A DNA stretch of 29,858 nucleotides, from IMG/VR virus record IMGVR_UViG_3300030388_001013, positions 1 through 29,858 of that record; one strand, 5' to 3'. Of this stretch, positions 1 to 29,858 are shown piece after piece. Source of the stretch: a virus. Below the pieces are notes generated by a model. It searched no databases, was not told where the DNA came from, and saw nothing but the letters and a program-made list of their open reading frames with translations. A program made the position numbers and the translations under genes. Within the stretch, counting starts at the first letter, position 1, and each line of letters starts with the position of its first letter.

Positions 1-62
1 CATTTATGAAAGAAAAGAACGAAGCAGAAGCACAACAAATAAAAAATAAACAAAGAAGATGA
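1..62 (+). CDS. 3' end of the frameshifted tail assembly chaperone (partial)
   Basis: The contig begins inside a reading frame ending with TGA at 60-62 and encoding a charged tail (MKEKNEAEAQQIKNKQRR). The intact copy at the right end (29342-29398) shows it to be the C-terminus of the -1 frameshift product that starts at 28659. The stop overlaps the start of the next gene (ATGA at 59-62). It looks like an isolated 5' fragment only because of where the circle was opened. Confidence 0.8.
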   Translation, partial: FMKEKNEAEAQQIKNKQRR

Positions 63-522
63 GCCAAGGAATAAGGGGTTTTTATCAAGTAACAAAGACA
101 CTAGAAGATCAACTGCTTTTAGATGTGAATTGTAAAACCGTTACGACCGGTGATATATCAAAAATTAATCTTGAAAAGCAGGATATATTCCCCTTGTCAC
201 ATATATTAATAAACAGTGTGACACAAAGCGATAATAACGGAAGTGCCACATATAACTTTAATGTTTCAATTCTTTCAATGGATATTGTTGATCAAAGCAA
301 AGAACCAACCACAGATTTATTCAGAGGCAATGACAACACACAAGATATTCTAAACACACAAATGTCTGTGAGCAACAAGCTAATTCAACTAATGCGTGGA
401 GGGACTTTATTTCAAGATATGTATCAAGTACAAGGTGATGCTACATTTGAATTTTTTACTGAAAGATTCGAAAACGAAGTAGCAGGTGTTACGGCTACTT
501 TTAATATTATTATCTATAATGA
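1..522. repeat. Left copy of imperfect terminal repeat
   Basis: Positions 1-522 align without gaps to 29337-29858. I count about 25 mismatches, nearly all at third codon positions of the gene starting at 59; only one codon changes the amino acid (Glu to Asn near residue 40). This shows the contig closes on itself. The synonymous pattern points to two natural strain variants joined in assembly, or to real diverged ends, rather than sequencing error. Confidence 0.95.
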
Positions 523-538
523 CATTTTTATTTGCTGA
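59..538 (+). CDS. Conserved tail protein, candidate tail terminator/completion protein
   Basis: This 159-residue protein matches a family I recognise from flavobacterial phages, found directly after the tail assembly chaperones. Recognisable stretches are IFPLSHILINS near residue 43, the MDIVDQSK region, the DNTQDILNTQMSV stretch and the ERFENEVAG segment. The ending -NDIFIC resembles the family ending. No catalytic motif is visible. Its place between the chaperone and the gp10-like gene suggests a tail-terminator or neck role, which is inference. It overlaps the upstream frameshift product (ATGA) and the next gene (TGATG). A second, diverged copy of its 5' part lies at the right end. Confidence 0.7.
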   Translation: MSQGIRGFYQVTKTLEDQLLLDVNCKTVTTGDISKINLEKQDIFPLSHILINSVTQSDNNGSATYNFNVSILSMDIVDQSKEPTTDLFRGNDNTQDILNTQMSVSNKLIQLMRGGTLFQDMYQVQGDATFEFFTERFENEVAGVTATFNIIIYNDIFIC

Positions 539-1068
539 TGGATTACGCAGAACTTAATAAGGCTTTAAATGCATTTGGCAAATATGTTATTCAACAGTCA
601 AGATCAAACTTGACAAAAAAAGGTAAAAATTCTACAAGTGATTTATACAATTCTTTGAAATACGAATTAACAGAAGAAAGCGCAAATTTTTTACTTGAAT
701 TTTTACAAGAAGATTATGGTGATTTTGTAGATCAAGGTGTAAGGGGTGCAGGTAGCAGTTCAAATAATAGAACATCACCTTTTAAGTTTGGAAGTGGGAC
801 TGGCAAAAAAGGAGGGTTAACAAAAGGAATCAGTAAATGGATTAAACAAAAACCCATTAAACAATGGAAGGATAAAAAAACAGGTAAATTTCTTTCATAC
901 AAATCAATGACATTTTTAATTGCTCGAAGTATTTACAACAAAGGAACTAAGCCAAGTTTGTTTTTTACAAAACCATTCTATCAAGCATTTAAAAGATTGC
1001 CGTTAGAAATAGTAAAGGCATTTAAATTAGACATTGAAAAGGCAATAGTGTTAGGCACAAAGAAATAA
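538..1068 (+). CDS. HK97 gp10-like head-tail/tail completion protein
   Basis: I chose the ATG at 538, which overlaps the previous stop as TGATG; an upstream TTG at 532 would add two residues and is less likely. The product of about 176 residues is basic. It has a central YGDFVDQGVRG segment and a C-terminal part with a run of aromatic and basic residues (PSLFFTKPF). This layout is typical of HK97 gp10-like tail-completion proteins in Bacteroidetes phages. Such proteins act at the head-tail joint or tail end. The family assignment is by recognition of overall pattern and gene order, not by a catalytic motif. Confidence 0.6.
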   Translation: MDYAELNKALNAFGKYVIQQSRSNLTKKGKNSTSDLYNSLKYELTEESANFLLEFLQEDYGDFVDQGVRGAGSSSNNRTSPFKFGSGTGKKGGLTKGISKWIKQKPIKQWKDKKTGKFLSYKSMTFLIARSIYNKGTKPSLFFTKPFYQAFKRLPLEIVKAFKLDIEKAIVLGTKK

Positions 1069-1070
1069 TT

Positions 1071-2063
1071 ATGGCAAATATATTAGTAGGCTCACCAAGA
1101 TTCGAAAGTGTTACAATGGGTACTGGCAAAAATAGTGTAGCCTTAGAACTTTATGTGGGGGGTGTTTTAAGATATACTATTATAAAAAATGCCACCCAAT
1201 CAACTGTTGTTACTTTTGAAATTGGTGAATTAATAAAAGATTATATTATTCAAACATTTAATGGTAGTTATACCGCAGCAAGTGTATCTACGGCAGGTAC
1301 TCAGTTCAAACAATATACAGGTCAAAACGGAACAGGTAACGCACAAGTATTTTCTATAACAGACAATGTTGGGGTTGATGGTTATGGAACTTTCATGGAA
1401 GGTGTAAATCCAACTTTAAGCACTTATGAATGGTTAATTCAAAAAGATGTAATTAAAAATGGATATTATTTTTATGCGCCTTTGGGGGTTTCCGGTGTCG
1501 TCCCAGTTTCAACAGATAATGTTTTATCTTATACAGGTTTTAACACTACCAATCCACAAACCATTTCTTTATCTACCCCATCCGGTCCGGTATTGGTAAA
1601 CATTATTAGGGTTGATTGTACAAAATTCGGAAACGGGAACAAGATTACATTTTTAAATAAATTCGGAGTATTACAAGATTTGTGGTTTTTTCTTAAAAGC
1701 GTAAAATCAACTACATCAACAAAAGAAACTTACAGTTCAAACACAATAAGCACAAGTAGCGGATCAGCTACCTATTCAGTAAACGCACCAACAAAACAAG
1801 TCTTTAATAAATCAGCAAATCAAAAGATTGTTTTAAGTAGCGGATATTATCCCGAAGGTGCTAATCCATTTTTTGAACAGTTGTTATTAAGCAAATCGGT
1901 ATGGTTAACACAACCCGATCCATACGATCCATCAACTGAACAAGTAGTACCTGTTATTATTAATACAAGTTCATTCACGTATAAAACTAGCTTAAACGAT
2001 AGGCTAATAAATTATGTAATGGAATTTGACATGGCATTTGATTATATAAATAATGTTAGATAA
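1071..2063 (+). CDS. Uncharacterised tail structural protein
   Basis: This 330-residue, beta-rich, Ser/Thr/Asn-rich protein has no visible enzyme motif. The ITFLNKFGVLQDLWFF segment near residue 193 and the ending (TSLNDRLINYVMEFDMAFDY, then INNVR) recur in flavobacterial phage tail proteins encoded before the large tail/baseplate gene. Position between the gp10-like gene and the 715-residue tail protein supports a tail or baseplate role. It starts 3 nt after the previous stop and shares one base with the next start, so it is translationally coupled. The exact part it plays in the tail is unknown. Confidence 0.65.
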   Translation: MANILVGSPRFESVTMGTGKNSVALELYVGGVLRYTIIKNATQSTVVTFEIGELIKDYIIQTFNGSYTAASVSTAGTQFKQYTGQNGTGNAQVFSITDNVGVDGYGTFMEGVNPTLSTYEWLIQKDVIKNGYYFYAPLGVSGVVPVSTDNVLSYTGFNTTNPQTISLSTPSGPVLVNIIRVDCTKFGNGNKITFLNKFGVLQDLWFFLKSVKSTTSTKETYSSNTISTSSGSATYSVNAPTKQVFNKSANQKIVLSSGYYPEGANPFFEQLLLSKSVWLTQPDPYDPSTEQVVPVIINTSSFTYKTSLNDRLINYVMEFDMAFDYINNVR

Positions 2064-4210
2064 TGCAGAAAGTTCAAATATACATAGGGGGTGAACGGTT
2101 AGAACTTTTCAAGGATGAGACAATTTCAATCACACAATCCATCCAAAACATAAAGGACATTTCTAGAATATTTACAGAATTTTCCCAAAGTTTTACAATC
2201 CCGGCATCACCTAATAATTCAAAAATTTTCACTCATTATTACAATTACAATATAGTCGGTGGATATGATGCAAGAATTAAATCAGCAGGTTCTATTGAAT
2301 TAAACTATATCCCTTGGAAGAATGGCTTTATAGCTTTAAATGGAGTGGATTTAAAGAACAATAAACCCTATGCTTATAGGATTACATTCTTTGGTGAAAC
2401 GATCAACTTAAAAGACATTCTAGGGGAAGATTTGCTTTCTAACATATCAACCTTGTCTTCAGAGAATTTAATTTATGAACCCGACACAATTGAAGCTAAA
2501 CTACAAGTTGATCCAACAACAACAAACATAATTGCTCCATTAATTACGCATACTAAAAGATTATATTATAATAATTCTTCTAGTGCAGCCGGAGATGGCA
2601 ATTTATGCTTTGATGTAGCAAAGCCTTTACAGGGTGTTGAATGGAGTGATTTAAAATTTGCAATAAGATTAGATACTATTATTCAATCGATTGAATCGCA
2701 CTATACAATAGCAAATGGATTCCCTTCAAATATTGTCTTTTCAGATGATTTTTTTAATGATTCAAATCAAAATTACTACAACCTTTTCATGTGGTTGCAC
2801 AGAAAAAAAGGAAGTGTTCAACCTGCCACACAAGTAGAAGAATTTTTATCACAAGTAACTGGTTTTACTCTTACTTCGGGAACACCAAATACAGGTATGA
2901 ATACAGATGGTGACACACTATCTATCCTTACCCAGTATAGAGTAATTAACACCAACTATCTTTATTTATTAAGCACAACAACAGAAGAATATCAAGTTGT
3001 AATTTCTAGAAACGGATCGGTGTTTTTTACTTCTGAATTAATAAATGGAGGAAATGTAACTTTAGGACAAGCTGAATTTGGCATACTACAACCCGGAGCG
3101 TATACGGTTGCAATAAAGCAAACAGGAAGTACTGCTACAAACATGACTTTTTCAAGTGTTAGATGGGAAATAAACGGAATAGATTCAAGCGTTAATTGGC
3201 AAGATATTTATACTTCAACTAATTTTTCAACTGAACTTGCTGATTATGAATTTAACATAACCGAACAAATACCGGAAATGAAGGTAATTGATTTACTTAC
3301 CGGATTATTTAAGATGTTTAATTTGACGGCTTATGTAAAAAATGGGATTATAATAGTTCAAACATTAGATGAATATTATCAATTAGAAAGCACTTGGAAT
3401 ACGACAAATTTACTTTGGCAAAATGATGATAGGTTTTGGAATGAGGCAGGAACATCAGGTGCTACCACTTATTCTTTGGATGAATTTGTAGATATTAATT
3501 CTACTCAAGTAAATGTGGCACTACCTTTTAAACAAGTAAATTTTGAATACAAAGGTTTGGGGACATTTTTAGCGCAACAGTATAATCAATTAAACAATGT
3601 AGGTTGGGGTACAGAAAGATACACTTTAGATTCTGAAACATACGATGCGCCAAATGAAGTTTACAAGGTTCAAGTTCCCTTTGAACACGTTCAATATGAA
3701 CGGCTAGTAAATATAAATGGCGGAGGGGAAACACCTATACAATTTGGCTATTTTGTAGATCAAAATCAACAACCATACTTTGGTGAACCTTTGCTTTTTT
3801 ATCCAATTAAACAAACTACAACGGCAGGTTTGGGAAAAAGTATTTCTTTCAGGGATACTTCTTCATCACATTTAGAACTAATAAATTATATCATTCCATC
3901 AAATAGTGTTGCTCTTTCTTCGGGTACTGATACATCAAATATTAACTTTAGTTTGGAAATTAACGAATATCAACTAGACACAAGTTTTACAGGTACTTTA
4001 TTTGCCACATATTATGAAAGCTACATTGCGGAAATATTCAACACAAAAAGAAGAATGTTTAAAGTGAATGCATATTTACCTTTAAATCTGATTTATAATC
4101 TTCAATTATTTGATACAATAGAAATTAACTATGAAAATTACAGGATTAATACAATAACAACAGATTTAACAAATGGTAAAAGCAGTATTGAACTAATTAA
4201 TTTAGTATGA
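2063..4210 (+). CDS. Large tail/baseplate-type protein
   Basis: A 715-residue protein whose N-terminus (YIGGERLELFKDETISI, then FSQSFTIPASPNN) is a hallmark of a conserved flavobacterial phage tail protein. I cannot see an enzyme signature. The N-terminal about 130 residues look like a compact virion domain; the remainder is beta-rich and ends with SSIELINLV. Gene order (before a tiny gene and the tape measure) suggests a distal tail or baseplate-hub component. That role is inferred from context. The stop overlaps the next start as ATGA. Confidence 0.65.
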   Translation: MQKVQIYIGGERLELFKDETISITQSIQNIKDISRIFTEFSQSFTIPASPNNSKIFTHYYNYNIVGGYDARIKSAGSIELNYIPWKNGFIALNGVDLKNNKPYAYRITFFGETINLKDILGEDLLSNISTLSSENLIYEPDTIEAKLQVDPTTTNIIAPLITHTKRLYYNNSSSAAGDGNLCFDVAKPLQGVEWSDLKFAIRLDTIIQSIESHYTIANGFPSNIVFSDDFFNDSNQNYYNLFMWLHRKKGSVQPATQVEEFLSQVTGFTLTSGTPNTGMNTDGDTLSILTQYRVINTNYLYLLSTTTEEYQVVISRNGSVFFTSELINGGNVTLGQAEFGILQPGAYTVAIKQTGSTATNMTFSSVRWEINGIDSSVNWQDIYTSTNFSTELADYEFNITEQIPEMKVIDLLTGLFKMFNLTAYVKNGIIIVQTLDEYYQLESTWNTTNLLWQNDDRFWNEAGTSGATTYSLDEFVDINSTQVNVALPFKQVNFEYKGLGTFLAQQYNQLNNVGWGTERYTLDSETYDAPNEVYKVQVPFEHVQYERLVNINGGGETPIQFGYFVDQNQQPYFGEPLLFYPIKQTTTAGLGKSISFRDTSSSHLELINYIIPSNSVALSSGTDTSNINFSLEINEYQLDTSFTGTLFATYYESYIAEIFNTKRRMFKVNAYLPLNLIYNLQLFDTIEINYENYRINTITTDLTNGKSSIELINLV

Positions 4211-4353
4211 TAAAGATGATTTTAAAAATGCTAGAAATAGCAAATGGTGAAACAGAAAATATAAGAATTGCACAAGGAAAATATCTATATCCAAAAACAT
4301 TTAAAGGTGCTTGGAAAGGGTTTAAAAATGAAATGAAATGGCAGAAGAAGTAA
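4207..4353 (+). CDS. Small conserved protein between tail protein and tape measure
   Basis: This 48-residue ORF starts at ATG 4207, overlapping the previous stop (ATGA), and ends at TAA 4351-4353, 16 bp inside the tape measure gene. It encodes a basic peptide whose C-terminal half is rich in Lys, Trp and Phe (GAWKGFKNEMKWQKK). The tight double overlap argues that it is translated and couples expression of its neighbours. No function can be assigned. Tiny genes at this place are common in related phages. Confidence 0.65.
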   Translation: MIKMILKMLEIANGETENIRIAQGKYLYPKTFKGAWKGFKNEMKWQKK

Positions 4354-6146
4354 GCGTAGAATTAAACGTAGAAACCAAAAAAGCGGAAAAAAACGTTGAT
4401 GATTTAACTGGTGGAATTAAGAATTTAACCAAAGCAGTTGAAGATGGAAACGAACAAACCGCAGCCGGTTTAAAAAGCATTGAAGAAACTTCCAAATCAA
4501 CAGGGGAAGGGATTAAAGGTATTGGTAGTTCAATAAAAGCTGCCGGATTGGGATTGTTTTTAATTGCTTTGGAAAGCATGAAAGAATTATTCATGCAAAA
4601 TCAAGTGGTAGCCGATGCAGTAGGTAGCGCTTTTGAGGGATTAGCTTTGGTTTTTAATGATGTTTTTGGATTGTTGACAAATGGACAGGAGAGTGTTCAA
4701 AAATTGGGGGATGCCTTCGATAAGTATTTTGGACAACCTATAAAAACTGCTACACAAGCCTTTGAAAAATTCGGTGATGCATTTAGTAAGATATTCGGTG
4801 GTGATTTTAGTGGTGCATTGGAATCTGCTCAAGAAGGTTTTAGTGGTTTAGGTGACGCAATATCACAAACTGGCAATGGTCTTGCAGAGGCTGCCACAGA
4901 TGCAGCAGAATATGCGGTTGATATAAAGGATGCATCAATTGCAAATGTTAAACTTGCAAAAGAAGCACAAAAAGCGGAAGTAATAAATGCCGGTTTACTT
5001 GAAAAGTACGACAGACAAGCAGAACAACAAAGGCAAATAAGGGATGAAGAAAGAAATTCAATCACAGATAGAATTGCAGCAAATGTAGAACTAGGAAGAA
5101 TACTAGAAGAGCAGAACAAAAAAATGCTTGAAAATGCGAAGACAGTAGAAAGGGCAGCCCAAGTTGCATTTAATAGAAATAAAAGTTTAGAAAATGAAAC
5201 CGCATTAATCGCGGCAAAGAATGAAGTGATGGCAGTAGAAGCCACCATTGAAGGCTTTAGATCAGAGAAACTAGCCAATGATTTAGCACTTGACAGGGAA
5301 AGAATTGAATTAATTAACACTGAAAAAGAATCTGTATCTAATTTAGGTTTTGAGAAAAGAAAATTTGATGCAGAACAAGAAACAAATGCAATAAAAAGAA
5401 TTGAAAAACTAAAAGAAATAAACGAAGAAGAAAAACTAGTTGAGGCGGAAAGATTACAAGCAATAGTAAATGAGGCTAATACAGGAACACAAGCAAAAGT
5501 TGATGCTCAAATTGCTTTAGATGAATTTATGCAAACTAGTAGGCAAGAATCTGTCACTTTAGAAAAAGAATATACAGAAGAATTAGCTGCTGAATTACAA
5601 AAAAGAAAAGACGATGAATTAGCAGCCTTTGTTCAAAAAAAAGAAATAGGAATTGCAACATTGGGAGTCTTGCAAAATGGGTTGAGTGTACTTAAAGGAG
5701 TAACAGAAGGTAATTTAAAACTTCAAAAAGCAATAATTGTAGCGGATGCTGCAGCAAGTATAGGGCAGATAATAATGAGTACTCAAGTAGCAAATGCAAA
5801 GGCAGCAGTAGCAGTTCCCCCCACAGGGTTTCCTTTTACGCTTATAAATACAGCAAATGCAGCAATAGGAATTGCGGCAACAATCGCATCATCCAAAAAA
5901 GCATTATCTGCAATAGGTAAAGGTGGATCAATAGCATCTGAAGTTTCACCTAGTAGAATAGGAGGAAGCGGATCAGCAACAATGGAATCACAAGCACCCG
6001 AATTTAATATAGTAGGTACAAGTGGAGCAAATCAAATTGCAGATGTAGTTTCATCCCAAGCACCTATAAAAGCGTTTGTGGTTGCCAATGATGTTACAAC
6101 GGCACAAGCATTAGATAGGAATATTGTAGAATCTGCAACACTGTAA
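4338..6146 (+). CDS. Tail tape measure protein
   Basis: A 602-residue protein combining features of tape measures. The N-terminal third is charged and helical. A hydrophobic stretch lies at about residues 67-80 (AAGLGLFLIALE), followed by Gly/Phe-rich repeats such as FEKFGDAFSKIFGGDFSG. A long Glu/Lys/Ala coiled coil runs from about 200 to 430, and an Ala-rich hydrophobic segment lies near 460-530. Tape measures set tail length and help DNA passage. By the usual ratio of about 0.15 nm per residue, this would give a tail near 90 nm. It sits at the end of the tail block and overlaps the tiny gene before it. Confidence 0.85.
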   Translation: MAEEVSVELNVETKKAEKNVDDLTGGIKNLTKAVEDGNEQTAAGLKSIEETSKSTGEGIKGIGSSIKAAGLGLFLIALESMKELFMQNQVVADAVGSAFEGLALVFNDVFGLLTNGQESVQKLGDAFDKYFGQPIKTATQAFEKFGDAFSKIFGGDFSGALESAQEGFSGLGDAISQTGNGLAEAATDAAEYAVDIKDASIANVKLAKEAQKAEVINAGLLEKYDRQAEQQRQIRDEERNSITDRIAANVELGRILEEQNKKMLENAKTVERAAQVAFNRNKSLENETALIAAKNEVMAVEATIEGFRSEKLANDLALDRERIELINTEKESVSNLGFEKRKFDAEQETNAIKRIEKLKEINEEEKLVEAERLQAIVNEANTGTQAKVDAQIALDEFMQTSRQESVTLEKEYTEELAAELQKRKDDELAAFVQKKEIGIATLGVLQNGLSVLKGVTEGNLKLQKAIIVADAAASIGQIIMSTQVANAKAAVAVPPTGFPFTLINTANAAIGIAATIASSKKALSAIGKGGSIASEVSPSRIGGSGSATMESQAPEFNIVGTSGANQIADVVSSQAPIKAFVVANDVTTAQALDRNIVESATL

Positions 6147-6150
6147 ACAC

Positions 6151-6180
6151 AAAAATAAAATTTAAAAACGTTATATAGTT
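6151..6180 (+). promoter_or_regulatory. Candidate phage late promoter, site 1
   Basis: CGTTATATA at 6169-6177 ends 3 nt before the ATG at 6181. AAAAAT at 6151-6156 stands exactly 12 nt upstream of the CGT, as at three other sites. The element resembles the CGT(T/C) -10 box of ECF sigma factors. Spacing predicts transcription starting at or beside the A of the ATG. Confidence 0.6.
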
Positions 6181-7032
6181 ATGAAAATAGTCGAATTATT
6201 TTTAGATGATAATGAAGAAAGCGGAATTGAAGCAATTAGTATAGTAGAATCACCTGCAATTGAAAGTGATTTTATTGCTTTAAAATCTGATGAAGTAAAA
6301 CTTGCAGAAGTTGACAAAGAAAAAAAGATACTAATGGGTGCTTTGTTAATTCCAAACAAGCCGATTTACCGAAAAACAGAAGGTGAAGAGTACTATATCT
6401 ATTTTTCAAAAGAAACTGTTTTAAAAGCCTCACAAAGGTACTTGATGAATGGCTATCAGGGCAATTCAACACTAGAACATTCTGATAATTTAGAAGGTTT
6501 GACATTGGTTGAAAGTTGGATAGTAGAAGATGAAGTTCAAGATAAATCAAGGAAGTATGGATTGAATGCCCCAGTGGGGACTTGGATGGGAACGATCAAA
6601 GTAAACAATGATGATGTTTGGAATGATTATGTAAAAACCGGAAAAGTAAAAGGATTTAGTATAGAAGGCTTTTTTGCCGATAAAATAGAAGCACAAAAAA
6701 TGAGTAAAGAAGAAAAAGAAGCAGAATTATTGCTAAGTAAAATCACAAACATTGTCAAAGGTGAAAGGGTTGAATTGGGTTTAATAGATGATTTAATGGT
6801 TAATTATAAAGCCTTAATAAAAGTTAAGGATATTATGGATGGGCATTTGTCAAAGGCAAAACAAGCAGCAATTAAAGGTGATAATGGTATAAAAAACTTT
6901 AATAAAAAATTTAAAGATATTGAAACTGCATCAAAACAATTAGGAATACCTGTTAAAGATGTAAATATCCAAAAATTAAATTCTGAAATAAAAGAATTTA
7001 CAAAAGATTTTAATAAAGTGATTAAATCATAA
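6181..7032 (+). CDS. Prohead maturation protease (XkdF-like)
   Basis: The 283-residue product has the XkdF-type protease pattern common in Bacteroidetes phages. The N-terminus is GIEAISIVESPAIE, followed by GALLIPNKPIYR and YYIYFSKETV. Next come NSTLEHSD with candidate catalytic His100, VESWIVED, PVGTWMGTIKV, and VKGFSIEGFF with candidate nucleophile Ser160. The Lys-rich C-terminal region after about residue 175 (coiled coil) may act as a scaffold segment released on maturation. Such enzymes cleave scaffold and capsid N-termini during head maturation. It sits 3 nt downstream of a candidate late promoter and before scaffold and capsid genes. Confidence 0.8.
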   Translation: MKIVELFLDDNEESGIEAISIVESPAIESDFIALKSDEVKLAEVDKEKKILMGALLIPNKPIYRKTEGEEYYIYFSKETVLKASQRYLMNGYQGNSTLEHSDNLEGLTLVESWIVEDEVQDKSRKYGLNAPVGTWMGTIKVNNDDVWNDYVKTGKVKGFSIEGFFADKIEAQKMSKEEKEAELLLSKITNIVKGERVELGLIDDLMVNYKALIKVKDIMDGHLSKAKQAAIKGDNGIKNFNKKFKDIETASKQLGIPVKDVNIQKLNSEIKEFTKDFNKVIKS

Positions 7033-7093
7033 ATACAAAAAAAGAAAGTAAACAATAACTAAAATATATTCAATATTTTAAAACACAAAAACA

Positions 7094-7528
7094 ATGAACA
7101 TACAAAACAATTTAAAAAACATACTAGACAAATTTCCCAAGAATAAAGTTGAATTAGAAAATCATAGGGTTGAATTAACATTTGTTCAAGACATTCAAAA
7201 ACTAATAAAAGAAATTGAAGATGTTATTGAACAAGCATATAAAGATGAAGATGAAATTAATGCGGAAATAAGAGAAGTTGAAATGGCAAAAGAATCTTTG
7301 TTAAGCCAAATTAAAGCATCTGAAAGTAATGCCCAAGCATTAAAAACTGAAACAAAAGCCGAAATAACAGATTTGAAAAGTAAAATGTCAAAAGCAGCAG
7401 GTGAATTAGGCATTGATATTAAAGATATTAAAGGGATGACTGAATTAGATGCTTTGGGAAAAGAAGCCCCCAAGGTTGGTGATTTTTTAAATGGACTAAT
7501 AAAGAGGGCTAAAAAAGAAGCTAAGTAA
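7094..7528 (+). CDS. Coiled-coil protein, candidate head scaffold
   Basis: A 144-residue, highly charged protein predicted to be almost entirely helical. Heptad-like Glu/Lys/Leu/Ile runs cover about residues 25-110, with a short C-terminal region (GDFLNGLIKRAKKEAK) rich in basic residues. There is no enzyme motif. Its size, composition and position right after the prohead protease and before capsid genes suggest a scaffolding or capsid-assembly role; this is inference only. It ends immediately before the next start, so translation is coupled. Confidence 0.6.
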   Translation: MNIQNNLKNILDKFPKNKVELENHRVELTFVQDIQKLIKEIEDVIEQAYKDEDEINAEIREVEMAKESLLSQIKASESNAQALKTETKAEITDLKSKMSKAAGELGIDIKDIKGMTELDALGKEAPKVGDFLNGLIKRAKKEAK

Positions 7529-7750
7529 ATGCAAGGCATAAACCGTGATAGCGTAATACCTAGTAGATCATCACCTAAATCAAATACTCGTGCTTGTTTG
7601 TGCGCCGATAAAGCGACATACTCAAGGGATTGTTGCGAAGGTGCTATGATGAATCAAGGCATTGGTAACGTTACAGGTAATTATGTGAACCTAGCACAAG
7701 AAGATGATAATTTAATTCTTCAAGAAGACTATTCAACAATTTATACATAA
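7529..7750 (+). CDS. Small cysteine-containing conserved phage protein
   Basis: A 73-residue protein starting directly after the previous stop. It contains a cysteine cluster in RACLCADKATYSRDCCEGAM (Cys23, Cys25, Cys35, Cys36), followed by MNQGIGNVTG. I recognise this CLC...CC...NQGIG pattern from small proteins in the head region of flavobacterial phages, where it has no known function. The cysteines could bind zinc or form disulphides. Its stop shares one base with the next start. Confidence 0.6.
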   Translation: MQGINRDSVIPSRSSPKSNTRACLCADKATYSRDCCEGAMMNQGIGNVTGNYVNLAQEDDNLILQEDYSTIYT

Positions 7751-8205
7751 TGGGAAATTTAAAAATAAGTGAATTACCAAATGCAACCGCATTAACAAAT
7801 GGCGAATTGTTGGTGGTTGTTCAAAGCAGTAGCACAAAACAATCAACGATTGGATCAATTAGTAATTACATAAATTCCATTTCATTGACCGTAGCAGCAG
7901 GGCAAACAGTTAACTTGTCAGACACTGCTTATTCTAGTTTAAGCCTCTTAAAATTGACGTATACGGCAGCAGGTGGTGCTGAGAACATGACTATGAACTT
8001 GCCCGATGCAACAACAAATGCAAACAGGTTAATTAGGTTTATTTCTGACACAACATTTACCACAAATACAAGGGTTAATTTAACTGCTATTAATTCACAG
8101 ACAATTGATGGTTCAACAGATGCCTATATAATCAACAAAGAATATGAAGGTATTCAGTTGTGGAGTGATGGAACAGAATGGTTCATAATTCAAAAGAAAA
8201 GTTAA
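7750..8205 (+). CDS. Virion-associated protein with ISELP-type N-terminus
   Basis: This 151-residue protein begins KISELPNATALTNGELLVVV, the short anchor motif found at the start of many Bacteroidetes phage structural and fibre proteins. The rest (residues 50-151) is beta-rich, with a Ser/Thr/Asn-rich core and a C-terminal WSDGTEWFIIQKKS typical of small beta-sandwich virion proteins. Its place among head genes suggests a head fibre or decoration protein. The precise role is unknown. Confidence 0.6.
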   Translation: MGNLKISELPNATALTNGELLVVVQSSSTKQSTIGSISNYINSISLTVAAGQTVNLSDTAYSSLSLLKLTYTAAGGAENMTMNLPDATTNANRLIRFISDTTFTTNTRVNLTAINSQTIDGSTDAYIINKEYEGIQLWSDGTEWFIIQKKS

Positions 8206-8211
8206 AAATGC

Positions 8212-8241
8212 AAAATTAATTTCAATAAACGTTATATAAAT
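8212..8241 (+). promoter_or_regulatory. Candidate phage late promoter, site 2
   Basis: CGTTATATA at 8230-8238 ends 3 nt before the ATG at 8242. AAAATT at 8212-8217 is exactly 12 nt upstream of the CGT. It would drive the scaffold-like, decoration and capsid genes. Confidence 0.6.
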
Positions 8242-8841
8242 ATGAAAGCAAATGATATGGTGAATCAAATCAAAACACTTCTAAACATCGAAGTGAAACT
8301 TGATGAGATGAAATTAGAAAATGGGACTGTTGTAGAAGCAGAATCATTTGAAAGCGGTAGAGAAATTTTCATTGTTACAGATGATGAAAGGGTTGCTTTG
8401 CCAGTTGGTGAATATATTCTTGAGGATTCAAGGCTTTTAGTTGTAGAAGAAGAAGGAATGATTTCCGATGTAAGGGAAGTTAGCGATGAAGTTCCGGAAG
8501 AAGAAGAAGAGACTGAAGAGACTGAAGATATGGCTGATGAAGGCAACTATGTTACCAAAGATTCATTTAGAGAAATGGAAGCTAAAATTCAAAATCTTGA
8601 AGATGCAATTGCAGATTTAAAATCTGACAAAGTAGAAGCATCTGATGATTCAAGTACTTTAAAGTCTAGAACAGTAAAGGAAGAATTTAGTGCTGAAAAA
8701 CTTTCATCTGAACCGGCTGCTGAAGCAATAAAACATAACCCGGAAGGGGAGACATTAAAAGAAATGAAATTTGTTTATTCTCCAAACAGAATAGAAAGTT
8801 CATTAGATAGAATTTTAAACAAAATAAATAACATAAAATGA
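8242..8841 (+). CDS. Acidic capsid-assembly/scaffold-like protein
   Basis: A 199-residue acidic protein. Residues 1-75 form a conserved small domain (LENGTVVEAESFESG, ALPVGEYILEDSRLLVV) common upstream of flavobacterial phage capsid genes. A strongly acidic stretch of Glu follows (about 75-100), then a coiled coil (FREMEAKIQNLEDAIADLKS) and a basic C-terminal tail with SLDRILNKINNIK. An acidic middle with a basic, helical C-terminus is what scaffolds often look like. It follows a candidate late promoter and overlaps the decoration-like gene by ATGA. Confidence 0.65.
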   Translation: MKANDMVNQIKTLLNIEVKLDEMKLENGTVVEAESFESGREIFIVTDDERVALPVGEYILEDSRLLVVEEEGMISDVREVSDEVPEEEEETEETEDMADEGNYVTKDSFREMEAKIQNLEDAIADLKSDKVEASDDSSTLKSRTVKEEFSAEKLSSEPAAEAIKHNPEGETLKEMKFVYSPNRIESSLDRILNKINNIK

Positions 8842-9257
8842 GTACAACAAGTAACACATCAAATGACATTGTATATGTACAAGCAACACAAGAGATTGTC
8901 ACCGGATCAGCAGCTATTCCTGCCGGATCAGCAGGTGTTGATCAAAACGTAGCAACAGATGCCCTAATAACTACTCTGCCAAAGATTGAAGCAGGTGATT
9001 TAGGGTTGACATACCTATTTAGAAATACAGGTGCAGATGGAAACAACACACTTACATTGTCTCCAAATGCAGCCGATGCAATTCATGGAACTATTGCCAA
9101 TGCTGCTGCTGATTCAGTAGCCGGTGGTGTAGTAGATAAAGATTTTATAAACACAAAAGCAACCGCAAACAAAGGTGATTATGTCGTTTTAAGGGCAGTA
9201 GCCTTAACTGAATGGTACATTATCGGTGGTGTAGGTATTTGGGCATCTGAAGCATAA
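8838..9257 (+). CDS. Head decoration-like protein
   Basis: The 139-residue protein directly upstream of the major capsid gene contains LGLTYLFRNTGADGNNTLTL and AVALTEWYIIGGVGIW. Both are recognisable in small proteins that precede capsid genes in Bacteroidetes phages. The composition is Ala/Gly/Thr-rich and beta-rich with no cysteines, fitting a capsid cement or decoration protein. The function is inferred from gene order and fold-like composition. It overlaps the previous stop as ATGA. Confidence 0.65.
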   Translation: MSTTSNTSNDIVYVQATQEIVTGSAAIPAGSAGVDQNVATDALITTLPKIEAGDLGLTYLFRNTGADGNNTLTLSPNAADAIHGTIANAAADSVAGGVVDKDFINTKATANKGDYVVLRAVALTEWYIIGGVGIWASEA

Positions 9258-9282
9258 TTAAAAATTTAAAAATATAAAAAAA

Positions 9283-10236
9283 ATGAATTTAAAAAACATA
9301 CAATTAGGTACAACTACCAACATTACTACTACTTATGCAGGTGAATTTGCAGGTGAATATATCGCTGCTGCTTTGCTTTCAGCAAGTACAATAAATGATG
9401 GTGGTGTAACCGTTAAGCCAAATATTTCTTTTAAAGAAGTAATCAAAAAATTAGATACAGGTTCATTGGTTCAAGATGCCACTTGTGATTTTAATCCTAA
9501 TTCTTCAGTTACTTTAACAGAAGTAATTTTGCAGCCGGATGAATTTAGCGTAAATTTACAACTTTGCAAGCAGGATTTTGTAAGTGATTGGGAAAGTCAA
9601 TCTATGGGGTATGGAATGGCACAAACACTTCCCCCTAAGTTTTCAGATTTTATGATTGCACATGTTGCTGCTGAAGTTGCACAAAAGACTGAAACCACAA
9701 TGTTTCAAGGATTCGCTGCAAACGTTGGTGAATTTAACGGATACGAAACACTTCTAGCAGGTGATGACACAGTTGTAGATGTTGCTGCCGTTGGTGGTGG
9801 TGTTGATGCTGCAAACGTAATCGCTCAATTGTCTAGGGTAGTGGATGCTATTCCTGCAGCACTTTACGGAAAAGAAGATTTATTTCTTTATGTACCTTCT
9901 AGTATTGCAAAGTTTTACGTCCAAGCATTGGGTGGATTTGCAGCAGCAGGTTTAGGTGCAAATGGTGTGAACAACATGGGTACACAATGGTGGAATAACG
10001 GAAGTTTGACTGTTAACGGAGTGAAGATTTTTGTTTCTCCGGGACTTGCTAATAACAAGATGATAGCAGCGACAAGAAGCAACTTGTTTTTTGGAACTGG
10101 TTTACTAAATAATTTACAAGAATTACGCATTATTGACATGTCAGAAATTGACGGAAGCCAAAATGTACGATTTGTAATGCGTTATACCGCAGGTGTAGCC
10201 GTGGGAATTGGTTCTGATGTTGTTTTTTATTCGTAA
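9283..10236 (+). CDS. Major capsid protein (HK97-fold type)
   Basis: A 317-residue protein with the features of the Bacteroidetes phage major capsid family. The N-terminus is MNLKNIQLGTTTNITTTYAG, followed by the FCEYIA-like region FAGEYIAAALLS, and LCKQDFVSDWESQSMG. A long central helix-rich part carries TETTMFQGF, then KEDLFLYVPSSIAKFY, VNGVKIFVSPGL and FVMRYTAGVAVG near the end. It would form the icosahedral head shell. Gene order (protease, scaffold, decoration, then this gene, followed by a strong terminator) supports the call. Direct similarity to a named phage cannot be tested here. Confidence 0.88.
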   Translation: MNLKNIQLGTTTNITTTYAGEFAGEYIAAALLSASTINDGGVTVKPNISFKEVIKKLDTGSLVQDATCDFNPNSSVTLTEVILQPDEFSVNLQLCKQDFVSDWESQSMGYGMAQTLPPKFSDFMIAHVAAEVAQKTETTMFQGFAANVGEFNGYETLLAGDDTVVDVAAVGGGVDAANVIAQLSRVVDAIPAALYGKEDLFLYVPSSIAKFYVQALGGFAAAGLGANGVNNMGTQWWNNGSLTVNGVKIFVSPGLANNKMIAATRSNLFFGTGLLNNLQELRIIDMSEIDGSQNVRFVMRYTAGVAVGIGSDVVFYS

Positions 10237-10255
10237 TAAATTTTAACCATAAACA

Positions 10256-10290
10256 AGGGGTAGGTGGAAATGTCTATCTACCCCTTTTTT
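10256..10290 (+). terminator. Strong intrinsic terminator after the capsid gene
   Basis: A 12-bp stem (10256-10267 with 10274-10285, two G-U pairs) around the loop AAATGT is followed by a run of T ending at 10290. It ends the capsid operon. The tail tube gene just downstream lacks its own late element, so partial read-through is likely. Confidence 0.9.
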
Positions 10291-10307
10291 ATTAAAACAA
10301 AAAAAAT

Positions 10308-10868
10308 ATGGCTTGTAACGTAACCGCAGGAAGAGTACTTCCTTGCAAAGCAGGATTTGGAGGAATTAAGGCTGCTTACTTTTTTGACTTAGATGACTTA
10401 AATGGAACTGATAATGCACCCCCAACATATACGCTTGGGAAGATTACTGCATTAGCATCCGGAGCATCTCCGACAGTGTATGAATATGATGTTAAAAATA
10501 CATCATCATTAGAAACTGCTATAAATAGTTCTAGGGAAACCGGAACGACATTTTATGAGCAGACTCTTAGTTTAACTTTAACCTATCTAGATTCGCCAAC
10601 ACAAGAGCAGATCAAACTGATTGCTTGGGGGCGTCCTAGTGTAGCGGTTGAAGACTATTATGGTAATATGTTCATTGCAGGATTAGAAAATGGAATGGAA
10701 ATGACAGGGGGAACAATTGGAACGGGAACACAACCTTCCGATTTGAGCGGTTTCACTATGACATTGGTAGGGCAAGAAGTTGATCCGGCTACATTCATTA
10801 CACCTGCTTTGATAACTGGAGCAACCCAAGGAACAAAAATTGATCCTACTATTGCGGTATCACCTTAA
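10308..10868 (+). CDS. Major tail (tube) protein
   Basis: A 186-residue protein beginning MACNVTAGRVLPCKAGFGGI, followed by KAAYFFDLDD. This start, the middle NTSSLETAINSSRETGTTFY and QTLSLTLTYL, and the later GNMFIAGLENGMEMTGG and LSGFTMTLVGQE are the pattern of the Bacteroidetes phage tail tube family. Many copies form the tube through which DNA passes. The gene lies between two intrinsic terminators. No late promoter element is visible upstream, so it probably depends on read-through from the capsid operon. Confidence 0.82.
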   Translation: MACNVTAGRVLPCKAGFGGIKAAYFFDLDDLNGTDNAPPTYTLGKITALASGASPTVYEYDVKNTSSLETAINSSRETGTTFYEQTLSLTLTYLDSPTQEQIKLIAWGRPSVAVEDYYGNMFIAGLENGMEMTGGTIGTGTQPSDLSGFTMTLVGQEVDPATFITPALITGATQGTKIDPTIAVSP

Positions 10869-10887
10869 TTAATTATTTTCTTTTAGC

Positions 10888-10921
10888 AAAAGCATCTCTT
10901 AAGAGGGGGTGCTTTTTTTTT
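10888..10921 (+). terminator. Intrinsic terminator after the tail tube gene
   Basis: AAAAGCATCTC pairs imperfectly (G-U pairs, one bulge) with GAGGGGGTGCTTTT across a TTAA loop, and the right arm runs into nine T. It marks the end of the tail tube transcription unit. Confidence 0.85.
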
Positions 10922-10961
10922 GTCTTATTTTCACATTTTTTAACCTTCAAATCTTACATAG

Positions 10962-11123
10962 ATGCAAGAAATACACAACGAAATTCAATTTTTAGAATCA
11001 CAATTAACCGGTAATATGTTTAGTGACATGGAAATAAAAGATAAAATACATAATTTAAAAATGAAAGTAAGCGGTTCTAAACCTTGTTCATCGGAAGTTG
11101 ATTGTGTGGGGTGTGGTTCTTAA
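10962..11123 (+). CDS. Tiny protein with C-terminal cysteine motif
   Basis: The 53-residue ORF (ATG 10962, TAA 11121) begins with a helical MQEIHNEIQFLESQLTGNMF stretch. It ends PCSSEVDCVGCGS, with cysteines at 42, 48 and 51. Small proteins ending in this (D/E)CxGCGS pattern occur near head genes of flavobacterial phages. Function is unknown; metal binding is possible. It lies alone between a terminator and a candidate late promoter, and no promoter of its own is obvious. Confidence 0.65.
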   Translation: MQEIHNEIQFLESQLTGNMFSDMEIKDKIHNLKMKVSGSKPCSSEVDCVGCGS

Positions 11124-11126
11124 AAC

Positions 11127-11156
11127 AAAATCTATCTTTTTTTGCGTTATATAGGT
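11127..11156 (+). promoter_or_regulatory. Candidate phage late promoter, site 3
   Basis: CGTTATATA at 11145-11153 ends 3 nt before the ATG at 11157, and AAAATC at 11127-11132 is exactly 12 nt upstream of the CGT. It follows the tail tube terminator by about 220 bp, as expected for a new operon (portal operon). Confidence 0.62.
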
Positions 11157-11516
11157 ATGATTGTACTAACAACATCAGCAATTGCACAAACATTTAAGGT
11201 AATACCAAGGGATTATTCTTTAACCGCATTTACAATGAGTATAAGAGATGATAGCACAAATGTGACTGTGACATATAATATTACTGGTGCAAGTGTGTCA
11301 GGTAATTATGTTACTTATCAGAATATATTTTCACCCATTTTAGTTGAAAATCATTTTTATGACATGACGCTTTATGTGGGAACAAACATAATTTTTAAGG
11401 ATCGTATATTTTGCACTGATCAAACAATTAATCAAGTTAATAATGATTATTACAAATTAAATGAAGGGCAATTTACAACGGATGATTCTTACAACAATGA
11501 ATATATTGTAACATGA
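11157..11516 (+). CDS. Conserved head-neck region protein of unknown function
   Basis: I place the start at ATG 11157, 3 nt after the late-promoter element, giving 119 residues; an upstream TTG at 11142 lies inside the promoter. The N-terminus MIVLTTSAIAQTFKVIPRDY is a recognisable start of a short protein preceding the portal in Bacteroidetes phages. The rest is beta-rich (FTMSIRDDSTN, DRIFCTDQTINQ). No enzyme motif is seen. It overlaps the portal by ATGA, so it is probably a virion or assembly factor made together with the portal. Confidence 0.65.
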   Translation: MIVLTTSAIAQTFKVIPRDYSLTAFTMSIRDDSTNVTVTYNITGASVSGNYVTYQNIFSPILVENHFYDMTLYVGTNIIFKDRIFCTDQTINQVNNDYYKLNEGQFTTDDSYNNEYIVT

Positions 11517-13693
11517 AAAGAAACAATAAAAACTTACCCAAAGGTGTGACACAACAAGCAAATATTGGTGTGATTAATTTAAGCACATATACTTCACCGG
11601 AAGTAATTGAAGTAAAAAATAAAAGTTGGGTTGATTACGGTAGGGATAATAACTATTTTGGTTTTCTTATTGACCGTTTTATGGGATCACCTACAAATAA
11701 TGCAGCTATTAATGGAATAAGTTCTGCCATTTACGGTAAGGGATTAAACGCAACAAACGCAAATAGAAAACCTGATCAGTATGCTCAAATGGTTTCAATG
11801 TTTGGGAAGAATGTTGTAAGAAAATTGTGTTATGATCTTAAATTAATGGGTCAATGTGCAGCACAAATAATCTATTCTAAGGATAGGAAGAAGATTGTTA
11901 AAGTTGAACACTTTCCAATTGAAACTTTAAGGGCAGAAAAGGCAAATGAAAAGGGTGATATACCTGCTTATTACTATTTTAAAGATTGGGCAAACATTAA
12001 ACCATCAGATGAACCTTTGAGAATACCGGCATTTGGAATGTCAAAAGATAATATTGAAATTTTTTATATAAAGCCATACAAAGCAGGGTTCTACTATTAT
12101 AGTCCAGTTGACTATGCCGGAGGGATTCAATACTGTGAGGCTGAAGAGCAAGTAAGTAACTTTCATATAAACAACATTCGAAATAGTTTTAGTCCCAATA
12201 TGCTTATTAATATGAATAATGGGATTCCAAATCAAGAAGAACGGCAATTACTAGAAAGCAAAATAGCATCTAAGTTTTCGGGAACAAGTAACGCAGGTAA
12301 ATTTATCCTAAGTTTTAATGCAGATAAAGAATCTGCTGCTGATGTGACACCAATTCAATTAAGTGATGCACATAATACTTATCAATTCCTTTCTACTGAA
12401 GCTACACAAAAAATAATGGTATCACATCGCATTGTGTCGCCTATGCTTTTGGGTATTAAAGATAATAGCGGACTAGGAAATAATGCTGAAGAAATAAAAA
12501 CTGCAAGTCTTTTAATGGACAACACTGTAATCCGTCCATTTCAAGAACTTATGATTGATGCATTTGATGAAATACTAGCATATAATAATATTGCGTTAAA
12601 TCTGTATTTTGTCACCTTGCAACCTTTAGAATTTACAGAAGTTGACACAACAATACAAAGCCAAGAAGACGTTGAGGAAGAAACAGGTGTACAAATGTCT
12701 TTGAAAGCCTATCCTTGGGATAAGTGCATAAAAGAACAAACCGCAAAATACGGTGCAACGGCAGCCCCTAAAATTTGTGGGTACATTAAAGAAAACATGG
12801 GAATCAGTTTAAAAGAAATTGATGGAACTGTGGCTTTTGAAACCATAGAAGAAGCTGAAAAAATGGCTGAAATTATGGGTTGTGAGGGACACCATACACA
12901 CATGGAGGATGACAAAGAATGGTTTATGCCTTGTGAATCACATGATGAAGCTGTTGATCTTAAAAAGCCCTGTTATGATGGGTATGAAATGATAGGAATG
13001 AAAACCAAAAACGGTAAAAAAGTTCCTAATTGTGTACCTATAAAAGCAAGTGAAGAGACACCCGAATTAACAGATGAAATGGGTGATGAAATACTTGCTG
13101 AATTAGAAGGTGAAGTTATCACAGATGAGTGGGAACTAGTAGATGAAAGGGATGAAGGAGCAACTGAACCTATAGAAGAATGGGCATCAAAATTAATTAA
13201 ACCCAAAAGATCATTATTTAGAAAATTAGCTGATGAAATTCAAGACACAAGAACAGATGTTTTTAGTGTTTTGGATAAAGGATTATACAAAGTAAGATAT
13301 AAGTATATTAAAAAATCTAGAAAGCCAAACAAAACAGGAAACAAATCTAGAAAATTCTGTGAAAATATGATGGGATTAGCTAAGCAAGGAATCATATATA
13401 GAATTGAATCCATTGACAAGGCTAGTAATAAAGGTGTAAACAAGCAACTAGGACACAAAGGGAAGGCTTACAGCCTATTTAAATTCAAAGGTGGCATCTA
13501 TTGTAGACACGCATGGAAAGAGCAGTTATATAGGCTTAAAAAAGGTACAGAAAAAAGCGATAAACTAAAGGATTACAACAAAGTAAAAAGCGTTCCAAAA
13601 AGCTATAAGCCAAAACCCAAAGGATGGAAAGACGCAGCAATAGCACCGGTAAATATGCCAAATGAAGGAGCATATCCAACTAAAAAGAAATAG
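11513..13693 (+). CDS. Portal protein with long C-terminal extension
   Basis: A 726-residue protein. Residues 1 to about 385 match the flavobacterial portal pattern: KSWVDYGRDNNYFGFLIDRF, LKLMGQCAAQIIYSKD, VSHRIVSPMLLGIKD and a PFQELMIDAFDEIL helix. Portals form the dodecameric DNA channel. From about 395, extra domains follow. The first is PWDKCIKEQ...KICGYIKENM. The second is a His/Cys region with GCEGHHTHMEDD and KPCYDGYEMIGMKTKNGKK, then a conserved Cys in VPNCVPI. An acidic linker follows, then a basic domain (about 580-726) with FKFKGGIYCRHAWKEQLY. These parts are usually seen in neighbouring head proteins, so this is probably a fusion with a minor head protein. Confidence 0.85.
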   Translation: MKRNNKNLPKGVTQQANIGVINLSTYTSPEVIEVKNKSWVDYGRDNNYFGFLIDRFMGSPTNNAAINGISSAIYGKGLNATNANRKPDQYAQMVSMFGKNVVRKLCYDLKLMGQCAAQIIYSKDRKKIVKVEHFPIETLRAEKANEKGDIPAYYYFKDWANIKPSDEPLRIPAFGMSKDNIEIFYIKPYKAGFYYYSPVDYAGGIQYCEAEEQVSNFHINNIRNSFSPNMLINMNNGIPNQEERQLLESKIASKFSGTSNAGKFILSFNADKESAADVTPIQLSDAHNTYQFLSTEATQKIMVSHRIVSPMLLGIKDNSGLGNNAEEIKTASLLMDNTVIRPFQELMIDAFDEILAYNNIALNLYFVTLQPLEFTEVDTTIQSQEDVEEETGVQMSLKAYPWDKCIKEQTAKYGATAAPKICGYIKENMGISLKEIDGTVAFETIEEAEKMAEIMGCEGHHTHMEDDKEWFMPCESHDEAVDLKKPCYDGYEMIGMKTKNGKKVPNCVPIKASEETPELTDEMGDEILAELEGEVITDEWELVDERDEGATEPIEEWASKLIKPKRSLFRKLADEIQDTRTDVFSVLDKGLYKVRYKYIKKSRKPNKTGNKSRKFCENMMGLAKQGIIYRIESIDKASNKGVNKQLGHKGKAYSLFKFKGGIYCRHAWKEQLYRLKKGTEKSDKLKDYNKVKSVPKSYKPKPKGWKDAAIAPVNMPNEGAYPTKKK

Positions 13694-13696
13694 AAA

Positions 13697-14209
13697 ATGG
13701 CAACAGTATTATTCATAAATCGAACCGACTTAGTCAGAAATTCTATCTTAGATGGCAATGTTGACACAGATAAATTTATACAATTTATAAAAATTAGCCA
13801 ACAGATAAACATTCAAAATTATTTAGGCTCAAAATTGTACGATAAATTTACAACCATAATAGGAAATGGAGACATAGACACTGCCCCCTTTGCTGATTAT
13901 AAACTTCTTTTACAAGATTTTATTCAACCCACATTAATTTGGTTTGCCCAAGTGGATTATCTTCCATTTGCTGCTTACCAAGTAAAGAATGGGGGGGTGT
14001 TTAAGCATACTTCTGAAAACGCTGAAACGGTTAGTAAAACAGAAGTGGACTATCTAGTGGAAAAAGCAAGAACACACGCTGAGTGGTACGCTAGAAGGTT
14101 TATAGACCACATGTGTTTTAATCAGTCAAAGTTTCCCGAATACACCACAAACACAAATGATGATATTTACCCCAGTTATGACGCAACTTTTAACGGATGG
14201 GTTCTGTGA
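13697..14209 (+). CDS. Head-tail adaptor, DUF6712-like
   Basis: The 170-residue protein starts 3 nt after the portal stop. It contains TDLVRNSILDGNVDTDKF, then ISQQINIQNYLGSKLYDKF, a helical middle and SENAETVSKTEVDYLVEKAR, followed by AEWYARRFIDHM. This pattern fits the DUF6712/gp6-like connector family of Bacteroidetes phages, which forms the ring between portal and tail. Position right after the portal agrees. The call rests on pattern and context. Confidence 0.75.
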   Translation: MATVLFINRTDLVRNSILDGNVDTDKFIQFIKISQQINIQNYLGSKLYDKFTTIIGNGDIDTAPFADYKLLLQDFIQPTLIWFAQVDYLPFAAYQVKNGGVFKHTSENAETVSKTEVDYLVEKARTHAEWYARRFIDHMCFNQSKFPEYTTNTNDDIYPSYDATFNGWVL

Positions 14210-14272
14210 ATTACAAACCGAAGGAAGAAAACATTAAAAAATTAAAAAGGTTTTTACTAAAACTAAAAAAGA

Positions 14273-16573
14273 ATGGCTAGTTTATTTAATCAACAAATAT
14301 CAGCAACATATCAAGGGTTATTAAAAACCACAAGTAATGGGATTATAACATCATCACTTGCACAAATTACAGATGGAAGTGGTAATGGTTCTCCTTTATC
14401 TATAAGTACTACAGAGATTCAATTTAATACAGGTTCTAATACTTTTAAATTTCCTACCACAAGGGGGGCAAGTGGACAGATTTTAAAACTAGCAGATGCA
14501 AATGGAACTTTAGATTGGGTTGCTGATAGTGCTGCAAGTACATTAAATTTTTCGGGCAGCACAAGTGGGACAGGATCAATTGCTTTAAATACTCAAACTT
14601 TAGCTTTTTTAGGCACTGCAAATCAAATAACTGCAATTGCAGGTTCACAAGCTATAACTTTTGCTTTTCCTAGTGGTGGGGTTATTTTACCTAATGGTTC
14701 AGTGGCTACCACACAAAGTGCTAGTGATAATTCTACAAAAATAGCAACAACTGCCTATGTTACAACCGCCGTTGCTTCAAGTGGATCGGGGAATGTAACT
14801 TGTAGTGGAACAACTGTTACAAATAGGGTTGCAGTTTGGAATAACACTACAAAAGATTTAAAAACCACATCTTCAATCTATAATGAAAATAGTAATATAC
14901 TATTAGTACAACCTTCAGCAAATGGAACTGATAAATTTAATTATATAATAGGTGGGGCATTTGCTATTAATGAAAATGATTTTGGCACTCAAAATACAGG
15001 ATTTGGACACGCAGTTTTAAATGGGGCAGATTTAACGGGAGGTAGCAACGCTTCCTTTGGAATGCAATCTCAAACCGCACTTACAACGGGATCACACAAC
15101 ACATCTATTGGTTCTTTTGCAATGTATGATAATAGAAGCGGAGATTACAATGTTGGTTTAGGTGCTAAAACAATGTTTAACCAAAGAATTTCTAATAACA
15201 ATGTTTCAATAGGTTACGATTCTATGGATGGTGTTACTGCATCACAAACCGCAGCAAGTAATAATAATGTTGCAATAGGATACGAATCATTACACATCAT
15301 TGAAGGAGGAGATAATAATACAGTATTAGGTTATCAGTCGGGTTCTGCAATAACAACGGGTTCAAAAAATGTAATAATAGGCTCTAATACGGGTAGTACA
15401 ATAGCCGCATCTAACAACAATATTATCCTTTCAGATGGTGATGGGAATAATAGAATCCAAGTTGATAGTGTTGGTAATGTGGGAATTGGAACTTTATCAC
15501 CCTCGGGTTATCTTGGAGATGGTAGTGGTATGGGAATTTATGGTGGAACTACAAGAACTACTTTATCTATAATTAGTGACACGTTTAGTAGTTTATATTT
15601 CAGTAAAGGAGATGGAACTAGTGGTAATGCAGGTGCTAATGCTTATCAAGGTTATATAGATTATCAACATTCGAATAATTCGTTACAATTTGGAACGTCT
15701 CAAGGAGAACGTATGCGCATCGCAGCGGGGGGTGATGTGGGTATTGGAACTAGTCCGGCAAATGGAAAACTTGAAATAAAAACAGCAAATGCTATTGCGT
15801 ATACACCCACGTCATATATAGATAATACAAGTATTAGATTAGTAACGGGAGGCGCTGCGGCTGAAGATAAAACCACGGGAATTTCAATGGCAGTAGGTGG
15901 AGATGCTGAAGCATATATAGGAGTAGTGCAAAATTCGGGTGGAAAAGGTGATATTGTTTTTCAGTCTCACATTACAGGTGGAACATATTCCGAAAAAATG
16001 CGCATTACTTCGAAAGGTACTTTACTTAATACTGCAAATTCCAATAATGGATCAAATGCTATTTTTAAAAATAATTCATCTACAACTCCTTATGGAATTT
16101 CTGTTGAATTACCTAATGGAAGTTCCGATGATACTAGGTATCTTTTTTATGGTGGACTTGCATCAAATGCCCCTAGATTTAAAGTAAGTACATCGGGAAA
16201 AATATATGCAGTAAACACAACTGTACAATCAATATCAGATATAAGATTTAAAGAAAACATAAGAGATTTAGACACAGGTTTAAGTGAAATTTTACAATTA
16301 AAACCTAGATTATTTGATTGGAAAAAGGGTAAAGGAATGGATACAAAAGATTCCGTTGGTTTTATTGCTCAAGAAATAGAAGAAATTTTACCAAAACTTG
16401 TAGATGATAATTGGAGCGAAGACGGACTTGATGAAAAAGGGGCAGTTATTGAAGGAGTAAAATATAAAACGGTAGGGCAAGGGGGATTAATTCCAACCCT
16501 AGTAAAAGCAATCCAAGAACAACAAACCATTATAGCAGATTTAAAAACAAGAATTGAAAAATTAGAATTATGA
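14273..16573 (+). CDS. Tail fibre with YadA-like repeats and S74 self-cleaving chaperone
   Basis: A 766-residue fibre. The N-terminus (LFNQQISATYQGLLKTTSNG) is the virion-attachment type of Bacteroidetes phages. Residues about 250-380 carry repeats such as NTSIGSFAM, NNVAIGYESL, NTVLGYQSG and NVIIGSNTG, like trimeric YadA head repeats. The C-terminus is an intramolecular chaperone (peptidase S74): SDIRFKENI with the Ser655/Lys660 dyad, then VGFIAQEIEEILP and a final coiled coil. Cleavage before Asp656 would release about 111 residues after trimer folding. It likely binds the host surface. The next gene overlaps by ATGA. Confidence 0.88.
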   Translation: MASLFNQQISATYQGLLKTTSNGIITSSLAQITDGSGNGSPLSISTTEIQFNTGSNTFKFPTTRGASGQILKLADANGTLDWVADSAASTLNFSGSTSGTGSIALNTQTLAFLGTANQITAIAGSQAITFAFPSGGVILPNGSVATTQSASDNSTKIATTAYVTTAVASSGSGNVTCSGTTVTNRVAVWNNTTKDLKTTSSIYNENSNILLVQPSANGTDKFNYIIGGAFAINENDFGTQNTGFGHAVLNGADLTGGSNASFGMQSQTALTTGSHNTSIGSFAMYDNRSGDYNVGLGAKTMFNQRISNNNVSIGYDSMDGVTASQTAASNNNVAIGYESLHIIEGGDNNTVLGYQSGSAITTGSKNVIIGSNTGSTIAASNNNIILSDGDGNNRIQVDSVGNVGIGTLSPSGYLGDGSGMGIYGGTTRTTLSIISDTFSSLYFSKGDGTSGNAGANAYQGYIDYQHSNNSLQFGTSQGERMRIAAGGDVGIGTSPANGKLEIKTANAIAYTPTSYIDNTSIRLVTGGAAAEDKTTGISMAVGGDAEAYIGVVQNSGGKGDIVFQSHITGGTYSEKMRITSKGTLLNTANSNNGSNAIFKNNSSTTPYGISVELPNGSSDDTRYLFYGGLASNAPRFKVSTSGKIYAVNTTVQSISDIRFKENIRDLDTGLSEILQLKPRLFDWKKGKGMDTKDSVGFIAQEIEEILPKLVDDNWSEDGLDEKGAVIEGVKYKTVGQGGLIPTLVKAIQEQQTIIADLKTRIEKLEL

Positions 16574-16830
16574 AACAAATAGAACCAATAGATGTATGGC
16601 AGAATGGTACAACGAAAACTGCGGTAAAATTACAGGCACAAGGTACAAATGTGACTTTAGGAAGTAGTGCCTCTTTTTATTGGCAATTGCTAACAGAAGA
16701 AGGGCATCAAGTTTCACAAGGTAACCTAGGAATTAGTGGGGAGCAATACACTGCTTGGGGTGCTGATGATAATTACATTTACGCTATTATAGCAGAAGAT
16801 TTGAATTTAACATTAGTTTCTGAAGATTAA
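16570..16830 (+). CDS. Small fibre-associated protein
   Basis: An 86-residue protein overlapping the fibre stop (ATGA). The N-terminus MKQIEPIDVWQNGTTKTAVK and the later SFYWQLLTEEGHQVSQGNL and EQYTAWGADDNYIY are a pattern I know from small genes next to tail fibres in flavobacterial phages. It may be a fibre-tip or assembly factor. No enzyme motif is present, and the precise role is unknown. Confidence 0.65.
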   Translation: MKQIEPIDVWQNGTTKTAVKLQAQGTNVTLGSSASFYWQLLTEEGHQVSQGNLGISGEQYTAWGADDNYIYAIIAEDLNLTLVSED

Positions 16831-16850
16831 TTACCTTTGGAAAAAAAACT

Positions 16851-17087
16851 ATGAAAATTACAGAAGAAGAATTAAAAACAGTACAAGAGCAAGAAGGTTC
16901 TAAAAACAAAATAGGTTTAGAAATAGGTGCTTTAGAATTAAGAAAGCATAAACTACTTGGTTTATTAGATGATTTGCTTGAAAAACAGGAAATTACTTTT
17001 GAAGATATACAAGAAAATTATGGAAAAATCAACATTAACCTTGAAACAGGAGAGTACGAAGAAATTAAGGAAGAAGAAACTAAGTAA
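16851..17087 (+). CDS. Short coiled-coil protein
   Basis: A 78-residue, acidic, mainly helical protein. The heptad-like stretch GLEIGALELRKHKLLGLLDD is followed by an acidic tail (INLETGEYEEIKEEETK). It begins 20 nt after the previous stop, preceded by an A-rich leader. Similar short coiled-coil genes sit between fibre and lysis genes in related phages. Function is unknown. Its last 68 nt overlap the longest plausible form of the endolysin gene. Confidence 0.6.
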   Translation: MKITEEELKTVQEQEGSKNKIGLEIGALELRKHKLLGLLDDLLEKQEITFEDIQENYGKININLETGEYEEIKEEETK

Positions 17088-17529
17088 AAACATTAGTTAT
17101 TCTGAAGGAATACATTCTGAAACTGCTAAAAAGTTGGGAATTAGCAATGAACCAACTGAAGAGCATTATGAAAATATGCTAGTTACTGCGGATAGGTTAT
17201 TTCAGCCACTTAGGGATTGGTGTGGGCATCCTATTAAGATAAATAGTATGTACAGATCATTAGATTTAAACAAAGCAATAGGAGGCTCTAAAACCAGTCA
17301 ACACGCATTTGGACAAGCATTAGATTTAGACACATTAGGAGAAAAATCAAATGCAGATTTATTTAATTGGGTATCTAAAAATATTAATTTTGATCAATTG
17401 ATTTGGGAATTTGGAACAAATGAAGAACCGAATTGGATTCATATTTCTTTTTTAAGTGAAAAAGAGAATAGAAACCAAAAACTAAAGGCAACAAATCACC
17501 GGGGAAAAACAAGATATTCATTAATCTAA
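17020..17529 (+). CDS. M15-family peptidase, probable endolysin
   Basis: The M15_3-type zinc peptidase signature is clear. SQHAFGQALDLD gives zinc ligands His95 and Asp102 (HxxGxAxD), and NWIHISF gives His141. INSMYRSLDLNKAIGG precedes the first motif, as usual. Such enzymes cut peptidoglycan peptides for lysis. The start is uncertain: family members begin near LSKNISYSEGIHSETA (residue 21), but no ATG/GTG/TTG lies there. The nearest in-frame ATG is 17020, which overlaps the previous gene by 68 nt and adds a basic stretch. It is followed by small genes and two membrane proteins, which fits a lysis cassette. Confidence 0.8.
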   Translation: MEKSTLTLKQESTKKLRKKKLSKNISYSEGIHSETAKKLGISNEPTEEHYENMLVTADRLFQPLRDWCGHPIKINSMYRSLDLNKAIGGSKTSQHAFGQALDLDTLGEKSNADLFNWVSKNINFDQLIWEFGTNEEPNWIHISFLSEKENRNQKLKATNHRGKTRYSLI

Positions 17530-17663
17530 TGCCAATACCCAAACCAAATAAAAACGAAAAGCAGAAGGATTTTATGATTCGATGCATTCCCCAGTTAATG
17601 GGGGAGTACAAAAAAGATCAAGCCATTGCTATTTGTTATCAAAAATACAAAGATAAAAAATGA
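17529..17663 (+). CDS. Tiny conserved protein with RC...AICY motif
   Basis: A 44-residue ORF whose start shares one base with the endolysin stop and whose stop overlaps the next ATG (ATGA). The sequence MPIPKPNKNEKQKDFMIRCI, then KKDQAIAICYQKYKDK, matches a short motif (FMxRC...QAxAICY) found alone or as a domain in many phage head/packaging-region proteins. Its function is unknown. The tight overlaps on both sides support real translation. Confidence 0.7.
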   Translation: MPIPKPNKNEKQKDFMIRCIPQLMGEYKKDQAIAICYQKYKDKK

Positions 17664-17947
17664 CACAATTAAACGTAGATGTGGACGGAGATAAAAAACC
17701 GGATTTTCAAGTTGATTTTAAAACCCTAATTATGGCAGTTGGTATGGTTGTATCATTAACGCTATCATACGCAATGTTAAAAGGTGACATTGAAGAAGCA
17801 AAATTGCTGCCCAAACAAATAATAAATCAAGATGACACAAGGGTGGTTAATCAAAAATTAGATTTTTTAATAAAGGAATTTGAAAAGTTTGAAATTCACA
17901 CAGATAAAAGAATTGAAGATTTAGAAAAAAGAGTATTTAAAAAATAG
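17660..17947 (+). CDS. Single-pass membrane protein, candidate holin/spanin-like
   Basis: A 95-residue protein with one hydrophobic segment at about residues 22-41 (TLIMAVGMVVSLTLSYAML), then a charged coiled-coil C-terminus (FLIKEFEKFEIHTDKRIEDL). The N-terminus is short and acidic. Position after the endolysin suggests a role in lysis, perhaps holin or inner-membrane spanin. One membrane segment plus coiled coil does not settle which. Confidence 0.65.
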   Translation: MTQLNVDVDGDKKPDFQVDFKTLIMAVGMVVSLTLSYAMLKGDIEEAKLLPKQIINQDDTRVVNQKLDFLIKEFEKFEIHTDKRIEDLEKRVFKK

Positions 17948-17952
17948 AAATT

Positions 17953-18165
17953 ATGTTAAAAGTATTTTTAAAAATTGTAGAAACAGTAGTTCCGATAGGG
18001 GGCGAATTGGTTGAAAATATTCGTGCGAAGGAAGGGGGCATTAATCGTTTTTTTGCTCCAAGATTTATCAAGCAAATGATAAGATTATTGGTGGCAGCAG
18101 CAGCCGTTTATGCCTTTGTCACAGGCAAAATTTCGCTTGAGGAAGTGGAAGAAGTTGTAAAGTAA
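17953..18165 (+). CDS. Small membrane protein, candidate holin
   Basis: A 70-residue protein with an amphipathic N-terminal half. One hydrophobic segment lies at about residues 43-58 (MIRLLVAAAAVYAFVTG), preceded by basic residues (RFIKQ) and followed by an acidic tail. It is the last gene of the late block and lies next to another membrane protein after the endolysin. Small size and topology fit a holin. The call is by context. Confidence 0.6.
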   Translation: MLKVFLKIVETVVPIGGELVENIRAKEGGINRFFAPRFIKQMIRLLVAAAAVYAFVTGKISLEEVEEVVK

Positions 18166-18253
18166 AATTTTTTCATTATTATTGCATTGCTATAAAGGCT
18201 AAACTTGCACACTAAATACCAGTGCTTGGATCAGATAAAATATTTCTCCCAAT

Positions 18254-18302
18254 GGGGGGTAAGGGGGGCATTAACTAGATAAGAACCCCCTTAAAGGGGT
18301 TC
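18254..18302 (+). promoter_or_regulatory. Competing G-tract/C-tract hairpins before the ninG-like gene
   Basis: GAACCCC (18283-18289) pairs perfectly with GGGGTTC (18296-18302), ending 8 nt before the ATG at 18310. The same C-tract can instead pair with GGGGGG at 18254-18259 or 18263-18268. Two exclusive folds are thus possible at the boundary of late and early genes. No long T-tract follows, so this may be an attenuator or a translation control rather than a plain terminator. The rest of 18166-18253 shows nothing I can name. Confidence 0.5.
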
Positions 18303-18309
18303 GTTTAAG

Positions 18310-18699
18310 ATGAAGAAACTAACTAGGAGTAAATTAATCAAAAAATTAGACAGTGTATTTAGCCAATACATTAGAAGAAAAGATTCCTATGATGACATAG
18401 CAAAATGTATCACTTGTGGGGTGGAAAGACATTGGAAAGAACTTCAATGTGGACACTTTCAAAGTCGAAGACACTATTCAACGCGGTGGGAAGTACTCAA
18501 TGTAGGGGTGCAATGTATTTCATGTAACTTATTCCAACATGGGCAGCAGTACCTTTTCAGCAAATACTTAGATAAAACCTATGGTGAAGGCACATCAAAT
18601 GAATTGTTTTTAAAATCAAAAATACTAGGAAAATTTACCACAAAGGAAATTGAAGAAATGATTGATAAATATAAAAATTTGTTAGATCAGTTAGATTGA
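18310..18699 (+). CDS. ninG: NinG/Rap-like recombination nuclease
   Basis: The 129-residue protein matches the core of the lambda NinG (Rap) family. LIKKLDSVFSQYIRRKDS is followed by the zinc-type site CITCG (Cys33, Cys36), LQCGHFQSRRHYSTRWEVLN (Cys47, His49) and VQCISCNLFQHG (Cys69, Cys72). NinG-type proteins resolve or process branched DNA intermediates, which fits the annealing protein encoded nearby. It is shorter than lambda NinG (about 200 residues), lacking its N-terminal extension. A host-type promoter lies across its 3' end. Confidence 0.82.
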   Translation: MKKLTRSKLIKKLDSVFSQYIRRKDSYDDIAKCITCGVERHWKELQCGHFQSRRHYSTRWEVLNVGVQCISCNLFQHGQQYLFSKYLDKTYGEGTSNELFLKSKILGKFTTKEIEEMIDKYKNLLDQLD

Positions 18700-18708
18700 T
18701 TATATTTG
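18678..18708 (+). promoter_or_regulatory. Host-type Bacteroidetes promoter
   Basis: TTTG (18678-18681), exactly 19 nt, then TATATTTG (18701-18708) is a full match to the Bacteroidetes housekeeping consensus TTTG-N19-TAnnTTTG. Transcription would begin near 18715. It lies over the end of the ninG-like gene and points into a stretch with no start codon before a terminator. Confidence 0.8.
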
Positions 18709-18743
18709 AAGTGTAAATAAATAAACTGTGGTGGTATATTTTT

Positions 18744-18763
18744 TTAACTAGACTCCTAGTTAA
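18744..18763. repeat. Perfect 8-bp inverted repeat, operator-like
   Basis: TTAACTAG and CTAGTTAA are separated by ACTC. It is placed 30-50 nt downstream of the predicted start of transcription, so it could be an operator for a DNA-binding protein or an RNA hairpin. Confidence 0.55.
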
Positions 18764-18774
18764 TATCTGTTTAA

Positions 18775-18804
18775 AGGGGAAAATTAATTTTTTCCTCTTT
18801 TTTT
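18775..18804 (+). terminator. Intrinsic terminator downstream of ninG-like gene
   Basis: A 9-bp stem (18775-18783 with 18790-18798, one G-U pair) is followed by a run of seven T to 18804. It separates the ninG-like gene and the candidate small RNA from the next gene. Confidence 0.8.
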
Positions 18805-18837
18805 GTTTAATCATGGTATTATTAAATTTTTATTTCA

Positions 18838-18845
18838 TATCTTTG
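18838..18845 (+). promoter_or_regulatory. Bacteroidetes -7 element TATCTTTG
   Basis: TATCTTTG fits the -7 consensus TAnnTTTG and lies 22 nt before the ATG at 18868, after the terminator. A matching -33 TTTG at 19 nt is not evident, so strength is uncertain. Confidence 0.6.
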
Positions 18846-18867
18846 ATTTATAACAAACAAAAACAAA

Positions 18868-19086
18868 ATGTCAAATTTAACAAAAGAGCAAAGAATAACT
18901 ATTTCACGTCAACAAAAGGAAAAAAGAGATAAGATTTTTGCTGAAAGCATGAAATATTATATGGAAAATTTAACGCCCTTGGAAACAATTGAGGAAATAA
19001 TGGGTGCAGGTTGGACTGATCATGAAAAGTTAATTTTTTTTAAACAAATTGCTTCTAATCGTTCGATTAAATTTAAAAATAAATAA
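18868..19086 (+). CDS. Small early protein of unknown function
   Basis: A 72-residue, basic, helical protein (MSNLTKEQRITISRQQKEKR, later TPLETIEEIMGAGWTDHEKL). I do not recognise a family. It has its own host-type -7 element, the A-rich leader AACAAACAAAAACAAAATG shared with the gene at 27641, and a G/C-tract hairpin right after it. It is therefore probably a single-gene early unit, perhaps acting on the host. Confidence 0.6.
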   Translation: MSNLTKEQRITISRQQKEKRDKIFAESMKYYMENLTPLETIEEIMGAGWTDHEKLIFFKQIASNRSIKFKNK

Positions 19087-19092
19087 TTCAAC

Positions 19093-19109
19093 GGGGGTTA
19101 ATCACCCCC
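19093..19109 (+). terminator. G-tract/C-tract hairpin
   Basis: GGGGGT (19093-19098) pairs with ACCCCC (19104-19109) around TAATC. No T-run follows, only TTAAAAAAAA, so termination on the + strand may be weak. It sits between two small genes. Confidence 0.5.
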
Positions 19110-19123
19110 TTAAAAAAAACAAA

Positions 19124-19321
19124 ATGGAAAATTTAAAAGTCGGACAAAGAATAAGGTTTCAAATTGAAGGAACAAATGATGTATATACTAGAAAAATACA
19201 TAGCATTTATATACCAAAATTTAATAAATCAATTATTAAATACAATACAAAAGGAATAGATGGGGGTTATGCATCGGAAGGATTTTCAGTTGAACCACAT
19301 GAAATAATTAAAGCATACTAA
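19124..19321 (+). CDS. Small early protein, beta-type, unknown function
   Basis: I use ATG 19124, which follows an A-rich leader; a longer reading through 19049 would overlap the previous gene and run through the hairpin. The 65-residue product (MENLKVGQRIRFQIEGTNDV, then YTRKIHSIYIPKF) is basic and beta-rich, suggesting a small SH3-like or OB-like barrel, but no family is recognised. It is flanked by hairpins on both sides. Confidence 0.6.
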   Translation: MENLKVGQRIRFQIEGTNDVYTRKIHSIYIPKFNKSIIKYNTKGIDGGYASEGFSVEPHEIIKAY

Positions 19322-19327
19322 TTCAAT

Positions 19328-19350
19328 GGGGGGTAAAACCCTTTTTTTTT
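19328..19350 (+). terminator. Intrinsic terminator, G-tract type
   Basis: GGGT pairs with ACCC (loop AAA), extended by G-U pairs, and nine T follow to 19350. The next ATG begins at 19351, directly after the T-run. Confidence 0.7.
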
Positions 19351-19515
19351 ATGGAGCAAAAAAGACCAACACCATTAAATGTCCTTTATGACAAATCAAC
19401 CGATCCAAGCAGGGACAGATTTTCATTTGCATTTTCAACAGATATAAAGGACTGGATTAAATCAAGGCAAAGAAGATACGATCAAAAAGCGTACAAGATT
19501 AAGAAAAAGCAATAA
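19351..19515 (+). CDS. Tiny basic protein, unknown function
   Basis: A 54-residue ORF beginning at the base after a terminator T-run. The sequence is MEQKRPTPLNVLYDKSTDPS, then RDRFSFAFSTDIKDWI, with a Lys/Arg-rich end. I do not recognise a family. The absence of a leader means it would need read-through or an initiation site inside the terminator. Coding potential looks fair from its composition, but this is one of the less certain small genes. Confidence 0.5.
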   Translation: MEQKRPTPLNVLYDKSTDPSRDRFSFAFSTDIKDWIKSRQRRYDQKAYKIKKKQ

Positions 19516-19538
19516 ATATATTTTTAAAATAAAATGTT

Positions 19539-19546
19539 TATATTTG
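19539..19546 (+). promoter_or_regulatory. Bacteroidetes -7 element TATATTTG
   Basis: TATATTTG matches TAnnTTTG and lies 12 nt before the ATG at 19559. No clear TTTG stands 19 nt upstream. It probably starts the recombination/replication genes that follow. Confidence 0.55.
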
Positions 19547-19558
19547 TTAAAAAAAACG

Positions 19559-19711
19559 ATGGAACAAATCGTAAACATAGAAGACTTAAAGTATCAGCAC
19601 AAGGTGCAGATTCAAGAATTTCAACTAGTTATTTACAAGTTGGAAAATAAGATTGAAATGTTACAAGCATTACTTCAATCTAGGGAAAATCCCGAACAGG
19701 TTAAATTTTAA
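19559..19711 (+). CDS. Tiny helical protein before the annealing protein
   Basis: A 50-residue, coiled-coil-like peptide (DLKYQHKVQIQEFQLVIYKL, then ENKIEMLQALLQ). It ends 9 nt before the ERF-like gene and is preceded by a host-type -7 element, so it is probably the first gene of the recombination operon. Function is unknown. Confidence 0.6.
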   Translation: MEQIVNIEDLKYQHKVQIQEFQLVIYKLENKIEMLQALLQSRENPEQVKF

Positions 19712-19720
19712 AACAGAAAA

Positions 19721-20245
19721 ATGGATATATCACTAAACCACAAACTAGCACAAATTCAAACAGAATTAAAAGTTCACAAATCACAATTCAATAAGTTTGG
19801 AAAATACTATTATAGGAGTGCAGAAGATTTTACAGAGGCTTTAAAGCCTTTTTTATTACCACATGATGTTACTGTTACTTTAAAAGAAAAGTATCTAGGT
19901 TCTCATGTAATCAAATCAACTGCTATCATAAGCGATGGAGTGCAGAGAATTAAGGCTACTGCAATAGTAGAAGTAGATATGGATTCAAAAGTTAATATGT
20001 CCATTCCTCAAAGATATGGAACTGCTAGTTCTTATGGTAAAAAATATGCATTAGGTAATCTTTTTTTAGTTGATGATACACAAGATGATGATGCAACAAA
20101 TAAAAACAAAAAGCCATTGATTAAAAACACACCTATCTACAAACAGGTTGTTGATGCTTTAAAAGATGGATCAAGAACTTTGGATGCTATAAAACTTTCT
20201 TTTATTTTATCTGAAGAATTAGAAGTAGAATTAAAACAAATATAA
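19721..20245 (+). CDS. erf: ERF-family single-strand annealing protein
   Basis: This 174-residue protein carries the ERF hallmarks. FGKYYYRSAEDFTEALKPFL lies near residues 26-45, and the core GTASSYGKKYALGNLFLVDD near 100-119 is followed by an acidic TQDDD. ERF proteins anneal complementary single strands and promote recombination and circularisation of phage DNA. The neighbouring SSB and NinG-like genes form a recombination module. A C-terminal helical segment (IKLSFILSEELEVELKQI) may bind partners. Confidence 0.85.
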   Translation: MDISLNHKLAQIQTELKVHKSQFNKFGKYYYRSAEDFTEALKPFLLPHDVTVTLKEKYLGSHVIKSTAIISDGVQRIKATAIVEVDMDSKVNMSIPQRYGTASSYGKKYALGNLFLVDDTQDDDATNKNKKPLIKNTPIYKQVVDALKDGSRTLDAIKLSFILSEELEVELKQI

Positions 20246-20248
20246 ATT

Positions 20249-20566
20249 ATGGGATCACTAGGAAGTTTAAATATAAGGGTAGACAAATTACCAAAGGAAA
20301 AATTTGTAAAAGGTAAAGATGGGGCGGTGTATTGTGACATAACGTTTTCAATAAATGATGATACAAGATACGGTAATAATGTATCAGCCATAATTCCTCA
20401 ATCAAAAGAAGAACGAGAAGCCAAAAAGGCAAAGCAATACATAGGTAATGGAAAAATCTTTTGGACTGATGGAACTATTAAGTTAGCAGATAAAGATGAA
20501 CTTGCTAAAAATTTAAATAGTTCTCCTTATGACAATAAAACCGAAGATAGCGGATTACCGTTTTAA
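20249..20566 (+). CDS. ssb: Single-stranded DNA-binding protein (phage type)
   Basis: A 105-residue protein with an OB-like N-terminal part (GSLNIRVDKLPKEKFVKGKD, then YCDITFSIND and QSKEEREAKKAKQYIGNGKI). It has the acidic/aromatic tip DSGLPF that resembles the SSB interaction tail (DDDLPF). It would coat single strands in replication and recombination and recruit partners through the tail. It follows the ERF gene by 3 nt and is closed by a terminator. Confidence 0.78.
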   Translation: MGSLGSLNIRVDKLPKEKFVKGKDGAVYCDITFSINDDTRYGNNVSAIIPQSKEEREAKKAKQYIGNGKIFWTDGTIKLADKDELAKNLNSSPYDNKTEDSGLPF

Positions 20567-20570
20567 GTTT

Positions 20571-20598
20571 AGGGGGATTAAGTTCCCCCTTTTTTTTA
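20571..20598 (+). terminator. Intrinsic terminator after ssb
   Basis: AGGGGGA (20571-20577) pairs with TCCCCCT (20584-20590), followed by T to 20598. It closes the recombination operon. Confidence 0.88.
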
Positions 20599-20615
20599 TA
20601 TAAATTACACCACAC

Positions 20616-21425
20616 ATGACAGATATTGAACTACAATTGGCGGAAACCTTTTGCAAAATTGACAACACCAAAGAAATAGAATATCCACCAATTGCTTTAT
20701 CCATAGGTACTAAAGTTATTAGTACTAAAAAGGGGAATGAAGTAGTTGATATTCCAATTGGAACTTATGGTAATTTCTCATTTATACAAGCACCCCCAAA
20801 AAGCCGAAAAAGTTACTTTGTAAGTTTGCTAGTTTCAGCTTATTTAAGACATAATAACTTTGTAGGTAAAATAAAAAGCCATAGAAATAATGAGCAAGTA
20901 CTTCATTTTGATACAGAGCAAGGACACTGGCACAGTGCAAGAAGTTTTAAAAGGGTAATTGATATGTGTGGCACATCAGATGGGTATCACACTTTTGCTT
21001 TGCGTACGCTTAACTATTCTCAGCGAATGGAATTTATTGAATATTGCTTTATGAAAAACAAAAAAATAGGAATTTGCGTAATAGATGGAATAGCCGATTT
21101 AGTAAGTGATGCAAATAATATTGAACAAAGTAATGATTGTGTTCAAAAATTGATGAAGTGGAGTACAGATTTTAAATGTCACATTATTACTGTGATTCAT
21201 AGCAATTTTGGAACTGACAAACCTACCGGGCATTTAGGATCTTTTTTGGAAAAGAAAGCAGAAACCCAAATATCACTTGAAAAGAACACAGTGCATTCAG
21301 ATCAAACAATTGTAAACTGCAAAAGAAGCCGGGGTTTTCCTTTTGAAAATTTATCATTTAAAATTAATACCTTTGGTTACCCCGAAATAATAGAAAATCT
21401 TTATGATCCCCTCGAAGGCACTTGA
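20616..21425 (+). CDS. RecA/DnaB-fold replication ATPase (RepA-like)
   Basis: A 269-residue ATPase of the kind found in Bacteroidetes phages and mobile elements. The P-loop is unusual: APPKSRKSYF (residues 59-68), keeping Lys65-Ser66 but lacking the usual glycines. The domain continues with VLHFDTEQGHW, ICVIDGIADLV (Walker B, Asp157), VIHSN and TGHLGSFLEKKAET. RepA-like members act as hexameric helicases or helicase loaders. With no DnaB or polymerase in the genome, this is the main replication candidate. The sigma-like gene overlaps its 3' end by 23 nt. Confidence 0.75.
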   Translation: MTDIELQLAETFCKIDNTKEIEYPPIALSIGTKVISTKKGNEVVDIPIGTYGNFSFIQAPPKSRKSYFVSLLVSAYLRHNNFVGKIKSHRNNEQVLHFDTEQGHWHSARSFKRVIDMCGTSDGYHTFALRTLNYSQRMEFIEYCFMKNKKIGICVIDGIADLVSDANNIEQSNDCVQKLMKWSTDFKCHIITVIHSNFGTDKPTGHLGSFLEKKAETQISLEKNTVHSDQTIVNCKRSRGFPFENLSFKINTFGYPEIIENLYDPLEGT

Positions 21426-21882
21426 AAAAATATTTAAAAAGAACACTCAATGGATTGATATTGTCAAATCTTTTGGGTGTAATCGTGACACATCACAAGA
21501 TATTGTTCAAGAAATGTATTTTAAGGTTCAGAAACGATTAGAAAAAGGTACAGACATTCAATATAGTGAAGATGATATAAACTACTACTACATTTTTAAA
21601 GTGCTTAGATCGCTTTTTTTAGACTTAAAAAGAAAAGAATCAAAAGTTAAAATAGTTGAATTGGGAGAAATTGAAAATTGTGAATTAGATATTAATTATG
21701 AAGATGCGTATGAAGCAGTAACTGAAGAAATAAACACCTTGTTTTGGTATGATCGGAAAGTATACGAAATAATTGATAATGGTAAATCTATTTCTGAACT
21801 TTCGAGACAAACAAATATTTCTTACTACTCACTATATAACACGTACAAAAAAGTTAAAAACAAGTTAAAGCATTTGTTATGA
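21403..21882 (+). CDS. Phage sigma factor-like protein (ECF-like, sigma2-sigma4)
   Basis: This 159-residue protein has two sigma-type parts. Residues about 15-80 resemble region 2 (DTSQDIVQEMYFKV, then YYIFKVLRSLFLDLKRKES). Residues about 110-157 resemble region 4, with a helix-turn-helix (GKSISELSRQTNISYYSLYN, then TYKKVKNKLKHLL). There is no region 1.1 or 3, as in ECF factors. I infer that it directs host RNA polymerase to the CGTTATATA elements before late genes. A structural or DNA-binding role without sigma activity remains possible. It starts inside the ATPase gene and overlaps the next start by 4 nt. Confidence 0.7.
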   Translation: MIPSKALEKIFKKNTQWIDIVKSFGCNRDTSQDIVQEMYFKVQKRLEKGTDIQYSEDDINYYYIFKVLRSLFLDLKRKESKVKIVELGEIENCELDINYEDAYEAVTEEINTLFWYDRKVYEIIDNGKSISELSRQTNISYYSLYNTYKKVKNKLKHLL

Positions 21883-22367
21883 ATTACAAATACCCTAAAT
21901 CTTTTTGGAAAATAGCGGAGCAGTTAGGACATGCAAGAACTGTGATGGATGAAAAAATAATTTTAAACAATCCAAAATATGAAAGGGGATCAAGGAGGGA
22001 ACATATAGATAAAATAGGGGTGTTGGGTGAATTAATTGCAATGGATTATTTAACGAATAAAAACATTGAATTTACAATGGCAAACCTTTTAGAATTATAT
22101 CCTGTTAAAAATGCTGACTTTGTTTTTAAGAATAAAAAAATAGATGTTAAATCTACTTTACATTTTGAAAAAGCACACATTTTAATTAATGATGAAGCGC
22201 ATGAAAAAGGATTAGGGATAATTGAAATGTACTGGATTATCTACATTCTTGATGAAACGAATTGTGAATTTTATTTTGTTGATTATGATGATGTAAGCAA
22301 ATGGGATTGTAGGCTATTTAAATATACAAATGCTTTTTACACAAAACGAGAAAATTTAAAGAAATGA
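21879..22367 (+). CDS. PD-(D/E)XK nuclease-like protein
   Basis: A 162-residue protein with the PD-(D/E)XK layout. A helix with Glu51 (GVLGELIAMDYL) is followed by NADFVFKNKKIDVKST, giving Asp80 and the Asp89-Val-Lys91 motif. Such folds occur in Holliday junction resolvases, recombination nucleases and restriction enzymes. Coupling to the sigma-like gene (ATGA) and to replication genes suggests DNA processing. The exact substrate is unknown. Confidence 0.7.
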   Translation: MNYKYPKSFWKIAEQLGHARTVMDEKIILNNPKYERGSRREHIDKIGVLGELIAMDYLTNKNIEFTMANLLELYPVKNADFVFKNKKIDVKSTLHFEKAHILINDEAHEKGLGIIEMYWIIYILDETNCEFYFVDYDDVSKWDCRLFKYTNAFYTKRENLKK

Positions 22368-22513
22368 AATTAGGGGATTTAATTTATTACATAACAAAAT
22401 ACACAGGAATAAAAGCCTTGGTAGATTGGTACAGTAAATACACCGGGAAAGATTGCGGATGTGATGAAAGAAGAGAAAAATTAAATAAGGTAAACGGAAT
22501 TAAAAGATGGTAA
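22364..22513 (+). CDS. Tiny DCGC-motif protein
   Basis: A 49-residue ORF overlapping its neighbours on both sides. The pattern MKLGDLIYYITKYTGIKALV, then GKDCGCDERREKLN, is one I recognise from small Bacteroidetes phage proteins (TGIK...DCGCDxRKxxLN). The CxC pair may bind metal. Function is unknown. Its real translation is supported by the ATGA overlap and by the conserved-looking motif. Confidence 0.7.
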   Translation: MKLGDLIYYITKYTGIKALVDWYSKYTGKDCGCDERREKLNKVNGIKRW

Positions 22514-22746
22514 AATTTAAAAAAGAAGATTTAATTGTTTGGGATGGCTTTAGATCGGTTAATAAATCTGTGATTAGTCACGATGAATATACTATGATTT
22601 GTGAATTTCATGCACACTATTTTGAACACAAACTTGAAGAACCCTGTAAGTGCGCACCCAAAAGAATAAACCAGTTAATAGCTGATTTAAATAAAGTGTG
22701 GGAGCAGTCAAAAAAGAAACCTAGAAAGAAAAAGAAAGAAGAATAG
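22507..22746 (+). CDS. Small protein with CKC motif and basic tail
   Basis: A 79-residue protein overlapping the DCGC gene by 7 nt. It contains FHAHYFEHKLEEPCKCAPKR (His and CxC residues that could form a zinc site), then INQLIADLNKVWEQ, and ends in a very basic Lys/Arg tail. Related small proteins with PCxCxP appear near the DCGC gene in other flavobacterial phages. Function is unknown; nucleic-acid binding would fit the charge. Confidence 0.6.
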   Translation: MVKFKKEDLIVWDGFRSVNKSVISHDEYTMICEFHAHYFEHKLEEPCKCAPKRINQLIADLNKVWEQSKKKPRKKKKEE

Positions 22747-22766
22747 TTTATTAAACTTTTTGTGTA

Positions 22767-22774
22767 TATCTTCG
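22767..22774 (+). promoter_or_regulatory. Weak host-type -7 element
   Basis: TATCTTCG resembles TAnnTTTG with one mismatch and lies 22 nt before the ATG at 22797. No exact -33 box is visible. Confidence 0.4.
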
Positions 22775-22796
22775 TTACTTATTAAACAAAACAGAT

Positions 22797-22988
22797 ATGG
22801 AAATTATAAACGATTTATTAACCGCATACAGTAAAGGATTTATTACTGATGATGAATGTGTAGAAATGTGTGATTTATATCAAAACACTATTACCACTAT
22901 AAAAGAAAAACCAAATTACGATTGGGATGATGATCAAGTATCTAATCATTGGATGAATGATCTTCATGAAACACAATATGATTATTAA
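22797..22988 (+). CDS. Small acidic early protein
   Basis: A 63-residue acidic protein (MEIINDLLTAYSKGFITDDE, then CVEMCDLYQNTITTI, with a WDDD-containing end). I do not recognise a family. It has a possible host-type -7 element upstream and a short hairpin downstream, so it looks like an independent early unit. Acidic small proteins of phages sometimes mimic DNA or inhibit host enzymes, but nothing here proves it. Confidence 0.55.
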   Translation: MEIINDLLTAYSKGFITDDECVEMCDLYQNTITTIKEKPNYDWDDDQVSNHWMNDLHETQYDY

Positions 22989-22994
22989 ATAAAT

Positions 22995-23014
22995 AAGGGA
23001 GTAAAATCCCTTTT
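22995..23014 (+). terminator. Short hairpin terminator-like
   Basis: AAGGGA (22995-23000) pairs with TCCCTT (23007-23012) around GTAAAA, with four T at its end. Weak or partial termination is likely. Confidence 0.5.
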
Positions 23015-23027
23015 AAATAAAACAGAT

Positions 23028-23153
23028 ATGGAAAATTTTATAGAACACATTTTTGGAGACGTTATGAAAGATGTTGATGAATTAGTAAAGGATGCAAATA
23101 AAATCATAGAAAATGAGCAGATCAAAACTACTAAGGGAACGAAAAAAGATTGA
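23028..23153 (+). CDS. Tiny helical protein
   Basis: A 41-residue ORF (MENFIEHIFGDVMKDVDELV, then KDANKIIENEQIKTTKGTKKD) preceded by the leader AAAACAGATATGGA, which also precedes the gene at 22797. Its end overlaps the next gene by 41 nt. It is helical and mixed-charge. No family is recognised, and it could be a translational leader for the next gene. Confidence 0.45.
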   Translation: MENFIEHIFGDVMKDVDELVKDANKIIENEQIKTTKGTKKD

Positions 23154-23334
23154 TAACTTATATGTTATTGAATGCCCAACCTGTGGAAATTATGCAGCAT
23201 CTTCAGAAGATTATAAGTCATTACCGGATTGGACTGTGTGCAAAGAGTGTTATCCTACTAAACTTTTAAGCAATGTCATACGAATGGATTACCGCAAAAG
23301 ATTTTCAAAATTTGGAAGTAAATCAAGCCTATAA
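23113..23334 (+). CDS. Small zinc-ribbon-like protein
   Basis: A 73-residue basic protein with two cysteine pairs. ECPTCGNYAA (CxxC) and TVCKECYPTK (CxxC) are about 20 residues apart, typical of a zinc ribbon or finger. The N-terminus is very basic (MSRSKLLRERKKI). It may bind nucleic acid or a host protein. Function is unknown. It overlaps genes on both sides (41 nt and 62 nt). Confidence 0.6.
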   Translation: MSRSKLLRERKKIDNLYVIECPTCGNYAASSEDYKSLPDWTVCKECYPTKLLSNVIRMDYRKRFSKFGSKSSL

Positions 23335-23443
23335 GAAATACCTTAAAGCCAAAAAAGCCACAGATATTTTAGAACGCAGTAATTGGTTTGAATATTGGCT
23401 AGATTATTTACACTTAAAAAATAGATATGGAATATACAAATGA
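23273..23443 (+). CDS. Small protein of unknown function overlapping the zinc-ribbon gene
   Basis: A 56-residue ORF (MSYEWITAKDFQNLEVNQAY, then KKYLKAKKATDILER and SNWFEYWLDYLHL). It overlaps the previous gene by 62 nt in another frame and the next by 17 nt. The composition (amphipathic, many Trp/Tyr/Lys) looks protein-like past the overlap, where no other frame is open. No family is recognised. Confidence 0.5.
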   Translation: MSYEWITAKDFQNLEVNQAYKKYLKAKKATDILERSNWFEYWLDYLHLKNRYGIYK

Positions 23444-23552
23444 ATTTTTAAATTATGAAGAGGGAATAAGCAACTGTTGCGGAGCAAAAGTTATAGAGCA
23501 TTCAGAAAGATGTGATGCTTGTCAAGAAAACTGTGAAGTAGTAGCAGAATGA
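23427..23552 (+). CDS. Tiny cysteine-rich protein
   Basis: A 41-residue ORF with NCCGAKVIEHSERCDACQEN, then a further Cys. This resembles a minimal zinc ribbon (CCGA...CDAC), known in small phage proteins. It overlaps the exonuclease start by ATGA, which supports translation and coupling. Function is unknown. Confidence 0.65.
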   Translation: MEYTNEFLNYEEGISNCCGAKVIEHSERCDACQENCEVVAE

Positions 23553-24250
23553 TTTTGCTTGTAGATGCCGATAGTTTGGTTTTTGCAAGTTGCTATAGAC
23601 CAAGGGAAGATGTTGACACATTCTATACAAATCTAGATGATGTTATTCACAAATTTGATGAATCATTTATGAAGATAGTAAATGATCTATCTGATAAATA
23701 CGAAGTAAAAAAAGTGTTAACCTTTAATAATAGTAAAGGCAACTTTAGAAAGCTAATTACACCCACTTACAAAGCAAATAGGATAGGACAAAAGAAACCC
23801 CCAATGCTTAAAGAAATGCATGACTACGTTCAAGAAACGTATGATGGCATTTATGGTTATGGAATTGAAACGGATGATATAGTTGCTACCTATTGGAAGG
23901 AATTAAGTATTAAGTTTGGCAGGGAAAATGTAATGATTGTTAGTATAGATAAAGATTATCTTCAATTCCCGGCATTGATTTACAGATACAACCGCAAAGA
24001 AATTTTAAACCTTTCTGAATTTGATTCATTGCTTAACTTTTATACTCAAATGATAATTGGGGATACTTCGGATAATGTGAACTACTTCAAGGGCAAAGGC
24101 ATCAAGTTTGCACAGAAATATTACAAGGACTGTGACACAAAATATCAATTCACTAAAATGTTATACCTTCTTTTTAAAGAAAGATACAGGAGTAAAGCAA
24201 GGGAAAAATACATAGAGTGTTACAACCTTTTAAAACTTAGAACAGAATGA
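23549..24250 (+). CDS. 5'-3' exonuclease (FEN/RNase H-like)
   Basis: The 233-residue protein has the acidic cluster of the phage 5'-3' exonuclease family: LLVDADSLVF (Asp6, Asp8), FRKLITPTYKANR, GIETDDIVATY (Glu107, Asp109, Asp110), VSIDKDYLQFP (Asp134, Asp136) and IIGDTSDNVNYFKGKG (Asp172, Asp175). Such enzymes remove RNA primers and flaps during replication or degrade DNA ends for recombination. The enzyme would supply single strands for the ERF protein. The next tiny gene overlaps by 4 nt. Confidence 0.85.
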   Translation: MILLVDADSLVFASCYRPREDVDTFYTNLDDVIHKFDESFMKIVNDLSDKYEVKKVLTFNNSKGNFRKLITPTYKANRIGQKKPPMLKEMHDYVQETYDGIYGYGIETDDIVATYWKELSIKFGRENVMIVSIDKDYLQFPALIYRYNRKEILNLSEFDSLLNFYTQMIIGDTSDNVNYFKGKGIKFAQKYYKDCDTKYQFTKMLYLLFKERYRSKAREKYIECYNLLKLRTE

Positions 24251-24420
24251 AATTAAAAGCAGAATTAAAGGAAAAGATAAAAACAAGAGATGAGCGAAGA
24301 AAAGCAATCCTTGATCCAAGCATTGACCAATTGACAATAGTTGGAATGACTAAGGGACTGGTAAGATTGGAAAAACAAATAAATCAAATAATTAAAAGAA
24401 TAGAAAATGCAGAAGGCTAA
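24247..24420 (+). CDS. Tiny basic coiled-coil protein
   Basis: A 57-residue, Lys/Arg/Glu-rich helical protein (MKLKAELKEKIKTRDERRKA, then ILDPSIDQLTIVG and KQINQIIKRIENAEG). It overlaps the exonuclease stop (ATGA) and the next gene by 14 nt. No family is recognised. DNA binding or a structural partner role is possible but unsupported. Confidence 0.55.
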   Translation: MKLKAELKEKIKTRDERRKAILDPSIDQLTIVGMTKGLVRLEKQINQIIKRIENAEG

Positions 24421-24514
24421 AAAAATAGTAGGCACTTTGTTAATACTTATAGCAAGTGTATTTATTTTAATAATTGGTAATTTTATAGACTTGCACAAAC
24501 CAAAACAATTTTGA
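24407..24514 (+). CDS. Mini membrane protein (35 residues)
   Basis: The ORF encodes a short basic start (MQKAKK) followed by one hydrophobic segment (GTLLILIASVFILIIGNF) and a short polar tail. The reading is compact and framed by overlaps. It may be a small membrane toxin-like or host-modifying protein. Position in the early region makes it unlikely to be the main holin. Confidence 0.45.
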   Translation: MQKAKKIVGTLLILIASVFILIIGNFIDLHKPKQF

Positions 24515-24600
24515 TTTCAATAGTAGACGTATCAACATTAATTATTCTATTATATATTGTTGCGGTTATAAGTGATATTAAAAATAAACTAAAAAAATAA
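24511..24600 (+). CDS. Possible mini membrane protein with TTG start
   Basis: A 29-residue reading frame from TTG 24511, overlapping the previous stop, with one hydrophobic segment (VSTLIILLYIVAVIS) and a Lys-rich end. The unusual start and short length make it doubtful. The tandem arrangement with another single-pass peptide is its main support. Confidence 0.3.
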   Translation: MISIVDVSTLIILLYIVAVISDIKNKLKK

Positions 24601-24620
24601 TTAAACTTTAATATAATTTT

Positions 24621-24731
24621 ATGCCGGAATTAATTTGGGGGTGTTCCCTCTGCGGATCGTATAATAATATTAAAAATGATATTTGCGGAAAGTGTAAGAA
24701 AAAAAAGGAAATAACAGATATAAAAAGATGA
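24621..24731 (+). CDS. Tiny zinc-finger-like protein
   Basis: A 36-residue ORF with two cysteine pairs (GCSLCGSYNN and DICGKCKKKK; C-x2-C...C-x2-C), a minimal zinc ribbon, ending in a basic stretch. It overlaps the next start (ATGA). It is one of several tiny cysteine-pair proteins in this early region. Function is unknown. Confidence 0.6.
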   Translation: MPELIWGCSLCGSYNNIKNDICGKCKKKKEITDIKR

Positions 24732-24919
24732 CAGAAAATGAAAAAAATGCTAGTGATAAAGCGCAGCAATTAATAAGTAGACACATTAGCGAATGCGGCA
24801 TAGATGAAGATTCTGCAAAGAAGGCTAGTTTGATCCTCATAGATGAATTATTTAAGTGGGGTTTACCTTACACCTATCAAATAGAATTTTGGACTGAAGT
24901 AAAAAGATATTTAAAATGA
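24728..24919 (+). CDS. Small conserved phage protein
   Basis: A 63-residue helical protein (ASLILIDELFKWGLPYTYQI, then EFWTEVKRYLK). Small proteins with an LIxIDE...FWxxVK pattern recur in Bacteroidetes phages near replication genes. Function is unknown. It is coupled to its neighbours by ATGA overlaps at both ends. Confidence 0.6.
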   Translation: MTENEKNASDKAQQLISRHISECGIDEDSAKKASLILIDELFKWGLPYTYQIEFWTEVKRYLK

Positions 24920-25287
24920 CGGCACAAGAAATAAGTGACAGAATAGTAAAGAAAACAGGGGTGAATGTTTTTGAAGATAGTAGGAAAAAAGAAGTGATTC
25001 ATTACAGATCATTACTAATCTACCTACTAAGGGAAAAAATGAATCTTAGATGGATGAACATTGCACTGTTTTTTAAAGCAAATAATAAAAGCATAACACA
25101 CGCAACAGTTATACACTCACATCATTACTATGAAATTTATAAGGATGAAAATCCCAAACTGGAGGAATTAGAAAAACAGTTTAACTTTACCCCGGTAGAC
25201 CTTGACACACTAGATAAAATTCATATGCTAGAAAATAAAGTAAAAAACCTTAGAAAAAGAATCAAACAATATGAAAAATTTAATTAG
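24916..25287 (+). CDS. DnaA domain IV-like DNA-binding protein
   Basis: This 123-residue protein resembles the DNA-binding domain IV of DnaA. HYRSLLIYLLREKMNLRWMN is followed by the signature region IALFFKANNKSITHATVIHS (about residues 49-68), like the DnaA FG-RDHSTVIHA motif. The AAA+ part is absent. A helical C-terminus (LENKVKNLRKRIKQYEKF) may dimerise. It may bind DnaA-box-like sites to start replication or regulate transcription. No clear cluster of DnaA boxes was recognised by eye. Confidence 0.65.
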   Translation: MTAQEISDRIVKKTGVNVFEDSRKKEVIHYRSLLIYLLREKMNLRWMNIALFFKANNKSITHATVIHSHHYYEIYKDENPKLEELEKQFNFTPVDLDTLDKIHMLENKVKNLRKRIKQYEKFN

Positions 25288-25441
25288 TTCAGTAAAAAAA
25301 TCATTAAGGAATTTGTTCACAGAAGATGATCCCACAAAAATATGGGTTCAGATACCTAGGACTTTTAAAACAAAAAAAGATCAAAATTATATGATCAGAA
25401 GAACAAAGGATTTTATTGTAGAAAACACAGAAGTTGGATGA
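25271..25441 (+). CDS. Small protein before the methyltransferase
   Basis: A 56-residue basic protein (MKNLISSVKKSLRNLFTEDD, then PTKIWVQIPRTFKTKK and NYMIRRTKDFIVE) overlapping the DnaA-like gene by 17 nt and the methyltransferase by 4 nt. No family is recognised. The overlap structure supports translation. Confidence 0.5.
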   Translation: MKNLISSVKKSLRNLFTEDDPTKIWVQIPRTFKTKKDQNYMIRRTKDFIVENTEVG

Positions 25442-26070
25442 TTACCAATGAAGACAACATGGATTTAATGGTTAGGTATAAAGACAATCATTTTGACTTG
25501 GCTATTGTTGATCCTCCTTATGGAAGCAATGATGCCATAGGTTTAAAAGATAATCTTTCTAAAAATAAACAAGCAACAAAAAGAACTAATTACAATGTTT
25601 TTAAAAATGTATCACCATCAATTAAATACTTTAAAGAATTAAAAAGGGTTAGCAAGAATCAAATTATTTGGGGTGTAAATTTTTATAAAAACTTTGATTT
25701 GAGTGGTGGAAGGTTGTGTTGGGATAAAAAAGGGACTGCATTTGGAAGGGCGGAACTTGCTTATTTATCTATGACAAAAAGCGTAAATGTTTGTGAAATA
25801 ATATGGAACGGTATGATTCAGCACGACATGAAAAATAAAGAATTAAGAATACACCCAACACAAAAACCAGTGAAACTTTATGAATGGCTTTTAATGAATT
25901 ACGCAAAAGAAGGAGACACAATATTAGACACTCATTTAGGAAGTGGATCAATTGCTATTGCTTGTCATAACTTAAAATATGATTTAACTGCTTGTGAACT
26001 TGACACAGAATATTATGAAAAAGCAATGGAAAGAATTAATAATCATAAGCGACAAATAAGAATGTTTTAA
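25438..26070 (+). CDS. DNA methyltransferase (N6-adenine or N4-cytosine type)
   Basis: A 210-residue enzyme with motif IV AIVDPPYGSN (DPPY, residues 25-28) near the N-terminus and motif I near the C-terminus (ILDTHLGSGSIAIAC, about 162-176). HPTQKPVKLYEWLL precedes motif I. This circular order is the beta class. It would modify adenine (or N4-cytosine) in phage DNA, likely to resist host restriction. No matching restriction enzyme is present in the window. The compact size suggests a recognition region between the motifs. Confidence 0.85.
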   Translation: MITNEDNMDLMVRYKDNHFDLAIVDPPYGSNDAIGLKDNLSKNKQATKRTNYNVFKNVSPSIKYFKELKRVSKNQIIWGVNFYKNFDLSGGRLCWDKKGTAFGRAELAYLSMTKSVNVCEIIWNGMIQHDMKNKELRIHPTQKPVKLYEWLLMNYAKEGDTILDTHLGSGSIAIACHNLKYDLTACELDTEYYEKAMERINNHKRQIRMF

Positions 26071-26073
26071 TGA

Positions 26074-26105
26074 CGTTATATAAATTGAATAAACAAAAAT
26101 AAATC
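26074..26105 (+). promoter_or_regulatory. Candidate phage late promoter, site 4, with leader
   Basis: CGTTATATA at 26074-26082 lies in front of the terminase genes, but here the ATG (26106) is 23 nt farther on. The bases after the element read AAT-TGA where site 2 reads AAT-ATG-A, a one-base difference. The upstream A-rich box is shifted by about 2-3 nt relative to the other sites (AAAT at 26054-26057). It fits a promoter with an A-rich leader. Confidence 0.5.
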
Positions 26106-26375
26106 ATGGATGGAAGAAAACAAAATGGAGGGGTAAGGGAAGGAGCAGGAAGACCAAAGAAAGCTGATGAAGAAAAGCTAATTGAAAAGCTAGATGCTTT
26201 AATAGATAGTGATAAGGTGGTAATGAAGCTGGGTGAAATGTGTATGAAGGGTGACACAAGAGCATTGACATTATACTTCAATTACAGATATGGTAAGCCA
26301 AAAGAGAAAATTGATATTTCAGCAAGTGAAGGTTTAAATGTGAACTTTAAGGACTTGATTCAATTTAGTGATTAA
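26106..26375 (+). CDS. terS: Terminase small subunit
   Basis: The 89-residue protein begins with a Gly/Arg-rich GVREGAGRPKKADE typical of small terminase subunits of Bacteroidetes phages. A helical part follows with TRALTLYFNYRYGKPKEKID. It recognises the packaging start on phage DNA. Directly downstream the large terminase begins with GTG inside its last codons. The gene is shorter than many terS proteins but consistent with this family. Confidence 0.75.
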   Translation: MDGRKQNGGVREGAGRPKKADEEKLIEKLDALIDSDKVVMKLGEMCMKGDTRALTLYFNYRYGKPKEKIDISASEGLNVNFKDLIQFSD

Positions 26376-27576
26376 AGTTAACCCGAAGTATTCACCAATT
26401 TCAAAGGCTGATTCTAGGTATTTCATTGTAACAGGTGGAAGGGGTAGTGGTAAATCCTTTTCTATTAATTTGATGTTGTGCCTTTTAACCTATGAGAAAG
26501 GACACGTTATCTTGTTTAGTAGGTACACCTTAACATCTGCTTATGTTTCTATCATTCCGGAATTTATAGAAAAGCTAGAACTGCTAAATATCTTTGATCA
26601 TTTCCAAATCACAAAGGATGAGATTCAAAACAAAATATCCGGCAGCAAGATTATCTTCAAAGGAATTAAAACATCATCGGGTGATCAAACTGCAAATCTA
26701 AAATCATTGCAGGGGGTTACAACCTTTGTATTGGATGAGGCTGAAGAACTAACAAGTGAAGACACATTTGACAAAATAGATTTATCTGTTAGATCACAAA
26801 GCCAAACCAACAGGATTATCTTAATCTTAAACCCAACCACAAAAGAACACTGGATTTACCAAAGGTTCTTTCAAGATAAAGGAATGCAAGAAAGTTTAAA
26901 TACTAGTAAAGATGATGTGACATACATTCACACAACATACCTTGATAATATTCAAAACCTTTCAGAAAGTTACCTGTCCCAAATACAGAACATTAGGGTA
27001 AGGAGACCCAGCAAATACAAGCATCAAATTCTTGGGGGTTGGTTGGATAAAGCAGAGGGTGTGATTTTTGATAACTGGAAAATAGGTGAATTTAAAAAGG
27101 TAGGTGTTTCAGTGTTTGGACAAGATTACGGTTTTGCCTCAGATGAATCTACGTTAATTGAAACCAACATTGATACAACAAATAAAATAATCTATCTAAG
27201 GGAATGTTTTTATATCAAACATCTAACCACATCACAGATAGGAGAACTTAACTTAAAACACGCAGGAAATGCCTTGATAATAGGGGATAGTGCAGAACCT
27301 AGATTAATAAATGAACTAAAATCTAAGGGGAGTAATATTATATCAGCAATTAAAGGACAAGGTTCTATTACCTACGGAATATCCTTGATTCAAGATTATG
27401 ATTTAATTGTATCTGAAGATTCTGTTAATCTAATAAAAGAACTAAATAATTATTGTTGGTTAGAACGTAAATCAAAAACACCACAAGATAAATTCAATCA
27501 CCTTCTTGATGGACTTAGGTATGCGGTTACCTATCAACTACAGAACCCAAATAGGGGAACATATATGATTAGTTAG
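26368..27576 (+). CDS. terL: Terminase large subunit (packaging ATPase/nuclease)
   Basis: A 402-residue protein starting at GTG 26368 (overlap 8 nt). The ATPase part has Walker A GGRGSGKS (residues 23-30), Walker B FVLDEAEEL (Asp123, Glu124) and motif III-like ILILNPTTKEHW. The nuclease part shows FGQDYGFASDES (Asp253), IIGDSAEPR (Asp307) and a C-terminal HLLDGLRYAV with the last Asp. It pumps DNA into the prohead and cuts it. Length and motifs match phage TerL of the PBSX type. Confidence 0.93.
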   Translation: MIKVNPKYSPISKADSRYFIVTGGRGSGKSFSINLMLCLLTYEKGHVILFSRYTLTSAYVSIIPEFIEKLELLNIFDHFQITKDEIQNKISGSKIIFKGIKTSSGDQTANLKSLQGVTTFVLDEAEELTSEDTFDKIDLSVRSQSQTNRIILILNPTTKEHWIYQRFFQDKGMQESLNTSKDDVTYIHTTYLDNIQNLSESYLSQIQNIRVRRPSKYKHQILGGWLDKAEGVIFDNWKIGEFKKVGVSVFGQDYGFASDESTLIETNIDTTNKIIYLRECFYIKHLTTSQIGELNLKHAGNALIIGDSAEPRLINELKSKGSNIISAIKGQGSITYGISLIQDYDLIVSEDSVNLIKELNNYCWLERKSKTPQDKFNHLLDGLRYAVTYQLQNPNRGTYMIS

Positions 27577-27583
27577 TGAACTT

Positions 27584-27613
27584 TTTGTTTTATAAGTTTA
27601 TTGGTGTATCTTG
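27584..27613 (+). promoter_or_regulatory. Host-type Bacteroidetes promoter
   Basis: TTTG (27584-27587), a 19-nt spacer and TATCTTG (27607-27613) fit the housekeeping pattern with one T missing from the -7 box. It directs the small gene at 27641. Confidence 0.65.
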
Positions 27614-27640
27614 CATATAAGATTAACAAACAAAAACAAA

Positions 27641-27886
27641 ATGGAAAATTTTATTCAAAAAATAGCAGTTAGTATTTCTGAAATTAAAAAAGGAGGAACA
27701 GATTCTGATACAGAAAAACAACTTTCAAATTTATGGGAAAATGTGTGTAGATATAAACGAGCATCAGAGGCTATTAGGGTTGGATATAGCCATACTGAAG
27801 AAACAGTAAAAAAATCTAAGACTGAAATTAGTAGGTTGTCAGATGCTAGTTATGATAAAATGATTAATTCAATAATAATACAATAA
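27641..27886 (+). CDS. Small helical early-type protein
   Basis: The start is ATG 27641, after a host-type promoter and the leader AACAAACAAAAACAAAATG, identical to that at 18852-18870. The 81-residue product is helical and mixed-charge (MENFIQKIAVSISEIKKGGT, then KQLSNLWENVCRYKRASEAI). No family is recognised. Its control differs from the late genes around it: host-type promoter plus own terminator. Confidence 0.6.
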   Translation: MENFIQKIAVSISEIKKGGTDSDTEKQLSNLWENVCRYKRASEAIRVGYSHTEETVKKSKTEISRLSDASYDKMINSIIIQ

Positions 27887-27894
27887 ATTAAACA

Positions 27895-27918
27895 GGGGGG
27901 TAATTCCCCCTTTTTTTT
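27895..27918 (+). terminator. Intrinsic terminator, G-tract type
   Basis: GGGGG (27896-27900) pairs with CCCCC (27906-27910) around TAATT, followed by eight T. It closes the unit of the gene at 27641. Confidence 0.88.
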
Positions 27919-27951
27919 AAATTTAATTTTATATATTTAACCGCAGATAAA

Positions 27952-28290
27952 ATGGAAACAATGAAACCTTTATTTACAGATATAGAACTGAAAGAAATTA
28001 TTCACGATATAGATATTGCCTATATAGATATGATGGATTCAGAAGTGCACAGGCAAGAAGTAAATTGGTTTGTTCATGATCTTGAAATATTTGCTAGTGT
28101 GTTGTGTATTCGGGAAACGCTTAGTGAACCGTACGAAACATACGACCATCAAGAACCGGGAACATACAGGTATTTGTTTGAAATTGATGATTGTTGTGCT
28201 TACTTTAATGATGAAGAATGTATCACAAATCATCAACTTGAGAATATAATAGTACCGGTTTTAGAAGTTAAAATACACCCACATGGATAA
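27952..28290 (+). CDS. Acidic protein of unknown function
   Basis: A 112-residue acidic protein (FTDIELKEIIHDIDIAYIDM, then VHDLEIFASVLCIRETL and YRYLFEIDDCCAYFNDEEC). ATG 27952 and ATG 27961 are both possible starts. A TATATTTA near-match to the host -7 box lies at 27932-27939. No family is recognised. Cys-Cys and Cys residues near 83-92 may be structural. It overlaps the next gene by 8 nt. Confidence 0.55.
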   Translation: METMKPLFTDIELKEIIHDIDIAYIDMMDSEVHRQEVNWFVHDLEIFASVLCIRETLSEPYETYDHQEPGTYRYLFEIDDCCAYFNDEECITNHQLENIIVPVLEVKIHPHG

Positions 28291-28567
28291 AATACAAAAT
28301 ACACACGATGCTGAATATTGGAACAATGCACACCTTTGTTCTAGTATTCTTAGGGGATGGCATAAGATCAAACCCAACAATGAAGAAATAACATCAGTAA
28401 TGACTGCTCTTCAAGAAATGACCTTTTATGTGGCACGTTTAAAGCACGATGCACAAGCAAAGGATAAGATAGTTGAAGAGTACAAATTAGAAAGGAACAA
28501 GTGGTGCATGAGGGCGCAACAGGCAGAGCGTAGATTTGATAACGCAGAGAAGTTAATAGATATTTAA
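28283..28567 (+). CDS. Helical protein of unknown function
   Basis: A 94-residue protein with a long helical C-terminal half (DAQAKDKIVEEYKLERNKWC, then MRAQQAERRFDNAEKLIDI). I do not recognise a family. It lies just before a strong terminator that separates it from the tail chaperone operon. A coiled-coil structural or regulatory role is possible but unsupported. Confidence 0.55.
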   Translation: MDKIQNTHDAEYWNNAHLCSSILRGWHKIKPNNEEITSVMTALQEMTFYVARLKHDAQAKDKIVEEYKLERNKWCMRAQQAERRFDNAEKLIDI

Positions 28568-28593
28568 AATATTTGTTTAGTTGGTTAGTTATG

Positions 28594-28621
28594 GGGTAGT
28601 CAAAATGGCTACCCTTTTTTT
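28594..28621 (+). terminator. Intrinsic terminator before the tail chaperone operon
   Basis: GGGTAGT (28594-28600) pairs with GCTACCC (28608-28614), one T-G pair, loop CAAAATG, then seven T to 28621. Confidence 0.88.
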
Positions 28622-28628
28622 GTGTTTA

Positions 28629-28658
28629 AAAATCCCTTCTATTTTGCGTTATATATTT
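28629..28658 (+). promoter_or_regulatory. Candidate phage late promoter, site 5
   Basis: CGTTATATA at 28647-28655 ends 3 nt before the ATG at 28659. AAAATC at 28629-28634 is exactly 12 nt upstream of the CGT, as at site 3. It immediately follows a terminator, as expected for a new operon start. Confidence 0.65.
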
Positions 28659-29315
28659 ATGAAAGCAAGTGTAACTGTGCCGAACTTATCGGAAATTACC
28701 CTAGAACAATATCAAAGATTCTTAAAAGTTCAAGAAATTAACAAGGATGATGAGTATATTCTTCAGTTAAAAATGATTGAAATATTCTGTAATGTTGATT
28801 ACAAAGATGCAAGGAATATCAAGTTTTCAGATGTTGAAAAAATCATTGAAGTTCTCACAAAAACCTTTGAAGAAAAGCCAAAACTTGTAACTACTTTTAA
28901 AATGGATGGGGTTGAATATGGATTTATCCCAAATCTAGAAGAAATTTCTTTTGGTGAATACGTTGATTTAGATTCTTTTCTTCCCTCAGAACAAGATTTA
29001 CATAGGGCAATGAATGTTTTGTACAGACCCATTGTAAATAAGAAATCAGGAAAGTATTCTATTGCGGAATATGACATTGATACAAAGGATATAATGAAGC
29101 AAATAAAACTAGATGCAGTTCTTAGTTCTATTTTTTTTTTTCAAAGTTTAGGCTTGGAATTGTTGAAGGTTACGAACAATTATTTGCAGGAGGAACTGGA
29201 GAAACAACCACAATTGCAGCAGGATTTGGAAAAAAATGGGGGTGGTATTCCAGCATCTTTGCCCTTGCTCAAGGAAATATTGAACGATTTGAAAGTATCA
29301 CTTCCCTTGAATTAA
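28659..29315 (+). CDS. Tail assembly chaperone, short form (gpG-like)
   Basis: The start is ATG 28659, 3 nt after a late-promoter element; upstream in-frame starts lie inside the terminator and promoter. The 218-residue product begins MKASVTVPNLSEITLEQYQR and contains YGFIPNLEEISFGEYVDLDS, then RAMNVLYRPIV. This is the pattern of the gpG-type chaperone of Bacteroidetes phages. The C-terminal part (DLEKNGGGIPASLPLLKEIL) resembles the usual end of the short form. The product would coat the tape measure during tail assembly. Downstream a -1 frame is open, see the long form. Confidence 0.75.
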   Translation: MKASVTVPNLSEITLEQYQRFLKVQEINKDDEYILQLKMIEIFCNVDYKDARNIKFSDVEKIIEVLTKTFEEKPKLVTTFKMDGVEYGFIPNLEEISFGEYVDLDSFLPSEQDLHRAMNVLYRPIVNKKSGKYSIAEYDIDTKDIMKQIKLDAVLSSIFFFQSLGLELLKVTNNYLQEELEKQPQLQQDLEKNGGGIPASLPLLKEILNDLKVSLPLN

Positions 29316-29398
29316 CTAAGTGTTTAACAATGTTGACATTTATGAAAGAAAAGAACGAAGCAGAAGCACAACAAATAAAAAATAAACAAAGAAGATGA
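28659..29398 (+). CDS. Tail assembly chaperone, long form by -1 frameshift (gpGT-like)
   Basis: The -1 frame opens just after TAG at 29123-29125 and stays open to TGA 29396-29398. It encodes GFGKKWGWYSSIFALAQGNI, then ERFESITSLEL and CLTMLTFMKEKNEAEA, a typical second-frame (T-part) pattern. Two slip sites lie in the overlap: a run of eleven T at 29131-29141 read as ATT TTT TTT TTT, and A-AAA-AAT at 29231-29237 before GGGGG. Either could yield the fusion, as in lambda G/GT. The stop overlaps the next gene's start. The split point is inferred. Confidence 0.72.
29131..29141 (+). promoter_or_regulatory. Candidate slippery site 1 (T11)
   Basis: Eleven T in the frame ATT TTT TTT TTT CAA allow -1 slippage of ribosomes or of RNA polymerase. 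It lies 6 nt after the stop that closes the -1 frame upstream, so it is the earliest position where a shift is possible. Confidence 0.5.
29231..29237 (+). promoter_or_regulatory. Candidate slippery site 2 (A AAA AAT)
   Basis: The zero-frame codons GAA AAA AAT form the heptamer A AAA AAT, followed at once by GGGGGTGG, which may stall ribosomes. A -1 shift here joins the gpG part directly to the KKWGWYSSIF part, the expected join for the family. Confidence 0.5.
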
Positions 29399-29858
29399 GC
29401 CAAGGAATAAGGGGTTTTTATCAAGTAACCAAGACACTAGAAGATCAACTGCTTTTAGATGTGAATTGTAAAACAGTTACGACCGGTGATATATCAAAAA
29501 TAAATTTAAACAAGCAGGATATATTTCCTTTGTCACACATCTTAATTAACAGTGTGACACAAAGCGATAACAACGGAAGTGCCACATATAACTTCAATGT
29601 GTCAATTCTTTCAATGGATATTGTTGATCAAAGCAAAGAACCAACCACAGACTTATTTAGAGGCAATGACAACACACAAGATATTCTAAATACTCAAATG
29701 TCTGTAAGCAACAAGCTAATCCAACTAATGAGGGGAGGGACTTTATTCCAAGATATGTATCAAGTACAAGGTGATGCTACTTTTGAATTTTTTACTGAAA
29801 GATTCGAAAACGAAGTAGCAGGTGTTACGGCTACTTTTAATATTATTATCTATAATGA
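29337..29858. repeat. Right copy of imperfect terminal repeat
   Basis: This copy aligns with 1-522 without gaps, with about 25 substitutions concentrated between 29430 and 29770. The first 93 bases and the last roughly 85 are identical, so the variant positions lie in the middle. See the left copy for interpretation. Confidence 0.95.
29395..29858 (+). CDS. Tail protein, second partial copy (5' part)
   Basis: The open frame from ATG 29395 runs off the window end and matches the gene at 59-538. It differs at about 25 bases but only one amino acid (KINLNKQD instead of KINLEKQD). The start overlaps the stop of the long chaperone form (ATGA). It is the same locus reached after going round the circle, in another strain variant, not a second gene, unless the phage really has diverged terminal repeats. 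Confidence 0.85.
   Translation, partial: MSQGIRGFYQVTKTLEDQLLLDVNCKTVTTGDISKINLNKQDIFPLSHILINSVTQSDNNGSATYNFNVSILSMDIVDQSKEPTTDLFRGNDNTQDILNTQMSVSNKLIQLMRGGTLFQDMYQVQGDATFEFFTERFENEVAGVTATFNIIIYN

Follow-up and report, generated by a model that had tools for sequence, protein, structure and literature searches.

A putative phage-encoded ECF-like sigma factor and candidate late promoters placed directly before start codons

Late genes and upstream elements in the window

We analyzed a stretch of viral DNA of 29,858 nucleotides (IMG/VR record IMGVR_UViG_3300030388_001013, positions 1 to 29,858), hereafter the window. It carries five candidate late promoters, the late genes downstream of them and a small sigma-like gene, listed here with the weight-matrix scores of the promoters:

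6152..6177, + strand: candidate late promoter 1; A-tract 6152-6154, CGTTATATA 6169-6177, protease ATG 6181; score 27.6
6181..7032, + strand: protease gene, under promoter 1; PHROG head maturation protease, E 8e-11
8213..8238, + strand: candidate late promoter 2; A-tract 8213-8215, CGTTATATA 8230-8238, scaffold-like gene ATG 8242; score 23.2
8242..8841, + strand: scaffold-like gene, under promoter 2; matches the second half of phrog_24921
11128..11153, + strand: candidate late promoter 3; A-tract 11128-11130, CGTTATATA 11145-11153, ATG 11157, with the portal gene then at 11513; score 23.1
11157..11516, + strand: small first gene of the portal operon, under promoter 3; recognized from its ORF and the site
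11513..13693, + strand: portal gene; PHROG portal, E 6e-101
21403..21882, + strand: ECF-like sigma factor gene, 159 aa; sigma2 (about 1-84), sigma4 (about 97-159)
26057..26082, + strand: candidate late promoter 4, weaker; TAA replaces the A-tract, CGTTATATA 26074-26082, terS ATG 26106; score 10.6, not above simulated windows
26106..26375, + strand: putative small terminase gene (terS), under promoter 4; phrog_38011, unknown function, E 4e-10; terL follows
26368..27576, + strand: large terminase gene (terL); PHROG terminase large subunit, E 2e-43
28630..28655, + strand: candidate late promoter 5; A-tract 28630-28632, CGTTATATA 28647-28655, tail-chaperone-like ATG 28659; score 19.2
28659..29315, + strand: tail-chaperone-like gene, under promoter 5; phrog_32199 (family of unknown function), E 1e-15

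The first half of phrog_24921 matches the window protease and its second half the product of 8242..8841, which is presumably a scaffold protein. The name terS was assigned from place and sequence, while "tail-chaperone-like" follows an earlier note on this DNA and the place of the gene; a PHROG match to the 11157..11516 product was looked for and not found.

The earlier note had reported five exact copies of CGTTATATA, all on the coding strand, and an exact scan of the window bore this out (6169, 8230, 11145, 26074 and 28647, 5/5 on the + strand). In 100 dinucleotide shuffles of the window the nonamer occurred 0.22 times on average and at most twice, and none reached five; with one mismatch allowed it was not enriched in the window (12 seen, 8.3 expected, 15/100 shuffles as high). 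A weight matrix built from 78 sites of other phages and scored on both strands ranked exactly these five sites first on the + strand (27.6, 23.2, 23.1, 19.2 and 10.6; next 5.1). A chance origin of the five copies was set aside on the basis of the shuffles and this matrix. Since the maxima of 20 simulated windows ranged from 5.7 to 18.0 and the best site on the reverse strand of the window scored 10.3, the score alone separates four sites from the background but not the terS site.

At 6169, 8230, 11145 and 28647 the element reads CGTTATATA-NNT-ATG-A, that is, three bases separate the box from the start codon, a fusion that the note had missed; at 26074 the terS ATG lies 32 nt on. The note had also described an AAAA(A/T)(T/C) hexamer. 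Four of the five sites do have it, ending 12 nt upstream of the C of the box, and 26074 lacks it, but an A-tract 15-17 nt upstream of that C is the better description of the -35 part. A terminator-like hairpin (28593-28615) lies just upstream of late promoter 5.

The proposed early promoter TTTG-N19-TAnnTTTG proved weak, with two exact occurrences against 0.54 expected and 12/100 shuffles as good. One lies on the strand opposite the genes and the other is followed after 65 nt by a terminator-like hairpin. A host-type promoter at 18678 was set aside. A lone TATCTTTG at 18838-18845, before the ATG at 18868, is better placed, but octamers of this type number 19 on the + strand of the window and 32 on the opposite strand.

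The sigma-like gene

The gene at 21403..21882 overlaps the end of an AAA gene (20616-21425). Its product matches TIGR02937 over residues 6-158 with 25.1 bits (E 1.1e-5), below the curated cut-off of 42.9 bits, and is therefore termed ECF-like here without an ECF group; distant relatives in two other records (G098 and G107) pass the cut-off. In the predicted structure, sigma4 matches region 4 of E. coli sigmaE on -35 DNA (Z 9.8, rmsd 1.6 over 63) and sigma2 matches its region 2 on -10 DNA (Z 8.5, rmsd 2.6 over 78), at a pTM of 0.49 that leaves the relative placing of the two domains unsure. ECF factors are defined by having sigma2 and sigma4 only, with a linker under 50 residues; the model has this domain set and a linker of about 12 residues, which is consistent with the earlier description of a small protein with regions 2 and 4 only.

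No anti-sigma was recognized among the neighboring genes tested with Pfam, which gave only weak AAA and DUF4420 matches, and in the matrix scan nothing upstream of the sigma gene itself scored close to the five boxes. A tblastn search of the phage collection (E up to 1) matched the protein to nothing beyond Nonlabens phages. At least one weak locus (L387, from one genome-contig scan) was seen among prophage or cellular relatives and shows little.

Element and sigma gene in related phages

In the relatives the element is bipartite, comprising the A-tract, 14 nt, CGTTATATA and NNT-ATG. Among 1321 ORF starts in 28 sigma-bearing records, CGTTA stands at exactly -12 in 79, the next offset reaching 10, while in 120 scrambled-pattern loci (1562 starts) the count stayed at 4 or below at every offset. 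Over 90 distinct sites, selected on CGTTA and ATG and hence 100% for both, A occurs in 93/87/84% at -29..-27 and T in 93% at -1, and the A after the ATG is conserved. The proteins encoded downstream match the window protease (25), chaperone-like (22), 11157 (18) or scaffold-like (10) gene in 75/90 cases; six of the other 15 match other window proteins and nine match none. A T-A step at positions 11/12 was found in 51/52 collapsed sites with the ATG at 12, against 9/14 with the ATG at 13-16, so that this initiator-like step is less regular at shifted start codons. Four exact copies (G004 4962, G005 9997, G019 1368 and G020 15111) fall inside codons of the sigma's own YYSLYNTY stretch and were taken as coding coincidence; all four were left out of the T-A count but stayed in one of the tallies on the conserved T and A around the ATG, and three were counted in the A-tract persistence test given below.

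In loci fetched by the portal protein, no pentamer stands at -12 more often than CGTTT (42) and CGTTA (39), for which 1.2 and 0.9 were expected. De novo 7-mers placed a CGTT box in the top five in 8 of 19 records (the window, P12024S, G106, G009, G008, G021, G022 and G024) and not in the other 11.

As for the co-occurrence of motif and sigma homologues, which the earlier note had put forward as a check, a homologue was present in 20/25 motif-found records of 18 kb or more and in 0/42 records found with a scrambled motif, five of the 20 being not fully independent (G004, G005, G008 and G023 gave rows to the sigma model, and G016 shares 99% with the window). In loci fetched with the sigma as bait, without the motif, CGTTA stood at -12 in 24/1209 distinct starts against 0.7 expected, always on the sigma strand (24/24) and spread over 24/80 loci; exact CGTTATATANNNATG occurred there 41 times on the sigma strand and never on the opposite one. 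The note had also held that motif absence from relatives keeping the sigma-like gene would speak against the link, and here the outcome was mixed. All 28 records of the window-type sigma clade, many of them fetched by the motif, have CGTTA at -12, including 8/8 fetched by the sigma alone, whereas of 11 records with more distant sigmas three have CGTTA, three CGTTT and five neither. Two of these five (G102 and G103) may use other forms, and three show nothing recognized.

The 17 large portal-fetched records as a whole gave no sigma-box association by presence alone, the box standing at -12 in 5/11 with the sigma and 4/6 without it. The four boxed, sigma-less records are contigs of 18-20 kb; a search of their loci for early genes gave none, only late ones, and their missing sigma thus says little. 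When CGTTA was mapped as a label on a tree of the sigmas, 3 changes sufficed, where shuffled labels needed 7.4 on average; with many rows obtained through the motif and several very long branches, this is no independent proof.

Proposed mechanism and known systems

Considering these results, we think it likely that the phage encodes an ECF-like late sigma with its own promoters, most of them fused to the start codon. The 159-residue protein would be made from the non-structural region, join the host core RNA polymerase and direct it to the five AAA-N14-CGTTATATA promoters heading the head, tail and packaging operons, so that the late genes would come on after the sigma has been made. Four of the five sites have the C of the box 12 nt upstream of the A of the ATG, so transcription there is predicted to begin on the start codon or no more than a base or two away, giving leaderless mRNAs, while the terS mRNA would keep a leader of about 20 nt. 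The earlier proposal, that the late genes have a phage-specific promoter probably recognized by the small sigma of the phage, is thus supported by the co-occurrence, the sigma2+sigma4 model, the bipartite element and its retention at about 27% sigma identity.

That the motif is instead a translation-initiation context replacing the Shine-Dalgarno sequence appears very improbable. The exact spacing to the ATG at most sites and the conserved T at -1 and A after the ATG would fit it; however, where the ATG follows at 13-16 nt, 16/18 copies still have the A-tract (at least 2/3 A at 15-17 nt upstream of the C), as do 23/24 other same-strand copies (20/21 without the three coding coincidences), against 1/6 on the opposite strand. 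For AAA alone the counts are 45/58, 10/18 (ATG 13-16 nt on), 11/24 (other same-strand) and 0/6 (opposite strand), and AAA precedes CGTT[CG] in 47/1255 cases, a background not matched for intergenic base content. Besides, terS sites lie 32-42 nt from the ATG, and the exact CGTTATATA scan of the window found no box before genes inside operons, e.g., the portal gene at 11513. With an A-tract that is mostly retained even when the ATG has moved, the element looks like a promoter and not a ribosome signal, and the translation reading was set aside.

A promoter could also be read by a host ECF sigma or another phage regulator, the phage sigma acting elsewhere or not at all, which we regard as unlikely. 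Bacteroidetes hosts own ECF sigmas, the box is missing in some sigma-bearing distant relatives, and its recognition by the phage sigma is a prediction from sequence. The 20/25 against 0/42 co-occurrence and the 24 starts, where 0.7 were expected, in loci fetched with only the sigma argue for the phage's own factor, as do the box variants in phages with diverged sigmas. Slightly less probable still is a co-occurrence brought about by one phage lineage alone, with no functional link. Most sigma-bearing records have portal, protease and capsid in common, so shared descent explains part of the association, and the portal-fetched sample agrees with this reading. Yet the form of the element is constant across clearly different terL types (E near 1e-200 against 1e-30), it is kept with a sigma only about 27% identical, and a bipartite CGTT element together with a sigma2+sigma4 gene fits known ECF promoters, as far as these are described in the sections of PMC8103513 used here.

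The cultured Nonlabens phages P12024S and P12024L share with the window a homologous portal, capsid, chaperone-like gene, terL and sigma, the last annotated as containing Sigma-70 region 2. Their genome is larger and their sigma is about 27% identical to that of the window. The layout is kept, with AAAACAAA and a CGTTA box 12 nt before the ATG (six such starts in P12024S, with the ATGs at 179, 3031, 5412, 23961, 25201 and 26802), but the box is CGTTAATA or CGTTACTA where the window has CGTTATATA.

A late sigma of this kind should be regarded as already known from phages phiEco32 and 7-11, the twist here being promoters fused to the start codon and the predicted leaderless mRNAs. In the sections of PMC8948821 used here, the sigma SaPh711_gp47 of Salmonella phage 7-11 has a region-4-like part and works with host core polymerase at bipartite late promoters (GTAAtg-16-aCTA), with starts 6-9 bp from the element. 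Like the window, phage 7-11 thus has a small phage-encoded sigma and bipartite promoters before late genes, with other box sequences and other hosts; the promoter-ATG fusion is found in the window phage and does not appear in those sections. Coliphage phiEco32 gp36, according to the same sections, serves middle and late promoters with a single element (tAATGTAtA) and no -35 part, lacks region 4 homology, and is accompanied by the regulator gp79. It resembles the proposed system in that a phage sigma turns host polymerase to later genes, and differs in its single-element promoter and in its sigma.

Bacterial ECF sigmas such as E. coli sigmaE are described, in the sections of PMC8103513 used here, as combining sigma2 and sigma4 through a short linker, with CGT in the -10 and an A-tract in the -35 element, and the modeled protein and candidate promoters of the window resemble them in this. 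The usual promoter criterion for ECF factors is AAC at -35 and CGT at -10; window-type sites have CAAAA as their A-tract, P12024 has AAAAC, and CGT is present, both elements presumably being read by this sigma. A co-transcribed anti-sigma and positive autoregulation are the hallmarks of the early-studied ECFs in that source; unlike sigmaE, the window sigma is phage-encoded and has neither a recognized anti-sigma among the Pfam-tested neighbors nor a box before its own gene. Among the matches listed in a search of open-licence PMC papers, none described this motif or reported that flavobacterial phages have sigma-dependent late promoters.

The evidence slightly favors a broader view, in which an aquatic phage group known almost only from environmental sequence, with hosts that are probably flavobacteria, has fused a sigma-specific late promoter to the ATG, making its head and tail mRNAs leaderless, and in which sigma and box have drifted together as matched pairs (CGTTATATA, CGTTAATA and CGTTT types). 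In the likely hosts, most mRNAs carry a leader and Shine-Dalgarno sequences are mostly absent. For Flavobacterium johnsoniae, the sections of PMC6847099 used here give leaders longer than 10 nt for 87% of the predicted transcripts that have a probable promoter. If the starts map to the ATG, these phages test the use of leaderless mRNA by Bacteroidetes ribosomes. Variant sigmas with their matching promoters could be used as separate expression parts in Bacteroidetes, and the box provides a sequence marker for the late operons of these phages. Overall, a small unannotated gene of a common, hardly cultured phage group becomes a testable late-gene switch.

Box copies in the window and in related records

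The earlier note had reported five copies of CGTTATATA, the nonamer box of the candidate late promoters, on the plus strand of the window. This observation was confirmed in coordinates and strand, and the copies are in excess over shuffled sequence, with five observed against 0.22 expected and five reached in 0 of 100 shuffles. The box copies and the gene for the predicted ECF-like sigma factor are located as follows.

6169, plus strand: box ahead of the protease gene, ATG at 6181
8230, plus strand: box ahead of the scaffold-like gene, ATG at 8242
11145, plus strand: box at the head of the portal operon, ATG at 11157
26074, plus strand: box ahead of the terminase gene terS, ATG 32 nt downstream
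28647, plus strand: box ahead of the tail-chaperone-like gene, ATG at 28659
21403-21882, plus strand: sigma gene, 159-aa product

Four of the five copies consist of CGTTATATA, three bases and an ATG, the third spacer base being T and the base after the ATG being A at all four. Using a matrix built from 78 sites of other phages, the top five plus-strand scores of the window are exactly the five box sites; four of them score above every one of 20 simulated windows, while the score of the terS site (10.6) falls within the simulated range and barely differs from the top value on the reverse strand (10.3).

An IMG/VR scan with CGTTATATANNTATGA returned at least 120 stretches. Across the window and 27 sigma-bearing relatives (28 records, many of them fetched with the motif itself), CGTTA was found at exactly -12, i.e., with its C 12 nt before the A of the first ATG, at 79 of 1321 ORF starts, and the offset ranking second accounted for 10; a scrambled pattern gave no offset above 4 (120 loci, 1562 starts). 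Among 90 distinct sites from 34 records (97 with duplicates), selected for CGTTA at -12 and the ATG, unselected positions were also conserved: the bases after CGTTA-T as TATA (T 91, A 86, T 70, A 77%), the upstream A-tract (93, 87, 84%) and the T directly before the ATG (93%). This T at -1 was present in 80 of 89 motif ORFs versus 389 of 901 other ORFs of at least 100 aa.

The predicted sigma protein and its co-occurrence with the box

The sigma product matched TIGR02937 below the cut-off (E 1.1e-5) and Pfam Sigma70_r2 at E 0.03, a Sigma70_r2 match at ≤0.01 being found in 15 of the 34 aligned members of its family. The top PDB matches of its structure model (mean pLDDT 87.4, pTM 0.49) were ECF sigmas. 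Aligned by domain, the model matched sigmaE region 4 bound to -35 DNA with Z 9.8 (rmsd 1.6 over 63) and sigmaE region 2 bound to -10 DNA with Z 8.5 (rmsd 2.6 over 78). Several phage ECF-type sigmas were among the viral matches, one of them (E 9e-3) from Cronobacter phage GAP52, which is handled together with 7-11 in PMC8948821. In four related viral records (G004 4962, G005 9997, G019 1368, G020 15111; motif strand), the sigma gene itself contains CGTTATATA where it encodes the conserved SLYN in region 4, probably by coincidence.

A sigma homologue was present in 20 of the 25 motif-found records of at least 18 kb, all of which were searched; 4 of the 20 had contributed to building the sigma model, and a fifth is nearly the window itself. 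Besides, TIGR02937 detected a divergent sigma in G009 and also matched the 341-kb record G018. No sigma was found in G014 (18.5 kb), G017 (20.5 kb) or G001, the last without a match to any of 14 tabulated window proteins, and the scrambled-motif control gave a sigma homologue in 0 of 42. Conversely, in 80 loci picked by sigma alone, CGTTA stood at -12 in 24 of 1209 starts (0.7 expected), all 24 on the sigma strand, representing 24 of the 80 loci and 20 of the 45 loci of at least 10 kb. The motif with at most one mismatch occurred in 24 of 26 larger sigma records, with 61 matches versus 10 for the reversed pattern. The cultured Nonlabens phages P12024S/L lack CGTTATATA and encode a sigma ~27% identical to that of the window, annotated with Sigma-70 region 2; P12024S has six starts with CGTTA at -12, most with AAAACAAA upstream. 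In 80 loci recovered through the P12024S portal (1116 starts, duplicates kept), CGTTT (42, 1.2 expected) and CGTTA (39, 0.9 expected) were the two commonest pentamers at -12.

Shared descent of the phages is a possible source of this co-occurrence, because most sigma records have portal, protease and capsid in common; their terL types differ. Eleven records with sigmas outside the window-type clade comprised 3 with CGTTA, 3 with CGTTT and 5 with neither. Among such distant-sigma records, G102 carries GTTTTAA farther upstream (7 observed, 0.64 expected) and may use it as its box, G103 has TTGTTATATAATAG ahead of two ATGs, and no recognisable box was found in G095, G096 and G107. At their loci L472 and L478, the portal relatives G102 and G103 show, respectively, GTTTTAAAATAAA followed by a short leader and TTGTTATATAATAG-ATG, which they seem to use as other boxes. 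In 17 large portal-bait records (for G099, from its locus alone), the box at -12 was found in 5 of 11 with sigma and 4 of 6 without. The latter four are 18-20 kb contigs whose loci show tail, head and fibre or lysis genes; recombination, replication and terminase genes were sought there and not found, so the sigma may lie beyond them. Neither sigma nor box is present in G094, which carries some early genes. No box at -12 was detected in RAP44 (89 starts) or 47.6 kb of BS-TP2 (113 starts), terL relatives without a sigma match that differ in other genes as well. Overall, the proposal of late promoters read by the phage's own sigma is supported by the sigma fold model, the bipartite element and the sigma-box co-occurrence.

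Early genes, the terS leader and genome form

The early promoter TTTG-N19-TAnnTTTG, also proposed earlier, was not taken as identified: exact matches number two against 0.54 expected (18678-18708, plus; 26094-26124, minus), and a terminator-like hairpin (18773-18800) lies between the plus-strand site and the early ORFs. The leader after the terS-position promoter (26083-26105) holds a perfect or near-perfect palindrome (TTGATTAATCAA or ATTGAATAAACAAT) just downstream of the predicted start. Like palindromes occur at the presumed terS position of related records (motif strand: G002 6493, G004 9738, G007 27539, G011 12198, G012 6928, G019 6333, G020 18729, G034 23572, G045 108), perhaps as an operator or packaging site. 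A 123-aa protein (24916-25287) with a sub-threshold Pfam match (E 3.4e-6) to the C-terminal DNA-binding domain of DnaA is perhaps an origin binder.

Positions 29337-29858 repeat 1-522 at 95.4% identity (22 mismatches), which points to a genome that is probably circular or circularly permuted. The operon starting at 28659 would thus continue into the tail genes at the window start. The repeat could be where the ends of a circular genome overlap in an assembly of two strain variants; alternatively, it may be a terminal repeat that has diverged.

The bipartite element and its fusion to the start codon

An in-frame ATG follows 12 nt on in 60 of 112 exact copies (30 records). In the collapsed set, an A-tract with at least two of three A precedes 56 of the 58 copies whose ATG lies at 12, 16 of the 18 whose ATG lies at 13-16 and 23 of the 24 remaining copies on the same strand, against 1 of 6 on the opposite strand; the corresponding strict AAA counts are 45, 10, 11 and 0. 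Strict AAA precedes CGTT[CG] in 47 of 1255 cases, a background unmatched in base content to A-rich intergenic regions. The A-tract is present in all same-strand classes and, therefore, the bipartite form is kept when the ATG shifts, which makes a promoter more likely than a ribosome signal. According to PMC8948821, transcription from 7-11 and phiEco32 promoters starts 6-9 bp from the element; by analogy, the start would be expected here at or near the ATG. A predicted start at position 12 is plausible because a T-A step occupies positions 11/12 at 51 of 52 sites with the ATG at 12, though at only 9 of the 14 sites where it lies at 13-16.

Among 50,697 phage records, P12024S/L are the sole relatives by portal, capsid and chaperone-like gene, apart from a match over 41 residues in a Synechococcus phage, and from these relatives we infer a flavobacterial host. 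The data support a phage-encoded ECF-like late sigma with its promoters, of the same kind as those already known for phiEco32 and 7-11. The novel feature is that promoter and start codon are fused, an arrangement which, judged from sequence, predicts leaderless late mRNAs.
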